This document shows, piece by piece, positions 1-64,000 of a DNA stretch of 64,000 nt (the stretch's first letter is position 1; every line of letters begins with the position of its first letter). The stretch is from NCBI RefSeq assembly GCF_006539725.1, contig NZ_BJNO01000016.1, positions 62,001-126,000 on the forward strand. Reading direction: 5' to 3'. The notes beneath the pieces are model-generated. The model was not told the origin of the DNA and searched no databases. It was given only the letters and a program-made list of their open reading frames with translations. This stretch comes from Klebsiella terrigena. Its GTDB lineage: Bacteria; Pseudomonadota; Gammaproteobacteria; Enterobacterales; Enterobacteriaceae. The position numbers were made by a program, and so were the translations under genes.

Positions 1-1907
1 CGCAGATCGGCGAGATCGATGTTACCGTTTTTATCACAGGCCACGACCACGACCTGCATCCCTGCCATCTGCGCGGATGCCGGGTTGGTACCGTGCGCCG
101 AGCTTGGGATCAGGCAGATATCGCGATGGCCTTCATTGCGGCTCTCGTGGTAATGACGGATAGCCAGCAGGCCCGCATATTCACCCTGGGCGCCGGAGTT
201 CGGCTGCATGCACACGGCGTCGTAGCCGGTCAGCTTCACCAGCCAGTCGGAGAGCTGGGCGATCATCTGATGATAACCTTCCGCCTGCTCTGCCGGGCAG
301 AACGGGTGCAGCTCGGCAAACTCAGGCCAGGTGATCGGGATCATTTCCGCCGCGGCGTTGAGCTTCATGGTGCAGGATCCCAGCGGGATCATCGCCTGAT
401 TCAGCGCCAGATCTTTACGCTCCAGCGAGTGCATGTAGCGCATCATCTCGGTTTCGCTGTGGTAGCGATTGAATACCGGGTGGGTCAGGATCGCATCGTC
501 GCGCAGCATGCTGGCCGGGATCGAACGGCTGTCGAGCGCAACGTCTTTGTCCAGGGTATCGATATCCAGCCCGTGCGCCTCGCCAACGATCGCGCGGAAC
601 AGGTTCAGCACGTCTTCGCGGGTGGTGGCTTCATCGAGGGTGATACCGACCGCGTTGTGAATGTCGCTGCGCAGGTTAATTTCCAGCGCCTCGGCGCGCG
701 CCAGCACCGCCGCTTTATCGGCAACGTCAACGCAGAGGGTGTCAAAGTAGTGCGCGTGGCGCAGCTTGAGCCCTTTCTTCTGCAGGCCGTCGGCGAGAAT
801 ATCCGTCAGGCGATGGATGCGGCTGGCGATACGCTTCAGGCCAGCCGGGCCGTGGAAGACCGCGTACAGGCTGGCGATGTTGGCCAGCAGCACCTGGGAA
901 GTACAAATATTGGAGTTCGCTTTCTCGCGGCGGATATGCTGCTCGCGGGTCTGCATCGCCATGCGCAGCGCGGTGTTGCCGGCGGCATCTTTCGATACGC
1001 CGATAATACGGCCTGGCATGGAGCGTTTGAATTCATCTTTTGCCGCGAAGAAGGCCGCGTGCGGACCACCGTAGCCCATCGGCACGCCGAAACGCTGGGC
1101 GGAACCGAAGACGATATCGGCGCCCTGCTTGCCCGGCGCGGTCAGCAGCACCAGGGTCATAAAGTCGGCCGCCACGCTCACCACGACCTTGCGCGCTTTA
1201 AGCTCGGCAATCAGGCCTGCGTAATCGTGTACTTCACCGGTCGTACCGACCTGCTGCAGCAGCACGCCGAAAACGTCCTGATGATCGAGCGCTTTGTCCG
1301 CGTCATCGACGATAACGTCAAAGCCGAAGGTTTCCGCGCGAGTGCGGACCACGTCCAGCGTTTGCGGGTGCACGTCGGCAGCCACAAAGAAGCGGTTCGC
1401 GTTTTTGAGCTTGCTGACGCGCTTCGCCATCGCCATCGCTTCCGCGCCGGCGGTTGCTTCATCCAGCAGCGAGGCAGAGGCGATATCCAGCCCGGTCAGA
1501 TCGAGCGTAACCTGCTGGAAGTTGAGCAGCGATTCGAGGCGACCCTGCGATACTTCCGGCTGATAAGGGGTATACGCGGTATACCAGCCCGGGTTTTCCA
1601 GCATATTGCGCTGAATAACCGGCGGCAGCTGCACGGCGGTGTAGCCCATGCCGATGTAAGACTTAAAGCGCTTGTTACGCCCGGCAATTGCCTTCAGCTC
1701 CGCGAGCGCGGCGAACTCCGTCGTCGCATCACCGACCTGCGGCGGCGTTGCCAGCTGAATATCCTGCGGCACAATCTGGCCAATCAGGGCGTTAAGCGAA
1801 TCGGCGCCAACGGTATTCAGCATCTCCTGCTGTTGCTGAGCATCCGGACCGATGTGACGTTCAATAAAGGCGCCGCGGTTTTCAAGCTGACCTAAAGTCT
1901 GAGTCAT
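1..1907 (-). CDS. gcvP: Glycine dehydrogenase (decarboxylating), P protein, partial
   Basis: P protein of the cytoplasmic glycine cleavage system: PLP-dependent decarboxylation of glycine with transfer of the aminomethyl group to lipoyl-GcvH. The reverse strand reads from an ATG at 1907 ([20 protein letters not shown]) without interruption to the window edge, giving 635 codons of about 957 in E. coli. The last readable part has [10 protein letters not shown] and ends near NGNIDLADL. The C-terminal third, including the PLP-binding lysine, lies outside the window. It is the last gene of gcvT-gcvH-gcvP, separated from gcvH by about 170 bases carrying a strong folded element. Identity is secure from near-complete agreement with the E. 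coli protein as I remember it. Confidence 0.96.
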
Positions 1908-2003
1908 GAGCGATGGTTCCTGAAACGTGCAGTGAATCGTAATTGTCTGACTGGTTTGCCCGGTTTTGCACGCATGCTCACCGGACCTTTCTACGCAAAA
2001 CCG

Positions 2004-2069
2004 TTCACGCGGCTGGCAGTGACGCCAGCGGGCGGGTTAGCCGGGAAGCTAACCCGCCCGCCGCGTGAA
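2004..2069. repeat. Perfect three-way-junction element between gcvH and gcvP
   Basis: The segment folds into a cloverleaf-like junction with no unpaired base at the branch. The outer 9-bp stem pairs 2004-2012 with 2061-2069 (TTCACGCGG/CCGCGTGAA). Arm 1 pairs 2013-2017 with 2024-2028 (CTGGC/GCCAG). Arm 2 is a 13-bp stem pairing 2029-2041 with 2048-2060. There is no U-run on either side, so it is not a standard terminator. A REP-like palindromic unit that stabilises or attenuates the gcvTHP transcript before gcvP is the likeliest role (inference). Confidence 0.7.
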
Positions 2070-2081
2070 GGATGAACGTAG

Positions 2082-2471
2082 TTACTCGTCTTCTAACAGC
2101 GCGGCATAAGCCGTCGCGTCCAGCAGCGCCGCGACCTGAGCTTCATCGCTGGCTTTGATTTTGAAGATCCAGCCGTCGGCGTACGGATCGCTGTTAATCA
2201 GCTCCGGGGAGTCGTTCAGCTCTTCGTTCACCGCCACGATCTCGCCGCTAATCGGAGCATAGATATCCGAGGCCGCTTTTACCGACTCCGCAACGGCGCA
2301 GTCATCGCCGGCTTCAACCGCCGCGCCGACTTCCGGCAGATCGACGAAAACCATATCGCCAAGCAGCTCCTGCGCGTGCTCGGTGATGCCAACGGTGTAG
2401 GTGCCGTCAGCCTCTTTGCGCAGCCATTCGTGTTCTTTACTGTATTTCAGTTCTGCTGGTACGTTGCTCAT
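2082..2471 (-). CDS. gcvH: Glycine cleavage system H protein
   Basis: Lipoyl carrier that shuttles the aminomethyl group from GcvP to GcvT and electrons to dihydrolipoyl dehydrogenase. The product is 129 residues, the E. coli length, when started at [16 protein letters not shown]; nine upstream in-frame residues in the longer reading frame are not part of the conserved protein. The lipoylated lysine is Lys65, in the motif AESVKAASD. It lies 23 bases after gcvT on the same strand, so the two are co-transcribed. Known regulators of this operon in E. coli are GcvA, Lrp and PurR. Confidence 0.97.
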
Positions 2472-2494
2472 CAATTCATCTCCAAAAGGGGGAA

Positions 2495-3589
2495 TCACGC
2501 AACGGCTTTGCCGTTACGCACAAAAACGGGTTTAGTCACTTTTACCGGCATTTCGCGGTTACGGATTTGTACGACAGCCGTTTCACCGATGCCCGCCGGT
2601 ACGCGTGCCAGTGCAATACTGTAGCCCAGCGTCGGGGAGAACGTCCCGCTGGTGATAATGCCCTCTTGCTGATTACCATCAGCATCGGTAAAGCGCACCG
2701 GCAGACCGCCGCGCAGTACGCCCTTCTCGGTCATCACCAGACCAACCAGCTGCTCGGTGCCTTTTTCGCGCTGCAGCTCCAGCGCTTCACGACCGATAAA
2801 GTTGCGATCGGCAGGTTCCCAGGCGATGGTCCAGCCCATATTCGCCGCCAGCGGGGAGACGCCTTCGTCCATCTCCTGGCCATACAGATTCATCCCGGCT
2901 TCCAGGCGCAGCGTATCGCGCGCGCCGAGGCCGCAGGGCTTCACGCCCGCGTCCAGCAGGCTGCGCCAGAAATCTGCGGCCTGTTCTTTCGGCAGCGCAA
3001 TCTCGTAGCCCGCTTCGCCGGTGTAGCCGGTGGTGGCGATAAATAAATCCCCCGCCTGTACGCCAAAGAACGGCTTCATGCCGGTAACGGCCTGGCGCTG
3101 CTGCTCGCTAAACAGGGTAGCGGCCTTCTCTTTCGCCTGCGGGCCCTGGACGGCGATCAGCGACAGATCGTCGCGCACGGTTATCTCCAGGCCATAGGAT
3201 TCAGCCTGCTGGCCGATCCAGGCGAGGTCTTTTTCGCGCGTCGCGGAGTTAACAACAAGGCGGAAATAGTCTTCCGTCAGGAAATAGACAATCAGGTCAT
3301 CGATAACGCCCGCCGAAGCGGTCAGCATTCCGCTGTATAGCGCTTTGCCAGGGACGGTGAGCTTCGCTACATCGTTAGCCAGCAGATAGCGCAGGAACTC
3401 GCGCACCCGGCTCCCGTGGAAATCGACGATGGTCATGTGCGAGACGTCGAACATGCCGGCATCGCTGCGCACCGCGTGGTGTTCATCAATCTGGGAACCG
3501 TAATGCAGCGGCATCATCCAGCCATGGAAGTCCACCATGCGAGCACCGCACAGCGTGTGTTGTTCATACAACGGAGTCTGTTGAGCCAT
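2495..3589 (-). CDS. gcvT: Aminomethyltransferase, glycine cleavage T protein
   Basis: Transfers the methylene group from aminomethyl-lipoyl GcvH to tetrahydrofolate and releases ammonia. Starting at [20 protein letters not shown] gives 364 residues, equal to E. coli GcvT; the 32 extra in-frame residues upstream (Arg-rich, translated leader) look like untranslated sequence. [19 protein letters not shown] near the N-terminus and [18 protein letters not shown] in the folate-binding half are characteristic. It is the first gene of the operon, and the AT-rich upstream gap holds the control region. Confidence 0.97.
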
Positions 3590-3699
3590 CTTTTCCTCGT
3601 CAAATAAAACGGAACCAGCTACTTTTTTGCGGCGATTTCGCCCCGCGAAATCCGGCGTCGAGGCCCTTCGCTGGCGCCGACGCAAACGTTATCTTTTGC

Positions 3700-3960
3700 C
3701 TGAACTTACCACCGAAACCGGCGCTAAACCATAAGGTAAATCAGGACATCACATTAGCTTATGACCAAAACTCGCCGAAAACTCTACAGAATTATTGACT
3801 GGAAAAAAGCGATTAATGCCACATAAAATTAACATAACCGCCGAACAAAGCAGGTCATGATGGTATTTTATGCGAAAAAATGGGCCTATTTTCTTTAACA
3901 AAAAAAGACAGACATTAATAAAACTAATGCGAAAAAATGGGTGAGATTAGATTATTTCAA
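3700..3960. promoter_or_regulatory. Control region upstream of gcvT
   Basis: This AT-rich stretch lies between gcvT and the end of ubiI. It contains three copies of the GcvA core CTAAT or its complement (3753-3757, 3924-3928, 3946-3950) and a 15-base direct repeat ATGCGAAAAAATGGG at 3870-3884 and 3927-3941. In E. coli the gcvTHP control region is long and binds GcvA and Lrp, which fits. Exact protein sites and the promoter are inferred; no gene is seen here. Confidence 0.5.
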
Positions 3961-3970
3961 ATGAGAGGGG

Positions 3971-3992
3971 AAAACCCGGCGCGAAGCCGGGT
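3971..3992 (-). terminator. Rho-independent terminator of ubiI
   Basis: A 7-bp stem ACCCGGC/GCCGGGT with a 5-base loop (3974-3992) is followed on the minus strand by UUUU. It sits 19 bases after the ubiI stop. Confidence 0.75.
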
Positions 3993-4010
3993 GAGAGAAG
4001 TGTGACGAGC

Positions 4011-5213
4011 TTAACGTAACCAGCCAGGAAGGTCGTTTAGCCCCATCGCCTGACGAATCAGCTGCGGCTTGACGCCCGGCAGCGTATCGGCAAGCTTGAG
4101 ACCGATATCGCGCAGCAGCTTCTTCGCCGGATGGCTGCCGGCAAACATTTCGCGAAAGCCCTGCATTCCCGCCAGCATCAGCGCGGCGCTGTGCTTGCGG
4201 CTGCGCTCATAGCGGCGGAGATACAGATGCTGGCCGATATCCTTGCCCTGAGCGTGCAGGCGCCTGAGCTCATCGATAAGCTCTGCGGCATCCATAAAGC
4301 CCAGGTTCACTCCCTGCCCGGCCAGCGGGTGGATAGTGTGGGCCGCGTCGCCAACCAGCGCCAGACGATGGGCGGCAAACTGCCGCGCGTAGCGGCCGGT
4401 CAGCGGGAAAACTTCGCGCTCGCTCTCAATCTGGCACAGGCCAAGGCGATTATCGAAGGCGATATTCAGCGCCTGATTAAACGTCGCCTCGTCCGCCTGC
4501 TGCATCTGCTCCGCTTCCTGCGGCGGTAGCGACCAGACGATCGAGCACAGGTGCGGATCGCTGAGCGGCAGGAAGGCGAGGATACCGTCGCCGTGGAAGG
4601 CCTGGCGTGCGATGGCCCGATGCGGCTCCGCGGTGCGGATGGTGGCCACCAGCGCGTGATGGCGATAGTCCCAGAAGGTCAGCGGAATATCGGCCTTGTT
4701 GCGCAACCACGAGTTGGCGCCGTCGGCGCCGACCACCAGCCGGGCGGTGAGCATGCTGCCGTCCTGCAGGCTAAGGAAGGCTTCGTTCTCCCCCCATGCG
4801 ACCTGCTGCAGCTGCGCCGGGGCCAGCAGCGTAACGTCAGAGCAGCGCTGCGCCTTTTGCCACAGCGCGTGGTGAACGACCGCATTTTCAATAATGTGTC
4901 CGAGGTGACTGAAGCCCAGACTTTGGTCATCAAAGCTGATGTGGCCAAAGCTGTCTTTATCCCACACTTCCATCCCGTGATAGCAGCTGGCGCGGCGGGC
5001 GATAATTGCTGGCCAGACGTCAAGCTTGCTCAGGAGCTTCTCGCTGGCGGCGTTAATCGCGGAGACCCGCAGCGCTGGCCGCGCATCGGCGCTCAGCGGC
5101 TGTGGCTCAGCCTGCTCAAGGACGGCGACGCGCAGCCCGCTGCCCTGCAATCCGCAGGCAACCGCCAGCCCCACCATGCCACCGCCCACAATGGCAACAT
5201 CAACACTTTGCAC
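4011..5213 (-). CDS. ubiI: FAD-dependent 2-octaprenylphenol hydroxylase
   Basis: Aerobic C5 hydroxylase of ubiquinone biosynthesis (formerly visC). The GTG at 5213, preceded by GGAG seven bases upstream, gives 400 residues beginning VQSVDVAIVGGGMVGLAVAC, matching E. coli in length and sequence; a 17-residue upstream extension in the open frame is not conserved. The N-terminal dinucleotide-binding GGGMVG and the second FAD motif LALVGDAAHTIHPLAGQG are intact. It lies ten bases after ubiH, as the last gene of pepP-ubiH-ubiI. Confidence 0.95.
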   Translation of the reverse strand: MQSVDVAIVGGGMVGLAVACGLQGSGLRVAVLEQAEPQPLSADARPALRVSAINAASEKLLSKLDVWPAIIARRASCYHGMEVWDKDSFGHISFDDQSLGFSHLGHIIENAVVHHALWQKAQRCSDVTLLAPAQLQQVAWGENEAFLSLQDGSMLTARLVVGADGANSWLRNKADIPLTFWDYRHHALVATIRTAEPHRAIARQAFHGDGILAFLPLSDPHLCSIVWSLPPQEAEQMQQADEATFNQALNIAFDNRLGLCQIESEREVFPLTGRYARQFAAHRLALVGDAAHTIHPLAGQGVNLGFMDAAELIDELRRLHAQGKDIGQHLYLRRYERSRKHSAALMLAGMQGFREMFAGSHPAKKLLRDIGLKLADTLPGVKPQLIRQAMGLNDLPGWLR

Positions 5214-5223
5214 GTTCAACTCC

Positions 5224-6396
5224 TTAACGGGGGACCCAACCGAGGGTACGCTGCGCCAGCGCATCGCGCGCCGGAGTAAATAATTCCATCGCCATCAGGC
5301 CAAGGTTGCGCCCCGCAACCAGCGGCGCCCAACGGTTGGCAAACAGATGAACCAGGCCATCGGTCACGCCGATAGTCGCGGACTTATCATCCGCTCGCCG
5401 CGCCTGATACTGCTCAAGCAAGGCGTAATCGCCGGGATCGCGCCCGCCGGCCTCGGCCACAATTTCAGCCAGGCTCATCACATCGCGCAGGCCGAGGTTA
5501 AACCCCTGCCCGGCAATGGGATGCAGCGTCTGCGCCGCGTTGCCGACCAGCGCCAGGCGATGGGAAACGGCGCGGCTGGCGGTGGTTAACGCCAGCGGAT
5601 AAACGCTGCGCGCCCCGGCGTGGGTAATCCGCCCCAGCCGCCAGCCAAACGCCTGCTGCAGCTCGTGGCAAAAACGTTCGTCCGACCAGCTCAGGATGTC
5701 GTCATAGCGGGACTGAGGGTGGCACCACACCAGCGAACAGCGGCCCTGCGACATCGGCAGCATCGCCAGGGGACCGTGCTCGGTAAACCGCTCAAAGGCG
5801 CGCCCCTCGTGGGGCAAAGCGGTGCTGACGTTGGCAATAATCGCCAGCTGTTGGTAGGGCTGCTGCTGCCAGCTGATACCGCAGCGGGCGCCGATCGTCG
5901 AGCGCGATCCGTCCGCCGCCACCAGCAGCCTGCCGTCGATAGTTTCACCGCTGTCCAGGGTGATGCTGACGCCCTCCTCCCGGCGGCTGACGTTCTCTAC
6001 TTTTGCCGGACAGTGCAGGGTAATACCCGGCGCCTCGCGCAGTTGCGCAAACAGGCGCTGGCCAATATCGTGCAGCTCAACGACCTGGCCCAGCGCTGCC
6101 AGGCCATAGTCCTGAGCATCCAGCGTGACGAACCCCGCGTGGCCGCGGTCGCTGACGTGCACGCGCTGGATCGGCGTCGCGCAGTCGGCGATCTCCTGCC
6201 AGATACCGACGCGCGCCAGCTGCTGGCAGGTGCCTGCCGCCAGCGCAATCGCCCTGGCGTCAAATCCTGGATGCTTCGATGATTCCGGCGCCGCCGCTTC
6301 TACCAGATGGACCGGCAGCGCGCCGTCGGTCAGCCGGGAGATAGCCAGGGCCAGGGTCGCGCCGGTCATTCCGCCGCCAACGATCAGCACGCTCAT
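5224..6396 (-). CDS. ubiH: 2-octaprenyl-6-methoxyphenol hydroxylase
   Basis: FAD monooxygenase for C1 hydroxylation in ubiquinone biosynthesis, paralogous to the neighbouring ubiI. It has 390 residues (E. coli 392). VGGGMTGATLALA binds the ADP part of FAD at the N-terminus, and LALVGNAAQTLHPIAGQGFN is the second FAD motif; the Asn in place of the usual Asp is also my recollection of E. coli UbiH. The start overlaps the pepP stop by four bases (ATGA), indicating translational coupling. Confidence 0.95.
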   Translation of the reverse strand: MSVLIVGGGMTGATLALAISRLTDGALPVHLVEAAAPESSKHPGFDARAIALAAGTCQQLARVGIWQEIADCATPIQRVHVSDRGHAGFVTLDAQDYGLAALGQVVELHDIGQRLFAQLREAPGITLHCPAKVENVSRREEGVSITLDSGETIDGRLLVAADGSRSTIGARCGISWQQQPYQQLAIIANVSTALPHEGRAFERFTEHGPLAMLPMSQGRCSLVWCHPQSRYDDILSWSDERFCHELQQAFGWRLGRITHAGARSVYPLALTTASRAVSHRLALVGNAAQTLHPIAGQGFNLGLRDVMSLAEIVAEAGGRDPGDYALLEQYQARRADDKSATIGVTDGLVHLFANRWAPLVAGRNLGLMAMELFTPARDALAQRTLGWVPR

Positions 6397-7709
6397 GAGC
6401 GTCGCGCCGCCGCCATCAGCGCTTCGATATCGTCAGCGCGTTTCACCACCCCGGCGGTGAGATTTTCATTGCCGTCAGCGGTTATCACAATATCGTCTTC
6501 GATGCGGATACCGATACCGCGATACTGCGACGGCACGTCGGCATCGGTGGCGATGTACAGGCCTGGCTCAACGGTCAGCACCATGCCCGGCTCGAGGATA
6601 CGCGAACGCTCGGCGTCGTAGCGGCCGACATCATGTACATCCAGCCCCAGCCAGTGGCTCAGACCGTGCATAAAGAACGGGCGGTGCGCATTGCTGGCGA
6701 GCAGCTCTTCGACATCCCCTTTAAGGATGCCGAGGCGCACCAGGCCAACGATCATTATCCGCACAACTTCCTGATTAACCTCCTGAATAGAGGTGCCAGG
6801 GCGGTAGAGCGTCAGCGCGGTTTCCAGCGATTCGAGGACAATGTCATAAATCTCGCGCTGGGCCGGGCTAAATTTGCCGTTAACCGGGAAGGTGCGGGTA
6901 ATATCGCCCGCATAGCCGCGGTATTCGCAGCCGGCATCGATCAGCACCAGATCGCCATCGCGCAGCTCGCACTCGTTTTCGGTGTAATGCAGAATGCAGC
7001 CGTTGTCGCCGCCGCCAACGATGGTGTTATAGGAAGGGAAGCGGGCGCCGTGACGGTTGAATTCGTGAAGGATTTCGCCCTCCAGCTGGTATTCGTACAT
7101 CCCCGGCTGACACTTTTCCATCGCCCGGGTGTGGGCCAGGGCGGAGATCTCTCCGGCACGGCGCAGCACCTCAAGCTCTTCTGGCGATTTGAACAGGCGC
7201 ATCTCATGCACTATCGGCCGCCAGTCGATGACGGAGTTTGGCGCCTGCAGGTTCTGGCGCGAGCCCTTACGCAGCTTCTCCAGCGCCGTGAAGACGATTT
7301 TATCGGCGTAGGCATATTCGCCCTGCGCAAAATAGATGGCGTCAAGGCCGTTCAGCAGCTGGAACAGCTGTTGGTTAATTTCGCTGAACGCCAGGGCGCG
7401 GTCGACGCCGAGCTTCGCGGGCGCGGCCTCCTGCCCAAGGCGACGGCCGAACCAGATCTCTGCCGTCAGATCGCGGACGCGGTTAAACAGCACGCTATGG
7501 TTATGGGTGTCGTTGCTTTTAATCAGCACCAGCAAGGCTTCAGGCTCATTGAAGCCGGTGAAGTACCAAAAATCGCTGTTCTGCCGGTAGGGATATTCTG
7601 AATCTGCGCTGCGTACCGCTTCCGGTGCGGCGAAAATGAGCGCCGCGCTGCCCGGCTGCATCTGCGCTAACAGCGCCTGGCGACGAGAAAGAAATTCCTG
7701 CTGTGTCAT
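6393..7709 (-). CDS. pepP: Xaa-Pro aminopeptidase II
   Basis: Cytoplasmic dimanganese aminopeptidase releasing N-terminal residues before proline. It has 438 residues (E. coli 441). The pita-bread fold metal ligands are visible in LVLIDAGCEYRGYAGDITR (two Asp), HGLSHWLGLDVHD (His), TVEPGLYI (Glu) and GIRIEDDIVI (Glu). It is 23 bases downstream of ygfB and overlaps ubiH, giving the conserved ygfB-pepP-ubiH-ubiI order. Confidence 0.95.
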   Translation of the reverse strand: MTQQEFLSRRQALLAQMQPGSAALIFAAPEAVRSADSEYPYRQNSDFWYFTGFNEPEALLVLIKSNDTHNHSVLFNRVRDLTAEIWFGRRLGQEAAPAKLGVDRALAFSEINQQLFQLLNGLDAIYFAQGEYAYADKIVFTALEKLRKGSRQNLQAPNSVIDWRPIVHEMRLFKSPEELEVLRRAGEISALAHTRAMEKCQPGMYEYQLEGEILHEFNRHGARFPSYNTIVGGGDNGCILHYTENECELRDGDLVLIDAGCEYRGYAGDITRTFPVNGKFSPAQREIYDIVLESLETALTLYRPGTSIQEVNQEVVRIMIVGLVRLGILKGDVEELLASNAHRPFFMHGLSHWLGLDVHDVGRYDAERSRILEPGMVLTVEPGLYIATDADVPSQYRGIGIRIEDDIVITADGNENLTAGVVKRADDIEALMAAARRS

Positions 7710-7732
7710 GACGCCCCCTCAACAAATTGTAA

Positions 7733-8311
7733 TTAGTGTAGTGTCGGCTTGCGTACTTCTGGTGCGGTTGGCTGCTGGCGCGAGAAGTTTTCGTGGCACA
7801 GCAGCGCGGCAACGCGTACGTACTCGATAATCTCTTCTAACGACATCTCCAGCTCTTCCTGGTCTTCGTCTTCGTCGTAGCCCAGCTGCGCAATGTTGCG
7901 CAGATCGTCGATGGCTTCGCCGGTTTCATCTTTGACCTTATCCAGCTTGGGCTGAGTCACACCAAGGCCTAGCAGGAAGTGGTTAACCCAACCGGCCAGC
8001 GCATCGGCGCGTTCAAACACGGTCACGTTCTCCCCTTCCGGCAGATAGAGCTGGAACAGAAAGCCATCGTCTTCCAGCGAGTCGCTGGTCGCGGAATGCA
8101 TGTTGCGCAGAGACTGCGCCAGCTCGTGGCCGAATGCGAGACCTTCGTTCGTCAGGTCGTGCACCAGCGGCTGCCAGCTGCTGTCTTTATTACCGCCGCA
8201 CAGGATCCCGCTGATCAAACCGTGCATTTCGGCCGGGGTTAAGCCCACGCCCTGTTGGTTCAGTAACTGGTCTACGGCGTTGTAACCAGGCATTTCGTTC
8301 TGTATAGACAT
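7733..8311 (-). CDS. ygfB: YgfB family protein (UPF0149)
   Basis: Conserved gammaproteobacterial protein that starts the ygfB-pepP-ubiHI operon; its molecular role in enterics is not settled (the Pseudomonas homologue is reported as a regulator). The second ATG ([15 protein letters not shown], 8311) gives 192 residues, as in E. coli; the upstream ATG two codons earlier is less likely. An acidic helix [16 protein letters not shown] lies toward the C-terminus. It is divergent from zapA. Confidence 0.92.
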
Positions 8312-8477
8312 GCGCATTCGTCATCGTTGGGAGGAATATTCATGATATGCTACCACTTTGGACCCTGGTGAACCAGAATAGGGCTTGTACCTTCGCATCA
8401 GGGTAGCTATAGTGTCGCCCCTTCGTAGCCCCGGGTATGGGCGTGAAGGCCGCGCAGTCAATCAGCAGGAAGGTGGC

Positions 8478-8807
8478 ATGTCTGCACAACCCGTCGATCT
8501 CCAAATTTTTGGCCGTTCACTTCGCGTGAATTGCCCGCCTGAACAAAGGGATGCCTTGAGTCAGGCAGCTGATGACCTGAATCAGCGGTTGCAAGATTTA
8601 AAAGAACGCACTAGAGTCACAAATACTGAGCAGCTGGTCTTCATCGCCGCGTTGAACATCAGCTATGAGTTAACTCAGGAAAAAGCGAAAACCCGCGACT
8701 ACGCCTCCAGTATGGAACAGCGTATTCGGATGCTTCAGCAGACCATCGAACAAGCGTTGCTTGAGCAAGGTCGCATAAGCGAAAGAACCGGGCCAAAGTT
8801 TGAATAA
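8478..8807 (+). CDS. zapA: Cell division protein ZapA
   Basis: FtsZ-associated factor that bundles FtsZ protofilaments at the division site. [20 protein letters not shown] begins a 109-residue protein of the E. coli length; the 31-residue in-frame upstream extension is leader sequence. AGGAAGGTGGC before the start supplies the ribosome binding site. The C-terminal half is a coiled coil ([20 protein letters not shown]). ssrS follows 41 bases later. Confidence 0.95.
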
Positions 8808-8848
8808 CACTTTGCAATTAACTGTGTTAGAGTAATCGCAAGAACAAA

Positions 8849-9033
8849 ATTTCTCTGAGATGTTTGCAAGCGGGCCAGTCCCCTGAGCCGATATTTCATA
8901 CCACAAGAATGTGGCGCTCCACGGTTGGTGAGCATGCTCGGTTCGTCCGAGAAGCCTTAAAACTGTGACGACGCATTCACCTTGAACCAAGGGTTCAAGG
9001 GTTACAGCCTGCGGCGGCATCTCGGAGATTCCC
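8849..9033 (+). ncRNA. ssrS: 6S RNA
   Basis: Near-identical to E. coli 6S RNA: it opens ATTTCTCTGAGATGTT, contains GAGCCGATATTTCATACC and the GGTGAGCATGCTCGGT block, and closes with GCGGCATCTCGGAGATTCCC. The ends pair (TCTCTGAGATG with CATCTCGGAGA), giving the long rod with a central bubble that mimics an open promoter and sequesters sigma70 holoenzyme in stationary phase. It is co-transcribed with fau downstream, as in E. coli. Length is about 185 nt against 183-184 in E. coli. Confidence 0.97.
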
Positions 9034-9156
9034 TTCTTTTAGCGCTTCATTCGCACCACTTCACATTCAGCATTACACCTACTCTGTATTACACTACGCC
9101 TACATGCATAACCGGCTCACGTCGTGACGTGATAATGCCAGATCAGGCGATCTTTC

Positions 9157-9756
9157 ATGACCCAAATTTCTGATACTCGCTCAACCCGACAGCAGCTCCG
9201 CCAGCACATCCGCCAGCTTCGACGCACGCTGACGCCTGAACAGCAGGCCAGTTTTGCCGCGCTGGGTGCGAACCGCATGATGGCCTATCCGCCTGTGACC
9301 CTCGCGCGAACCGTGGCGCTGTTTCTTTCCTTCGATGGCGAGCTGGATACCCGACCGCTGATTGAGCAGCTGTGGCGGGCGGGAAAACGCGTCTATCTCC
9401 CCGTGCTCCACCCTTTCAGTCCGGGAAACCTGCTGTTTTTACACTACCATCCGCAAAGCGAACTGGTGGTAAACCGCCTGAAAATTCACGAGCCAAAGCT
9501 CGACGTGCGCGACGTGCTGCCGCTGTCGCAGCTGGATGTGCTGATTACGCCGCTGGTGGCCTTTGATGCGCTCGGCCAGCGTCTGGGAATGGGCGGGGGA
9601 TTTTACGACAGGACGCTGCAAAACTGGCGCCAGTATCCTCTGCAGCCCGTCGGCTATGCCCACGATTGCCAGCAGGTTGACGTACTGCCGACGGAGCAGT
9701 GGGATATCCCGCTGCCCGCGGTGATCACGCCCTCAAAGCTGTGGCAGTGGGCGTAG
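9157..9756 (+). CDS. fau: 5-formyltetrahydrofolate cyclo-ligase
   Basis: ATP-dependent conversion of 5-formyl-THF to 5,10-methenyl-THF (ygfA). It has 199 residues, about 17 more at the N-terminus than the E. coli entry I recall (182), because the ATG at 9157 precedes TRQQLRQHIRQLRRTLTPEQ, a normal family N-terminus. MGGGFYDRTL is the conserved phosphate/ATP-binding block. It lies downstream of ssrS and ends one base from the convergent DUF2238 gene. Confidence 0.93.
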   Translation: MTQISDTRSTRQQLRQHIRQLRRTLTPEQQASFAALGANRMMAYPPVTLARTVALFLSFDGELDTRPLIEQLWRAGKRVYLPVLHPFSPGNLLFLHYHPQSELVVNRLKIHEPKLDVRDVLPLSQLDVLITPLVAFDALGQRLGMGGGFYDRTLQNWRQYPLQPVGYAHDCQQVDVLPTEQWDIPLPAVITPSKLWQWA

Positions 9757-9757
9757 G

Positions 9758-10369
9758 TTATTGGTAGCCGAGCGTCTTCAGCTGCCGGTTATGCCGGCCG
9801 CTTAGCAGGAAGAGAGTCGCCAGCGATCCCAGCAGCGCACAGAACATATCCGACTGGGTGTCCCACGGGTCGCCCTGGGTGCCGAGAAAATCGTCCGCCC
9901 CCTGCCCCATCGCCAGCGCCGCCCACCATTCAATCAGCTCGTAGGTCGCGCTGATGGCCAGCGCGATGCAGCACACCAAAAATGACAGCATCTTGCGCCC
10001 GCGGACGTAAGCGCCGCGAATAAGGATTTCCCGCGCCGCCAGCGCCGGCACCAGCCCCTGAAAAAAGTGGCCGAGCTTATCGTACGGATTGCGGCTTAGG
10101 TTAAGCCACGCCTGCACGTCAAAACCAATCGGCACTTTGGCATAGGTATACATCCCGCCGACCATCAGAATGATGGCGTGAAAGAAGATAAGCGTGTACA
10201 GGAGCGGGGTGAGCGGATAGCGCGAACGCGTTGCCAGCAGCAGCGGAACGATGATAATGACCGGCGTCACTTCCATCAGCCACGTCAGGCGGTCGTGAGT
10301 TCCCCATCCCGTCCATGCAAGGATCAGCAGCAGGAGGAGAACGCCGGTATTCAGTAGTGATTTATGCAT
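9758..10369 (-). CDS. YjdF/DUF2238 family inner-membrane protein
   Basis: A 203-residue hydrophobic protein with about five or six predicted membrane segments (for example LLNTGVLLLLLILAW near the N-terminus and FCALLGSLATLFLLSG near the C-terminus). It carries the family features NPYDKLGHFFQG and ATYELIEWWAA. Function is unknown. It is absent from this position in E. coli K-12, where fau is next to serA, so this is a local insertion. It stops one base from the fau stop with no hairpin between the two. Confidence 0.8.
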   Translation of the reverse strand: MHKSLLNTGVLLLLLILAWTGWGTHDRLTWLMEVTPVIIIVPLLLATRSRYPLTPLLYTLIFFHAIILMVGGMYTYAKVPIGFDVQAWLNLSRNPYDKLGHFFQGLVPALAAREILIRGAYVRGRKMLSFLVCCIALAISATYELIEWWAALAMGQGADDFLGTQGDPWDTQSDMFCALLGSLATLFLLSGRHNRQLKTLGYQ

Positions 10370-10377
10370 AGGTTAAA

Positions 10378-10396
10378 GGGATCCCCGCAGGGATCC
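10378..10396 (-). terminator. Hairpin after serA
   Basis: GGATCCC/GGGATCC 7-bp stem with a CGCA loop, 11 bases after the serA stop on the minus strand, followed by only a short U-run. A weak terminator is the probable role. Confidence 0.45.
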
Positions 10397-10406
10397 TCGA
10401 TATGAA

Positions 10407-11639
10407 TCAGAACAACAGACGCGCGCGGATAGTGCCCGGGATCGCCTTCATTGCCAGCAGTGCCTGCTGCGCCACATCCTCTTCGGCTTCAATATCGATA
10501 ACCACATAGCCCATCTGCGGGGTGGTTTGTAGATACTGCGCCGCGATGTTGATGCTCTGAGCGGCAAAGATCTGGTTGATGGCGGTCAGTACGCCAGGAC
10601 GGTTTTCGTGGATATGCAGCAGACGGCGGCCGCCGTGCAGCGGCAGCGACACTTCCGGGAAGTTAACCGCGGAAAGGGTTGAGCCGTTGTCGGAGTACTT
10701 CGCCAGCTTGCCCGCCACTTCCAGACCGATATTTTCCTGCGCTTCCTGGGTAGAACCCCCGATATGCGGCGTCAGGATCACGTTGTCGAACTCGCACAGC
10801 GGCGAGGTGAACGGATCGCTGTTGGTGGCCGGTTCGGTCGGGAAGACGTCAATGGCCGCGCCCGCCAGGTGCTTGCTCGCCAGCGCATCGCAGAGGGCCG
10901 GGATATCGACCACGGTACCGCGAGAGGCGTTGATCAGCAGCGCACCAGGCTTCATCAGCGCCAGCTCTTCCGCACCCATCATATTTTTGGTGGAGGCATT
11001 TTCCGGCACGTGCAGGCTCACCACGTCGCTCATGTTCAGCAGGTCGGAGAGATGCTGCACCTGAGTGGCGTTACCAAGCGTAAGTTTACTTTCAATATCA
11101 TAGAAATAGACGTGCATCCCCAGCGATTCGGCCAGAATGCCCAGCTGCGTACCGATATGGCCGTAGCCGATAATACCGAGCTTTTTGCCGCGCGCTTCAA
11201 AGCTGCCAACCGCCAGTTTGTTCCACACGCCGCGGTGCGCTTTGGCGTTAGCTTCAGGGACGCCGCGCAGCATCAGCAGCAGCTCGCCAATGACCAGTTC
11301 GGCAACGGAGCGGGTGTTAGAAAACGGGGCGTTAAAGACGGGGATACCGCGTTTGGCTGCCGCGTTCAAATCGACCTGGTTAGTACCGATACAGAAGCAG
11401 CCAACGGCGACCAGCTTTTCTGCAGCAGCGAAAATCTCTTCCGTCAGATGAGTACGGGAGCGCAGGCCAATGAAATGGGCATCACGGATCGATGCTTTCA
11501 GCGCTTCGCTATCGAGCGCGCCTTTGTGAAATTCAATGTTGGTATAGCCTGCAGCGCGGAGGTTATCCACCGCCTTTTGATGCACACCTTCAACCAGCAG
11601 AAACTTAATCTTGTCTTTTTCCAGTGATACCTTAGCCAT
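10407..11639 (-). CDS. serA: D-3-phosphoglycerate dehydrogenase
   Basis: First committed step of serine synthesis, NAD-dependent and feedback-inhibited by L-serine. Starting at MAKVSLEKDKIKFLLVEGVH gives 410 residues, as in E. coli. Domains: substrate-binding region, Rossmann fold with GIIGYGHIGTQLG, catalytic HIGGSTQEAQENIG, and a C-terminal ACT domain (LLHIHENRPGVLTAINQIF) that binds serine. It is separated from rpiA by about 270 bases that hold its promoter; Lrp control is known in E. coli. Confidence 0.97.
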   Translation of the reverse strand: MAKVSLEKDKIKFLLVEGVHQKAVDNLRAAGYTNIEFHKGALDSEALKASIRDAHFIGLRSRTHLTEEIFAAAEKLVAVGCFCIGTNQVDLNAAAKRGIPVFNAPFSNTRSVAELVIGELLLMLRGVPEANAKAHRGVWNKLAVGSFEARGKKLGIIGYGHIGTQLGILAESLGMHVYFYDIESKLTLGNATQVQHLSDLLNMSDVVSLHVPENASTKNMMGAEELALMKPGALLINASRGTVVDIPALCDALASKHLAGAAIDVFPTEPATNSDPFTSPLCEFDNVILTPHIGGSTQEAQENIGLEVAGKLAKYSDNGSTLSAVNFPEVSLPLHGGRRLLHIHENRPGVLTAINQIFAAQSINIAAQYLQTTPQMGYVVIDIEAEEDVAQQALLAMKAIPGTIRARLLF

Positions 11640-11866
11640 TTCCCCGTCCTGTTTTTGTCTTATCTGATGTCGTGTGGAACGACACTTCATCCCAGCAACA
11701 TATCAAAAAAAACTATCGCAGCAATATGAACGTTTGCGTCGACGTCCTGAAGAAATATCACACAGAGGGAAATAGCAGGACAAAAAACCAGAAAGGGAAA
11801 GAAAGGTAGATTGTTACTCAGGCTAGTTGCATAAATGTGACAGAAGTCACCAAATTCAGCCTGGAG

Positions 11867-11899
11867 AAAAAATATTTGCGAGGGAGCGATTCGCTCCCT
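11867..11899 (-). terminator. Terminator of rpiA
   Basis: The stem AGGGAGCG/CGCTCCCT (11881-11899) starts about 10 bases after the rpiA stop and is followed on the minus strand by an A/U-rich run ending in UUUUUU. Confidence 0.7.
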
Positions 11900-11908
11900 C
11901 CGAACGGA

Positions 11909-12568
11909 TTATTTTACGATGGTTTTAACACCATCGGCGGTGCCGATCAGCGCGACATCGGCGCCACGGTTGGCGAACAGACCCACCGTCACGACGCCAG
12001 GAATACCGTTAATGGCATTTTCCAGCGCGATAGCGTCGAGGATCTCGAGGCCGAAAACATCGAGAATGACGTTACCGTTGTCGGTAATCACGCCCTGACG
12101 GTACTCCGGGCGGCCGCCCAGCTTCACCAGCTCACGCGCCACGGCGCTACGAGCCATAGGAATAACTTCTACCGGCAGCGGGAATTTGCCGAGGATATCG
12201 ACCTGCTTTGAGGCGTCGGCGATGCAGATAAACTTGTCCGCGACCGAGGCGATAATCTTCTCGCGGGTCAGCGCCGCGCCGCCGCCTTTAATCATCTGCA
12301 TATGGCCGTTGATCTCATCCGCACCGTCCACGTAAATACCTAAACGGTCGACGCTATTGAGATCGAAAACCGGAATGCCCAGGCCCTTCAGCTTTTCGGT
12401 GGAGGCATCGGAGCTGGAAACCGCCCCCTCAATCTGCCCTTTCATTGTGCCCAGTGCATCAATAAAATGCGCGGCCGTGGAGCCGGTGCCGACACCCACG
12501 ATGGTGCCCGGCTGAACATACTGCAATGCCGCCCAGCCTACTGCTTTCTTCAGTTCATCTTGCGTCAT
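11909..12568 (-). CDS. rpiA: Ribose-5-phosphate isomerase A
   Basis: Interconverts ribose-5-phosphate and ribulose-5-phosphate in the non-oxidative pentose phosphate pathway. [19 protein letters not shown] at 12568 gives 219 residues, equal to E. coli; 26 upstream in-frame residues are leader. [15 protein letters not shown] (phosphate loop), [10 protein letters not shown] and [12 protein letters not shown] are the active-site motifs. It is divergent from argP. Confidence 0.97.
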
Positions 12569-12735
12569 GATTATGGTCCGAGATGTGAATACCTGAGGCG
12601 CATTATAGAACATCAGGGGTGTTATTGTCCCTGCGACGGGGATCACACAACTGAGCAGACTATTTTCGTCTTCATCAAAAAGAAATTTATGTCATAGTGC
12701 AAGTTAATGAAAAGTTATGGGGGTACGCCAGAGCA

Positions 12736-13629
12736 ATGAAACGACCGGACTACAGAACACTACAAGCGCTGGACGCGGTGATAAGAGAACGTGGGTTTGA
12801 GCGCGCCGCGCAGAAGCTATGCATTACACAGTCCGCCGTCTCTCAGCGTATTAAACAGCTGGAAAACATGTTCGGCCAGCCGCTGCTGGTGCGTACCGTA
12901 CCGCCGCGTCCTACCGAGCAGGGGCAGAAGCTGCTGGCCCTGCTGCGCCAGGTTGAGCTACTGGAAGAGGAGTGGCTGGGCGATGAGCAAACCGGCTCGA
13001 CGCCGCTGCTGCTGTCGCTGGCGGTGAACGCCGACAGCCTGGCGACCTGGCTGCTGCCGGCGCTCTCCAGCGTGCTTTCCGACTCCCCTATTCGCCTGAA
13101 TCTGCAGGTGGAAGACGAAACCCGCACCCAGGAGCGCCTGCGCCGCGGTGAGGTGGTCGGGGCGGTCAGTATCCAGCCGCAGGCGCTGCCAAGCTGCCTG
13201 GTCGATCAGCTCGGGGCGCTGGACTACCTGTTTGTCGCCTCGAAAGAGTTTGCGCAACGCTATTTTCCCAACGGCGTAACCCGCTCGGCGCTGCTCAAAG
13301 CGCCGGTAGTCGCCTTCGATCATCTCGACGACATGCATCAGGCGTTTTTGCAGCAGAACTTCGATCTGCCGCCGGGCAGCGTGCCTTGCCATATCGTTAA
13401 CTCATCGGAAGCCTTTGTGCAGCTCGCCCGTCAGGGCACCACCTGCTGTATGATCCCGCATCTGCAGATCGAAAAGGAGCTCAACAGCGGCGAGCTTATC
13501 GATTTGACGCCGGGCCTGTTCCAGCGCCGGATGCTCTACTGGCATCGCTTCGCGCCGGAAAGCCGGATGATGCGCCGGGTCACCGATGCGCTGATTGCCT
13601 ACGGGCACAAGGTGCTGCGCCAGGACTAA
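12736..13629 (+). CDS. argP: LysR-type regulator of arginine export
   Basis: LysR-family regulator (iciA) that activates argO in response to arginine and represses with lysine. [20 protein letters not shown] starts the 297-residue protein of E. coli length; an upstream ATG adds 13 non-conserved residues. The winged HTH is near residues 19-45 ([19 protein letters not shown]), and the C-terminal part is the periplasmic-binding-like effector domain. Its target argO lies just beyond yggE. Confidence 0.96.
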
Positions 13630-13647
13630 ACTTCAGGCATAAAAAAA

Positions 13648-13673
13648 GCCCCTTCAGCTGAAGGGGCTTTTTT
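13648..13673. terminator. Bidirectional terminator between argP and yggE
   Basis: Perfect stem AGCCCCTTCAG/CTGAAGGGGCT flanked by A-run and T-run on both sides; it serves argP (plus) and yggE (minus). Confidence 0.9.
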
Positions 13674-13682
13674 GCATCTGGC

Positions 13683-14441
13683 TTACTGCGCCGCTGCGGC
13701 CGGTTTCTCCGGCGCCGCCGGTTGAGCCGGCTGGGTTGGCTGCAGCTCAAAGACCACATCCACCTGATCGTCAAACTGGATTGTCGCCTGCTCGTAGGTT
13801 TCCTGGGCGGAAACCGGCGCGGCATCGGCGGCTTTCATCATGCGCACCATCGGGCTCGGCTGATAGTTCGAGACGTGGTAGCGCACGCTATAAACCGGGC
13901 CCAGCTTGCCGTGGAAGCCGGCAGCCAGCTCCTGCGCCTGGTGCACGGCGTCATCGATGGCCGCCTTGCGCGCCTTATCTTTGTAGGCATCCGGTTGCGC
14001 AACGCCCAAGGATACCGAGCGAACTTCGTTCAGGCCGGCCTTCAGCGCGCCGTCCAGCAGGCCGTTAAGCTTGTCCAGCTGGCGCAACGTCACTTCGACG
14101 GTGCGCACGGCGCGGTAGCCCTTCAGGATGCTTTTACCGTTCTGGTAATCATAGTCAGGCTGGGTGCGCAGGTTCGCGGAGTTGATATCCTTCTTGGCAA
14201 TGCCGTTCTTTTCGAGGAAAGAGAGGTATTGCGCAACGCGATCGTCGGCCTGCTTTTTCGCCGATGCGGCGTCTTTCGCGGCCACGTTGACTTCAATTGC
14301 CAGGGTCGCAATATCGGGCGCCGCAGCAACGCTGGCGGTACCCGAGGTCACAATGTGGGGGCCATTTGGCAATTCATTTGCCTGAGCTGCCATTGAGCTG
14401 AATCCGATTGCTGCCGCCAGGGCCATGAGCTTTAACTTCAC
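13683..14441 (-). CDS. yggE: Periplasmic SIMPL-domain protein YggE
   Basis: SIMPL (DUF541) domain protein linked to oxidative-stress protection in E. coli. A GTG at 14441, with GGAG eight bases upstream, begins VKLKLMALAAAIGFSSMAAQA, a signal peptide cut after AQA. This gives 252 residues against 246 in E. coli; the 51-residue upstream open stretch is not conserved. The C-terminus is rich in Pro/Ala (PTQPAQPAAPEKPAAAAQ) and longer than in E. coli. Confidence 0.92.
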   Translation of the reverse strand: MKLKLMALAAAIGFSSMAAQANELPNGPHIVTSGTASVAAAPDIATLAIEVNVAAKDAASAKKQADDRVAQYLSFLEKNGIAKKDINSANLRTQPDYDYQNGKSILKGYRAVRTVEVTLRQLDKLNGLLDGALKAGLNEVRSVSLGVAQPDAYKDKARKAAIDDAVHQAQELAAGFHGKLGPVYSVRYHVSNYQPSPMVRMMKAADAAPVSAQETYEQATIQFDDQVDVVFELQPTQPAQPAAPEKPAAAAQ

Positions 14442-14524
14442 TGTCGTTTCTCCATCTACATTGGTCGCCCATATACGGACGCATGCCAGCAAGCTTAACG
14501 CGTATAAGCGAAAAGTCCATCGGA

Positions 14525-15166
14525 CTAAGCCTGGTTGACCAGCGCCTGTACGTGTAAAAAGCCATCTTTCGCCAGCTGGACGGCGATCAGCCACATCACC
14601 AGGCCAACCAGCACGTTAATGATCCGCTGCGCCCGGGCGGTGCGCAAACGCGGCGCCAGCCAGGCCGCCAGCAGGGCCAGGCCGAAGAACCACAGGAAAG
14701 AGGCGCTGATGGTACCGAGCGCAAACCAGCGTTTCGGCTCAACCGCCAGCTGCCCGCCCAGGCTGCCGAGCACCACGAAGGTATCGAGGTAGACGTGCGG
14801 GTTGAGCCAGGTGACCGCCAGCATGGTGACAATAATTTTCCAGCGCCCCTGCTTCATCACCTCCGCGCTCGCCAGTTCCAGATTGTCGCTAAAAGCCGTT
14901 TTCAGCGCGCCGAAACCGTACCACAGCAGGAAGGCCACGCCGCCCCAGGTGACCAGCGCCAGCAGCCACGGCGACTGCATCAGCAGCGCGCTGCCGCCAA
15001 AAATACCGGCGCAGATCAGCAGCAGATCGCTAATCGCGCACAGCAGCGCAATCATCAGATGATACTGGCGGCGAATGCCCTGATTCATCACAAACGCATT
15101 CTGCGGACCGAGCGGCAAAATCATAGCCGCTCCCAGGGCAAGCCCCTGAAAGTAATACGATAACAT
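14525..15166 (-). CDS. argO: L-arginine exporter ArgO
   Basis: LysE-family exporter of arginine (and canavanine), inner membrane, six membrane segments. It has 213 residues (E. coli 211), with the family start [23 protein letters not shown] and [17 protein letters not shown]. Transcription is activated by ArgP, encoded two genes away; the AT-rich gap 15167-15276 upstream is the likely ArgP target (inference). Confidence 0.95.
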
Positions 15167-15278
15167 AGTGGTTTTTCCGATGAGGTCGTTAATGCAGGGG
15201 AATATAGCGCGAACAAATCATTAGAGGAAATTGATAATATTAATCATTAATAAGCGATACTAATAGTCGCGTTCTGCT

Positions 15279-15302
15279 AAAGGCCAGCGGGTGCTGGCCT
15301 TT
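15279..15302. terminator. Terminator after mscS
   Basis: GGCCAGC/GCTGGCC stem with a GGGT loop flanked by AAA and TTT, 20 bases after the mscS stop on the minus strand. Confidence 0.7.
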
Positions 15303-15321
15303 ATCGACTGCGGGCGCTGAA

Positions 15322-16179
15322 CTACTCCGCCTGCTCCTGCGGACGGATCACGTGCACGTCCATCTGCGGGTACGGGAAGCTGATACCGTTGGCATCAAAG
15401 TCGCGCTTGATGCGTTCCAGAACATCCCAGTAAACGCTTTGCAGATCGCTGCTCTGGCTCCAGACGCGGATAACGTAGTTAACCGACGACGCGCCCAGCT
15501 CGTTCAGGCGTACGGTCCTTTCACGATCTTTCAGGATGCGCTCGTCGGATTCGATAATATTGGTCAGCAGCTGCTTCACCTTATCGATATCGGCATCGTA
15601 GGCGACGCCAATAATAAATTCGTTGCGGCGAACCGGTTCACGCGAAAAGTTAATGATGTTACCGGCGATGATTTTACCGTTCGGGATCACTACGATTTTG
15701 CCATCGGCCGTGCGCATGGTGGTGGAGAAAATCTGCACGTTCAGCACGGTACCGGCCACGCCGCCGAGATCGACGTATTCACCCGCGCGGAACGGACGGA
15801 ACATCACCAGCAGCACGCCGGCGGCGAGGTTGGACAGCGAGCCCTGCAGCGCCAGACCAACGGCTAAACCGGCGGCACCGAGCACGGCGATCACCGACGC
15901 CGTCTGCACGCCGACGCGGCCTAAGGCGGCAATCAGGGTAAAGGCGATAACGGCGTAGCGCACCAGCGCGGAAAGAAAATCGGCAACGGTGGCATCAATC
16001 TTACGCGCCAGCATCAGACGATTAACCGTGTTCGACACCATGCGCGCCACGATCATCCCGACGATAATAATCGCGATTGCCGCGACGATGTTGACGGCAT
16101 AGCTCAGGAGCAGCTCCTGATTACGCACCAGCCACGAGCTGGCGTTGTGTATGCTATCGGCAACGTTCAAATCTTCCAT
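15322..16179 (-). CDS. mscS: Small-conductance mechanosensitive channel
   Basis: Heptameric inner-membrane channel that releases solutes at hypo-osmotic shock. It has 285 residues (E. coli 286). There are three N-terminal membrane segments; the pore helix is the Gly/Ala-rich [18 protein letters not shown]. It is followed by the beta domain ([32 protein letters not shown]) and the cytoplasmic vestibule. It follows fbaA on the same strand after a terminator. Confidence 0.96.
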
Positions 16180-16318
16180 TTAACATTCCTTATAAATACC
16201 CGGGCGGGAAATAAAAACCAGGCCTGCAAAACGGCAGGTAGGTTAAGGGTAAACAATATGCGCCTGTTTTGCCAAGTCGATCACAGTTTCCCCCTGGTAT
16301 ATCCTTTTGCCTGGAAAC

Positions 16319-16343
16319 GAAAAAGCCCGCAGTTAAGCGGGCT
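16319..16343 (-). terminator. Terminator of fbaA
   Basis: AGCCCGC/GCGGGCT stem with a 6-base loop, followed on the minus strand by a U-run; about 23 bases after the fbaA stop. Confidence 0.85.
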
Positions 16344-16366
16344 TCAGGGCAAGAAACAGAATTTTC

Positions 16367-17446
16367 TTACAGAACGTCGATCGCGTTCAGCTCTTTAAAT
16401 GCCTGCTCCAGACGAGTCACCATGGACGTCTGAGCAGCGCGCAGCCATACGCGCGGATCGTAGTATTTCTTGTTCGGCTGGTCTTCGCCTTTCGGGTTGC
16501 CCAGCTGGCCCTGCAGGTAAGCTTCGTTAGTTTTGTAGTACTGCAGGATACCGTCCCAGGTTGCCCATTGGGTATCGGTATCGATGTTCATTTTGATCAC
16601 GCCGTAGCTTACGGAGTCTTTGATTTCCTGAGCAGAAGAACCGGAACCGCCGTGGAAGACGAAGTTCAGGCTGTTGTGCGGCAGGTTATGTTTCTTAGAA
16701 ACATATTCCTGAGAGTCGCGCAGGATAGTCGGGGTCAGAACCACGTTGCCCGGCTTGTACACGCCGTGTACGTTACCGAAGGAAGCAGCGATGGTGAAAC
16801 GCGGGCTGATCTTGCTCAGTTCAGTGTACGCGTAATCAACGTCTTCCGGCTGGGTGTACAGCGCAGAAGCGTCCATGTGGCTGTTGTCCACGCCGTCTTC
16901 TTCGCCACCGGTGCAGCCCAGTTCGATTTCCAGAGTCATGTCCATTTTGGCCATGCGCGCCAGATACTTAGAGCAGATCTCGATGTTTTCGTGCAGGGAC
17001 TCTTCGGACAGGTCAATCATGTGAGAAGAGAACAGCGGTTTGCCGTGAGCGGCGAAGTGTTTTTCACCGGCGTCCAGCAGGCCGTCGATCCACGGCAGCA
17101 GTTTCTTAGCGCAGTGGTCGGTGTGCAGAATAACCGGCACGCCGTAGTGTTCAGCCATCTGGTGAACGTGATGTGCACCGGAGATAGCGCCGAGGATTGC
17201 CGCACCCTGAGGAACGTCGGTTTTAACCGCTTTACCCGCGATGAACGCCGCGCCGCCGTTAGAGAACTGAACGATAACCGGAGATTTAGCTTTTGCAGCT
17301 GCTTCCAGAACGGCGTTGATGGAGTCAGTACCCACACAGTTAACCGCTGGCAGTGCGAAGTTATTCTCTTTAGCTACCTGGAACACTTTCTGAACGTCAT
17401 CACCAGTGATCACGCCAGGTTTTACAAAATCAAAAATTTTAGACAT
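16367..17446 (-). CDS. fbaA: Class II fructose-bisphosphate aldolase
   Basis: Zinc aldolase of glycolysis and gluconeogenesis. It has 359 residues, the same as E. coli. Zinc and substrate residues lie in VILHTDHCAKK, EIELGCTGGEEDG, FGNVHGVYKPG and VFHGGSGSSAQEI. Codon use is strongly biased, as expected for a very highly expressed gene. It is the third gene of epd-pgk-fbaA; a structured repeat separates it from pgk. Confidence 0.98.
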   Translation of the reverse strand: MSKIFDFVKPGVITGDDVQKVFQVAKENNFALPAVNCVGTDSINAVLEAAAKAKSPVIVQFSNGGAAFIAGKAVKTDVPQGAAILGAISGAHHVHQMAEHYGVPVILHTDHCAKKLLPWIDGLLDAGEKHFAAHGKPLFSSHMIDLSEESLHENIEICSKYLARMAKMDMTLEIELGCTGGEEDGVDNSHMDASALYTQPEDVDYAYTELSKISPRFTIAASFGNVHGVYKPGNVVLTPTILRDSQEYVSKKHNLPHNSLNFVFHGGSGSSAQEIKDSVSYGVIKMNIDTDTQWATWDGILQYYKTNEAYLQGQLGNPKGEDQPNKKYYDPRVWLRAAQTSMVTRLEQAFKELNAIDVL

Positions 17447-17471
17447 GTTACGTAGTCCTGTATCTTCGGCC

Positions 17472-17586
17472 GTTTCTGCTCGTCACAATTCGTGCTGCCG
17501 GTGCGTTGGCTTTCCTCGCTTACCGCCGCCGCTAACTTGCGTAAGCCGCCGGGGTTCGCCGTGTCGCTGCCTTCCGGCAGCGCGAA
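17472..17586 (-). repeat. Dispersed structured repeat, copy 1 (pgk-fbaA gap)
   Basis: Read on the minus strand this matches the copy at 47861-47972 in block order: GGAAGGC.GCGAC, a short hairpin, then AAGCGAGGAAAGCCAACGC, CCGGCAGC and TGTGACGAGC. The core GCGAGGAA(A)GCCAAC is shared almost exactly. I take it as a member of a common enterobacterial intergenic repeat family (recollection plus inference). Confidence 0.6.
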
Positions 17587-17620
17587 TTATTTAGAGCGAC
17601 AATTGAATAGAATTTGAAAA

Positions 17621-17642
17621 ACAGGCGGTGTTACCCGCCTGT
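17621..17642 (-). terminator. Hairpin after pgk
   Basis: ACAGGCGG/CCGCCTGT 8-bp stem with a 6-base loop just after the pgk stop, followed on the minus strand by UUUUU. It probably attenuates read-through into fbaA rather than blocking it, since epd-pgk-fbaA is known as an operon. Confidence 0.65.
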
Positions 17643-17648
17643 ACAAAC

Positions 17649-18812
17649 TTACTTCTTAGCGCGCTCTTCGAGCATTGCTACTGCTGGCAGTACTTTACCT
17701 TCCACGAATTCGAGGAACGCGCCGCCGCCAGTAGAGATGTAGGAAATTTTGTCCGAGATGCCAAACAGGTCAATTGCAGCCAGGGTATCGCCGCCGCCTG
17801 CAATGGAGAACGCTTCGCTGTCGGCGATGGCGTTAGCCACGATTTCAGTGCCTTTACGGAAGTTCGGGAACTCAAACACGCCAACCGGGCCGTTCCACAG
17901 AATGGTTTTGGCATTTTTAAGGATATCAGCCAGCTTCTGTGCAGAAACGTCGCCGAGGTCCAGAATCTGCTCTTCATCTTTGATGTCGTTAACAGATTTC
18001 AGGGTTGCGGTCGCCGTTTCGGAGAATTCAGTCGCCACGCGAACGTCGGTCGGAACCGGGATATCGCAGGTCGTCAGCAGGCGCTTAGCTTCGTCAACCA
18101 GGTCAGCTTCGTACAGGGATTTGCCCACGTTGTGGCCCTGCGCGGCAACGAAGGTGTTGGCAATGCCGCCACCGACAATCAGCTGGTCAGCGATTTTAGA
18201 CAGGGAGTCCAGAACGGTCAGCTTGGTGGAAACTTTAGAACCACCGACGATGGCAACCATCGGGCGAGCCGGCTCTTTCAGCGCTTTACCCAGCGCGTCC
18301 AGCTCTTCAGCCAGCAGCGGGCCGGCGCAGGCTACGTCGGCAAATTTACCGATACCGTGGGTAGAAGCCTGGGCACGGTGGGCAGTACCGAATGCATCCA
18401 TAACGAATACGTCGCACAGCGCGGCGTATTTTTTAGACAGCGCTTCGTCGTCTTTCTTTTCGCCTTTGTTGAAGCGAACGTTTTCCAGAACAACCAGTTC
18501 ACCGGCGGCAACTTCAACGCCGTCCAGGTAATCTTTAACCAGACGTACCGGGTTGGACAGCTTGTCTTTCAGGTAATTAACAACCGGCAGCAGAGAGAAT
18601 TCTTCGTTGTACTCGCCTTCGGTCGGACGACCCAGGTGAGAAGTGACCATCACTTTAGCGCCCTGCTTCAGAGCCAGCTCAATGGTCGGCAGAGAAGCAC
18701 GAATACGCGCGTCGCTGGTTACTTTACCGTCTTTAACTGGTACGTTCAGATCGGCACGGATAAAAACGCGTTTACCAGCCAGATCCAGATCGGTCATCTT
18801 AATTACAGACAT
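17649..18812 (-). CDS. pgk: Phosphoglycerate kinase
   Basis: Glycolytic ATP-forming kinase. It has 387 residues, the E. coli length. The N-terminal domain holds the basic substrate patch ([30 protein letters not shown]), and the C-terminal domain has the nucleotide site ([26 protein letters not shown]). It is 48 bases after epd. Strong codon bias fits high expression. Confidence 0.98.
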
Positions 18813-18860
18813 GGTGAATCCTCTCGTTGATTCATAAAGTTTTGCAAGCGCTCACGCACT

Positions 18861-19880
18861 TTACCTGAAACCTTGAGCGGCCATCGCTAACGTCGTGTCG
18901 AGCATCCGGTTAGCAAAGCCCCATTCGTTATCGCACCAGACCAACGTTTTGATCAAATGCGCCCCACTCACCCGCGTCTGGGTGCCATCAACGATGGCGC
19001 TGTGCGGATCGTGGTTAAAATCTGTCGAGACTAACGGTAATTCCGTATAGTCAACTATACCATGAAATGTTCCCTGCGCTGCTTTTTGCAGCAACTGGTT
19101 GACTTCACTAGCCTTTACCGGTTTTTTCACCGTCACGCTCAGGTCGATCGCCGTCACATTTATCGTCGGTACGCGAACCGCAATCGCTTCAAAACGGTCG
19201 TTAAACTGAGGGAAAATACGTGCGATCCCCGCCGCAAGTTTAGTATCAACCGGAATAATTGACTGACTGGCCGCACGCGTACGGCGTAAATCCGGATGAT
19301 AGGCGTCTATAACCTGCTGATCGTGCATGGCGGAGTGGATCGTTGTTACCGTCCCTGACTCAATGCCGTAGGCATCATCTAACAGCTTAATGACCGGAAT
19401 AATGCAGTTGGTGGTGCAGGAGGCGTTGGAGACAATACGGTGCTCTGCACGTAGCTCATCATGGTTAACGCCGAACACGACGGTGGCATCGAGATCGTTA
19501 CCGCCGGGATGCGAAAAGATAACCTTCTTCGCGCCAGCCTGAAGATGGGCTTCGCCATGCTCACGGCTGCCGTAAACCCCGGTACAATCCAGTACGATAT
19601 CCACCGCCAGCTCCTGCCAGGGTAGCGCCTCTATCGAAGCTTCGTGCAGCAGGCGAATGACGTCATCGCCAACGTAAAGCTGCTCCCGCTCCTGGCGAAC
19701 ATCCCAGGCAAAGCGCCCATGGCTGGTGTCATATTTCAATAAGTGCGCAATGCCCGCAGCATCCGCCAGCTCGTTGATTGCCACCACGGTAATTTCCGCA
19801 CGACGCCCGGATTCATATAAAGCACGAACCACGTTGCGTCCTATGCGACCGAAGCCATTAATCGCAATGCGTATGGTCAT
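18861..19880 (-). CDS. epd: Erythrose-4-phosphate dehydrogenase
   Basis: NAD-dependent oxidation of erythrose-4-phosphate to 4-phosphoerythronate, the entry to DXP-dependent vitamin B6 synthesis; GapA paralogue. It has 339 residues, as in E. coli. [17 protein letters not shown] binds NAD; the catalytic Cys is in [15 protein letters not shown]. It is first in epd-pgk-fbaA. In E. coli several genes separate epd from tktA; here nothing does. Confidence 0.96.
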
Positions 19881-20002
19881 AGGTCTCCTGCAAGGTTATC
19901 CCTGATGTGAAGTGGCTGACAGAGTAATCCAGCAACGCCCGGAGGGAAACCTTACCCGTCGCAAACTGCGACTGATTGATTAATTGTCGAACATTTAGAC
20001 GA

Positions 20003-20016
20003 CTGAAACGCTTCAG
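20003..20016. promoter_or_regulatory. Cra (FruR) operator upstream of epd
   Basis: CTGAAACGCTTCAG matches the Cra consensus TGAAnCGnTTCA as a near-perfect palindrome, 123 bases before the epd start. Cra and CRP control of the epd-pgk-fbaA promoter is known in E. coli. The rest of the 19881-20206 gap holds the promoter and the tktA terminator; no gene is seen. Confidence 0.75.
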
Positions 20017-20142
20017 CTAGAATAAGCCAAACGCGGAATAAAAGGAATGCTTGTCCAGTACGAGAAGCGTGTAATCTGACATACATCACATTTTCACTGG
20101 AATAATATGCAGCCTCGTGACAACCATCGGGAATAACAGCAA

Positions 20143-20168
20143 CAAAAAAGCCGGGCGTTAGCCCGGCT
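20143..20168 (-). terminator. Terminator of tktA
   Basis: AGCCGGGC/GCCCGGCT 8-bp stem with a GUUA/UAAC loop followed on the minus strand by a run of six U. Confidence 0.9.
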
Positions 20169-20206
20169 CATTCTTCTGATGCCTTCGCGAAGCGCGTTGC
20201 TCAGAA

Positions 20207-22198
20207 CTACAGCAGCGCTTTCGCCTTAGCGACCACGTTCTCAACGGTGAAGCCGAACTCTTCGAACAGCAGCTCAGCCGGCGCAGACTCGCCGAAGCTG
20301 GTCATACCGACGATGGCGCCGTTCAGACCCACGTATTTGAACCAGTAGTCAGCGATACCCGCTTCCACGGCCACGCGAGCCGAAACCGCTTTCGGCAGCA
20401 CCGATTCACGGTACGCCGCATCCTGCTTGTCGAAGGCATCGGTGGACGGCATGGAGACCACGCGCGCCTTCACCCCTTCTGCAGACAGCTGGTCCCACGC
20501 GGCAACCGCCAGCTCAACTTCTGAACCGGTGGCAATGAAGATCAGCTCCGGCTGGCCGGCACAATCCTTCAGCACGTAGCCGCCGCGGGCAACGTTCGCC
20601 AGCTGCTCCGCCGTACGCTCCTGCTGCGCCAGGTTCTGACGTGACAGGATCAGCGCCGTCGGGCCGTCGTGACGCTCAACGCCGTATTTCCACGCAATCG
20701 CCGATTCCACCTGGTCACACGGACGCCATGTGCTCATGTTCGGCGTCACGCGCAGGGAAGCCACCTGCTCGACCGGCTGGTGCGTCGGGCCGTCTTCGCC
20801 CAGACCGATGGAGTCGTGGGTGTAGACCATCACCTGACGCTGCTTCATCAGCGCCGCCATACGTACCGCGTTACGCGCGTACTCCACGAACATCAGGAAG
20901 GTAGAGGTGTACGGCAGGAAACCGCCGTGCAGGGAGATACCGTTGGCAATCGCGGTCATCCCGAACTCACGCACGCCGTAGTGGATGTAGTTCCCGGCGG
21001 TGTCTTCGTTAATCGCCTTCGAGCCGGACCAGATGGTCAGGTTGGACGGCGCCAGGTCAGCCGAGCCGCCGAGGAATTCAGGCAGCAGCGGGCCAAAGGC
21101 TTCAATCGCATTCTGCGACGCTTTACGGCTGGCGATTTTCGCCGGGTTAGCCTGCAGTTTCGCGATGAATTCGTTCGCTTTCGCGTCGAAGTCAGCCGGC
21201 ATTTCACCCTTCATGCGGCGGGTATACTCGGCGGCTTCCTGCGGGAAGGCTTTCGCATAAGCAGCGAACTTCTCGTTCCACGCTGCTTCTTTAGCCTGAC
21301 CGGCTTCTTTCGCATCCCACTGCGCGTAGATGTCAGACGGGATTTCAAACGCCGGGTGGGTCCAGCCCAGGGCCTCGCGGGTCAGCGCGATTTCCGCGTC
21401 GCCCAGCGGCGCGCCGTGGGAGTCGTGGGTGCCCTGTTTGTTCGGCGAACCGAAGCCGATGATGGTTTTGCACATCAGCAGGGACGGCTTGTCGGTCACC
21501 GCACGCGCTTCTTCTACCGCGCGTTTGATGGCCTCAGCGTCATGGCCGTCAACGCCGCGCACCACGTGCCAGCCGTAGGCTTCGAAACGTTTAGCGGTAT
21601 CGTCGGTGAACCAGCCTTCAACGTGACCGTCGATGGAGATGCCGTTGTCGTCATAGAACGCCACCAGCTTGCCCAGCTTCAGGGTACCGGCCAGGGAGCA
21701 CACTTCGTGAGAAATGCCTTCCATCATGCAGCCGTCGCCCATGAAGGCGTAGGTGAAGTGGTCAACGATATCGTGGCCCGGACGGTTGAACTGCGCCGCC
21801 AGGGTTTTTTCAGCAATCGCCATCCCGACCGCGTTGGCAATCCCCTGGCCCAGCGGGCCGGTGGTGGTTTCAACGCCGGCGGTGTAGCCAACTTCCGGGT
21901 GGCCCGGGGTTCTGGAGTGCAGCTGACGGAAGTTTTTCAGTTCTTCAATCGGCAGATCATAACCGGTGAGATGCAGCAGGCTGTAAATCAGCATTGAGCC
22001 GTGGCCGTTGGAGAGCACGAAACGGTCGCGATCGGCCCAGGCCGGGTTGTTCGGGTTATGATTCAGGAAATCACGCCACAGGACTTCGGCAATGTCAGCC
22101 ATACCCATCGGGGCACCCGGGTGGCCGGATTTGGCTTTCTGTACCGCGTCCATGCTCAGCGCACGAATAGCGTTAGCAAGCTCTTTACGTGAGGACAT
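20207..22198 (-). CDS. tktA: Transketolase A
   Basis: ThDP-dependent two-carbon ketol transfer in the pentose phosphate pathway. [20 protein letters not shown] starts the 663-residue protein, identical in length to E. coli; the open frame extends 39 non-conserved residues further upstream. The ThDP motif begins at [18 protein letters not shown], and the pyrimidine-binding and C-terminal domains follow. Divergent from loiP. Confidence 0.97.
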
Positions 22199-22476
22199 TT
22201 TGACTCCAGTTCGGACTGTTGAAGGCCATACCCTTAACGACTTGACGACAGCGCGTTTTGGGCTACGCCGGAAAAAAGTGACAACAATGTAACCCAAGCG
22301 ACAAAACATGTACATGGAGCATCCTTTTGTGGTTTAAGAAATCTCCGGAACACGTTGTGCTGCCCCGGAATCCTCTCGCCCGTAACGCGCAATACTCTTT
22401 ATAATTTGTGCAGGATGCGACATGCTTACCGTCGCCTTTTTCAGACAAAAAATCGTAAGATTGTGGAAGATAAAAA

Positions 22477-23235
22477 ATGAAAATTCGCTCAACTATTCTT
22501 GCCCTTGGGATCGCAGCAACGCTCACCGGATGTCAGAACATGGACTCCAACGCCCTCCTCAGCTCCGGCGCCGAAGCTTTCCAGGCCTACTCTCTGAGCG
22601 ACGCGCAGGTCAAAGCGCTCAGCGACCAGGCCTGTAAAGAGATGGATAGCAAGGCAACTATTTCGCCCGCCGGCAGCGAATACAGCAAGCGTCTGAATAA
22701 AATCGCCGCCGCGCTGGGGGACAATATCAACGGCCAGCCGGTTAACTACAAAGTGTATGAAACCAAAGACGTTAACGCGTTTGCGATGGCCAACGGCTGC
22801 ATCCGCGTATACAGCGGCCTGATGGACATCATGAACGATAACGAAGTGGAAGCGGTTATCGGCCACGAAATGGGCCACGTTGCGCTGGGTCACGTGAAAA
22901 AAGGTATGCAGGTGGCGCTCGGCACCAACGCCGTTCGCGCCGCCGCCGCGTCTGCGGGCGGTATCGTCGGCAGCCTCTCCCAGTCTCAGTTGGGCGATCT
23001 GGGCGAAAAGCTGGTGAACTCGCAGTTCTCCCAGCGCCAGGAGTCCGAAGCGGACGACTACTCCTACGATCTGCTGCGTAAGCGCGGAATTAATCCGTCG
23101 GGACTGGCCACCAGCTTCGAGAAGCTGGCCAAGCTGGAAGCCGGGCGTCAGAGCTCAATGTTTGACGATCACCCGGCATCGCAGGAGCGCGCTCAGCACA
23201 TCCGCGATCGCATGAAGGCCGACGGCATTAAATAA
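22477..23235 (+). CDS. loiP: Outer-membrane metalloprotease lipoprotein LoiP
   Basis: M48-family zinc protease (yggG) anchored to the outer membrane in E. coli. It has 252 residues, the same length. The lipobox ATLTGC places the acylated Cys at about residue 19. The zinc site is VIGHEMGHVALGH with the downstream Glu in QESEADDYSYDLL. It is the last conserved gene before the catabolic island. Confidence 0.95.
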   Translation: MKIRSTILALGIAATLTGCQNMDSNALLSSGAEAFQAYSLSDAQVKALSDQACKEMDSKATISPAGSEYSKRLNKIAAALGDNINGQPVNYKVYETKDVNAFAMANGCIRVYSGLMDIMNDNEVEAVIGHEMGHVALGHVKKGMQVALGTNAVRAAAASAGGIVGSLSQSQLGDLGEKLVNSQFSQRQESEADDYSYDLLRKRGINPSGLATSFEKLAKLEAGRQSSMFDDHPASQERAQHIRDRMKADGIK

Positions 23236-23242
23236 TCCCGGC

Positions 23243-23270
23243 TCCCCTCTCTGCAACGCCAGAGAGGGGA
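23243..23270. terminator. Hairpin between loiP and the catabolic array
   Basis: Ten-base perfect stem TCCCCTCTCT/AGAGAGGGGA with an 8-base loop lies between the convergent loiP and ThDP-enzyme genes. Neither side has a clean U-run downstream, so termination strength is uncertain. Confidence 0.5.
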
Positions 23271-23277
23271 AAACGGC

Positions 23278-24918
23278 TTAATACAGCGTTTTCTGCGGCG
23301 GCCCGGCAAAACGCAGCGCGCCAATCTGCCCCATTTTGACCTCCACCACCGACGGCCCCGGCATCGCCAGCGCTTCGGTCATCACCGACTGGAAATCCTC
23401 CGCCCGCTCAACGCTCCACGCCTGCAGGCCGATGGCCTGCGCCAGCAGCGTGAAATCCGGAGTATGCAGCTCGTTGTAATACTGACGCCCGCCGAAATAC
23501 TTATCCTGAATCCCGCGCATCACGCCGTAGCCGCCATCGTTCATGACAATCAGCGTGACGTTAGCCTTTTCCTGCGCCAGCGTCGCCAGCTCCCCCAGAT
23601 TCAGGCTCAGCCCGCCGTCGCCGACGAGGCCGACCACCTTCCGCTGCGGGTTAGCAATCGCCGTGCCGATCGCCATCGGCAGGCCCATGCCAATGGCCCC
23701 GGCCAGCGAGTGAATGTTCATTAACGGGCCGTGGGCGCGGAACAGACGGCTCCCCCACAGGCTGCCGGAAACGGTGATATCGCGCACCAGGATCCCGTCG
23801 TCAGGCAGCGCCTGCGCGATGGCGTCGTTCAGCTGTGCGTAGGCGCCGCACTGCTCGCGCAGCCCGCTATCCGCCAGCGCGACCGCCTCTTTGACCTGCG
23901 CGTCCCACTGCTCATTGCCCCATTCACGCCCCTGCGTTTTTTCCGCCAGCGCCGCCAGCAGGCTGGCACAGTCGGCAATCAGCGTGTTATCCATCAGATA
24001 GTTACGGCTGGCCGCTGCCGGGTCGATATCAATCTGCACCCTTGGCGACGGCAGTTCGAGGGTCCAGGAGCGGGTTTCGTTGCTGCGCAGGCGCGAGCCC
24101 GCCACCAGGGTAAAATCGCACTGCGCCATCAGCGCTTCAACGGACGGCGAATTATGGAACGCGCGCAGGCTGGCGCGGTGCGCGTCCGGCAGCACGCCGC
24201 GGCCGTGGGTGCTGGAGATCACCGTCATCCCGGCATCGGCCAGCTTTTTCACCGCCGCCGCGCTGCCGATAGCCCCGCCGCCCAGCCACAGCAGCGGTCG
24301 TTTCGCCTGTCGCAGCTGCGCCCACAGCGCATCGACAACGGCGCTATCGGCGTCCGCCGCCGGGGCCGCTTTCAGCGCGGCGGTCACCAGCGAGGCCGGG
24401 ATTTTCGCGCCCTGAATATCAATCGGGATCTCAACCGATACCGGCCCGCACGGCGGCGTTTGCGCCTCCTGAATCGCCTTATGCAGAATAGCCAGCGCCT
24501 GGCTGGCGTTGCTGATGCGGTACGCGCGCTTCGAGCTGGCCTTCAGGAAGGTCAGCTGGTCGCGGGTTTCGTGAATAAAGCCGGTGTCGGCATCGAGCCA
24601 GGTCTTCTCCACCTGACCGGTGAGGTGCAGCAGCGGCGTACAGGCGTTCATCGCCTCCACCAGCGCCCCTACCGCGTTGCCGGCCCCCGCGCCGGTGCTG
24701 GTCAACGCCACGCCCAGTCCGGAAAAGCGCCCGTGGGCGTCGGCCATGGTGACCGATCCGGCCTCACCGCGCGCCGGAACAAAGCGGATATTTCCACGCT
24801 GGCCTACCGCATCGGCGATCGGCAGGTTGTGAATAGAGATGACGCCGTAAATAGCCTCAACGTTGTACTGCTCCAGCGTTCTGGCGATGGCTTCGCCGAC
24901 GGTTATCATTTCGCTCAT
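23278..24918 (-). CDS. ThDP-dependent decarboxylase/acetolactate-synthase-like enzyme
   Basis: Member of the acetolactate synthase/benzoylformate decarboxylase superfamily, 546 residues from the ATG at 24918 (AGGG upstream); an ATG eight codons earlier overlaps the preceding gene and is less likely. RGEAGSVTMADAHGR carries the activating Glu of the pyrimidine domain. GLVGDGGLSLNLGE...VIVMNDGGYG is the Mg/ThDP motif of the C-terminal domain. A 2-oxo acid decarboxylase producing an aldehyde for the neighbouring aldehyde dehydrogenase is a reasonable guess, but the substrate is unknown. It is the last gene of the minus-strand catabolic array. Confidence 0.85.
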   Translation of the reverse strand: MSEMITVGEAIARTLEQYNVEAIYGVISIHNLPIADAVGQRGNIRFVPARGEAGSVTMADAHGRFSGLGVALTSTGAGAGNAVGALVEAMNACTPLLHLTGQVEKTWLDADTGFIHETRDQLTFLKASSKRAYRISNASQALAILHKAIQEAQTPPCGPVSVEIPIDIQGAKIPASLVTAALKAAPAADADSAVVDALWAQLRQAKRPLLWLGGGAIGSAAAVKKLADAGMTVISSTHGRGVLPDAHRASLRAFHNSPSVEALMAQCDFTLVAGSRLRSNETRSWTLELPSPRVQIDIDPAAASRNYLMDNTLIADCASLLAALAEKTQGREWGNEQWDAQVKEAVALADSGLREQCGAYAQLNDAIAQALPDDGILVRDITVSGSLWGSRLFRAHGPLMNIHSLAGAIGMGLPMAIGTAIANPQRKVVGLVGDGGLSLNLGELATLAQEKANVTLIVMNDGGYGVMRGIQDKYFGGRQYYNELHTPDFTLLAQAIGLQAWSVERAEDFQSVMTEALAMPGPSVVEVKMGQIGALRFAGPPQKTLY

Positions 24919-24932
24919 TGCACACCCTTTTC

Positions 24933-26402
24933 TTAGTCGCACCAGTGGTTGACGCTATTACCCGTCGCCAGATAAATGCTTTTTTGTTGCATCCAGGCCT
25001 TTAGCCCCTGAATCCCTTTTTCGCGGCCCAGGCCGCTCTCTTTAAAGCCCCCAAATGGGGTCGAAATGGAGAAAACCTTGTAGGTGTTGATCCACACCGT
25101 TCCGACTTCCAGGCGATCGCTTAAGCGCAGAGCGCGTCCGCTGTCTCGCGTCCAGATCCCGGCCGCCAGGCCGTAAACCGAATCATTGGCCTGCTGGATC
25201 AGCGCGTCTTCATCGCTGAAGCTCATCGCCACCAGCACCGGACCGAAGATCTCCTCCCGGCAGGCGCGGGCCGCGTTGGTCAGCCCCTCAACGATCGTCG
25301 GTTGAAAATAGCTGCCTGCCGCCAGCGCCGGATCCGCCGGGATCTCGCCGCCGCACAGCACCCGGCCGCCTTCGCGTTTAGCCAGCTCGACGTACTCCAG
25401 CACGCTGTCGCGGTGCTTTTCATTAATCAGCGGTCCGACGTGGGTGTCCGCGCTAAACGGATGGCCGATTCTGAGCCCGCGGGTCAGCTCCAGCAGGCGC
25501 GCCATCAGCTGCGGATAGACTTTTTCATGCACAAACAGCCGCGAGCCGGCGATGCAGGCCTGGCCGCCGGAGCTAAAGATGCCGTAGCAGATGCCGCGCG
25601 CCGCCTGCTCAACATCGGCATCTTCCAGCACGATAGTCGGCGATTTGCCGCCAAGCTCCAGCGACGCCGGGATCAGCTTTTCCGCCGCCACGTGCGCCAG
25701 ATGACGTCCGGTGCTGGTGCCGCCGGTAAACGAAATTTTGCGCACCAGAGGGTGGCGGGCCAGCGCGTCGCCAATCACCGATCCTTTCCCCGGCAGGACG
25801 CTGAGCAGGCCCGCCGGCAGGCCGGCCTGTTCGAAGATCCGCGCCAGCTCCAGCGCCATCAGCGGCGTGGCTTCCGCCGGCTTGAGGATCACCGCGTTAC
25901 CGGCGGCGATCGCCGGGGCCACTTTTTGCATCTCGCTGGCGATCGGCGAGTTCCACGGCGTAATCGCCGCCACCACGCCCAGCGGCTCGTAGCGGCTGAG
26001 CGTCAGCAGATCCGCCTGACGCGGGGTCGGCAGTTCGCCCTCCAGCAGCTCGCAGGCGGCGGCAAAGTAGCGGGCGCTGCCCGCGGCGCTCATCACCAGG
26101 CCTCGCGCCTCCGCCAGCGGCTTACCGTTGTCGCGGCTCTGCATCCGCGCCAGTTCATCAAGGCGGGATTCGATAATATCCGCCGCTTTATGCAGGATCT
26201 TTGCCCGCAGATGGGGCAGCATGCTGCGCCACGCCGGCTGGCGCCAGGCGCTTTCGGCCAGCGCGATCGCCTCATGCAGATCCTCAAGGCTTGCCGCATG
26301 CAGCGTGGCGTTGACCGTGCCGTCGGCCGGAAACTGGCTGTGCATCAGGTTGCCGCCGCCGTGGCGCCAGCGACCGCCGATAAAAATCTTTAACTCATCC
26401 AT
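24933..26402 (-). CDS. NAD(P)-dependent aldehyde dehydrogenase
   Basis: A 489-residue aldehyde dehydrogenase superfamily protein. The catalytic Cys is in SSGGQACIAGSRLF and the general-base Glu in ASLELGGKSPTIV. The cofactor site includes ITPWNSPIASEMQKVAPAI and FTGGTSTGRHLAH, and EIFGPVL is near the C-terminus. It resembles the 2-hydroxymuconic semialdehyde/betaine aldehyde dehydrogenase branch. It lies between the aspartate-dehydrogenase-like gene (15-base gap) and the ThDP enzyme (14-base gap), so it probably oxidises an aldehyde made within this pathway. Confidence 0.88.
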   Translation of the reverse strand: MDELKIFIGGRWRHGGGNLMHSQFPADGTVNATLHAASLEDLHEAIALAESAWRQPAWRSMLPHLRAKILHKAADIIESRLDELARMQSRDNGKPLAEARGLVMSAAGSARYFAAACELLEGELPTPRQADLLTLSRYEPLGVVAAITPWNSPIASEMQKVAPAIAAGNAVILKPAEATPLMALELARIFEQAGLPAGLLSVLPGKGSVIGDALARHPLVRKISFTGGTSTGRHLAHVAAEKLIPASLELGGKSPTIVLEDADVEQAARGICYGIFSSGGQACIAGSRLFVHEKVYPQLMARLLELTRGLRIGHPFSADTHVGPLINEKHRDSVLEYVELAKREGGRVLCGGEIPADPALAAGSYFQPTIVEGLTNAARACREEIFGPVLVAMSFSDEDALIQQANDSVYGLAAGIWTRDSGRALRLSDRLEVGTVWINTYKVFSISTPFGGFKESGLGREKGIQGLKAWMQQKSIYLATGNSVNHWCD

Positions 26403-26417
26403 CGCCGCCTCTTTGCG

Positions 26418-27182
26418 CTATGCCAGTTCGCGGCAGGCGCGAACCGCGCTCAGTGCCGCCAGGGTGGAAGTTTTTGGGTTGCTGGCGAGCGGTAATCCGC
26501 TGAGCTCCAGATGGAACTCGCCAAACGCGCCCTGTACGTGCAGGGTGTGGGTATTGCGCCGGGTCAGCGGATCGACCATCAGCTGTACCCGGGTATCGTC
26601 CATCCCGATGCCGCCCAGCGCCACGGTTGCCGCAACGTTGGCGTTCGCCGGAAACAGGCGAGCCGCTTCGCGCGCGCTGCCTTCAAAAAAGATTTTTGCT
26701 TCAGTGACCGCGTTGAGGTCGATGAGCATTTCCGCATAGCTGCCGCGCCAGCTGGCCGGGCTTTTGCGCGACCGGTAGGTCACCTGCTCAAGACCGCCCT
26801 CTTTCGCAGCCGCCAGTCCGTCGATACCGGCCACCGCGCCGGAAAGCAGAGTTAGCCGGCCTCCGGCGCCGTTGAGGCGCTTTTCCAGTTCGCTATCCGC
26901 CAGCGCGCCGGTAGAGATCACCGCCAGATGCCAGCCGCGCCTGAGAATGGCTTCACCAAACTGCGCCACCGCCTGCTGGCTGGCGCACTCCAGCACCAGA
27001 TCCGGGGTTTCCGCGCAGGACTGCGGATCGTCCAGTACCGCTACCGCATCGCCGAAGCGCTGGCGGATCGCCGCGTGGTGCGCCTCGCGCGCCACCACCC
27101 AGCCAAGGGCGACCTGCGGCGGCAGCCGTTCAATCACCGCCTGCGCCATCGCGCCATAGCCGATGAGCATGATCTTTTTCAT
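26418..27182 (-). CDS. L-aspartate dehydrogenase-like oxidoreductase
   Basis: DUF108/NadX-family protein of 254 residues. The Rossmann motif is IGYGAMAQAVIERL. The family block RRNTHTLHVQGAFGEFHLEL ends in SNPKTSTLAALSA, with the His expected at the active site. Known family members oxidise L-aspartate to iminoaspartate/oxaloacetate with NAD(P). In an aromatic-degradation cluster it may act on an amino or imino acid released from the ring compound, or in the reverse direction; both are inference. Confidence 0.85.
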   Translation of the reverse strand: MKKIMLIGYGAMAQAVIERLPPQVALGWVVAREAHHAAIRQRFGDAVAVLDDPQSCAETPDLVLECASQQAVAQFGEAILRRGWHLAVISTGALADSELEKRLNGAGGRLTLLSGAVAGIDGLAAAKEGGLEQVTYRSRKSPASWRGSYAEMLIDLNAVTEAKIFFEGSAREAARLFPANANVAATVALGGIGMDDTRVQLMVDPLTRRNTHTLHVQGAFGEFHLELSGLPLASNPKTSTLAALSAVRACRELA

Positions 27183-27191
27183 CTCAACTCC

Positions 27192-27986
27192 TTACAGATG
27201 ACGGCAAAAGCCGCCGGAGACATCCAGCGCCGCGCCGGTGGTAAACGACGCCAGCGGCGAGGCGAGGAACAGCAGCGCCTGCGCCGGTTCCTGCGGCCTG
27301 CCGAGGCGCGCCATCGGGATCCCGCGCTTGCGGGCGATATCCGCCGTCCACGCGGGCCAGCTCTGACTCTTGTCCGTGCGGTTCTCGAAGCGCCGCTGCC
27401 ACTGTCCGGACTCCACCATGCCGAGCAGAATGGAGTTCACGCGAATGCCTTTGGTAACCAGGTCCTTCGACAGCGTCAGGGTCATGTTGAGCAGCGCCGC
27501 GCGCGCTGCGGAGGTGGCGATCATGTGCTCCTCCGGCTGCAGCGCCAGCAGCGAGTTCACGCAGGTGATCGAGGCGATATCCGAGCGCTCGAGCTGCGCC
27601 TGAAAGGCTTTCACCGGGTTAATCACCCCGAACAGCTTAAGCTCCGCCTCGTGCAGCCACGCCTCCCGCGGCGTATCGGCGAAGTGCGCCACGTACCCCT
27701 GCCCGGCGTTATTAATCAGCATGTCGGCACCGCCAAAGCGGGCCGCTACCGCGTCGGCAAAGCCCTGCACCTCGTATTCTTTCAGCACGTCGCAGCGGTA
27801 AGAGAAGACGTCCGCTCCCGGATATTCGTTTTGCAGCGCCGCATGGGCGCTGGCGAGCCGGTCCGGATTACGGCCGCAGAAGGCGACCTTCGCCCCCTCC
27901 CCCAGCAGCAGGCGCAGCGTTTCAAAGCCAATCCCTGACGACCCGCCGGTGACCACCGCTACGCGCCCCTCAATTTGTGCATTCAT
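27192..27986 (-). CDS. SDR-fold protein lacking the canonical Tyr-Lys pair
   Basis: A 264-residue short-chain dehydrogenase/reductase fold. The cofactor loop TGGSSGIGFET and NNAG are intact, and a Ser is present in CVNSLLAL. Where the YxxxK motif should stand, the sequence reads IATSAARAALLNM, so Tyr is Thr and Lys is Arg. A known SDR subgroup carries such SAAR sequences, so this may be a genuine variant active site rather than decay. The gene overlaps the end of the hydrolase gene by 17 bases and precedes the aspartate-dehydrogenase-like gene by 9. Confidence 0.82.
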   Translation of the reverse strand: MNAQIEGRVAVVTGGSSGIGFETLRLLLGEGAKVAFCGRNPDRLASAHAALQNEYPGADVFSYRCDVLKEYEVQGFADAVAARFGGADMLINNAGQGYVAHFADTPREAWLHEAELKLFGVINPVKAFQAQLERSDIASITCVNSLLALQPEEHMIATSAARAALLNMTLTLSKDLVTKGIRVNSILLGMVESGQWQRRFENRTDKSQSWPAWTADIARKRGIPMARLGRPQEPAQALLFLASPLASFTTGAALDVSGGFCRHL

Positions 27987-28743
27987 CGCGCACCTCTTCC
28001 CCTACCCGTAAAAGCTGTTGATTGAAAAATGTGTCGTTATCGAGATAGCTGGCGTGCCCCGCTCGCGGGATGCCGACGTACGGCATGCGGTAGCGCAGCG
28101 CCAGGCCGTGCACCAGCTCCGGCTGGGTAACGGCGTCCTGCTCGCCGCACCACGCCTCAAAGCGGCCGCCAAAATCGCCAAGCCAGCGGTGAATATCGTC
28201 ATGGGCCAGCATCCACGCCGCGGCCAGGTAGCCCTCGGCGCGCAGCCTGCGCATCCCGGCGGCAACGACGGCAACGTTAGCCTCATCGCTACAGGGGTGC
28301 AGCAGCTTCGCCGCCCGGCCCTGCGCCATCGCTTCGCCGCCGGCGGCCATCTGCTGCTGCCGACCCTGCCAGATTTTTTCACGCTGCGCGGCTTCCGCCC
28401 GGCCGTAGCCCTGAGCGGCATCGGCCAGCACCAGGCGCAGAACGCGCCCGGGATACTTTGCCGCAAAGGCGCTGGCCACCAGCGCGCCGAGCGAGTGGCC
28501 CACCAGCACCGCCTGCTCAACGCCGGCGTGGTCGAGCAGCCGCGCCAGCGCCTCGGCATAGTCGCCGGCATCCGCACGCTCGGCCGAGAGCATCGGGCTT
28601 TCGCCATAACCGGGCATATCCCAGGCCAGCACGCGGTAGCCGGACAGCGCCATCTGCTTATGCCAGGAGGCCGCGCCGGAGCTGATGCCGTGCAGCAGCA
28701 CCAGCGGTGTGCCGCTCCCCTGTTCACGAAAACCCGTCATCAT
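27970..28743 (-). CDS. Alpha/beta hydrolase, probable ring-cleavage product hydrolase
   Basis: A 257-residue alpha/beta-fold hydrolase. The oxyanion region is LVLLHGISSGAASWHKQ, the nucleophile elbow VGHSLGAL (Ser), the acid CGEQDAVT (Asp) and the base RAGHASYLD (His). Length and motifs fit C-C bond hydrolases of meta-cleavage pathways (MhpC/BphD group), which hydrolyse the product of an extradiol dioxygenase like the one encoded upstream. An esterase acting on a substrate ester is the alternative. Confidence 0.82.
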   Translation of the reverse strand: MMTGFREQGSGTPLVLLHGISSGAASWHKQMALSGYRVLAWDMPGYGESPMLSAERADAGDYAEALARLLDHAGVEQAVLVGHSLGALVASAFAAKYPGRVLRLVLADAAQGYGRAEAAQREKIWQGRQQQMAAGGEAMAQGRAAKLLHPCSDEANVAVVAAGMRRLRAEGYLAAAWMLAHDDIHRWLGDFGGRFEAWCGEQDAVTQPELVHGLALRYRMPYVGIPRAGHASYLDNDTFFNQQLLRVGEEVRDECTN

Positions 28744-28749
28744 GTCTCC

Positions 28750-29280
28750 TTAACCCCGCTTCACTTTCGACAGGGGATGATCTTGCGGATAGGTCGGGAT
28801 GTTCGGCTTGCGGGTGCCGAGCATCACGCACATCAGCGCTTCCTCTTCGCCGTGGTTAAACAGCCCGCGATAGATCCCCGCCGGGACGGAGATCAGGTCA
28901 CGCTCGCGCAGCACGGTTTCGGTATAGCTATCGCCGTCCTGAACCATCAGGGTTATCTGCCCCTTGAGCATGAAAAACACCTCTTCGACGTCATCGTGCA
29001 GGTGCAGCGGCCCTTCGCACTTCGCCGGCAGCACCATGGTCGAGAAGGTGAAGTTCTCCGCCGCCACGGTATTGGTATCGTTGGCGACGCCGGTGGCGCC
29101 GGTGCCGATGTAGCGCATCTGGGCGCGGCGGTATTTCGGGTCGAAATCGGCCTGGAACTTCAGCGCATTCCAGTCATATTTGCGTCCTTCAAAGCGCGCG
29201 ATCCGCGACTCAATCCACTCTTCCATCGTCAGGTGCTCAGGCTTGAGGCCCTGTTTTGCAGTTACGCTTGAATCTGTCAT
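28750..29280 (-). CDS. Cupin-domain protein
   Basis: A 176-residue single-cupin protein. Cupin motif 1 is intact in GPLHLHDDVEEVFFMLKG (HxH and Glu ligands). Motif 2 reads PAGIYRGLFN, with Arg where the fourth metal ligand His normally stands, so the metal site would be 2-His-1-Glu or absent. The function is not assignable from sequence: dioxygenase, isomerase or sugar-type cupin are all possible. It lies six bases upstream of the hydrolase and ten bases after the MFS gene, inside the catabolic array. Confidence 0.78.
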   Translation of the reverse strand: MTDSSVTAKQGLKPEHLTMEEWIESRIARFEGRKYDWNALKFQADFDPKYRRAQMRYIGTGATGVANDTNTVAAENFTFSTMVLPAKCEGPLHLHDDVEEVFFMLKGQITLMVQDGDSYTETVLRERDLISVPAGIYRGLFNHGEEEALMCVMLGTRKPNIPTYPQDHPLSKVKRG

Positions 29281-29290
29281 CGTCTTCTCC

Positions 29291-30547
29291 TCAGTAACGT
29301 CTTAGCAGCGGCAGCAACAGGAGACAGCCTACGACCGCCATCACCGCCAGAAAGATCAGTCCGGAATCCATGCTGTGGGTGAAGGCGATCAGCGCGCCCA
29401 TCACCGCCGGCGACAGGGCGCCGGCAAAGTTTCCCAACCCGTTGAAAATCCCGCCCGCCGTGGCGCTGACCCGGGGATGGGTCGCCTTCGCCAGCAGCGC
29501 AAAAATATTGGGGGCGCCGGTTCCCCACATGAAGGTGCTAAAGCTCATCGCCGCGATAACCGTCAGCGGGCTGGTGAAGTGCATCACCGCCGCCAGGCCC
29601 ACCGCCGCGCCGGCCAGCGAGATAAAGCAGGCAGCCGCGCGTTTATCGACCCGGTCGGAAAGCCACGCCCCGATGATTTCGCCAAGCAGCATGGCGATAA
29701 ACGGCATCGACGACAGCCAGCCGGCGTGCTCCAGGTGGATACCCTTGCCCTTAATCAGGTAGCCGGGAAGCCAGCCGTTGATGCCCCACAGATAGGCCAG
29801 GAAGGCGATATTAAAGACGCAGATCATCCAAAAGTGCGGGCTGACAAACAGCTCCCGGCGCGCGCTACGCCGCTCTTCCTGCGAGCTGGCGGCCGCGGAC
29901 GTTTTGCCCTCCAGCTGGATCCCGCGCAGGCCGATACGGACAAAAATCAGCACCGGCGCCGTCAGCATCGCCATCACAAAGAAGGTGCTTTGCCAGCCGA
30001 AGGTGCTGAGCAGCCAGATGGAGAGCGGGAAGCCGATGGCCGCGCCGACCGGCGTCCCGAGCAGCCACAGCATGGTGGCGCGCGCCTGCAGACGCTGCGG
30101 GAAGGTGTGGCGCACGATAGCGAAGGCCAGCGGAAACAGCGGCCCCTCGGCGATGCCGAGCAGCACGCGCAGCACGATCATGGCGCTGTAGCTGTGGGTG
30201 AATCCCATCATCACCATCAATACGCACCACACCACCATCATGCCGGTGAGCAGGCGCAGCGGCGCGATGCGGTCGCCCAGCCCGCTGAGCAGAACCGAGG
30301 AGAAACCGTAGCTCAGTAAAAAAGCGCTCATCAGGATGCCGAGGCGCGTGGTATCAAAATCGATGCCCATCGCCTGCTGAAAATGGCTATCAGAAAACAG
30401 CGCCGCAATGCTGATTTTGTCGAAGAACGCCAGCAGCACGCAGGCCAGTAACGACAGCGGAATAGCCCAGCGAACCGCTTTTTCAGGCGCGTGGACGCCC
30501 TCACCGCTCGCCACGGAGGGCGCGGTGTTTGTCTCTAATGTGGTCAT
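29291..30547 (-). CDS. MFS transporter, aromatic/organic acid type
   Basis: A 418-residue twelve-helix major facilitator. Family features are GLGDRIAPLRLL between helices 2 and 3 and RVLLGIAEGPLFPLAFAIVR around helix 4, typical of the anion:cation symporter (phthalate/glucarate permease-like) group. It probably imports the pathway substrate across the inner membrane. It sits in the array between the ferredoxin reductase (26-base gap) and the cupin gene. A second MFS gene flanks the cluster divergently. Confidence 0.85.
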   Translation of the reverse strand: MTTLETNTAPSVASGEGVHAPEKAVRWAIPLSLLACVLLAFFDKISIAALFSDSHFQQAMGIDFDTTRLGILMSAFLLSYGFSSVLLSGLGDRIAPLRLLTGMMVVWCVLMVMMGFTHSYSAMIVLRVLLGIAEGPLFPLAFAIVRHTFPQRLQARATMLWLLGTPVGAAIGFPLSIWLLSTFGWQSTFFVMAMLTAPVLIFVRIGLRGIQLEGKTSAAASSQEERRSARRELFVSPHFWMICVFNIAFLAYLWGINGWLPGYLIKGKGIHLEHAGWLSSMPFIAMLLGEIIGAWLSDRVDKRAAACFISLAGAAVGLAAVMHFTSPLTVIAAMSFSTFMWGTGAPNIFALLAKATHPRVSATAGGIFNGLGNFAGALSPAVMGALIAFTHSMDSGLIFLAVMAVVGCLLLLPLLRRY

Positions 30548-30573
30548 CTCTCCCCCTTACGGGTGCGCGAGTG

Positions 30574-31770
30574 TTATCGCAATGACATCAGCGAAAAGGT
30601 CAGATCGTCGAGCGGCACCGCGGAAAGATCCCTCCCCGCCGCCATCCAGCGCTTCGCCAGCTTGACGGTACGCGCATCGTTAAACGCCACCAGCTGGCTG
30701 AGCCGGCCGTCGCTATCGAGCGAGAAAAAGAGTGGCCCTTTGGGATCGCGGCGAACCAGCGTCCGGGTTCCCGGCTGGGGGATCCCGAGGATCTGAATGT
30801 TGTGCGCGTATTGATCCGACCACAGCCACGGCGCTTCGTCGTAGCCCTCGGCCTGCGGATCGAGCATCGCCTTCGCCGTCGCTACCGCCTGATTCTGGGC
30901 AAAGGCCCACGACTGAATGCACAATCCGTACTGGTGATGGCGGGCGACATCGCCGGCGGCGAAAATAGCCGGATCGGCGGTTCGCCCCTGGGCATCAACC
31001 ACGATCCCGCGATCGACGGGCAGGCCCGCCTCCTGCGCCAGCTCCAGATTAAGCTCGACGCCGATCCCCACCACCACCGCGTCGAAGGTCTGACGCCGGC
31101 CGTCGCAGCGGATCACCGGCAGGCCGTCGCTATCTTCGAGGCCCAGCGCGCCGCACCCCGTGCGGACGTTGACCCCCTGCTCGCGGTGCAGCCATTCCAG
31201 CTCCTGCGATACCTCGCCGCTCACCGAGCGCATGCACAGCGCCGGCTGCTGTTCGTAGAGCGTGACCTCGACACCGCTTTTACGCGCCGAGGCGGCAATC
31301 TCGAGGCCAATCCAGCCGCCGCCGACAATCGCCAGCCGGGTGCTGACCGCCAGGCGCGCCTTCAGGCGCCGGGCATCCTGCCAGTGGCGCAGGGTGTAGA
31401 CCTGGGGATGCTGCGCCCAGGCCTCGCCGGGCAGGCGGGCGCGGCCGCCGGTAGCGATCAGCAGGCGGTCGTAGGCCAGCCGCTCACCGCCGCTCAGGCG
31501 CACGGTTCTCGCTTCACGATCGATGGCCTCCGCGCGCTGCGGGCGGTACCACTTCAGGTTCAGCGCCTGCTGCGCTTCTGCGCTAAACAGACGCGGCAGC
31601 GCCGGTTCGGCCTCCAGCAGCGCCGCCTTCGACAGCGGCGGGCGCTCGTAAAAATCCCACTCCTCCTCGGCAATAATGCAAATCTCGCCGTCAAAGCCTT
31701 CATCACGCAGCGTTTTTGCCGCCCAGCCGCCGGCCTGGCCGCCGCCGATAATCACTATCCGCACCGTCAT
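30574..31770 (-). CDS. FAD-dependent ferredoxin reductase (HcaD-like)
   Basis: Passes electrons from NADH to the Rieske ferredoxin encoded at 35.7-36.0 kb. It has 398 residues from MTVRIVIIGGGQAGGWAAK at 31770, whose ATG overlaps the extradiol dioxygenase stop by four bases; a longer open frame of 21 Gly/Arg/Pro-rich residues is rejected. It has two dinucleotide folds: GGGQAGGWAA for FAD and AIVGGGWIGLEIAA for NAD. DPAIFAAGDVA is the second FAD contact. It is the BphA4/HcaD-type component of a three-component ring hydroxylase. Confidence 0.9.
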   Translation of the reverse strand: MTVRIVIIGGGQAGGWAAKTLRDEGFDGEICIIAEEEWDFYERPPLSKAALLEAEPALPRLFSAEAQQALNLKWYRPQRAEAIDREARTVRLSGGERLAYDRLLIATGGRARLPGEAWAQHPQVYTLRHWQDARRLKARLAVSTRLAIVGGGWIGLEIAASARKSGVEVTLYEQQPALCMRSVSGEVSQELEWLHREQGVNVRTGCGALGLEDSDGLPVIRCDGRRQTFDAVVVGIGVELNLELAQEAGLPVDRGIVVDAQGRTADPAIFAAGDVARHHQYGLCIQSWAFAQNQAVATAKAMLDPQAEGYDEAPWLWSDQYAHNIQILGIPQPGTRTLVRRDPKGPLFFSLDSDGRLSQLVAFNDARTVKLAKRWMAAGRDLSAVPLDDLTFSLMSLR

Positions 31771-32693
31771 ACCGCCTCCGGCTTTTTCTGCTGGCGGCGG
31801 GTGTCGTGGTCGATTCCGCCCTCCACCGCCCACTCGGTAAAGGAAACCAGGGAGTGCTCCAGCTCGCGCGGCTGCCAGTTTTCCGTCAGATAGTCGTCGT
31901 TGGTGTAGTACTCAAACGCGCCGCCGGTCGGGCTGTTGACGTACCAGAAGTAGGCCGAAGAGACCGGGTGGCGGCCGGGGCCGATAAAGGTGCTCCACTG
32001 GCTTTTGTTCATCGCGATCCCACCGCCGATCACTTCGTGAATATCGCGCACCGTAAAGGCGACGTGGTTAAGACCGCGCTTGCGGGTCGGCAGCTGTAAT
32101 AAGAAGAGATTGTGATGGCCGCCGCGCACGCCGCAGCGCAGGAACACCGCGCGGTTGATATAGCGATCGGACACCTGGAAACCCAGCACCTCGCGGTAGA
32201 AGCTCTCTACCGCCGCCAGCTCCTCAACGAAGAACACCACGTGGCCGATGTTGATCGGCTGGGCACGCTCGTAAACCGGGCTCGGCGTATCGATCCGCCG
32301 CACGTCGCCCCACTGGTTTATCGGCTCGACGTCCAGCTCAACCGGCGTCTGCTGGCTCACCTGAACCCGCAGCGTCATGCCGTTCGGATCCTGGCACTCG
32401 AGGGCGCCGTCCACTTCGCGAAAGGCCGGCTGCTGCGCCAGCTTCGGCCGCAGCGCCTCCAGCGCCGCCCGGTCCGCTACGCCCCAGGTCATCCGGCGCA
32501 GGGTATTACCCGCCTCAAAGGCGGGCGGCAGATCCGGGCTGTTGATCGGGTTCAGCAGCACCTGAGCGCCGCTCAGGGTGGTAAAACGCCGGCCGTCGGC
32601 ATCGCTCGTCAGGCCAAAATCACGCATAAATTTGGCGCTATGGGTCAGGTCGTCGACGCCAAACTCCAGCTTTTCAATTCCGGTTACACTCAT
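31767..32693 (-). CDS. Two-domain extradiol ring-cleavage dioxygenase (VOC family)
   Basis: A 308-residue vicinal-oxygen-chelate protein with a degenerate N-terminal half and an active C-terminal half. The iron ligands are placed as usual for type I extradiol enzymes: His in NIGHVVFF, His in GLNHVAFTV and Glu in GGAFEYYTN. It should cleave a catechol next to its two hydroxyls (meta cleavage). The catechol would come from the Rieske oxygenase and SDR encoded upstream. It is separated from the IclR gene by 88 bases. Confidence 0.88.
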   Translation of the reverse strand: MSVTGIEKLEFGVDDLTHSAKFMRDFGLTSDADGRRFTTLSGAQVLLNPINSPDLPPAFEAGNTLRRMTWGVADRAALEALRPKLAQQPAFREVDGALECQDPNGMTLRVQVSQQTPVELDVEPINQWGDVRRIDTPSPVYERAQPINIGHVVFFVEELAAVESFYREVLGFQVSDRYINRAVFLRCGVRGGHHNLFLLQLPTRKRGLNHVAFTVRDIHEVIGGGIAMNKSQWSTFIGPGRHPVSSAYFWYVNSPTGGAFEYYTNDDYLTENWQPRELEHSLVSFTEWAVEGGIDHDTRRQQKKPEAV

Positions 32694-32781
32694 CGTTCGT
32701 TGCCTCTTTACCGTTCTGTCGCCCGGATTTGGGCGTAAAACATGCCCGACGCACCCAAGCGCCTGCAGTTAACGTATTGAT

Positions 32782-33570
32782 TTAAATAGCCTGAGCTAAA
32801 TGCCCGAGGAAGCCTGAAATTTTGTCCGCCGCCATGCTGACATCGTTTTGCAGCCGCTCGCGGTCGGCCTGCGGGATCTCATCCGACGGCACCAGGATAC
32901 TCACCACCGCCGCCACCCGTCCGCTGCGATCGTAGACCGGGTAAACGATGGAGGAGATGCCGTGACGGTAGAAGGACTCGCCGATCACAAAGCCCCGCGC
33001 CTTATCCTGCTGTACCATCTGCCACAGCGCTTCGCGGTCGTGAATTTGCCCCGGCGTATTGCCCGGCAGCCGCTCGTCAGGGAACAGCAGTTCGAACTCG
33101 CGGCGGGAGACATCGGTCAGCAGCATGCGGCCAAGCGAAGTGCAGTGGACCGGCAGGCGGGTGCCGATGCTGACCTGATTAATGCGCGAGCCGGCGGCGC
33201 TGACGCGGGCGATGTAGATAATGTCCCGCCCGTCGCGGATCGCCAGGTGGCTGCTGCACTGGCTGGTATCGCGCAGCTGCTCAATCACCGGCTGACCGAC
33301 CTGCGCCACATCCAGCGAGGCGATATATTCAAAGCCAAGACGCAGGACGTTCATCCCGAGCGAAAAGGTATTGGTGCGCGGATTGCGCTCGAGAAAGCCC
33401 ATATATTCCAGCGTTTGCACCACGCGATAGGCGGTCGCTTTCGGCATATCCACCAGCCGATGCAGCTCGGCGAAGGTCAAATCGCGATGCTGCTCGCCAA
33501 ACGCCAGCAGCAGCTCCAGCCCCCGCTCCAGGCCCGGCACCAGGTACTTCACTTCCCGCTCGTTTGCCAT
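32782..33570 (-). CDS. IclR-family transcriptional regulator
   Basis: A 262-residue IclR-type regulator. The N-terminal winged HTH includes LTFAELHRLVDMPKATAYRVVQTLEYMGFLER. The C-terminal effector domain contains SIGTRLPVHCTSLGRMLL and RHGISSIVYPVYD. IclR proteins often control aromatic catabolism and bind palindromes near divergent promoters, so it is the natural candidate for the three GTTTCA-N4-TGAAAC sites at 36.0-36.35 kb. Unusually, it lies inside the array it would regulate, which gives autoregulation. Confidence 0.9.
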   Translation of the reverse strand: MANEREVKYLVPGLERGLELLLAFGEQHRDLTFAELHRLVDMPKATAYRVVQTLEYMGFLERNPRTNTFSLGMNVLRLGFEYIASLDVAQVGQPVIEQLRDTSQCSSHLAIRDGRDIIYIARVSAAGSRINQVSIGTRLPVHCTSLGRMLLTDVSRREFELLFPDERLPGNTPGQIHDREALWQMVQQDKARGFVIGESFYRHGISSIVYPVYDRSGRVAAVVSILVPSDEIPQADRERLQNDVSMAADKISGFLGHLAQAI

Positions 33571-33584
33571 ACCGCCTCGCCTCT

Positions 33585-34334
33585 TTAGTTAAAAACAAAT
33601 CCGCCGTTGACCGGGATCAGCTGCCCGGTGATAAACCGCGACAGCTCGCTGAGCAGCCACACCACGCTGCCGGTAACATCTTCCGGCTGCTGGGCGCCGC
33701 TCAGGGCCCGGCCGTTCTCATACAGCTGATGACGTTCAGCCGGAACGTACTCGGTGGCCTCCACGCGGGTCAGCCCTGGGGCGATCGCGTTAATGCGGAT
33801 GCGCTTCTCCCCGAGCTCGCGCGCCATTGAACGAGTCATGGCGATCACCGCGCCTTTGCTGGCGACGTAGGCCATCAGGCGCGGCGCGCCCCACAGCGCG
33901 GTGTCCGACGCCACGTTAACGATCCCGCTGCCTTCTCGCAGCAGCGGTACCGCCGCCCGGGTCACCAGCCAGGTGCCTTTGACGTTAACCGACATCACCC
34001 GATCCCACAGATCCGGATCGTAATCGATCATATTTTTGCCGCCGACGCCGGTGGCCATCGCGGCGTTATTCACCAGTCCGTCAATGGGACCTCGTTCGCC
34101 AATCGCGCTAAACGCCTGCGCGATTGAGTGCGGATCGGCGAGATCGATAGCCTGAGACTCAATGGCAAAACCTTGTTCACTGAGCCCATGCGCGCGCTCG
34201 GCCAGTTCGCCCTCGAGGATGTCGCACATCACCACCTTCGCGCCCTGCTCCGCACAGGCTTTGGCAAAGTGATAGCCCAGCCCGCGCGCGGCGCCGGTCA
34301 CCACGATGCGTTTACCGTTCAGCAGTCCGTTCAT
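33585..34334 (-). CDS. SDR, candidate cis-dihydrodiol dehydrogenase
   Basis: A 249-residue classical SDR with TGAARGLGYHFA (cofactor), VNNAAM, VNVASD (Ser) and YVASK (Tyr-Lys), all intact. The start ATG overlaps the oxygenase stop by one base (TGATG), so the two are translationally coupled. Its position right after the oxygenase fits oxidation of the cis-dihydrodiol to the catechol (inference). It contrasts with the second SDR of the cluster, which lacks the catalytic pair. Confidence 0.87.
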   Translation of the reverse strand: MNGLLNGKRIVVTGAARGLGYHFAKACAEQGAKVVMCDILEGELAERAHGLSEQGFAIESQAIDLADPHSIAQAFSAIGERGPIDGLVNNAAMATGVGGKNMIDYDPDLWDRVMSVNVKGTWLVTRAAVPLLREGSGIVNVASDTALWGAPRLMAYVASKGAVIAMTRSMARELGEKRIRINAIAPGLTRVEATEYVPAERHQLYENGRALSGAQQPEDVTGSVVWLLSELSRFITGQLIPVNGGFVFN

Positions 34335-35356
34335 CAGGCGGCACCCTGCTGTTCTTCACGCGCCGCCAGCTGCTCTTTGGCCGCTTTTTGCATCATGCGG
34401 CGCAGGCGCGACAGCCCGACGTCGTGCTGATAGAGATATTCGTGGTCGCGGGCGTTCGGCGCCAGGCTCTCCAGCACCACCCGATCCTGCTCGAGCACTT
34501 CCCAGTGCAGTTTTTCCAGGCGGTTGCGGTACATAAAGCGCCACATATCGCGCTGCCAGCCCTGCACGCCGCGGATACGCCAGAAAAAGACCCGACAGTT
34601 GTCGTTATCTTCCGGCACCACCATGCCGACGATAAAGAAGTGGCCTCCTGGCCCAAAGCGTTTCTGATATGGGATCGACAGGCGCATCCAGCAGGCGCCG
34701 CTGTTGCCGAGCTCTACCCAGTCAAAGTTGACGCCGCTCTGCCCCTTCTTCTCAAAAATGAAGCCGGTTTTGGTCGGCTGCAGCACCATGTCCGCTTTAC
34801 GCTCGCCTTCCGCCATCGAGTGCGAAGAGGAGTGCAGATAGGTGCCGTGCATCGGGTCCATGACGTTTTCCAGCGCGTACTGATAGTTACATTTCTACGC
34901 GGCGGTGCAGAGGAAGTTGCTGTATTTGTCGCCGTTAGCCAGCTCTTCCGGGAAGGTCAGCTCCTCCGGCGGCTGGTTCGCCGTGGCGCCAAACCATAAG
35001 AAGATCGCCCCGTGCGCTTCCTGAACGCTATAGCTGCGCACGCACTGCTGGCCCACCAGCGGACACTTGTCGACCGCCGGGACATCTTTCACTTCGCCGT
35101 TTCCCGCCACTTCCACGCCGTGATACCAGCAGGCGATGCGGTCGCCGAGGTTCCAGCCCATCGACAGGCGCGCGCCGCGGTGCGGGCAGCGGTCTTCCAG
35201 CGCCTGCAGCTGGCCGTCTTTATTACGCCAGACCACAATCTGCTCGCCGAGACGGGTGATGCCCACCGGCGCGGACTGCACCTCCCAGCTTGCCAGCACC
35301 GGATACCACAGGCCGCGTAACCCTTTATCGAGATAGTTTTGTACCGTTGTCGTCAT
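34334..35356 (-). pseudogene. Rieske oxygenase large subunit, interrupted by one amber codon
   Basis: Terminal oxygenase that would dihydroxylate an aromatic ring. The frame runs open for 340 codons except for one TAG at 34895-34897 (codon 154). The stop falls in the family motif that normally reads AxWK...ENxxDxxH; here it reads TAA-stop-KCNYQYALENVMDPMH, so TGG to TAG is the likely change. The Rieske cluster is intact before it (CPH and CWYH, 16 residues apart). After it come the iron ligands DPMHGTYLH and probably the Asp of EQDRVV. The downstream 175-residue piece (34334-34861, ATG at MDPMHG) lacks the Rieske domain and cannot work alone. No other lesion is seen, so the mutation is recent, suppressed or a sequence error. 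Confidence 0.9.
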
Positions 35357-35366
35357 CGCTGTGTCC

Positions 35367-35675
35367 TCAGTATCCGTTTACCTGCAAAAAAGCCTCGAAG
35401 CTGGTCTCGCTCCAGGGTTCGCCCTGCTGGTCGTGCATTCTCAGGTCGTTCAGCCCGTCCACCAGCTGCGTCAGGCTCTCTGCGCCCTGCTCAAACAGCC
35501 CTTCAAGGGTGGCGATAAGCTGCAGCTCCCAGTTTTCCGGAACGCGGCTGCGGGTCTGCCAGATAAGATTGGCGTAGTCGCCCGGCTTGTGGATATTGCC
35601 GTTACCGCCCTCGGCGGGCGGCGTAAACTGGCGGCTTTCCGGCAGCGCCGGGTTGAAGTTCAGGGTTTCGCTCAT
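35367..35675 (-). CDS. Small protein of the Rieske oxygenase gene set, unknown function
   Basis: A 102-residue protein (MSETLNFNPALPESRQ...) that I do not recognise. It is not a normal ring-hydroxylase small subunit, which is about 170 residues with an NTF2-like fold. It is soluble, acidic and mostly helical in its second half (ENWELQLIATLEGLFEQG), with Trp in LIWQTRS. Its ATG overlaps the ferredoxin stop by four bases and it ends ten bases before the oxygenase, so it is tightly coupled to both. A partner or assembly factor of the oxygenase is likely (inference from position only). Confidence 0.75.
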   Translation of the reverse strand: MSETLNFNPALPESRQFTPPAEGGNGNIHKPGDYANLIWQTRSRVPENWELQLIATLEGLFEQGAESLTQLVDGLNDLRMHDQQGEPWSETSFEAFLQVNGY

Positions 35676-35998
35676 GCCACGCTCTCCTCGATAAAAGTAA
35701 TCTGGATCTGATTGTCGAATACCCGCACCGGGTAACGATTGAGGCTACGACCGCCCGGACCGTGCAGGCACTGACCGGTTTTCACATCGAATACCGCTTC
35801 GTGCAGCGGGCATTCAACCTTGCCGTCTTCCACAAAGCCCTGGCTTAACAGCGCGTAGGCATGGGGACACACGTCCTCCAGCGCGTAATACTCGCCATCA
35901 ATCAGATAAATGCCGATCTCTTTACCGTCGATATTGCCGCTATAAGGGAAATCTTCCTGTACCTGCTCTGCGTCACATACGCCTATCCAGCTCATCAC
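35672..35998 (-). CDS. Rieske-type ferredoxin
   Basis: A 108-residue [2Fe-2S] Rieske protein with CPHAYALLSQGF and CPLHEAVFD as cluster ligands (CxH and CxxH) and the typical VFDVKTGQCLHGP after them. It carries electrons from the FAD reductase to the terminal oxygenase (HcaC/BphA3-like). It is the first gene of the minus-strand array. The start is ATG-ATG with GGAGGA upstream; translation from either adds or removes one Met. Confidence 0.92.
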   Translation of the reverse strand: MMSWIGVCDAEQVQEDFPYSGNIDGKEIGIYLIDGEYYALEDVCPHAYALLSQGFVEDGKVECPLHEAVFDVKTGQCLHGPGGRSLNRYPVRVFDNQIQITFIEESVA

Positions 35999-36013
35999 GA
36001 TCCTCCAGGCTTT

Positions 36014-36029
36014 GTTTCATATATGAAAC
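36014..36029. promoter_or_regulatory. Operator-like palindrome O1
   Basis: GTTTCATATATGAAAC is a perfect 16-base inverted repeat between the predicted promoter and the ribosome binding site of the Rieske ferredoxin gene. It shares the GTTTCA-N4-TGAAAC pattern with two other sites in the same gap. Repression by the cluster IclR protein is the working guess. Confidence 0.65.
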
Positions 36030-36052
36030 TCTGTTTCTTATTTAATACGGTC

Positions 36053-36080
36053 AATATAAAAGCGTTCAATCTTTCGTCAA
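36053..36080 (-). promoter_or_regulatory. Sigma70-like promoter of the catabolic array
   Basis: On the minus strand TTGACG (36075-36080) and TATATT (36053-36058) are separated by 16 bases, a good match to sigma70 elements, about 55 bases before the ferredoxin start. The O1 palindrome lies just downstream of the expected transcription start. Confidence 0.6.
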
Positions 36081-36128
36081 GCGGCAATGTGAAGGATTTG
36101 TTAACCGATCGTGATTTAATTATCTAAG

Positions 36129-36144
36129 TGTGCAATCGATCACG
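36129..36144. promoter_or_regulatory. CRP-like site in the divergent gap
   Basis: TGTGC-N6-TCACG matches the CRP consensus TGTGA-N6-TCACA at eight of ten core positions. It lies between the divergent promoters of the catabolic array and the MFS gene, so catabolite control of one or both is plausible. Confidence 0.45.
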
Positions 36145-36283
36145 AAAAATTGCGGTAATATGAAATTGTGATATTTAAAAGGAAGCGTCAAAATAAATTA
36201 AGCGGGCGCTTAACTTTTCGAAAATGACTATTGACTTCTTTTCCCTACAATCATTAAAAATGATAAATCCGGCTAAACATCAA

Positions 36284-36346
36284 GTTTCACTGGTGAAACA
36301 CTTTTCAATTATTATCTTTTAAAACAACGAGTTTCACCTATGAATC
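36284..36346. promoter_or_regulatory. Operator-like palindromes O2 and O3 before the MFS gene
   Basis: GTTTCACTGGTGAAAC (36284-36299) has perfect 7-base arms. GTTTCACCTATGAATC (36331-36346) matches the same pattern with one mismatch. The two are 47 bases apart and lie 78-140 bases upstream of the MFS start. The rest of this AT-rich gap (35999-36423) contains no gene. Confidence 0.6.
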
Positions 36347-36423
36347 ATTTTACATACGTGACTATCACCGTTATTTAAAAATAGCGCCTTTGATTCATAA
36401 ATGACCGGGAGAAAAGAGTAATC

Positions 36424-37635
36424 ATGACCGCAAGATGGCAGGGAACAATCGCGCTACTGTTGTTAATTATCATCTCTTATATTGACCGGGTAAATATCTC
36501 AGTGATGATACTTAACCCCGAATTTGCGGCCCATTTTCAGCTAAATGAAAACAGAATGTTACAAGGAATGCTGATGACCTGCTTTCTTGTGGGCTATGGA
36601 CTGTCGGCACTACTCTTAACGCCGGTGATTGAAAACCGACTGCACTATCGGCAGGGGCTATTAATCAGTATCGCTATCTGGGCCGCGGTGTGCGCCGTTT
36701 CTCCGCTGCTCGGATCGCTGTTCGGGATGCTGATCGCCCGAGTTATCTTAGGTATTGCGGAGGGGCCGCTATTTTCACTTAAAACGCGCTTTATCAGCGA
36801 CAGCTTCGCCGCCGGCGAGATCGGTAAACCGAACGCGGTCACCGCGCTCGGGGTCTCGCTGGGGCTGGCGGTGGGCTTCCCGCTGGTCACTTTTTTAATC
36901 GCGCATCAGGGGTGGCAAGGCTCTTTCTACAGCCTGGCCGCGTTGAACCTGCTACTCGGCGGCGGGCTTATTTGGCGCTTCCTGCCGGCTCCGGCCGCGG
37001 CGGCGCAAAGGTCTCGCGCCGGCTTTAAGCAGACGTTTCAGCTGGCCTGGCGCACGCCGCTCCTCGGCTGGATCCTGCTGGTCGAGATCGCCACCCTCAG
37101 CTATCTGTGGGGCAGCAGCGCCTGGCTGCCGGCGTGGCTGCGCGATGAGCATCACTTCTCGCTACAGGCCACCGGCATTCTGGCAGCGATCCCCTTTCTG
37201 CTCAGCCTCGGCTCTAAATTTCTTGGCGGCGTGCTGCTCGATAAAATGCGTCCCGAGCAGGCTCCGCTGCTGTTTATAAGCGGCGGCCTTCTGACGGCCT
37301 GCTCGATACTGGCGCTGATGCTCAGCCACCAGCCGGCGTGGCTGGCGCTGTTTATGCTGTCGGCCAATATATTCTGGGGGCTTCAGGGAGCGGCGATACC
37401 GGCGGTGGTGCAGCATCACGCGGCAAAGGAGGCGGTAGGCAGCGCCTACGGCATCATTAACGGTATCGGCAATATCTGCGCGGCGTTTATCCCGCTGCTG
37501 ATGGGGCTGGTGATGAAGTCGGTAGGGTCGGTCAGTTCAGGATTTTCGGTGCTGGTGGCGTCACAGGTCGTTACCCTGCTTGCCGGAGGCGTGCTGCTGC
37601 TGCGCATGCGTCGCGCAGCAGCAGTGAGCGCTTAG
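36424..37635 (+). CDS. MFS transporter, divergent from the catabolic array
   Basis: A 403-residue major facilitator with twelve predicted helices, ISYIDRVNISVMIL at helix 1 and RVILGIAEGPLFSLKTRF around helix 4, of the anion:cation symporter type. GGGAGAAAAGAG supplies the ribosome binding site. It is the only plus-strand gene of the island and shares the control gap, with two palindromes just upstream, so it is probably co-induced. The role would be uptake of the aromatic substrate or of a related compound; substrate unknown. It ends three bases from speB, convergently. Confidence 0.85.
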   Translation: MTARWQGTIALLLLIIISYIDRVNISVMILNPEFAAHFQLNENRMLQGMLMTCFLVGYGLSALLLTPVIENRLHYRQGLLISIAIWAAVCAVSPLLGSLFGMLIARVILGIAEGPLFSLKTRFISDSFAAGEIGKPNAVTALGVSLGLAVGFPLVTFLIAHQGWQGSFYSLAALNLLLGGGLIWRFLPAPAAAAQRSRAGFKQTFQLAWRTPLLGWILLVEIATLSYLWGSSAWLPAWLRDEHHFSLQATGILAAIPFLLSLGSKFLGGVLLDKMRPEQAPLLFISGGLLTACSILALMLSHQPAWLALFMLSANIFWGLQGAAIPAVVQHHAAKEAVGSAYGIINGIGNICAAFIPLLMGLVMKSVGSVSSGFSVLVASQVVTLLAGGVLLLRMRRAAAVSA

Positions 37636-37638
37636 GGC

Positions 37639-38559
37639 TTATTCGCCCTTTTTTGCCGCCTGGATATAGAGCATTTCCAGCGCCAGGGTCGCCGCCGCCA
37701 GGGCGGTGATCTCGGACTGATCGTAGGCCGGAGCCACTTCCACCACGTCCATCCCGACGATGTTCAGATCCTTCAGGCCGCGCACCAGCTTGATCGCGCG
37801 ATCCGAAGTCAGCCCGCCGATCACCGGCGTACCGGTGCCCGGCGCAAACGCCGGATCCAGGCAGTCAATGTCGAAGGTCAGATAGACCGGCATATCGCCA
37901 ACGATCTGTTTGATCTGAGCAATAACATCCTCAGCGGTGCGATCGTTAACCTGGCCCGCATCCAGTACGGTAAAGCCGTTATCTTTGTCGAACTCAGTGC
38001 GGATACCGATCTGCACCGAGTGGTTCGGGTCGATCAGGCCTTCGTTCGGCGCGGTGTAGAACATGGTGCCGTGATCGAACTCGCAGCCGTTGGCGTAGGT
38101 GTCGGTATGGGCATCGAAATGCACCAGCGCCATTTTACCGAAATGCTTAGCGTGCGCGCGCAGCAGCGGGAGAGTGACGAAGTGATCGCCGCCGAAGGAG
38201 AGCATACGTTTCCCGGCCGCCAGCAGCTTCTCGGCGTGGGCCTGCAAACGTTCGCTCATATCGCGCGCGTCGCCGAAGGCGTAAACCAGGTCGCCGCAGT
38301 CGACAACGTTCAGACGCTCGCGCATGTCGAAGTTCCACGGGAAGCGGTTGCCTTCCCAGGCGAGGTTGGTGGAAACCTGACGGATCGCCGCAGGACCGTG
38401 ACGCCCGCCCGCGCGGCCGGAGGTTGCCGCATCAAAAGGAACGCCGGTGATCACCCAGTCGGCGTCGCTGTCGTACGGCTGGAAGTTCAGCGGCAGACGC
38501 AAAAAACCAAACGCGTTAGAGACCAGGGAATTATCGTATTGATGACCTAAAGTGCTCAT
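37639..38559 (-). CDS. speB: Agmatinase
   Basis: Manganese ureohydrolase converting agmatine to putrescine and urea. It has 306 residues, as in E. coli. Metal ligands are in [26 protein letters not shown] and [17 protein letters not shown]. It follows speA on the same strand, separated by a strong terminator hairpin, so it may also have its own promoter, as in E. coli. Confidence 0.97.
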
Positions 38560-38603
38560 GGGTGTGACCTCTTTTTACAGGCGATAGTGTTAAAAATGCA
38601 CAT

Positions 38604-38646
38604 AAAAAAACCCCTCCGCGTCGTTAGGCCCGACGAGGAAGGGTTT
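38604..38646 (-). terminator. Terminator between speA and speB
   Basis: Long stem AACCCTTCCTCGTCG with CGACGCGGAGGGGTT (one mismatch) and a 7-base loop, followed on the minus strand by seven U. It ends the speA transcript and limits read-through into speB. Confidence 0.88.
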
Positions 38647-38762
38647 GAATAGGGTGACTGCTTGTTGGGCGAATTATCGCCGTTAATGCATGCGGGTTCA
38701 AGTCGGTATCGCGTTTGCGTGACCTGATGCCCCCTCCTTCATAAGAGAGGGCGCGCAGCATG

Positions 38763-40739
38763 TTACTCGTCTTCCAGGTAAGTGTAGCCGTACAGGCCCG
38801 CTTCGAACTCTTCGAGGAACTGCTGCTGCAGCGCCTCGTCAAGACCGGAGTTTTTCACCTGATCGCGGAACTGGGTTAGCAGCGTGTTCGGATCCAGCTG
38901 CACGTACTGCAGCATATCGGCCACGGTATCCCCTTCGTCGGAGAGCTCGACTTCAACGCTGCCGTCAGGGAAGACGAACACGTCAACCGCTTCGGTATCA
39001 CCGAACAGGTTGTGCATGTTGCCGAGGATCTCCTGGTAGGCGCCGACCATAAAGAAGCCCAGCATCGGCGGGTTATCAGGATCGTATTCCGGCATCGGCA
39101 TGGTGGTGGCGATCCCGTCGCCATCGACGTAGTGATCGATAGCGCCATCAGAGTCGCAGGTGATATCCAGCAGCACCGCGCGACGCTCAGGCACCATGTT
39201 CAGCCCTTCCAGCGGCATCACCGGGAACAGCTGATCGATACCCCACGCGTCCGGCATCGACTGGAACAGCGAGAAGTTGACGTAAATTTTATCCGCCATC
39301 CGCTCCTGCAGCTCGTCAATGATTGGACGGTGCGCGCGGTTGCTCGGGTCGAGCTGTTTCTGCACTTCGTGACACATGTTCAGATACAGCTGCTCCGCCC
39401 ACGCGCGCTCCTGCAGGTTGAAGGTGCCGGAAGAGTAGCCGGTGTGAATATCGTGCAGGTCCATCTGGCTATCGTGCAGCCATTCGCGCAGCGAGCGGCG
39501 GTTGCCGGTCTCGTGCATCTCCTGCCAGGTTTCCCACATGCTCTGCAGCGGGCGCGCCGCATCTTCCGCAGGCGGGGTCGCCTCGGTGTATTCGTTACGC
39601 TCAACGCCGATAATATTGGAGACCAGCACGGTATGGTGCGCGGTGACCGCACGCCCGGATTCGGTAATCACCGTCGGGTGCGGCAGACCGTTCTCTTCAC
39701 AGGCGTCGCCGATCGCCCAGATAATGTTGTTAGCGTACTCGTTGAGGCCGTAGTTCACCGAACAGTCGGACTGCGAACGGGTGCCCTCATAGTCCACGCC
39801 CAGGCCGCCGCCGACGTCAAAGCACTGAATATTGACGCCCAGCTTATGCAGCTCAACGTAAAAGCGCGAGGATTCGCGCACGCCGGTGGCGATATCGCGA
39901 ATGTTGGCCATCTGCGAGCCAAGGTGGAAGTGCAGCAGCTGCAGGCTTTCCAGATGTCCTGCCGCGCGCAGAATTTCAACCAGCTGCAGAACCTGCGTTG
40001 CCGCAAGGCCGAACTTGGATTTCTCGCCGCCGGAGGACTGCCATTTACCGGAGCCCTGCGAGGCCAAACGCGCGCGGACGCCAAGACGCGGCACCACGTT
40101 CAGGCGCGCGGCTTCTTCCAGCACGATGGCAATTTCCGACATCTTTTCGATGACCAGATAGACCTTGTGGCCCATCTTTTCGCCGACCAGCGCCAGGCGG
40201 ATATATTCACGGTCTTTATAGCCGTTACAGACGATCACGCTGCGGGTCATGCCCGCGTGCGCCAGCACCGCCATCAGCTCGGCCTTTGAACCGGCTTCCA
40301 GGCCCAGCGGCTCGCCGGAGTGGATCAGCGACTCAATCACGCGACGATGCTGGTTAACCTTAATCGGGTAAACCAGGAAATAGTCGCCGTTATAGCCGTA
40401 GGACTCGCGCGCGCGCTTGAAGGCGGCGTTAATCGAGCGCAGGCGATGCTGCAGGATCTGCGGGAAGCAAAACAGTGCAGGCAGGCGCTGCCCCTGCGCT
40501 TCGCGCGCTTTAACTAATTCGGCAAGATCGACGCGCGCTTCCGGTACGTCAGGATCCGGGCAAACGCTGATATGGCCCAGTTCGTTGACGTCGTAGTAGT
40601 TATTACCCCACCAGGCAATATTATAAGTACGTAGCATTTTGCTAGCTTCCTGGGAGCTCATCGCCACCTCCTGCATAGAACGTAGTACACCGTGTTCGCC
40701 TGCTGACGAAGGCGAAACCATAGACATGTCGTCAGACAT
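38763..40739 (-). CDS. speA: Biosynthetic arginine decarboxylase
   Basis: PLP enzyme making agmatine, the first step of the arginine-to-putrescine route completed by the neighbouring Spe[21 protein letters not shown] starts a 658-residue protein of E. coli length. The PLP lysine lies in [13 protein letters not shown], the phosphate loop near [13 protein letters not shown], and the catalytic Cys in [13 protein letters not shown]. The small gene yqgB ends eight bases upstream of the start. Confidence 0.97.
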
Positions 40740-40747
40740 AGCGAACC

Positions 40748-40879
40748 TCAATTTTTAATAATAAGTGTAAGACAGTTAACTACTATCGCAGTCCAAAGAC
40801 GCGATAACAACCCATGAACAGTCCTAAACCCCAGCAGATAGTGCTGGCGCTGCGACTGCGCGACCGGTTTCTTCTTCAT
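40748..40879 (-). CDS. yqgB: Acid stress protein YqgB
   Basis: A 43-residue protein beginning [17 protein letters not shown] and ending [14 protein letters not shown], clearly the counterpart of E. coli YqgB (also 43 residues, with KKPVAQ and AIVVNC in the same places). It lies immediately upstream of speA on the same strand, as in E. coli. The conserved C-terminal [10 protein letters not shown] overlaps the speA ribosome-binding region, so leader control of speA by its translation is possible (inference). Confidence 0.85.
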
Positions 40880-41438
40880 ATGATAATAAAACACGTACCC
40901 GAACCTGGTATGACAGTTCGGAGAAACCACGAGAAAACCCTTGCGATAGCGGCAAGAGAGCCCTTGTTCAGTTTTCTGACGACCTTCCGGCCCTGGAATC
41001 CTGAGAAGCGCCGAGATGGGTAGAACATCGGCAGGTGTGCATGAAAGAGATGCAGATTGCGGGATAGTGACGCGCGACGGAACGACGCGACGAATCAGGT
41101 GAAAAACGTGGGTTCATTATCTGGTATCACCTCCACACTGCCCCGAAACGGGCCAGCGACAAGCCAAAGCTATATACCTGGCAGCAGGCGCAAAGGCCGC
41201 TGCGGGATTCTGTCAATACAGAGTGCTTAACCCGGCTGGAAGTGGCGTCACGAGGTACTCTTCGTGCGCTGTCATAATGAGCCGCGCGCGGCGTTTTATA
41301 CCGAGAAGCAGGCTAAAATGCAAAATAAAAATATGCGCGTTGCCGCATCTGGCAGGAAAAATTTCCACCGGCTATGACGCATAAATGCGATGTGCATCAA
41401 AAAAAGTCTGGAAATGGGATTAAGATTTGACCTAAAAT
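40880..41438. other. Long speA-metK intergenic region
   Basis: This stretch of about 560 bases has no convincing coding sequence on either strand. It must carry the yqgB-speA promoter(s) and a long leader, since speA transcription starts upstream of yqgB. I see only short hairpins and no homologue of the other small E. coli frames annotated here. Confidence 0.5.
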
Positions 41439-41470
41439 AGCCGTCCAGAAGTTAATCCGTCTATACTGAT
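41439..41470 (+). promoter_or_regulatory. Tandem MetJ boxes upstream of metK
   Basis: Adjacent 8-mers AGCCGTCC, AGAAGTTA and ATCCGTCT match the met box AGACGTCT at six, five and six positions, with a weaker fourth 8-mer after them. They lie 112-143 bases before the metK start. Cooperative MetJ binding to such arrays, with AdoMet as corepressor, is the known control of metK in E. coli. Confidence 0.65.
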
Positions 41471-41581
41471 TAACACTCAGACTGCTCGTGTCACTACCTG
41501 CAGGCTTTGGTAGAATCATCCACCAAAGCTAATCCACACAACAGTATGAGCTATACGAATACTCCACAGGTAAAATAAAAC

Positions 41582-42736
41582 ATGGCAAAACACCTCTTTA
41601 CGTCCGAGTCCGTATCAGAAGGGCATCCAGACAAAATTGCTGACCAAATCTCCGATGCCGTGCTTGATGCGATCCTGGAACAGGATCCGAAAGCCCGCGT
41701 CGCGTGTGAAACCTACGTCAAAACCGGCATGGTTTTGGTTGGCGGTGAAATCACCACCAGCGCATGGGTTGATATCGAAGAGATCACCCGTAATACGGTT
41801 CGTGAAATTGGCTACGTGCATTCCGATATGGGCTTTGATGCCAACTCCTGCGCCGTGCTGAGCGCAATCGGCAAGCAGTCCCCGGACATCAACCAGGGCG
41901 TTGACCGTGCCGATCCGCTGGAGCAGGGCGCGGGCGACCAGGGCCTGATGTTTGGCTATGCCACTAACGAGACCGACGTGCTGATGCCGGCGCCGATCAC
42001 CTATGCTCACCGTCTGGTGCAGCGTCAGGCTGAAGTGCGTAAAAACGGCACGCTGCCGTGGCTGCGTCCGGATGCGAAGAGCCAGGTGACCTTCCAGTAT
42101 GACGACGGCAAAATCGTCGGCATCGACGCGGTGGTACTGTCGACCCAGCACGCGGAAGATATCGATCAGAAATCGCTGCAGGAAGCGGTGATGGAAGAGA
42201 TCATCAAGCCGGTTCTGCCGACCGAATGGCTGAGCAGCGCCACCAAATTCTTTATCAACCCAACCGGCCGCTTTGTGATCGGCGGCCCGATGGGCGACTG
42301 CGGCCTGACCGGGCGTAAAATCATCGTTGATACCTACGGCGGCATGGCTCGTCACGGCGGCGGCGCGTTCTCCGGTAAGGATCCGTCTAAAGTTGACCGC
42401 TCCGCGGCTTACGCAGCGCGCTATGTGGCGAAGAACATCGTTGCTGCAGGCCTGGCCGATCGCTGTGAGATTCAGGTTTCCTACGCAATCGGCGTGGCTG
42501 AACCGACCTCTATCATGGTGGAAACCTTCGGCACCGAGAAGATTGCTTCCGAGCAGCTGACGCTGCTGGTGCGCGAATTCTTCGACCTGCGTCCGTACGG
42601 CCTGATCCAGATGCTGGATCTGCTGCACCCGATCTACAAAGAAACCGCGGCATACGGTCACTTTGGTCGCGAACATTTCCCATGGGAAAAAACCGACAAA
42701 GCCGCTCTGCTGCGCGAAGCTGCCGGCCTGAAATAA
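41582..42736 (+). CDS. metK: S-adenosylmethionine synthetase
   Basis: Makes AdoMet from methionine and ATP; tetrameric cytoplasmic enzyme. It has 384 residues, the E. coli length. Signature motifs are [11 protein letters not shown] and [17 protein letters not shown], with the N-terminal [15 protein letters not shown]. Its AdoMet product also feeds polyamine synthesis, in line with the adjacent speA-speB. It has its own MetJ-controlled promoter and a strong terminator. Confidence 0.98.
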
Positions 42737-42755
42737 CCGCACGCTTTACCGTTTC

Positions 42756-42783
42756 AAAGGCCAGCCTCGTGCTGGCCTTTTTC
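42756..42783 (+). terminator. Terminator of metK
   Basis: Perfect ten-base stem AAAGGCCAGC/GCTGGCCTTT with a 5-base loop and a U-run, 20 bases after the stop. Confidence 0.92.
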
Positions 42784-42843
42784 TTTATCTCTTCCCCCAC
42801 CGCACTCTGCGCCCCGCCGCCATCGGTTCCTGCAACCCTCGAC

Positions 42844-43044
42844 GATGAAAGCGATTACATCAGATTGGCAGCCATTATTTAGCTCCGTATCAGCGTTAAT
42901 GAAGCAATCTTTCACAATGTTACATACTATTTCAGGCAAGTCTGATTTCCGTTTTTTATCTCATTAACTAAAATCACATACTATATTGATTTATATAAAT
43001 ATTTATTGATTACGTTTCTTTACCTTAGTGTAAGCGATTACACA
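42844..43044 (+). promoter_or_regulatory. GalR/GalS operators of galP
   Basis: GTGTAAGCGATTACAC at 43029-43044 is a perfect GalR/GalS operator (consensus GTGTAAnCGnTTACAC). A second, weaker copy, ATGAAAGCGATTACAT, lies at 42845-42860. A pair of operators about 185 bases apart resembles the two-operator arrangement of gal promoters and would allow looping. No gene is seen between metK and galP. Confidence 0.85.
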
Positions 43045-43046
43045 GC

Positions 43047-43062
43047 CGTGATTACAATCACA
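43047..43062 (+). promoter_or_regulatory. CRP site at galP
   Basis: CGTGA-N6-TCACA with the flanking ATTTT matches the CRP consensus at nine of ten core positions and abuts the GalR operator. cAMP-CRP activation of galP is known in E. coli. Confidence 0.7.
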
Positions 43063-43127
43063 TTTTTTTGCTACGCACTCCCCTACTCTAAGCAGCGACA
43101 GAATCAATAACTCAACTGGAGGGCGTT

Positions 43128-44522
43128 ATGCCTGACAACAAAAAACAAGGGCGCTCGAACAAAACGATGACGTTCTTTGTCTGTTTCCTCGCCGCACTGG
43201 CCGGCCTGCTTTTTGGCCTTGATATCGGCGTCATTGCGGGTGCCCTACCCTTTATTGCCAACGAGTTTCAGATTACCGCTCACACTCAGGAATGGGTGGT
43301 GAGCTCCATGATGTTCGGCGCCGCGGTCGGTGCGGTCGGCAGCGGCTGGCTCTCCTTCAAGCTGGGCCGTAAGAAAAGCCTGATGATCGGCGCCATCCTG
43401 TTCGTTGCCGGCTCGCTGTGCTCCGCCGCCGCGCCGAACGTTGAAGTGCTGCTGATTTCCCGCGTACTGCTGGGCCTGGCGGTAGGCGTCGCCTCCTACA
43501 CCGCCCCGCTGTATCTCTCGGAAATTGCGCCGGAGAAAATTCGCGGCAGCATGATCTCGATGTATCAGCTGATGATCACCATCGGTATTCTCGGCGCCTA
43601 TCTGTCGGATACCGCGTTTAGCTACAGCGGCGCATGGCGCTGGATGCTCGGGGTCATTATCATCCCGGCCATTCTGCTGCTGATTGGCGTCTTCTTCCTG
43701 CCGGACAGCCCGCGCTGGTTTGCCGCTAAACGCCGCTTTGTCGACGCTGAGCGCGTGCTGCTGCGCCTGCGTGATACCAGCGCCGAAGCCAAACGTGAGC
43801 TCGATGAAATCCGTGAAAGCCTGAAGGTTAAACAGTCCGGCTGGGAGCTGTTTAAAGAGAACAGCAACTTCCGCCGCGCGGTGTTCCTCGGGGTCCTGCT
43901 GCAGGTGATGCAGCAGTTCACCGGGATGAACGTCATCATGTACTACGCGCCGAAGATCTTTGAGCTGGCGGGCTACGCCAACACCACCGAGCAGATGTGG
44001 GGCACGGTTATCGTCGGCCTGACCAACGTGCTGGCGACCTTTATCGCGATCGGCCTGGTTGACCGCTGGGGCCGTAAGCCAACGCTGATCCTCGGCTTTA
44101 TCGTCATGGCCGTCGGCATGGGCGTGCTGGGCAGCATGATGCATATCGGCATCCACTCCACGACCGCGCAGTACTTCTCCGTGCTGATGCTGCTGATGTT
44201 TATCGTCGGCTTCGCAATGAGCGCAGGCCCGCTGATCTGGGTCCTGTGTTCAGAAATTCAGCCGCTGAAGGGCCGCGATTTCGGCATCACCTGCTCCACG
44301 GCCACCAACTGGATTGCCAACATGATCGTCGGTGCGACCTTCCTGACCATGCTGAACTCGCTGGGCAGCGCGAACACCTTCTGGGTCTATGGCGGCCTGA
44401 ATATCCTGTTCATCTTCCTGACCCTGTGGCTGATTCCGGAAACCAAAAACGTTTCGCTGGAACATATCGAACGTAACCTGATGAAGGGCCGTCCGCTGCG
44501 TGAAATCGGCGCTCGCGACTAG
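43128..44522 (+). CDS. galP: Galactose:proton symporter
   Basis: Inner-membrane sugar/H+ symporter of the MFS, taking up galactose and glucose. It has 464 residues, as in E. coli, with twelve helices. Sugar-porter signatures are [62 protein letters not shown] and [23 protein letters not shown] gives a strong ribosome binding site. Confidence 0.98.
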
Positions 44523-44532
44523 TCATCACCGC

Positions 44533-44564
44533 GCTTCCTCCCCCCGCGGGAGGAAGCTTCTTCT
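44533..44564 (+). terminator. Terminator of galP
   Basis: Perfect ten-base stem GCTTCCTCCC/GGGAGGAAGC with a 5-base loop, followed by a U-rich run. Confidence 0.85.
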
Positions 44565-44600
44565 TGCTCTCCTCTCCTCGCCGCACTATCCTCTGGCGCT

Positions 44601-45101
44601 ATGAAGACACCCCGAATTCCCATCGCTACGCAGCAGGCCGTAATGCGCAGCCTGCGGGAAAAACTCGCCCTCGCGAACCTCAAGCTTGAGCGCCGCTATC
44701 CGGAACCCGCGCTGGTCTATCAGCAGCGAGGAACCTCCGCCGGCACCGCCTGGCTGGAGAAGAATGAAATTCGCCTCAACCCGGTGCTGCTGCTGGAGAA
44801 CCAGCAGGCGTTTATCGATGAGGTCGTGCCGCACGAGCTGGCGCACCTGCTGGTGTGGCAGCATTTTGGACGCGTGGCGCCGCACGGCAAAGAGTGGAAG
44901 TGGATGATGGAAAGCGTGCTGGAAGTGCCGGCCCGCCGCACCCACCGCTTCGAACTGGACTCCGTGCGACAGAATACCTTCCCCTACCGCTGCCAGTGCC
45001 AGCAGCACCAGCTTACCGTTCGCCGTCACAACCGCGTGACGCGCGGCGAAGCCACCTACCGCTGCGTTCGCTGCGGCGATCTGCTGGTCGCCGAAGAGTA
45101 A
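44601..45101 (+). CDS. sprT: SprT family zinc metalloprotease-like protein
   Basis: A 166-residue SprT protein (E. coli 165). The zinc motif [13 protein letters not shown] is preceded by [16 protein letters not shown], and a C-terminal zinc ribbon has CQCQQHQL and CVRCGDLL. The molecular function in bacteria is not established. It lies between galP and endA as in E. coli. Confidence 0.94.
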
Positions 45102-45195
45102 ATATCGGCTATAACTGGAAATTTTCTGATCTGACTGATTGCATCTGACAATCGCATTCGCTACGTTGCGGGCTCTTTTTGACACGGAGTTCACG

Positions 45196-45903
45196 ATGTC
45201 CCGTACTCATATTTTTGCCGCAGCGCTTTTGACTGCGGCCTTTAGCGGTCAGGCTATGGCCGAAGGGATCCACAGTTTTTCCCAGGCAAAAGCCGCCGGA
45301 GTGAAGGTTAACGCCGATGCCCCCGGTGACTTCTACTGCGGCTGCAAAATCGACTGGCAGGGTAAAAAAGGCGTTATCAATCTACAATCCTGCGGCTATA
45401 AAGTGCGTAAAAACGAAAACCGCGCCAGCCGCGTCGAGTGGGAGCACGTCGTCCCGGCGTGGCAGTTTGGCCACCAGCGCCAGTGCTGGCAGGATGGCGG
45501 GCGTAAAAACTGCGCCAAAGATCCGGTTTACCGCAGGATGGAAAGCGATATGCACAACCTGCAGCCGGCGGTTGGCGAGGTCAACGGCGACCGCGCTAAC
45601 TATATGTACAGCCAGTGGAACGGCGGCGAAGGCCAGTACGGCCAGTGCGCGATGAAGGTCGATTTTAAAGAGAAGGTCGCCGAGCCGCCGGTGCGCGCGC
45701 GCGGCGCGATTGCGCGGACCTACTTCTATATGCGCGATAGCTATCAGCTCACCCTTTCCCGTCAGCAAACCCAGCTGTTTACCGCCTGGGATAAGACCTA
45801 CCCGGTCACCAGTTGGGAGTGCGAACGCGATGAGCGTATCGCTAAAGTTCAGGGCAACCACAATCCTTACGTCCAGCAGGCTTGCCAGGCGCAAAAGAGC
45901 TAA
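45196..45903 (+). CDS. endA: DNA-specific endonuclease I
   Basis: Periplasmic non-specific nuclease cutting double-stranded [23 protein letters not shown] starts a signal peptide cut near AMA-EG and gives 235 residues, as in E. coli; a longer frame of 19 extra residues is rejected. The active-site region is [14 protein letters not shown] with [16 protein letters not shown]; Cys pairs such as FYCGCKIDW and GHQRQCWQ support export and disulfides. Confidence 0.96.
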
Positions 45904-45929
45904 CCTACACTAGCGGCAATTGTTAATTT

Positions 45930-45974
45930 GCAGGTCCCGCTATTCTCCCGCCGCGGCGGGGAACCGGGGCCTGC
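45930..45974 (+). other. Two-tier hairpin between endA and rsmE
   Basis: The outer arms GCAGGTCCCG (45930-45939) and CGGGGCCTGC (45965-45974) pair with a single G-U. They enclose a second stem built on CCCGCCGCGGCGGG (45947-45960). There is no U-run, so it is probably an endA 3' structure or an rsmE leader fold rather than a standard terminator. Confidence 0.45.
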
Positions 45975-45995
45975 GCGAAGAACGGAATATCAAGC

Positions 45996-46727
45996 ATGCG
46001 CACTCCCCGCATCCACCACCCCGAACCGATTATCGTCGGCAGCCAGATAGCCCTTTCCGACGACGCGGCGAACCACGTTGGCCGCGTACTGCGAATGGGT
46101 AAAGGCCAGGCCATTCAGCTTTTTGACGGTAGTAATCAGGTATTTGAAGCCACAATCGTCGACGCGGGCAAGAAAAACGTGACGGTTGAGATTGTCAGCG
46201 GCGAGCGTGACGACCGCGAATCGCCGCTGCATATTCACCTCGGTCAGGTCATGTCGCGCGGCGAAAAGATGGAATTCACCATCCAGAAATCGATCGAGCT
46301 CGGGGTAAGCCTCATTACGCCACTGTTTTCCGAGCGCTGCGGGGTTAAACTGGATGCCGAACGCTTGCAGAAAAAGATCCAGCAGTGGCAGAAAATCGCC
46401 ATTGCCGCCTGCGAGCAGAGCGGCCGCAACGTGGTGCCAGAGATTCGCCCGGCCATGCAGCTGGAGGCATGGTGTGCGGAGCAGGATGATAGCCTGAAGC
46501 TGAACCTGCACCCTCGCGCCAGCGCCAGCATTAACACGCTGCCGCTGCCGGTCGAGCGCATTCGTCTGCTGATTGGCCCTGAAGGAGGGCTGTCAGCGGA
46601 AGAGATCGCGATGACCGCTCGTTACCAGTTTACTGATATTCTGTTGGGACCGCGCGTTCTGCGTACAGAGACAACTGCGCTAACCGCCATTACCGCGCTA
46701 CAGGTGCGTTTTGGCGACTTAGGTTGA
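45996..46727 (+). CDS. rsmE: 16S rRNA m3U1498 methyltransferase
   Basis: SPOUT methyltransferase specific for U1498 of 16S rRNA. It has 243 residues, as in E. coli. The N-terminal PUA-like domain ([19 protein letters not shown]) is followed by the knotted SAM domain with [15 protein letters not shown] and [17 protein letters not shown]. gshB follows 20 bases later. Confidence 0.96.
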
Positions 46728-46747
46728 AGCGTTAACGGAGAATAATA

Positions 46748-47695
46748 ATGATCAAGCTCGGCATCGTGATGGACCCCATCGCAACCATCAACATCAAGAA
46801 AGACACCAGCTTCGCCATGCTGCTGGAAGCCCAGCGTCGTGGCTACGAACTCCATTATATGGAGATGAACGACCTGTACTTAATCAACGGCGAAGCCCGC
46901 GCCCGTACGCGCACGCTGAGCGTCGAGCAGAATTACGACAAGTGGTACGAGTTCAGCAGTGAGCAGGATCTGCCGCTGGCGGATCTCGACGTGATTCTGA
47001 TGCGTAAGGATCCGCCGTTCGATACCGAGTTCATTTATGCCACCTATATTCTCGAACGCGCGGAAGATAAGGGCACGCTTATCGTCAACAAGCCGCAGAG
47101 CCTGCGCGACTGTAACGAGAAGCTCTTTACCGCCTGGTTTGCCGACCTGACGCCAGAAACGCTGGTCACCCGCAACAAGGCGCAGCTGAAAGCCTTCTGG
47201 GAAAAGCACGGCGATATTATCCTCAAGCCGCTGGACGGCATGGGCGGTTCCTCTATTTTCCGCGTGAAAGAGGGCGATCCTAACCTGCCGGTGATTGCGG
47301 AAACGCTGACCGATCTGGGCAGCCGCTACTGCATGGCACAAAACTATCTACCGGCCATCAAGGACGGCGATAAGCGCGTGCTGGTCGTCGACGGCGAGCC
47401 GGTTCCCTGGTGCCTGGCGCGTATTCCGCAGGGTGGAGAGACGCGCGGCAACCTGGCCGCCGGCGGTCGCGGCGAAGCCCGCCCGCTGACCGAGAGCGAT
47501 TGGGAGATTGCCCGCCGCGTCGGCCCTACGCTGAAGGCCAAGGGCCTGATTTTCGTCGGTCTGGATATCATCGGCGATCGCCTGACGGAAATTAACGTCA
47601 CCAGCCCAACCTGCGTACGCGAGATTGAGGCCGCCTTCCCGATCTCCATCACCGGGATGCTGATGGACGCCATCGAGAAGCGCCTCGCTAAGTAA
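46748..47695 (+). CDS. gshB: Glutathione synthetase
   Basis: ATP-grasp ligase joining gamma-glutamylcysteine and glycine. It has 315 residues, as in E. coli. Nucleotide and substrate contacts lie in DIILKPLDGMGGSSIFRV, GGETRGNLAAGGRGEARPL and ITEINVTSPTCVREI. AACGGAGAATAATA supplies the ribosome binding site. A terminator and a structured repeat separate it from yqgE. Confidence 0.97.
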   Translation: MIKLGIVMDPIATINIKKDTSFAMLLEAQRRGYELHYMEMNDLYLINGEARARTRTLSVEQNYDKWYEFSSEQDLPLADLDVILMRKDPPFDTEFIYATYILERAEDKGTLIVNKPQSLRDCNEKLFTAWFADLTPETLVTRNKAQLKAFWEKHGDIILKPLDGMGGSSIFRVKEGDPNLPVIAETLTDLGSRYCMAQNYLPAIKDGDKRVLVVDGEPVPWCLARIPQGGETRGNLAAGGRGEARPLTESDWEIARRVGPTLKAKGLIFVGLDIIGDRLTEINVTSPTCVREIEAAFPISITGMLMDAIEKRLAK

Positions 47696-47738
47696 TCCGC
47701 GGCTTGTAGATGAGCCAGCTTGCATCAACAAAAGCTTA

Positions 47739-47771
47739 AGAGTAAAAGGGCCAACGCCCCTTTACTCTTTT
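47739..47771 (+). terminator. Terminator of gshB
   Basis: AGAGTAAA/TTTACTCT outer stem with an inner GGG/CCC stem, followed by TTTTG. It lies 43 bases after the gshB stop, at the head of a long pyrimidine tract. Confidence 0.75.
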
Positions 47772-47860
47772 GTTCTCTTGCCCTTTGCTCTTTGCTCCTT
47801 GTTCTTCGCTTTTTACTCTTCGCCCTTTTCGAACCGATAATCGGCCAAACTGATTCAACG

Positions 47861-47972
47861 AAAGATTTCGCGCTACGGGAAGGCGGCGACGCAGCGAGCG
47901 CCCGGGAGCATAGTTTACTATGTGACCGGGGCGAGCGAGGAAGCCAACACCCCCGTAGCGTGAAAGATAAAG
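47861..47972 (+). repeat. Dispersed structured repeat, copy 2 (gshB-yqgE gap)
   Basis: Imperfect palindrome of about 112 bases. The outer stem CGCTACGGG/CCCGTAGCG pairs 47871-47879 with 47952-47960. The inner hairpin is CATAGT/ACTATG, with CCCGG/CCGGG below it, and the conserved core is GCGAGGAAGCCAAC. It shares its block order with 17472-17586. It would be transcribed in the yqgE leader. Confidence 0.7.
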
Positions 47973-48044
47973 TTGAATCGACAGGGCAGCACTTTGCCCG
48001 CATACTGGGTGCTGCTTTTTGAACCAGGAACAGAACCTCTGCCA

Positions 48045-48608
48045 ATGAATTTACAGCATCACTTTTTGATTGCCATGCCTGCGCTTCAGGACCCCATATT
48101 CCGCCGCTCCGTGGTTTATATCTGCGAGTACAACGATGACGGTGCCATGGGTATTATCGTCAACAAACCGCTGGAAAATCTGCAGATTGACGGGATCCTC
48201 GAGAAGCTGAAAATTGTCGCTGAGCCGCGCAATCCCGATATTCGTCTCGATAAGCCGGTCATGCTTGGCGGCCCGCTGGCGGAAGATCGCGGCTTTATTC
48301 TGCACTCGCCGCCCTCCGACTTCTCTTCCAGCATCCGTATTTCCGACAACACCGTGATCACCACGTCGCGAGACGTGCTGGAAACTCTCGGTACCGATAA
48401 ACAGCCGAGCAACGTTCTGGTCGCGCTGGGCTACGCCTCCTGGGAAAAGGGACAGCTGGAGCAGGAGCTGCTCGATAACGCCTGGCTCACCGCCCCGGCG
48501 GATCAGAATATTTTGTTTAAAACACCGATTGCCGATCGCTGGCGTGAAGCGGCAAAACTGATTGGGATCGATATTGTGACGATGCCCGGCGTTGCGGGGC
48601 ATGCGTAA
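48045..48608 (+). CDS. yqgE: YqgE family protein (UPF0301/DUF179)
   Basis: Conserved 187-residue protein of unknown function, starting [20 protein letters not shown] as in E. coli; 24 upstream in-frame residues belong to the leader repeat. [13 protein letters not shown] and [16 protein letters not shown] are family hallmarks. Its stop overlaps the ruvX start by one base (TAATG), so the two are translationally coupled. Confidence 0.95.
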
Positions 48609-49024
48609 TGAGTGGAACCTTACTGGGCTTTGATTTTGGAACCAAAAGCATCGGCGTCGCGATTGGACAACGCATTACCGGCACCGCCCGCCCGCTTCCT
48701 GCGCTAAAAGCACAGGATGGGAAGCCGGACTGGAACGTTATCGAAAAGCTGCTGAAAGAGTGGCAGCCGGAAGCCGTTATCGTCGGCCTGCCGCTGAATA
48801 TGGACGGCACCGAGCAGCCGCTAACCGCGCGCGCGCGCAACTTCGCCAATAAAATTCACGGCCGCTTCGGGGTCAAGATAACCCTGCACGATGAGCGTCT
48901 GAGCACGGTGGAAGCCCGCGCGGGGCTCTTTGAGCACGGCGGGTTTCGCGCCTTGAATAAAGGCAGCGTCGACTCAGCCTCGGCGGTGGTTATTCTGGAA
49001 AGCTACTTCGAGCAGGGTTTTTAA
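48608..49024 (+). CDS. ruvX: RNase H-like nuclease/Holliday junction resolvase-like RuvX
   Basis: YqgF-family RNase H-fold protein implicated in 16S rRNA 5'-end processing. It has 138 residues, as in E. coli. [15 protein letters not shown] holds the first catalytic Asp, and [10 protein letters not shown] and [13 protein letters not shown] complete the active site. It is coupled to yqgE. Confidence 0.95.
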
Positions 49025-49032
49025 ACCCCGAC

Positions 49033-49059
49033 ATGATGGCGCCGAGCCGGCGCCATCAT
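49033..49059. terminator. Hairpin between ruvX and the CsgD-like gene
   Basis: Perfect 11-base stem ATGATGGCGCC/GGCGCCATCAT with a 5-base loop between convergent genes. There is no U-run, so it is either a weak terminator or a stabilising structure. Confidence 0.5.
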
Positions 49060-49079
49060 CGTGACGACTTAGTGACGAC

Positions 49080-49733
49080 CTAGTGACGGAGATGCTCGTT
49101 AGCCCAGCTCACCGCCTGAGTACGATTCTTCACGCTCAGCTTGCGAAAGACGTTATAGAGATGAGTGCGCACCGTATTCTCACTAATGAACAGCGCCCGG
49201 GCAATATCCATATTGGTCGCACCGCAGCGCAGCTCATTTAAGATCTCACATTCCCGTTCCGTCAGCGGCGAGCTTTCCACCGGCACCGATGCATGATTCG
49301 CAGCGTACATCGCCGGATGCATCACGCTCAGCTCAGCCGTCTGTTCGCCGTTCAGCACGGCCTTCACGCCCTCAATTAAACGCGAGACGTCATCGTCATG
49401 GCGGAAGACGCCGTAGAGCGCGGGCCACTGCGCCATCTCATAGAGCTCATACTTTTGTGCGCTGTTGATAATCAGCAGGCGCGGGTTCTCTGCGTGCGAT
49501 CGAATAATATCTCGCCACACGCCGTTCAGTTTTTTATTCGACACGGCAATATCAAATAATATTACACAGTCTTTCGCTAAACGCTGCGTCAGGGGCTTAT
49601 TGATATTATGCAGAGTCACTGCGATCGATAGGGTTTCCGCCAGTCCGCTGACAAAAGACTTACTCTGAATCGAGGGATGAGTAATAAAGATAATCTGACG
49701 AGAATGGGCGTAATTACCTGATAAATTAATCAC
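49080..49733 (-). CDS. CsgD-like LuxR-family regulator
   Basis: A 217-residue regulator resembling E. coli CsgD (216 residues) over its whole length. The N-terminal REC-like half shares HNI and GVF landmarks, including a candidate Asp in CVILFDIAVSNKK where CsgD has LLDMM. The C-terminal HTH (LTERECEILNELRCGATNMDIARAL, then SENTVRTHLYNVFRKLSVKNRTQA) differs from CsgD by few residues. No curli genes are nearby. It is absent from this position in E. coli K-12. Control of surface or biofilm traits is possible but unproven; it could be a paralogue rather than CsgD itself. Confidence 0.82.
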   Translation of the reverse strand: MINLSGNYAHSRQIIFITHPSIQSKSFVSGLAETLSIAVTLHNINKPLTQRLAKDCVILFDIAVSNKKLNGVWRDIIRSHAENPRLLIINSAQKYELYEMAQWPALYGVFRHDDDVSRLIEGVKAVLNGEQTAELSVMHPAMYAANHASVPVESSPLTERECEILNELRCGATNMDIARALFISENTVRTHLYNVFRKLSVKNRTQAVSWANEHLRH

Positions 49734-50076
49734 TTAAAACTCTCCTTAGCAAACACCCACCATCATGGTGGTTAAATGAATTAAAAAAAAATCACATATT
49801 CATTAATAAACTGAAATAAGTTTACATATTAAAACAATATTTCATGGGAATCATCCTACCCCCACAAACAGCATAAGGTGAATTCATTAAAAGTGTCAAA
49901 AGATAATCTTATTTTTTTCCCATTTCTGCGAGGATAATGCCTAAGCAAATTCCTGGCACTCATTATTTTGACGTAGTCATTTACGCTTACCTATATTTAA
50001 AATCAATATCAAAGAACATTAATAAAACATTACGATAACAACAAACTGGCATGATGACTGGATATTAAACCTCCGG
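49734..50076. promoter_or_regulatory. AT-rich upstream region of the CsgD-like gene
   Basis: About 340 bases of strongly AT-rich sequence with runs of A and T, unlike the flanking genes; no coding sequence is seen. It should hold the promoter of the regulator, and its composition is of the type usually bound by H-NS (inference). yggR ends at its right edge. Confidence 0.5.
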
Positions 50077-51057
50077 CTACAGGCGACCGGAGGAGACACG
50101 CTGTTGAAAACTTTGCGTAAAAGTCTGCATTCCGCTCTGCTGTCCGGTCTGCATAACGCCGGGCAGCTGATGGGTTTTACCCTCGCGGATCAAATTAGCC
50201 ACCGCCGGGGTATTTACCAAAAGCTCGAATAGCGCAACTCTACCGCCAGATATATCCGGTAATAATTTTTGTGCCAGTACGGCGCATAAACTTCCCGCCA
50301 GCTGGCCGCGAACCTGCTCTTTTTCCTGAGCAGGAAAAACGTCAACCAGACGCTCCACCGCCTGCGCGGCGCCGCGGGTATGCAGCGTGGCCATCACCAG
50401 GTGCCCGGTCTCCGCAGCCGTCAGCGCCAGGCGGATGGTCTCGCTGTCGCGCAGCTCGCCCAGCAGAATGACGTCCGGGTCCTGGCGCAGCGCCACCCGC
50501 AGCGCCGCCGCAAACGACGGCGCGTGGCGGCCAATTTCACGCTGCTGGACCAGGCAGCGCTCGCTGCCATGGACAAACTCCACCGGATCTTCAAGGGTCA
50601 GGATATGGCCGTCGAGGCGCTGATTGAGATAGCCAACCATCGCCGCGAGGGTGGTCGATTTACCGCTGCCGGTCGCGCCGGTCACGAGGATCAGCCCGCT
50701 CTCTTCATTGAGCAGCTCGGCTATCGCGGCGGGAACGCAGAGCTCATCAAGCCGCGGACAGGCTTCCGGCAGCAGGCGCAGCGCCAGCGATAGCCCGCGC
50801 GTGTGGGCAAATGCGCTGGCGCGAAGGCGCGGCCCGCCGGGTAGCGCCAGCGCGAAATCAACCTGTCCGCTGGCCTGCCACTGCGCCTGCTGATCGTCAT
50901 TGAGCCACTGCGCGAGTATTTTGCCGATCTCCGGCGACGTGAAGGGCGCGGGCTCCAGCCTCCCCTGACGACGCCAGCGCGGCGCCGAGGCATTGCACAG
51001 GTGTAGATCGGAGACGTTATGCTTTACACTAAGGGCCACTATTTCTTCCAGCTCCAT
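50077..51057 (-). CDS. yggR: PilT-like secretion/twitching ATPase YggR
   Basis: Type IV pilus retraction ATPase family, 326 residues as in E. coli. Walker A is VTGATGSGKSTTLAAM; the Asp box is ILTLEDPVEFVH, Walker B VILLGELRDSETIRLAL, and the His box LVMATLHTRGAAQAV. Its function in enterics is not established. It starts only 16 bases from the divergent yggS start, so the two control regions must extend into each other's coding sequence. Confidence 0.93.
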   Translation of the reverse strand: MELEEIVALSVKHNVSDLHLCNASAPRWRRQGRLEPAPFTSPEIGKILAQWLNDDQQAQWQASGQVDFALALPGGPRLRASAFAHTRGLSLALRLLPEACPRLDELCVPAAIAELLNEESGLILVTGATGSGKSTTLAAMVGYLNQRLDGHILTLEDPVEFVHGSERCLVQQREIGRHAPSFAAALRVALRQDPDVILLGELRDSETIRLALTAAETGHLVMATLHTRGAAQAVERLVDVFPAQEKEQVRGQLAGSLCAVLAQKLLPDISGGRVALFELLVNTPAVANLIREGKTHQLPGVMQTGQQSGMQTFTQSFQQRVSSGRL

Positions 51058-51073
51058 AACTCATCCTCGGAAT

Positions 51074-51778
51074 ATGAACGATATTGCGCATAACCTGGCA
51101 CAGGTCCGGGACAAAATCTCAGGCGCTGCCGCTCGCTGCGGCCGCTCGCCAGAAGAAGTTACGTTGCTTGCAGTCAGTAAAACCAAACCTGCGAGCGCGG
51201 TCGAAGAAGCGGTGGCTGCCGGTCAGGTGGCTTTCGGTGAAAACTACGTTCAGGAAGGCGTGGAAAAAATTCGCCACTTTCAGGATGCCGGGGTTCACCA
51301 TCTGCAGTGGCACTTTATTGGCCCGCTGCAGTCCAACAAAAGTCGTCTGGTAGCGGAGCATTTCGACTGGTGCCACACCGTCGACCGGCTGAAGATCGCC
51401 GCCCGGCTTAGCGAGCAGCGTCCGGCGCATCTGCCGCCGCTTAACGTGTTGATTCAAATTAATATCAGCGACGAGCAAAGCAAATCAGGGATCCCACCTG
51501 AGGAGCTGGATGCGCTGGCGGCAGAGATCGATGTCCTGCCGAATCTGCAGCTACGCGGATTAATGGCCATTCCGGCCCCTGAGTCAGAGTATGTAAGGCA
51601 GTTTGCCGTCGCCCAACAAATGGCGGTAGCATTTGCGCGGCTTAAGGCGCACTACCCTGCGGTCGATACGCTGTCTCTGGGAATGTCGGATGATATGGAA
51701 GCCGCTATCGCGGCGGGAAGCACTATGGTGCGCATCGGTACCGCAATCTTCGGTGCGCGCGACTACAGCAAAAATTAA
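51074..51778 (+). CDS. yggS: PLP homeostasis protein YggS
   Basis: PLP-binding alanine-racemase-fold protein of the PLPBP/COG0325 family, which affects vitamin B6 and amino-acid balance. MNDIAHNLAQVRDKISGAAA starts 234 residues, the E. coli length; the longer frame overlapping yggR is rejected. The PLP lysine is in LLAVSKTKPAS, and SLGMSDDMEAAI and STMVRIGTAIFG bind the phosphate. It is first in yggS-yggT-yggU-rdgB-hemW. Confidence 0.95.
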   Translation: MNDIAHNLAQVRDKISGAAARCGRSPEEVTLLAVSKTKPASAVEEAVAAGQVAFGENYVQEGVEKIRHFQDAGVHHLQWHFIGPLQSNKSRLVAEHFDWCHTVDRLKIAARLSEQRPAHLPPLNVLIQINISDEQSKSGIPPEELDALAAEIDVLPNLQLRGLMAIPAPESEYVRQFAVAQQMAVAFARLKAHYPAVDTLSLGMSDDMEAAIAAGSTMVRIGTAIFGARDYSKN

Positions 51779-51795
51779 GGAATCTGAGGAACGCC

Positions 51796-52362
51796 ATGAA
51801 GACGTTGACTTTCCTGCTTTCAACGGTCATTGAACTCTACACCATGATCATGTTGTTACGCGTCTGGATGCAGTGGGCACGCTGCGACTTTTACAACCCC
51901 TTCTCGCAGTTTGTGGTGAAGGCAACCCAGCCGGTGGTTGGGCCGCTGCGCCGTATTATCCCGGCCCTGGGGCCGCTCGACAGCGCCTCGATGCTGCTGG
52001 CCTTTATTCTCTGCGTCATCAAAGCCATCGTGCTGTTTATGGTGGTCACCTTCCAGCCAATCATCTGGATTTCCGCGCTGCTGATCCTGATTAAGACTAT
52101 CGGCCTGCTGATTTTCTGGGTGCTGCTGCTGATGGCGATTATGAGCTGGGTAAGCCAGGGCCGCAGCCCGGTTGAATACGTGCTGATGCAGCTCGCCGAC
52201 CCGCTGCTGCGTCCTATTCGCAAGCTGCTGCCGTCCATGGGCGGTATCGACTTCTCGCCGATGGTGCTGGTTCTGCTGCTGTACGTGATTAACATGGGCA
52301 TTTCCGAGCTGCTTCAGGCGACCGGTAACGTTCTGCTTCCGGGGCTGTGGATGGCGCTATGA
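51796..52362 (+). CDS. yggT: YggT family membrane protein
   Basis: A 188-residue inner-membrane protein with two YggT repeats, each with paired hydrophobic segments ([40 protein letters not shown]). It is implicated in osmotic or potassium tolerance in some bacteria, with no defined activity. It overlaps yggU by four bases. Confidence 0.93.
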
Positions 52363-52649
52363 GTGCCGTCGAAGCCTGCGCTGACGGGCTGGTTTTGCGG
52401 CTGTATATTCAGCCCAAGGCCAGCCGTGATAGCATCGTTGGTTTACATGGCGACGAGCTCAAAGTCGCCATTACCGCCCCGCCCGTTGATGGTCAGGCAA
52501 ACGCCCATCTGATTAAGTTCCTCGCCAAACAGTTTCGCGTCGCGAAAAGCCAGGTGCTTCTTGAAAAAGGCGAACTGGGCCGGCACAAGCAGATAAAAAT
52601 CATTAACCCGCAACAGATCCCGACTCAGGTCGCGGCGCTGACAGAATAA
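52359..52649 (+). CDS. yggU: YggU family protein (UPF0235/DUF167)
   Basis: A 96-residue protein starting [20 protein letters not shown], whose ATG overlaps the yggT stop (ATGA); an upstream ATG four codons earlier is possible but not conserved. It contains the family core [22 protein letters not shown] and [19 protein letters not shown]. Function is unknown. rdgB follows 26 bases later. Confidence 0.93.
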
Positions 52650-52675
52650 GAGCCTGGCTCTAAACAGGATTAATC

Positions 52676-53269
52676 ATGCAAAAAGTTGTTCTCGCCACCG
52701 GCAACGCCGGAAAGGTCCGCGAGCTGGCCTCGCTGCTGGAAGATTTTGGTCTGGATATCGTTGCTCAAACCGAGCTGGGAGTTGACAACGCCGAAGAAAC
52801 CGGGCTGACGTTTATCGAAAACGCCATTCTGAAGGCGCGCCATGCCGCAGAGATTACCGGCCTGCCGGCGATTGCCGATGACTCCGGCCTGGCGGTCGAT
52901 GCGCTCGGCGGCGCGCCGGGGATCTACTCCGCGCGCTACTCCGGCGAAGGTGCCAGCGACCAGCAGAACCTGGAAAAGCTGCTCGTTGCCCTGCACGACG
53001 TTCCCGACGATAAGCGCCAGGCGCAGTTCCACTGCGTGCTGGTCTACCTGCGCCATGCCGCAGACCCAACGCCGATTGTTTGTCACGGCAGCTGGCCCGG
53101 CGTGATTGCCCGCAGCGCGGCAGGCAGCGGCGGCTTTGGCTACGATCCTATTTTCTTTGTTCCGTCCGAGGGGAAAACCGCGGCGGAGCTGAGTCGTGAA
53201 GAAAAAAGCGCGATATCCCACCGCGGGCGCGCGCTGAAACTGTTACTGGAAGCATTACGTAATGGCTAA
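52676..53269 (+). CDS. rdgB: dITP/XTP pyrophosphatase
   Basis: Ham1-family nucleotide-pool cleaner hydrolysing dITP, dXTP and dHAPTP to monophosphates. It has 197 residues, as in E. coli. [17 protein letters not shown] is the nucleotide-binding N-terminus; [29 protein letters not shown] and [10 protein letters not shown] complete the site. It overlaps hemW by eight bases. Confidence 0.96.
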
Positions 53270-54401
53270 CTTGCCACCTCTGAGCCTGTATATTCACATC
53301 CCGTGGTGCGTGCAGAAGTGCCCGTACTGCGATTTTAACTCGCACGCGTTAAAGGGCGAGGTGCCGCACGACGACTATGTGCAGCACCTGCTCAACGATC
53401 TGCGGGCCGACGCGCACTATGCTCAGGGCCGTGAAATCAGGACTATTTTTATCGGCGGCGGTACGCCTAGCCTGCTCTCCGGGCCGGCGATGCAGACGCT
53501 GCTCGACGGCGTTCGCGCCTGCCTGCCGCTGGCCGCCGACGCCGAGATAACCATGGAGGCTAACCCCGGCACCGTGGAAGCCGATCGCTTCGTTGAGTAT
53601 CAGCGCGCGGGGGTCAACCGGATCTCCATCGGCGTGCAAAGCTTTAGCGAAGCAAAGCTGCAGCGTCTGGGACGTATTCACGGCCCTGGCGAGGCGAAAC
53701 GCGCGGCGCATCTGGCCACCGGCCTCGGCCTGCGCAGCTTCAACCTCGACCTGATGCACGGCCTGCCGGACCAGTCGCTGGATGAAGCGCTGGACGATCT
53801 GCGCCAGGCCATTGAGCTCAACCCGCCGCACCTGTCGTGGTATCAGCTAACGATTGAGCCAAATACCCTGTTCGGCTCCCGTCCGCCGGTGCTGCCGGAT
53901 GACGATGCGCTGTGGGATATTTTTGAGCAGGGGCATCAGTTGCTGACGGCGGCAGGCTATCAGCAGTATGAAACCTCCGCCTACGCCAAACCCGGCTATC
54001 AGTGTCAGCACAATCTTAACTACTGGCGCTTTGGCGACTACCTCGGCATCGGCTGCGGGGCGCACGGTAAGGTGACCTTCCCTGACGGACGCATTCTGCG
54101 TACGGCAAAAACGCGCCATCCGCGCGGCTACATGGAAGGCCGCTACCTTGAGCGCCAGCACGACGTCGAGGCGGCGGATAAGCCGTTCGAGTTCTTTATG
54201 AACCGTTTCCGCCTGCTGGAAGCCGCGCCGCGCGCCGAGTTCAGCCGCTATACCGGCCTTGATGAGAGCGTGATTCGCCCGCAAATTGCCGCCGCCATCG
54301 CCCAGGGCTACCTGGCTGAGGACGCGCACTGCTGGCAGATAACCGAGCACGGCAAGCTGTTTTTAAACTCGCTGCTGGAGCTGTTCCTGAGCGAAGATTA
54401 A
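53262..54401 (+). CDS. hemW: Heme chaperone HemW (radical SAM family)
   Basis: Radical SAM protein related to HemN but lacking coproporphyrinogen oxidase activity; it binds heme and delivers it to membrane proteins. It has 379 residues (E. coli 378). The cluster motif is [23 protein letters not shown] and [12 protein letters not shown] are SAM-binding features. It is last in the yggS operon and followed by a strong terminator. Confidence 0.95.
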
Positions 54402-54406
54402 GCATC

Positions 54407-54433
54407 CGGGCGGCCCTTCGCCGCCCGTTTTTT
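54407..54433 (+). terminator. Terminator of hemW
   Basis: CGGGCGG/CCGCCCG stem with a 7-base loop and a run of at least six U, five bases after the hemW stop. Confidence 0.92.
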
Positions 54434-54715
54434 TCCCGCACGATCTCCTCTTCTCACCCTCGTTTTTCCCTCTGCGCTTCGGTCAAAGCACCTGCTCCTT
54501 TTTTATTCAGATCTTTGCAGCCAATCACAAATACACATCGATATTTTTCCATTTCTTGACTCCTTTTTTGCGCGGTGGTAATCCTGCTTCATCGGTTGAG
54601 CAAATGTAAAACCGAAGTATCCTACATGTGAATTATTGGTAACTCTTCTTAAAAAAGTCTTTATGACGTCGGCCCATGCCGGCGGGCTCAAGCATATAAA
54701 AAAGAGGGTAAGACA
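54434..54715. other. Gap before the ABC transporter
   Basis: About 280 bases with no gene. It should contain the promoter of the transporter operon; I see no clear operator palindrome. AAGAGGGTAAGACA just before 54716 includes the ribosome binding site. Confidence 0.4.
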
Positions 54716-55762
54716 ATGAATTACCGCAATGTTTTTATCGCACTTGCCACAATATCCGCCGGCATTACCGCTTCAGCACAGGCAGCGGAATCTGCCACGG
54801 TCGCCTTTTTAATGCCCGACCAGGCATCGACGCGCTACGAGCAGCATGATTTTCCGGGCTTCAAGGCGGAGATGAGCAAACTGTGCGCCGACTGCAAGGT
54901 CATTTATCAAAACGCCAACGCCAGCGCCACCCTGCAGCAGCAGCAGTTCAACTCGGTGATTGCCCAGGGCGCGAAAATCATCGTTCTCGATCCGGTGGAC
55001 TCTTCCGCCGCCGCTGCGCTGGTCGCCAACGCCCAGGCGCAGGATGTCAAAGTGATCGCCTACGATCGCCCCATCCCGGCGAAACCGGCAGATTTCTACG
55101 TCTCGTTTGATAACGAAGGGATTGGCTATGCCATCTCTAAATCCTTAACCAGCCATCTGAAAGAGAGCGGCGTGCCGCAGGATGCCGGCGTGCTGCAAAT
55201 CAACGGCTCCCCTACCGACGCGGCGGCGGGACTGATCCGCGACGGTATCCACCGTGGCCTGAAGGAGTCGGGCTACAAAACCCTCGCAGAATTTGATACG
55301 CCGGAATGGGCGCCGCCTAAAGCGCAGGAGTGGGCTGCCGGGCAGATAACCCGCTTTGGTGACAAAATTAAAGGCGTGGTTGCCGCCAACGACGGCACCG
55401 GCGGCGGGGCGATTGCCGCCTTCAAAGCCGCTGGCGTACAGCCGTTACCGCCGGTCACCGGCAATGACGCCACCATCGCCGCGCTGCAGCTCATTATTGC
55501 CGGCGACCAGTACAACACCATCTCCAAACCGTCGGAAATCGTCGCGGCGGCGGCGGCGAAAGTGGCCGTTGAGTTTATTCAGGGTAAGAAGCCGCAGGCC
55601 AGCACCACCCTGTACAACACCCCTTCGCAGCTCTTCACCCCGGCGGTGATCACCGCGAAAAATATTAAAGCGGAAATCTTCGATAAAAAGATCCAAACCT
55701 ACGCTCAGGTTTGTACCGGCGAATACGCCGCAGCCTGCCAGAAGTTAGGCATCGAAAAGTAA
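54716..55762 (+). CDS. Periplasmic sugar-binding protein, ABC transporter
   Basis: A 348-residue type I periplasmic binding protein of the xylose/ribose group. The signal peptide (MNYRNVFIALATISAGITAS) is cut near AQA-AE. VAFLMPDQASTRYEQHDFPGF opens the mature fold; IIVLDPVDSSAAAALV and VIAYDRPI are ligand-region motifs as in XylF. It is first of three genes. E. coli has yggM-ansB at this place, so it is a lineage-specific acquisition or replacement. The ligand is unknown, with a pentose or related sugar most likely. Confidence 0.88.
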   Translation: MNYRNVFIALATISAGITASAQAAESATVAFLMPDQASTRYEQHDFPGFKAEMSKLCADCKVIYQNANASATLQQQQFNSVIAQGAKIIVLDPVDSSAAAALVANAQAQDVKVIAYDRPIPAKPADFYVSFDNEGIGYAISKSLTSHLKESGVPQDAGVLQINGSPTDAAAGLIRDGIHRGLKESGYKTLAEFDTPEWAPPKAQEWAAGQITRFGDKIKGVVAANDGTGGGAIAAFKAAGVQPLPPVTGNDATIAALQLIIAGDQYNTISKPSEIVAAAAAKVAVEFIQGKKPQASTTLYNTPSQLFTPAVITAKNIKAEIFDKKIQTYAQVCTGEYAAACQKLGIEK

Positions 55763-55824
55763 TTTTGCCCACGCGCCCGTCATCCAACGGCGGGCGTAGT
55801 TTCGCAATAGTTGAGGTCTCTTCC

Positions 55825-56637
55825 ATGTCGCAAGAACAAGAGAAAATATCCACGGCCGGGCAGCCGATCCTGAAGCTCAGCAACGTCTCTAAACACTTTG
55901 GTGCCGTCTGCGCCCTGGCGGATATCGAGCTGGAGGTCCATGCCGGTGAAGTGGTGGCGCTGGTGGGCGATAACGGCGCGGGAAAATCTACGCTGGTCAA
56001 AATCCTCGCCGGCGTGCATCAGCCCACCGACGGCACCATTGAGTTCGACGGCAGGGTCGTCACGCTTGATAGCCCGGGAAAAGCGCTGGAATACGGCATA
56101 GCCACGGTTTTTCAGGATTTAGCCCTGTGCGAAAACCTGGACGTGGTGGCCAACCTGTTTTTAGGCCAGGAGATCTCGCCTTTACAGCTGGATGAGGTCG
56201 CCATGGAGGTGCGGGCGTGGACGCTGCTGCAGGAGCTGGCGGCCCGAATTCCGTCGGTGCGCGAACCCATCGCCTCGCTCTCCGGCGGCCAGCGCCAAAC
56301 CGTCGCCATTGCCCGCTCCCTGCTGATGAATCCAAAAATCATCATGCTGGATGAGCCAACCGCCGCCCTCGGCGTCGCCCAGACGGCGGAAGTGCTCAAC
56401 CTGATCGAGCGCGTTCGCGAACGCGGCCTCGGCGTCATTATTATCAGCCATAACATGGAAGACGTGCGCGCGGTTGCCGATCGCATCGTGGTGCTGCGCC
56501 TCGGACGTAATAAGGGGATCTTCACCCCCGACGCGTCCAACCAGGATCTGGTCGCCGCCATTACCGGCGCAACGGAAAATGCCGTGTCGCGCCGCGTTGA
56601 ACGTAAATCACAGTTAAGTTCTTCGGGAGTGATTTAA
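55825..56637 (+). CDS. Sugar ABC transporter ATP-binding protein
   Basis: A 270-residue protein with a single nucleotide-binding domain, unlike XylG/RbsA, which carry two. Walker A is ALVGDNGAGKSTLVKIL, the signature SLSGGQRQTVAIARS, and Walker B KIIMLDEPTAALG. The start MSQEQEKISTAGQP at 55825 with GAGG upstream is preferred to a longer frame running from within the upstream gene. It lies 62 bases after the binding protein and four bases before the permease. Confidence 0.9.
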   Translation: MSQEQEKISTAGQPILKLSNVSKHFGAVCALADIELEVHAGEVVALVGDNGAGKSTLVKILAGVHQPTDGTIEFDGRVVTLDSPGKALEYGIATVFQDLALCENLDVVANLFLGQEISPLQLDEVAMEVRAWTLLQELAARIPSVREPIASLSGGQRQTVAIARSLLMNPKIIMLDEPTAALGVAQTAEVLNLIERVRERGLGVIIISHNMEDVRAVADRIVVLRLGRNKGIFTPDASNQDLVAAITGATENAVSRRVERKSQLSSSGVI

Positions 56638-56641
56638 TTTT

Positions 56642-57889
56642 ATGAACAGCAAGACAGAATCCCGCCCGGCCCTGGATCGCAGCGATGAGCGCGTCCAGCA
56701 CAACGATGGTCTGTTCGGCGTGGTGCGTGCGCAAATCAACCGTATCAAGACCGGCGATCTTGGCACCGCCCCGGTGATTGCCGGGCTGATCGTTATCTCC
56801 CTGGTGTTTACCTGGCTCAACCCGGTGTTTATTGCGCCGAATAACCTGGTTAACCTGCTTTTTGACTGCGCCACCGTAGGCTTTATCTCGCTGGGGATCG
56901 TCTGCGTGCTGATGCTGGGCGAAATCGACCTTTCCGTCGGCTCGATGAGCGGTCTGGCCTCGGCGATTGTCGGCGTCCTGTGGGTCAACACGGGCTGGCC
57001 GGTCGCCGCGGCTATTGGCGTCGCGCTGCTGTGCGGTATCGCCGTCGGCCTGATTTACGCCCTGCTCTACAACCGCGTCGGGATGCCGAGCTTCGTGGCG
57101 ACGCTCGCCGGCCTGCTGGCGCTGCTCGGGATGCAGCTGTACATTCTCGGCCCCAGCGGCAGCATCAACCTGCCCTACGCTTCGCCGCTGGTTCGCTTCG
57201 GCCAGCTGATGGTCATGCCGGACTGGTTCTCGCATACCATGGCGCTTCTGCCCGGCCTGGCGCTGCTGACGTTTGGCCTTAAAACCCGCGTACGGCGCCT
57301 GCAGGCTAACCTCTCCGCGGAGTCCGTCAGCTCGCTGCTGCTGCGCGCGGTGCTGCTGACGGTGATTTTTGAGGCCGCCGTTTTCTACCTCAACCTGGGT
57401 CGCGGCGTGCCGTGGATTTTCGGTCTGTTTGTCGCGGCGGCGATGGTGCTCAACTATGCGCTGAAGCGGACAAAATGGGGACGCTCGATGTTTGCGGTCG
57501 GCGGCAACCGCGAGGCCGCGCGTCGTTCGGGGATTAACGTCAGGGCCATTTACGTCAGCGCCTTTGTGCTCTGCGCGACGCTGGCAACGTTCGGGGGGAT
57601 TCTGGCGGCTTCACGCCTGGCCTCAGCCAGCCAGCAGGCCGGTACCGGCGACGTTAACCTCAACGCCATCGCCGCGGCGGTGATCGGCGGCACCAGCCTG
57701 TTTGGCGGGCGCGGTAGCGCCTGGTCCGCACTGCTGGGGATCATCGTGATTCAGTCGATTTCGAACGGTCTGACGCTGCTGAATCTGCCCTCATCGCTGC
57801 GCTATATCATTACCGGCTGCGTGCTGGCGATTGCGGTGATTATCGACTCACTGGCCCGCCGCTCGCGCGTATCGCACGGACGTGCCTAA
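56642..57889 (+). CDS. Sugar ABC transporter permease (XylH-like)
   Basis: A 415-residue membrane protein with about ten helices, of the ribose/xylose permease family. GEIDLSVGSMSGLASAIVG and NAIAAAVIGGTSLFGGRGSAW are the diagnostic loops. It forms the channel with the two preceding gene products. It ends 60 bases from the convergent yggN. Confidence 0.9.
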   Translation: MNSKTESRPALDRSDERVQHNDGLFGVVRAQINRIKTGDLGTAPVIAGLIVISLVFTWLNPVFIAPNNLVNLLFDCATVGFISLGIVCVLMLGEIDLSVGSMSGLASAIVGVLWVNTGWPVAAAIGVALLCGIAVGLIYALLYNRVGMPSFVATLAGLLALLGMQLYILGPSGSINLPYASPLVRFGQLMVMPDWFSHTMALLPGLALLTFGLKTRVRRLQANLSAESVSSLLLRAVLLTVIFEAAVFYLNLGRGVPWIFGLFVAAAMVLNYALKRTKWGRSMFAVGGNREAARRSGINVRAIYVSAFVLCATLATFGGILAASRLASASQQAGTGDVNLNAIAAAVIGGTSLFGGRGSAWSALLGIIVIQSISNGLTLLNLPSSLRYIITGCVLAIAVIIDSLARRSRVSHGRA

Positions 57890-57911
57890 TCGGGACGATT
57901 AAAGAGAATAG

Positions 57912-57940
57912 TGCGCGGCTCGGGCGTTACGGGCCGCGCA
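57912..57940. terminator. Hairpin between ABC permease and yggN
   Basis: TGCGCGGCTCG/CGGGCCGCGCA stem of 11 bp (one G-U) with a 7-base loop between convergent genes; no U-run on either side, so terminator function is uncertain. Confidence 0.45.
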
Positions 57941-57949
57941 ATGAATAGG

Positions 57950-58669
57950 TTATTTCAGTGAACTCACCAGCGTCTTGCGGCTATCTTCAAGGGAAACCAC
58001 CCGGCTGCAGACGTCTTTGCCGAACTGCTGGAAATCCGCTTCCTGGTTCTTCCACTCTTCCTGAATCGCCGTTTGCAGGCCGCCAAGGCTGCCGAGGATC
58101 CCCTGCAGCGGGTTACCGCCGCCCTTGAGAACCGCCTTCGCGCCCATTTCGTTAATGCTGTCCTGCAGGATGCCGCCCATCGCCTGATTGACCAGCTGCT
58201 GGCCGTCGGCGCGGACCTGATCGATCGCTTTATAATGGAAGGTCAGCCCATCGCTGCGGCGTTCAATAATACGATTCATCTGCGTTTTTAGCTGCGCGTC
58301 CAGCTTGGTCAGACGACCGTGCATGCTGCTGCTGGTTCCCACCTGTTCGGTGATGATTTTATCCAGCGCCTTGCGGCCTTTTTCAACCCGCGCGCGGGCG
58401 CCGTCGTCAATCCACAGCAGGCTGCTGCGCAGGCCGGCCTGATAATCCTGAGCCTGCTCGCGCTGGGCCGCGTTCAGGGAATACTGTTTTCCGTTATAGG
58501 TCAGGCTGCCGTCCGGCATAATCACCAGATCGCCGTTCTCCCCTTTCACCTGCACCTTCTGCGGGCTGAGGATCACGTCGTCGCGCGGCGTGACGCTACA
58601 CTGGTAGTCCGCATGCGCGGTCAAAGCGGTGACGGACAGCGCCACCGCCAGCAGCGTTTTGCGCATCAT
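57950..58669 (-). CDS. yggN: YggN, DUF2884 family exported protein
   Basis: A 239-residue exported protein, E. coli length, starting MMRKTLLAVALSVTALTAHA with a signal peptide cut after AHA; 20 upstream in-frame residues are rejected. DYQCSVTPRDDVILSPQ follows. The C-terminal half contains RSDGLTFHYKAIDQVRADGQQ. Function is unknown. It lies 50 bases after yggL with a terminator hairpin between. Confidence 0.92.
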   Translation of the reverse strand: MMRKTLLAVALSVTALTAHADYQCSVTPRDDVILSPQKVQVKGENGDLVIMPDGSLTYNGKQYSLNAAQREQAQDYQAGLRSSLLWIDDGARARVEKGRKALDKIITEQVGTSSSMHGRLTKLDAQLKTQMNRIIERRSDGLTFHYKAIDQVRADGQQLVNQAMGGILQDSINEMGAKAVLKGGGNPLQGILGSLGGLQTAIQEEWKNQEADFQQFGKDVCSRVVSLEDSRKTLVSSLK

Positions 58670-58683
58670 AAAGCTCCCTTCAG

Positions 58684-58710
58684 ACAAAACGGGTCGGCAA
58701 TTGCCGACCC
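58684..58710 (-). terminator. Terminator between yggL and yggN
   Basis: GGGTCGGCAATTGCCGACCC is a 20-base perfect inverted repeat followed on the minus strand by GUUUUGU, ten bases after the yggL stop. Confidence 0.75.
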
Positions 58711-58719
58711 TCGTCAAAC

Positions 58720-59046
58720 TTAGTCCCACCAGATGTCAAAAAGTTCGCTGGTGCGCACGTCAGCAAGCTGACGCTCTTCCAGCCACTTGCGGACAATAGC
58801 CTGATGCTCTTCGGTACATTTACCGATTTCCTGCAGGCAGATCAGACCTTCCCAGGAGAGGTAGCCGCTGCCGTCAAACGCCAGCTTGTTCGGCTCGATC
58901 ACTTCATTGATCAGGTCATTCACGGTCTGGTCGATATGCTCTTCGCTGCTCCCATCCGGGAAACGCCAGGCGACGGAGAAGCCCACTTCCTGAAACTCGT
59001 CGATATGCATTTTCTTACGCAGACGACGGCTACGATTCTTTGCCAT
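58720..59046 (-). CDS. yggL: YggL family 50S-associated protein
   Basis: DUF469 protein of 108 residues starting [20 protein letters not shown], as in E. coli, where it has been reported to associate with the large ribosomal subunit. The N-terminus is very basic, the rest acidic. Its ATG overlaps the trmB stop by one base (TAATG), so translation is coupled. Confidence 0.93.
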   Translation of the reverse strand: MAKNRSRRLRKKMHIDEFQEVGFSVAWRFPDGSSEEHIDQTVNDLINEVIEPNKLAFDGSGYLSWEGLICLQEIGKCTEEHQAIVRKWLEERQLADVRTSELFDIWWD

Positions 59047-59765
59047 TATTTCACCCTCTCGAACATTAAGTCCCATACGCCGTGGCCAAGACGATGGCCA
59101 CGCTGTTCAAATTTGGTTACCGGGCGCGATTCCGGGCGCGGTACATAGTCGTTGCTTTCCGAGCGGTTGCGGTAGCCGTCGAGCGACGACATCACTTCCA
59201 GCATATGCTCGGCATACTGTTCCCAGTCGGTCGCCATATGGAAGACGCCGCCGAGCTTGAGCTTGCTTTTAACCAGTTCAGCAAACGGCGCCTGCACGAT
59301 GCGGCGTTTATTATGCCGCGCTTTATGCCACGGGTCCGGGAAAAAGAGCTGCACCATATTAAGGGAGTTATCCGCGATCATGGTGTGCAGAACTTCGACC
59401 GCATCGTGACACATCACGCGCAGGTTTTGTACACCCTCTTCCTCAGCGGAAGCAAGGCACGCCCCGACGCCCGGAGAGTGTACTTCAATACCGAGGAAAT
59501 TCTGCTCCGGTTTCGCCTTGGCCATCGCTACCAGCGAGGAGCCCATGCCAAAACCGATCTCTAAGGTGACCGGCGCCTCGCGGCCAAACAGCGAAGCTAA
59601 ATCAAGCGGCGCATCGGTGAACTCAACGCCCATCACCGGCCAGATATTATCCAACGCGTGCTGTTGCCCTTTGGTCAGGCGGCCCTGGCGGCGGACGAAG
59701 CTACGAATGCGGCGCAGAGGGCGGCCGTTTTCATCAAACTCCGGAGATATGACGTCGTTTTTCAT
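59046..59765 (-). CDS. trmB: tRNA (guanine-N7)-methyltransferase
   Basis: Methylates G46 in the variable loop of tRNAs using [22 protein letters not shown] starts 239 residues, as in E. coli; 14 upstream residues are not conserved. The SAM motif is [15 protein letters not shown]; the substrate loop is [16 protein letters not shown]. It is coupled to yggL and divergent from mutY. Confidence 0.96.
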
Positions 59766-59901
59766 AAAGGTTAGGTCTGCTTGTGAATGTGTTCGGAAAA
59801 CGGGCATTATCCAAAGTTACCCGACGGATGCAAGGGTTTACAGCCTCTCGCCCTTGTGCTGCAATCTGCCACCCTGTTATCGCAATTCCGGAGCTGCAGC
59901 T

Positions 59902-60960
59902 TTGACTTTTCTCGCCGCGCAATTTTCAGCCCAGGTGCTGGAGTGGTACGACAAATACGGGCGTAAAACCCTGCCATGGCAAATCGGCAAAACGCCCTAC
60001 AAAGTATGGCTCTCCGAGGTGATGTTGCAACAAACGCAGGTGGCAACGGTAATCCCTTATTTTGAACGCTTTATGGCGCGTTTCCCAACGGTTATCGATC
60101 TGGCCAACGCCCCGCTGGACGAAGTCCTGCATCTGTGGACCGGCCTCGGCTACTACGCACGGGCGCGTAATTTACATAAGGCGGCGCAGCAGGTGGCCAA
60201 CCAGCACGGCGGCGAATTCCCGCAGACCTTTGACGAAGTGGCCGCCCTGCCCGGAGTCGGACGCTCGACGGCGGGCGCCATTTTATCGCTCTCTCTTGGT
60301 AAGCATTTTCCGATTCTCGACGGCAACGTGAAGCGCGTGCTGGCCCGCTGCTATGCGGTCAGCGGCTGGCCGGGAAAAAAAGAGGTAGAGAAGCAGCTTT
60401 GGGGGATTAGCGAAGAGGTGACGCCGGCCAAAGGGGTCGAACGTTTTAACCAGGCGATGATGGATCTGGGGGCGATCGTCTGCACCCGCTCGAAGCCTAA
60501 ATGCGAGCTGTGCCCGCTGAATAACGGCTGCGAGGCCTACGCCAATAATTCATGGACTCAATATCCCGGCAGGAAACCGAAGCAAACTATTCCGCAACGC
60601 ACCGGCTATTTTCTGCTGATGCAGCACGGCGACGAGGTGTTTCTCGCCCAGCGGCCGCCGGTAGGGCTGTGGGGCGGATTATTCTGTTTTCCGCAGTTTG
60701 AAGATGAAGAGACGCTGCGCGAGTGGCTGGCACAGCGGCAGATTCAGGCCGATAATCTGACGCAGCTGACCGCGTTTCGCCACACTTTCAGCCATTTCCA
60801 CCTGGATATTGTGCCGATGTGGCTTACAGTGCACTCATCAGGCGCATGCATGGATGAAGCTGGCGCACTCTGGTATAACTTAGCGCAGCCGCCGTCAGTC
60901 GGTCTGGCGGCTCCCGTGGAACGCCTGTTGCAACAGCTTAAGGCCGGGGCGCTGGTATAG
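59902..60960 (+). CDS. mutY: A/G-specific adenine glycosylase
   Basis: Removes A mispaired with 8-oxoG or G. The start is a TTG at 59902 with GGAG seven bases upstream; no ATG or GTG lies near the conserved N-terminus. It has 352 residues (E. coli 350). Glu39 in [11 protein letters not shown] is the catalytic acid; [13 protein letters not shown] is the helix-hairpin-helix, with Asp in [12 protein letters not shown]. The [4Fe-4S] ligands follow C-x6-C-x2-C-x5-C. The C-terminal NUDIX-like domain recognises 8-oxoG. It is first in mutY-yggX-mltC. Confidence 0.95.
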
Positions 60961-60988
60961 CGTTCAGGCCAATTAAAGAGGATTAATC

Positions 60989-61264
60989 ATGAGCAGAACT
61001 ATTTTTTGTACTTTCCTGCAGCGCGAAGCGGATGGCCAGGATTTCCAGCTCTACCCGGGCGATCTCGGCAAACGCATCTATAACGAGATCTCCAAAGAAG
61101 CCTGGGCCCAGTGGCAGCACAAACAGACCATGCTGATCAACGAGCAGAAGCTCAACATGATGAACGTAGAGCACCGCAAACTGCTTGAGCAGGAGATGAT
61201 TCAGTTCCTGTTTGAAGGGAAGGATGTGCATATCGAAGGCTATACGCCGCCGGAAAAACGGTAA
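60989..61264 (+). CDS. yggX: Fe(2+)-trafficking protein YggX
   Basis: A 91-residue protein, as in E. coli, protecting Fe-S clusters from oxidative damage. [19 protein letters not shown] contains the conserved Cys7. Its place after mutY, an Fe-S enzyme, is conserved. AAAGAGGATTAATC is the ribosome binding site. mltC follows after about 50 bases. Confidence 0.96.
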
Positions 61265-61313
61265 GAGCCTGACGGCTTTTACCACCACCAACACAACGCA
61301 CACTCCCGGAATG

Positions 61314-62396
61314 ATGAAAAAATATTTAGCGCTAGCGCTCATTGCGCCTTTGCTCGTTTCGTGTTCCAGCTCGAATAAAAAGGGCGCCGGGTATGACGAA
61401 GCGTGGGTAAAGGACACCAACGGTTTCGATATCCTGATGGGCCAGTTCGCCCACAACGTCGAAAATATTTGGGGTTATAACGAAGTCCTGCTCGCCGGGC
61501 CGAAAGACTACGTTAAATATACCGACGGTTATCAGACCCGTAGCCACATCAACTTTGATGAGGGTACCATTACCGTCGAGACTATCGCCGGTACCGATCC
61601 CACCGGCCGTCTTCGTCAGACCATCATCAAAACGCTGCTGATGGGCGACGATCCGGGCTCCATTGACCTCTACTCCGACACCGACGATATCCAGATTTCG
61701 AAAGAGCCGTTCCTCTACGGTCAGGTGGTGGACAATCACGGCGATCCGATTCGCTGGGAGTGGCGCGCGTCGCGTTACGCCGACTATCTGCTGCAGACGC
61801 GGCTGAAGAGCCGCAGCAACGGCCTGCGGATCATTTACAGCATCACCATCAACCTGGTGCCGAACCACCTCGATAAGCGCGCGCATAAGTATATCGGTAT
61901 GGTGCGCCAGTCGGCGCGGAAGTACGGCATTGACGAGTCGCTGATCCTGGCGATTATGCAGACCGAATCCTCCTTTAACCCTTACGCCGTCAGCCATGCC
62001 GACGCGCTGGGCCTGATGCAGGTCGTCCAGCACAGCGCCGGGAAAGACGTTTTCCGCTCCCAGGGGAGATCGGGCCTACCGAGCCGCAGCTTCCTGTTCG
62101 ATCCGGCCAATAATATCGACACCGGCACCGCGTATCTGGCGATGTTGAACAACGTCTACCTCGCCGGCATCGACAACCCTACCTCGCGACGCTACGCGGT
62201 GATCACCGCCTATAACGGCGGCGCGGGGAGCGTACTGCGGGTCTTCTCCAGCGATAAGGTTCAGGCGGCCAATATCATTAACAGCATGACGCCGGGCGAC
62301 GTCTACACGACGCTCACCACCCGCCACCCCTCAGGGGAATCCCGCCGCTACCTGTATAAAGTCAACACGGCGCAGAAGTCCTACCGCCGCAAATAG
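61314..62396 (+). CDS. mltC: Membrane-bound lytic murein transglycosylase C
   Basis: Outer-membrane lipoprotein cleaving peptidoglycan to anhydro-muropeptides. [17 protein letters not shown] places the lipobox Cys at residue 17; an ATG one codon earlier is an alternative start, and the frame further upstream overlaps yggX and is rejected. It has 360 residues (E. coli 359). The catalytic Glu is in [24 protein letters not shown] and [13 protein letters not shown] complete the SLT domain. Confidence 0.95.
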
Positions 62397-62477
62397 GGTC
62401 TTTACCCTCTACCCGGCTCTCGGCACGCGCGAGAGCCGGGATCGTCCCGTGCCATTTCACCGTGCGCCATACGAAAA

Positions 62478-62540
62478 CGTTATTTGCATCACAATCTAAT
62501 CTGCAAATTAATATGGATTGCATTTATTTGCGGAAGGTAA
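62478..62540 (+). promoter_or_regulatory. Candidate CRP/CytR control region of nupG
   Basis: CGTTA-N6-TCACA at 62478-62493 is a partial CRP match, followed by TTGCAT-type sequences at 62518-62523 and 62529-62535 that resemble CytR half sites. nupG is under CRP, CytR and DeoR in E. coli; the individual sites here are tentative. Confidence 0.4.
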
Positions 62541-62637
62541 CAAAACATGATGCCGCTTGCTGATAGAATTTCATCAAATCGTAGTCCTGAATGTAACCAT
62601 AACAACAGCTCCCCCGCTTACTCGTGAGGAAAATAAC

Positions 62638-63891
62638 ATGAACCTTAAGCTGCAGCTTAAAATATTGTCGTTTCTGCAGTTCTGCCTGTGGGGTAGTTGG
62701 CTGACTACGCTAGGCTCCTATATGTTTGTGACGCTTAAGTTTGACGGAGCGTCGATCGGTGCCGTTTACAGCTCGTTGGGTATTGCGGCCGTGTTTATGC
62801 CCACGCTGCTGGGTATCGTGGCGGATAAGTGGATCAGCGCCAAGTGGGTCTATGCGCTATGTCATCTGGTCGGGGCTGGGACGCTGTTTATGGCGGCCCA
62901 GGTCACCACGCCGGGCGAGATGTTCCTGGTTATTCTCCTCAACTCGCTGGCCTATATGCCAACGCTGGGGCTGATTAACACCATTTCCTACTATCGTCTG
63001 AAATCCGCCGGCATGGATATCGTCACCGATTTCCCGCCTATCCGTATCTGGGGAACCATCGGTTTTATCATGGCGATGTGGGCCGTCAGCTTCGCCGGCT
63101 TCGAGCTAAGCCATATGCAGCTTTATATCGGCGCAACGCTCTCCGTCGTGCTGGCGCTGTTCACCCTGACGCTGCCGCATATCCCGGTCTCTAACCAGCA
63201 GAAAAACCAGAGCTGGAGCACCATGCTGGGCCTGGACGCATTTGCCCTGTTCAAAAACAAACGGATGGCGATTTTCTTTATCTTCTCCATGCTGTTAGGC
63301 GCAGAGCTGCAGATCACCAACATGTTCGGTAATACCTTCCTGCACAGCTTCGACAATAACCCACTCTTCGCGGGCAGCTTTATTGTCGAGCATGCGTCGG
63401 TAATGATGTCGATTTCCCAGATCTCAGAAACCCTGTTTATTCTGACCATTCCGTTCTTCCTGAGCCGCTACGGCATCAAGAACGTCATGCTGATCAGTAT
63501 CGTGGCGTGGATGCTGCGCTTCGGCCTGTTCGCCTATGGCGACCCATCGCCGTTCGGCACCGTGCTGCTGGTTCTGTCGATGATTGTCTACGGCTGCGCC
63601 TTCGACTTCTTCAACATCTCGGGTTCAGTGTTTGTCGAGAAAGAGGTAAGACCGGAAATTCGCGCCAGCGCCCAGGGGATGTTCCTGATGATGACCAACG
63701 GCTTCGGCTGTATTCTTGGCGGCGTGGTGAGTGGGAAAGTGGTGGAGATGTATACCACCAACGGTATCACCAACTGGCAGCCGGTATGGCTTATCTTCGC
63801 CGGATACTCGCTGGTTCTGGCCTTCGCCTTCGTCGCGCTGTTTAAATACAAGCACGTCAGACAGCCTGCCGCCGTCCAGCAGAGCGCCTGA
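62638..63891 (+). CDS. nupG: Nucleoside:proton symporter NupG
   Basis: High-affinity inner-membrane importer of purine and pyrimidine nucleosides. MNLKLQLKILSFLQFCLWGS starts 417 residues (E. coli 418) with twelve helices; 27 upstream in-frame residues are leader. GAGGAAAATAAC gives the ribosome binding site. FPPIRIWGTIGFIMAMW and EVRPEIRASAQGMFLMMTNGFG are family landmarks. Confidence 0.97.
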   Translation: MNLKLQLKILSFLQFCLWGSWLTTLGSYMFVTLKFDGASIGAVYSSLGIAAVFMPTLLGIVADKWISAKWVYALCHLVGAGTLFMAAQVTTPGEMFLVILLNSLAYMPTLGLINTISYYRLKSAGMDIVTDFPPIRIWGTIGFIMAMWAVSFAGFELSHMQLYIGATLSVVLALFTLTLPHIPVSNQQKNQSWSTMLGLDAFALFKNKRMAIFFIFSMLLGAELQITNMFGNTFLHSFDNNPLFAGSFIVEHASVMMSISQISETLFILTIPFFLSRYGIKNVMLISIVAWMLRFGLFAYGDPSPFGTVLLVLSMIVYGCAFDFFNISGSVFVEKEVRPEIRASAQGMFLMMTNGFGCILGGVVSGKVVEMYTTNGITNWQPVWLIFAGYSLVLAFAFVALFKYKHVRQPAAVQQSA

Positions 63892-63895
63892 TAGC

Positions 63896-63924
63896 AGCCC
63901 GGCGCCGCGACGCCTGCCGGGCTA
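63896..63924. repeat. REP-like palindromic unit after nupG
   Basis: AGCCCGGC/GCCGGGCT stem of 8 bp around a 12-base centre, followed by ACAAA, a layout typical of REP/BIME units of Klebsiella and relatives. It lies five bases after the nupG stop. Confidence 0.6.
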
Positions 63925-63933
63925 CAAAACGCC

Positions 63934-63964
63934 ACGCCCCGCGCTCGCGCCGGGGCGTTTTTTT
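63934..63964. terminator. Terminator between nupG and speC
   Basis: ACGCCCCG/CGGGGCGT stem with a GC-rich 9-base loop and a run of seven T on the plus strand; the minus strand has GUUUU a few bases further on, so it may serve both convergent genes. Confidence 0.85.
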
Positions 63965-64000
63965 ATGCCTTCAGCACGTTGCCGTACAGCCGCTTAATGC
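63963..64000 (-). CDS. speC: Ornithine decarboxylase, C-terminal end only
   Basis: The last eleven codons (IKRLYGNVLKA) and a TAA stop are read on the minus strand at the window edge. Assignment as speC rests on position: nupG and speC are convergent neighbours in E. coli. The constitutive ornithine decarboxylase would give putrescine, complementing speA-speB earlier in the window. Too little sequence is present for motif evidence. Confidence 0.65.
   Translation of the reverse strand, partial: IKRLYGNVLKA

Follow-up and report, generated by a model that had tools for sequence, protein, structure and literature searches.

The window, i.e. the whole 64,000-nucleotide stretch of Klebsiella terrigena DNA analysed, carries 14 minus-strand genes and one divergent plus-strand MFS gene between loiP (end at 23235) and speB (37639-38559), both named by homology (ORF positions checked). 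In Escherichia coli K-12 MG1655 loiP adjoins speB, as the first-pass annotation had stated for K-12. What does this block degrade, and has it been inserted? The earlier reading was an acquired pathway for a substrate that it could not name. The 15 frames lie where that reading had placed them, and their families were assigned with Pfam and NCBIfam. The cluster probably degrades an N-containing aromatic acid. Its substrate may be a 4-hydroxyquinoline-2-carboxylate, with kynurenic acid as the leading candidate, a tentative assignment that comes close to an even call; the generic route, substrate apart, is fairly likely.

Position and conservation of the block

In all 21 named Enterobacterales loci the speB-side part of the block is syntenic, and the divergent MFS gene sits between the array and speB. 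The dS of the block equals that of speB, and the genes are under purifying selection. Against Klebsiella pneumoniae ATCC 13883, dN/dS ranges from 0.02 to 0.17 over 14 frames (13 genes, the oxygenase as two halves; the aldehyde dehydrogenase and TPP genes were left out, as the ATCC 13883 locus ends inside the former). The same gene order was seen again in other genera; because gene order recurs and dN/dS is in this range, the locus is more than a product of chance.

A recent insertion is ruled out by the shared position, dS and selection, and the term "inserted" or "acquired" is not supported as worded for a block found beside speB in many genera and kept by selection. Its gain could be ancient; alternatively, it could be ancestral and E. 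coli may have lost it, a 5.4-kb part of the cluster having no match among 20,395 records at megablast sensitivity. G+C content of the block is 0.64 vs. about 0.57, and is also high in the 18 relatives measured.

The oxygenase system and its interruption

Two components of a three-component Rieske system are complete. The Rieske [2Fe-2S] ferredoxin (35672..35998, minus strand as for all genes of the array, ATG at 35995; PF00355, 1.5e-20) possesses a CxH-16-CxxH motif and is nearest to the AndAb/HcaC type in NCBIfam, below cut-offs. The FAD-dependent ferredoxin reductase (about 30574..31770; PF07992, PF14759) is AndAa/HcaD-like, likewise below cut-offs. The third component, the oxygenase alpha subunit (34334..35356), is interrupted: its frame (34337-35356) comprises 340 codons, open but for one in-frame TAG at codon 154, with PF00355 (1.2e-23) before the stop and VanA_C (PF19112, 6.7e-9) after it. 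The Rieske CxH...CxxH (57-79) and the iron motif D-x2-H-x4-H (167-175) are both in frame and split by the TAG, i.e. this genome does not encode them in one intact alpha-subunit protein. In each of the 21 named relatives this frame is open; intact copies include those of Raoultella and Kluyvera, and that of Caballeronia. Since the oxygenase is interrupted, the pathway is probably not functional in this genome. A beta subunit gene for the oxygenase was not found. The closest solved structures, phthalate and carbazole oxygenases, are distant relatives and give no pointer to kynurenate.

Between ferredoxin and oxygenase lies a 102-aa HTH_62 protein ('recombinase-like helix-turn-helix', 35367..35675; PF20552, 1.8e-20), a near-constant neighbour at no more than 1.2 kb from the oxygenase gene in 86 of 90 distinct loci. 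Its predicted structure is confident in the three C-terminal helices only, and the predicted fold matched no solved structure at E<=0.001.

This near-constant neighbour would suit a non-catabolic reading, in which the block is a biosynthetic or detoxification cluster for an aspartate-derived product. The Acinetobacter baumannii genes A1S_0954 and 0956-0958, which match the cluster end in order and names, could point the same way: they are up 2- to 4-fold on mucin (PMC5757984), a response that does not tell growth substrate from stress. The extradiol dioxygenase, the PcaU-like IclR protein and the transporter and porin genes in the loci are typical of catabolism, and Pfam and NCBIfam revealed neither a synthetase nor a carrier protein in the set of 15, which makes a non-catabolic role very improbable.

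Regulator, transporters and operator-like palindromes

The array encodes an IclR-family regulator (32782..33570; PF01614, PF09339) that is PcaR/PcaU/PobR-like (TIGR02431, 4.4e-49, below cut-off) and an MFS transporter (29291..30547; PF07690; TIGR00893, 4e-50, below cut-off), the probable substrate importer. The divergent MFS transporter (36424..37635, plus strand; PF07690, 2.8e-43) faces the array across a promoter region with two operator-like palindromes. The first, TTTCATATATGAAA (36015..36028), lies before the ferredoxin gene and is found at the same place in 20 of 21 relatives; the second, TTTCACTGGTGAAA (36285..36298), lies towards the divergent MFS gene and is in place in 21 of 21. Two TTTCA-N3..6-TGAAA sites thus occur in 425 bp, a number reached by none of 2000 mononucleotide shuffles. 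The whole genome contains 16 TTTCA-N4-TGAAA sites vs. one for the reversed pattern; 14 of the 16 are outside the cluster, and both of those inspected (C1:29415 and C15:10640) are within unrelated frames. Of eight more distant enteric loci, seven have one or more of these palindromes in their promoter, and L102 has none. The IclR regulator would act on the two palindromes and thereby couple the array with the divergent transporter. The earlier view of a coherent pathway of ring dihydroxylation and extradiol cleavage is supported, and the pathway is apparently co-regulated.

Enzymes and proposed route

What the sequences show is gene content, conservation, motifs and operator-like sites; all substrates, reactions and binding events of the route are predictions, with the intermediates beyond 7,8-dihydroxykynurenate taken from general background. 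Kynurenate would be imported by the MFS proteins and converted by oxygenase, ferredoxin and reductase into the 7,8-dihydrodiol, which SDR1 would oxidise to 7,8-dihydroxykynurenate. SDR1 (33585..34334; PF13561/PF00106) is a canonical short-chain dehydrogenase, the proposed cis-dihydrodiol dehydrogenase, and retains Ser-Tyr-Lys in 85 of 85 distinct loci. The probable type I extradiol (VOC) dioxygenase (31767..32693; PF00903, 1.1e-12) would then cleave between C8 and C8a to give 5-(3-carboxy-3-oxopropenyl)-4,6-dihydroxypicolinate. Its two His and one Glu (IGHVVFF, LNHVAF, FEYYT), presumably the iron ligands, are matched by identical residues in 3b59; for the second His and the Glu, this is also true of homoprotocatechuate 2,3-dioxygenase.

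The classical meta-cleavage set of 2-hydroxypentadienoate hydratase, aldolase and acylating aldehyde dehydrogenase is not among the 15 genes (Pfam and NCBIfam), which supports the expectation that the route after ring opening differs from the standard one. The side-chain C=C bond would be reduced by SDR2 (27192..27986; NF005468, 433 bits vs. a cut-off of 266), an atypical SDR that keeps the Ser but not the complete Ser-Tyr-Lys of classical carbonyl-reducing SDRs: in all 72 distinct loci that span the other two positions, Tyr is replaced by Thr and Lys by Arg. A dihydrodiol dehydrogenase role for SDR1 and a C=C reductase role for SDR2 would explain why Tyr and Lys are kept in the one and replaced in the other. 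Solved relatives of SDR2 include the peroxisomal trans-2-enoyl-CoA reductase 1yxm and also many carbonyl reductases. The best is Q9HYA2 (3lf1), which we take to be a Pseudomonas aeruginosa PAO1 protein; PAO1 presumably has a similar block around PA3505, for which a literature text search by locus tags found nothing.

The TPP-dependent 2-oxo-acid decarboxylase-like enzyme (23278..24942, ATG at 24918; NF005470, 816.9 vs. 495 bits; PF02775/PF02776/PF00205) would decarboxylate the 2-oxo acid, and the aldehyde dehydrogenase (24933..26402; PF00171, 8.6e-168, below the cut-off of each NCBIfam row listed) would oxidise the aldehyde to a carboxyethyl chain. The cupin (28750..29280; PF07883), with a proposed role in opening the N-ring, and the alpha/beta hydrolase (27970..28743; PF00561, GHSLG), a proposed C-C or N-acyl-enamine hydrolase, would open the pyridone at C4/C4a and N/C8a to glutarate (C5) and iminoaspartate (C4). 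Both steps were placed by elimination. The cupin has the motif HxHxxxE, and 35 aligned sequences of the same form share 66 invariant positions; quercetinase QueD and oxalate oxidase, the closest of its solved relatives, are weak matches, and its predicted model, of medium confidence, matches generic cupins. Weak relatives of the hydrolase are numerous and include RutD, BphD/HsaD and 3kxp, an N-acetyl-enamine hydrolase.

Iminoaspartate would be reduced to L-aspartate by the L-aspartate dehydrogenase (26418..27182; Asp_DH_C, PF01958, 1.4e-31), which scores above cut-off in NF009828 (395.6 vs. 177 bits) and NF009827 (228.8 vs. 226 bits) and has solved L-aspartate dehydrogenases among its relatives. 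With iminoaspartate as a product, the presence of an aspartate dehydrogenase in a ring-cleavage operon makes sense. The carbon of the kynurenate route balances (C10 = CO2 + C5 + C4), every enzyme being used once.

All enzymes bar the aspartate dehydrogenase would also fit a benzenoid acid, the TPP decarboxylase and aldehyde dehydrogenase forming a general 2-oxo-acid module, and no solved oxygenase is a close relative of the one encoded here. The substrate could be a non-quinoline benzenoid or heteroaromatic acid with an alpha-keto acid as extradiol product; the aspartate dehydrogenase would then act on an amino-acid side chain or an N-acyl-aspartate part. We consider this doubtful, though a possibility to be reckoned with: aspartate dehydrogenase and the RidA protein of some loci are hard to place in it, the lower genes of benzenoid meta pathways are missing as stated above, and the co-occurrence with tryptophan dioxygenase described below speaks against it.

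Distribution and variants of the cluster

Outside Enterobacterales the cluster is patchy, occurring in Acinetobacter, Burkholderia relatives and two further families. An even class-wide sample returned the genome itself only (1 of 369 at E<=1e-60), and the cluster core was present in nine of the 20 loci opened for phylum-wide aspartate dehydrogenase matches. After removal of 8 overlapping loci, 46 non-overlapping loci combine aldehyde dehydrogenase, aspartate dehydrogenase and TPP enzyme; they contain the hydrolase (46/46), the VOC enzyme (45/46) and the cupin (41/46), and SDR2 is absent from five. A RidA/YjgF protein is found in nine of the 46 (PF01042 in the one scanned) and an NMT1/THI5-type binding protein in 14 (family scan of one). 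Proteins of the RidA family hydrolyse imines and enamines.

Variants in other genomes carry a sulfatase and extra FAD monooxygenases, the latter scoring below cut-offs for their nearest NCBIfam families, 3-hydroxybenzoate 6-monooxygenase and salicylate hydroxylase; substrates may therefore differ among variants. Such genes fit hosts starting from a hydroxylated or sulfated ring, i.e. the same route with another quinoline, in which xanthurenate, quinaldate or a different 2-carboxyquinoline would feed into the dihydroxy compound named above. This is improbable, as xanthurenate would not need a Rieske dioxygenase, and quinaldate has no oxygen on C4, so that cleavage beside C4 would need an extra hydroxylation not obviously provided by the array.

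Co-occurrence with tryptophan and kynurenine genes

In two families, tryptophan 2,3-dioxygenase is encoded in 20 of 22 genomes with the cluster and in 23 of 50 without it (p=0.0003, kinship ignored). Homogentisate dioxygenase leans weakly the same way and is not clearly enriched (17/22 vs. 30/50, p=0.19). The control genomes are smaller (mean of 4.0 vs. 4.7 Mb, rough arithmetic); among genomes of at least 3.5 Mb, tryptophan dioxygenase occurs in 20 of 21 cluster-bearing vs. 22 of 37 cluster-free ones (p=0.005, kinship ignored). "Cluster-free" here means no aldehyde dehydrogenase match at 1e-160, a definition through which weaker variants could slip. Genomes with aspartate dehydrogenase only were excluded, and G1324 and G1359 are in neither group (matches of 51-53% identity, not the cluster aldehyde dehydrogenase). 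Five of the 22 cluster-bearing genomes come from the phylum sample rather than the family samples, and G1194 and G1410 were counted on a contig-edge part of the cluster only.

Kynurenine aminotransferase was not recognised in cluster loci, where most flanking frames were read by eye. Tryptophan dioxygenase lies within 200 kb of the cluster on the same contig in none of 37 other genomes that encode it and none of 16 of a second set, most being drafts with the two on separate contigs, so that a link spanning contig ends may have escaped notice. G208 is the only genome with tryptophan dioxygenase near the cluster, about 10 kb off and together with kynureninase; the genes in between look unrelated by eye. 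This adjacency was rejected as proof of a kynurenine link and taken as chance, about 0.2 such cases being expected (rough arithmetic). Three cluster-bearing Enterobacteriaceae tested all lack tryptophan dioxygenase; their substrate must therefore come from outside.

Kynurenic acid is a ligand of NMDA and aryl hydrocarbon receptors. Taken together, the cluster could be the gene set of an orphan kynurenate (quinoline) pathway in gut and opportunistic Enterobacterales, Acinetobacter and soil bacteria, which would convert the heteroring to glutarate and iminoaspartate, the latter captured by a dedicated aspartate dehydrogenase (or by RidA in some lineages); this tentative reading falls somewhat short of an even call. 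If true, a neuroactive metabolite of host tryptophan would be open to consumption by common gut bacteria, genes could be assigned to enzymes known from biochemistry for six decades, and deletion would offer a direct test of whether Klebsiella-type gut bacteria remove kynurenic acid. If kynurenate is wrong, the cluster is still a pathway widely kept in clinically relevant organisms, now with a candidate regulator, operator-like sites and its predicted reactions in order.

Comparison with known systems

No already characterised pathway with a known substrate was found for the cluster among the literature matches listed, mostly from non-subscription journals. Anthranilate 1,2-dioxygenase (AndA) and 3-phenylpropionate dioxygenase (Hca) are likewise three-component systems, with ferredoxins (AndAb/HcaC) and reductases (AndAa/HcaD) resembling those of the cluster. 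In contrast to these, the cluster proteins score below the family cut-offs, the alpha subunit is short and of VanA/KshA type, no beta subunit gene was found, and the downstream genes are others. The alpha-(N-acetylaminomethylene)succinic acid hydrolase 3kxp, from vitamin B6 degradation, is a distant relative of the cluster hydrolase (3.3e-11) for which the same bond type is predicted, although the similarity is weak and common to many alpha/beta hydrolases.

The lum operon of Nocardioides simplex (lumichrome/riboflavin) also breaks down an N-heteroaromatic compound with a Rieske dioxygenase, an extradiol enzyme and a TPP-dependent decarboxylase; unlike the cluster, it has an alpha-beta oxygenase, a P450 and a xanthine-oxidase-type enzyme, and its route ends in pyruvate and acetoacetate, the word aspartate being absent from the paper (PMC12746152). 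Pseudomonads are said to break kynurenate down into glutamate, alanine and organic acids (PMC11354673), and the works cited in PMC5610271 include a title from 1963 on how 7,8-dihydroxykynurenic acid is formed.

Genes assigned to the Pseudomonas kynurenate quinoline pathway were not found among the literature matches listed. The enzymes of this pathway are EC 1.14.99.2, 1.3.1.18 and 1.13.11.10. Delftia acidovorans and P. fluorescens ATCC 11299 are strains that grow on kynurenate. The quinoline pathway is known from extracts; it corresponds to the route predicted for the cluster in dihydroxylation, dihydrodiol dehydrogenation and extradiol 8,8a cleavage, in the picolinate intermediate and in the C4 and C5 ends.

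Gene content and chromosomal setting

Fourteen genes on the minus strand (23278-35998) and one divergent MFS gene, mfs2 (36424-37635), make up the cluster, which lies between loiP (22477-23235), which flanks the array, and speB (37639-38559), which flanks mfs2, as the first-pass annotation had observed. According to Pfam and NCBIfam, the upper part of the array encodes a Rieske ferredoxin, a 102-aa HTH_62 protein (35675-35367), a Rieske oxygenase, a canonical SDR (SDR1), an IclR regulator, a type I extradiol dioxygenase (VOC) and an FAD ferredoxin reductase, and the lower part an MFS protein, a cupin, an alpha/beta hydrolase, an atypical SDR (SDR2), an aspartate dehydrogenase, an aldehyde dehydrogenase and a TPP enzyme. 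Among the matches listed, three array proteins exceed a curated NCBIfam cut-off, namely the TPP enzyme (NF005470), the aspartate dehydrogenase (NF009828 and NF009827) and SDR2 (NF005468); NF005470 and NF005468 name no substrate. In E. coli K-12 MG1655 loiP directly neighbours speB, again as annotated, and 20,395 E. coli records contain no DNA resembling the tested 5.4-kb cluster part at megablast sensitivity. The gap between loiP and the TPP gene measures 42 bases in the window (23236-23277); it holds an OprD-type porin gene in K. aerogenes and an ISKpn26 element in one K. pneumoniae record.

The same annotation had taken the array for an insertion, a reading that fails in the sense of a recent island. 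The order speA-speB-mfs2-ferredoxin through to the aldehyde dehydrogenase is identical in all 21 named loci (L009-L029; Klebsiella, Raoultella, Kluyvera, Cedecea, Citrobacter, Enterobacter, Leclercia, Pseudocitrobacter, Buttiauxella and one further family member). Relative to K. pneumoniae ATCC 13883, dS of the 14 cluster frames is 0.62-1.02, similar to that of speB (0.68), and dN/dS is 0.02-0.17. The cluster is therefore a block kept for long. Its G+C content exceeds that of the flank in 18/18 relatives measured. As L009-L029 end within the aldehyde dehydrogenase gene, only records of K. aerogenes and K. pneumoniae show the loiP side. Three records carrying the locus are listed as plasmids (LR134124.1, NZ_CP129771.1 and CP125156.1, the last of 5.4 Mb; entered under L030 and L034); they look like chromosome pieces, because in the two that were opened the locus is accompanied by tkt, speA, speB and metK.

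Enterobacterales are not the only hosts: an A. baumannii record, Caballeronia and two further families also have the cluster. Within the family to which genome G322 belongs, 97 of 200 genomes match the oxygenase, the weakest matches (~54% identity) coming from variant loci. The spread is patchy: an even class-wide sample yields one genome in 369, namely the cluster's own.

Conserved core and variant loci

The array proteins co-occur, as the first-pass annotation had proposed to check. Among 46 non-overlapping loci with aldehyde dehydrogenase, aspartate dehydrogenase and TPP genes, the hydrolase is present in 46, VOC in 45, IclR in 44, cupin, SDR1 and SDR2 in 41 each, the oxygenase in 40 and HTH_62 in 39, with divergent forms included for VOC, cupin and oxygenase; some misses are genes cut off, since the loci are mostly 20-kb cuts. 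In 86/90 distinct loci no more than 1.2 kb separates HTH_62 (PF20552) from the oxygenase (exceptions L105, L145, L149 and L150). Despite its recombinase-derived name, HTH_62 may serve the oxygenase as a partner instead of binding DNA; a fold search was uninformative.

Electron supply and import vary among loci. The window has ferredoxin and FAD reductase; the core loci include a 2Fe-2S/NAD reductase (19/46), an NMT1/THI5-type binding protein (14/46), RidA (9/46), a 107-aa protein without Pfam match (9/46), FAD monooxygenases (six loci) and a sulfatase (four). Genes that look like those of a TRAP transporter occur in seemingly Roseobacter-like loci, both labels following our own reading. The 107-aa protein adjoins HTH_62 in RidA-bearing variants (L116, 11010-11330). 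In five loci (L068, L072, L079, L135 and L138) the core genes are accompanied by FAD monooxygenases, an arylsulfatase-like gene and divergent VOC and cupin, which suggests that a related compound, hydroxylated or sulfated, takes the place of the substrate. One enteric genome (G756) carries a second, partial locus (L105, 8481-13905) with 2Fe-2S reductase, RidA, oxygenase (51% identical), a 109-aa protein, a VOC enzyme and MFS; lower cluster genes are not found in the stretch fetched.

Interrupted oxygenase and divergent promoter

The oxygenase gene of the window (34334-35356) is a 340-codon frame with a single in-frame TAG at codon 154. Since this codon separates the Rieske motif (residues 57-79) from the downstream iron motif D-P-M-H-G-T-Y-L-H (residues 167-175), neither half can act as a complete catalyst. 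The frame is uninterrupted in 21/21 named relatives, and of 32 oxygenase-bearing genomes among 246 Enterobacteriaceae searched, two have an internal stop: the present K. terrigena and G899, whose viewed 20 kb retain from the cluster only ferredoxin, HTH_62, oxygenase and a weak (26%) SDR match. The TAG may stem from a sequencing error; if real, the loss is probably young, because the remaining 13 array frames are open.

The divergent promoter (425 bp) contains two TTTCA-N4-TGAAA palindromes 270 bp apart, a number reached in 0/2000 mononucleotide shuffles (scan N3 to N6). Position is kept in 20/21 relatives for the promoter-proximal copy and in 21/21 for the second. Genome-wide, such sites number 16, compared with one for the reversed pattern; two of the 14 outside the promoter were inspected, both within unrelated frames. 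We infer that the IclR protein binds both palindromes.

Putative route and substrate

The earlier interpretation stands in part: recent insertion falls away, and a generic route of dihydroxylation, extradiol cleavage, 2-oxo-acid decarboxylation and an aspartate-type end product is likely. Rieske dioxygenase, SDR1 (Ser-Tyr-Lys in 85/85 distinct loci) and the extradiol enzyme would give an opened ring bearing a 2-oxo acid, which TPP decarboxylase and aldehyde dehydrogenase would shorten by CO2. An iminoaspartate is called for by the aspartate dehydrogenase, plus RidA in nine loci.

Kynurenate is a tentative substrate, at somewhat less than even chances. The intermediates and EC numbers of its pathway are general background. 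C8-C8a cleavage of 7,8-dihydroxykynurenate would yield 4,6-dihydroxypicolinate with a 2-oxobutenoate side chain; C=C reduction, decarboxylation and oxidation would leave a carboxyethyl chain, and hydrolysis at C4-C4a and N-C8a would release glutarate and aminofumarate/iminoaspartate (C10 = 1 + 5 + 4). SDR2, with Thr and Arg replacing the catalytic Tyr and Lys in 72/72 distinct loci, is the candidate for the C=C step; another enzyme may substitute for it, as five core loci are without SDR2. Cupin and hydrolase steps are proposed by elimination.

Were the substrate derived from kynurenine, tryptophan 2,3-dioxygenase would be expected more often in cluster hosts. Across two genome families (f11 and f55) it is present in 20/22 cluster-bearing versus 23/50 cluster-free genomes (Fisher p=0.0003, phylogeny uncorrected), i.e. 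12/13 versus 12/24 within f11 and 8/9 versus 11/26 within f55; for genomes of at least 3.5 Mb the figures are 20/21 versus 22/37 (p=0.005, phylogeny uncorrected). The control, homogentisate dioxygenase, gives 17/22 versus 30/50 (p=0.19), one of the 30 being a partial match below cut-off. All 34 cluster-bearing genomes tested in the G322 family have tryptophan dioxygenase, a family with no cluster-free control; all three Enterobacteriaceae tested lack it.

Among the literature matches listed, no paper treats the cluster or kynurenate degradation genes, the nine containing both 'kynurenic acid' and 'Rieske' are irrelevant by title, and no characterised pathway with a known substrate, the outcome that would have overturned the first-pass annotation, was found. 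Excerpts of other sources name glutamate, alanine and organic acids as the products of kynurenate in pseudomonads (review, PMC11354673) and note that its degradation had been suggested in P. fluorescens (PMC5610271, citing a 1963 paper titled on 7,8-dihydroxykynurenic acid). Part of a study of A. baumannii on mucin (PMC5757984) lists as upregulated A1S_0954 (hydrolase, 3.7-fold), A1S_0956 (L-aspartate dehydrogenase, 2.2-fold), and 0957 (betaine-aldehyde dehydrogenase) and 0958 (acetolactate synthase), each 2.4-fold; by gene order and name, not by sequence, these four match the cluster end.
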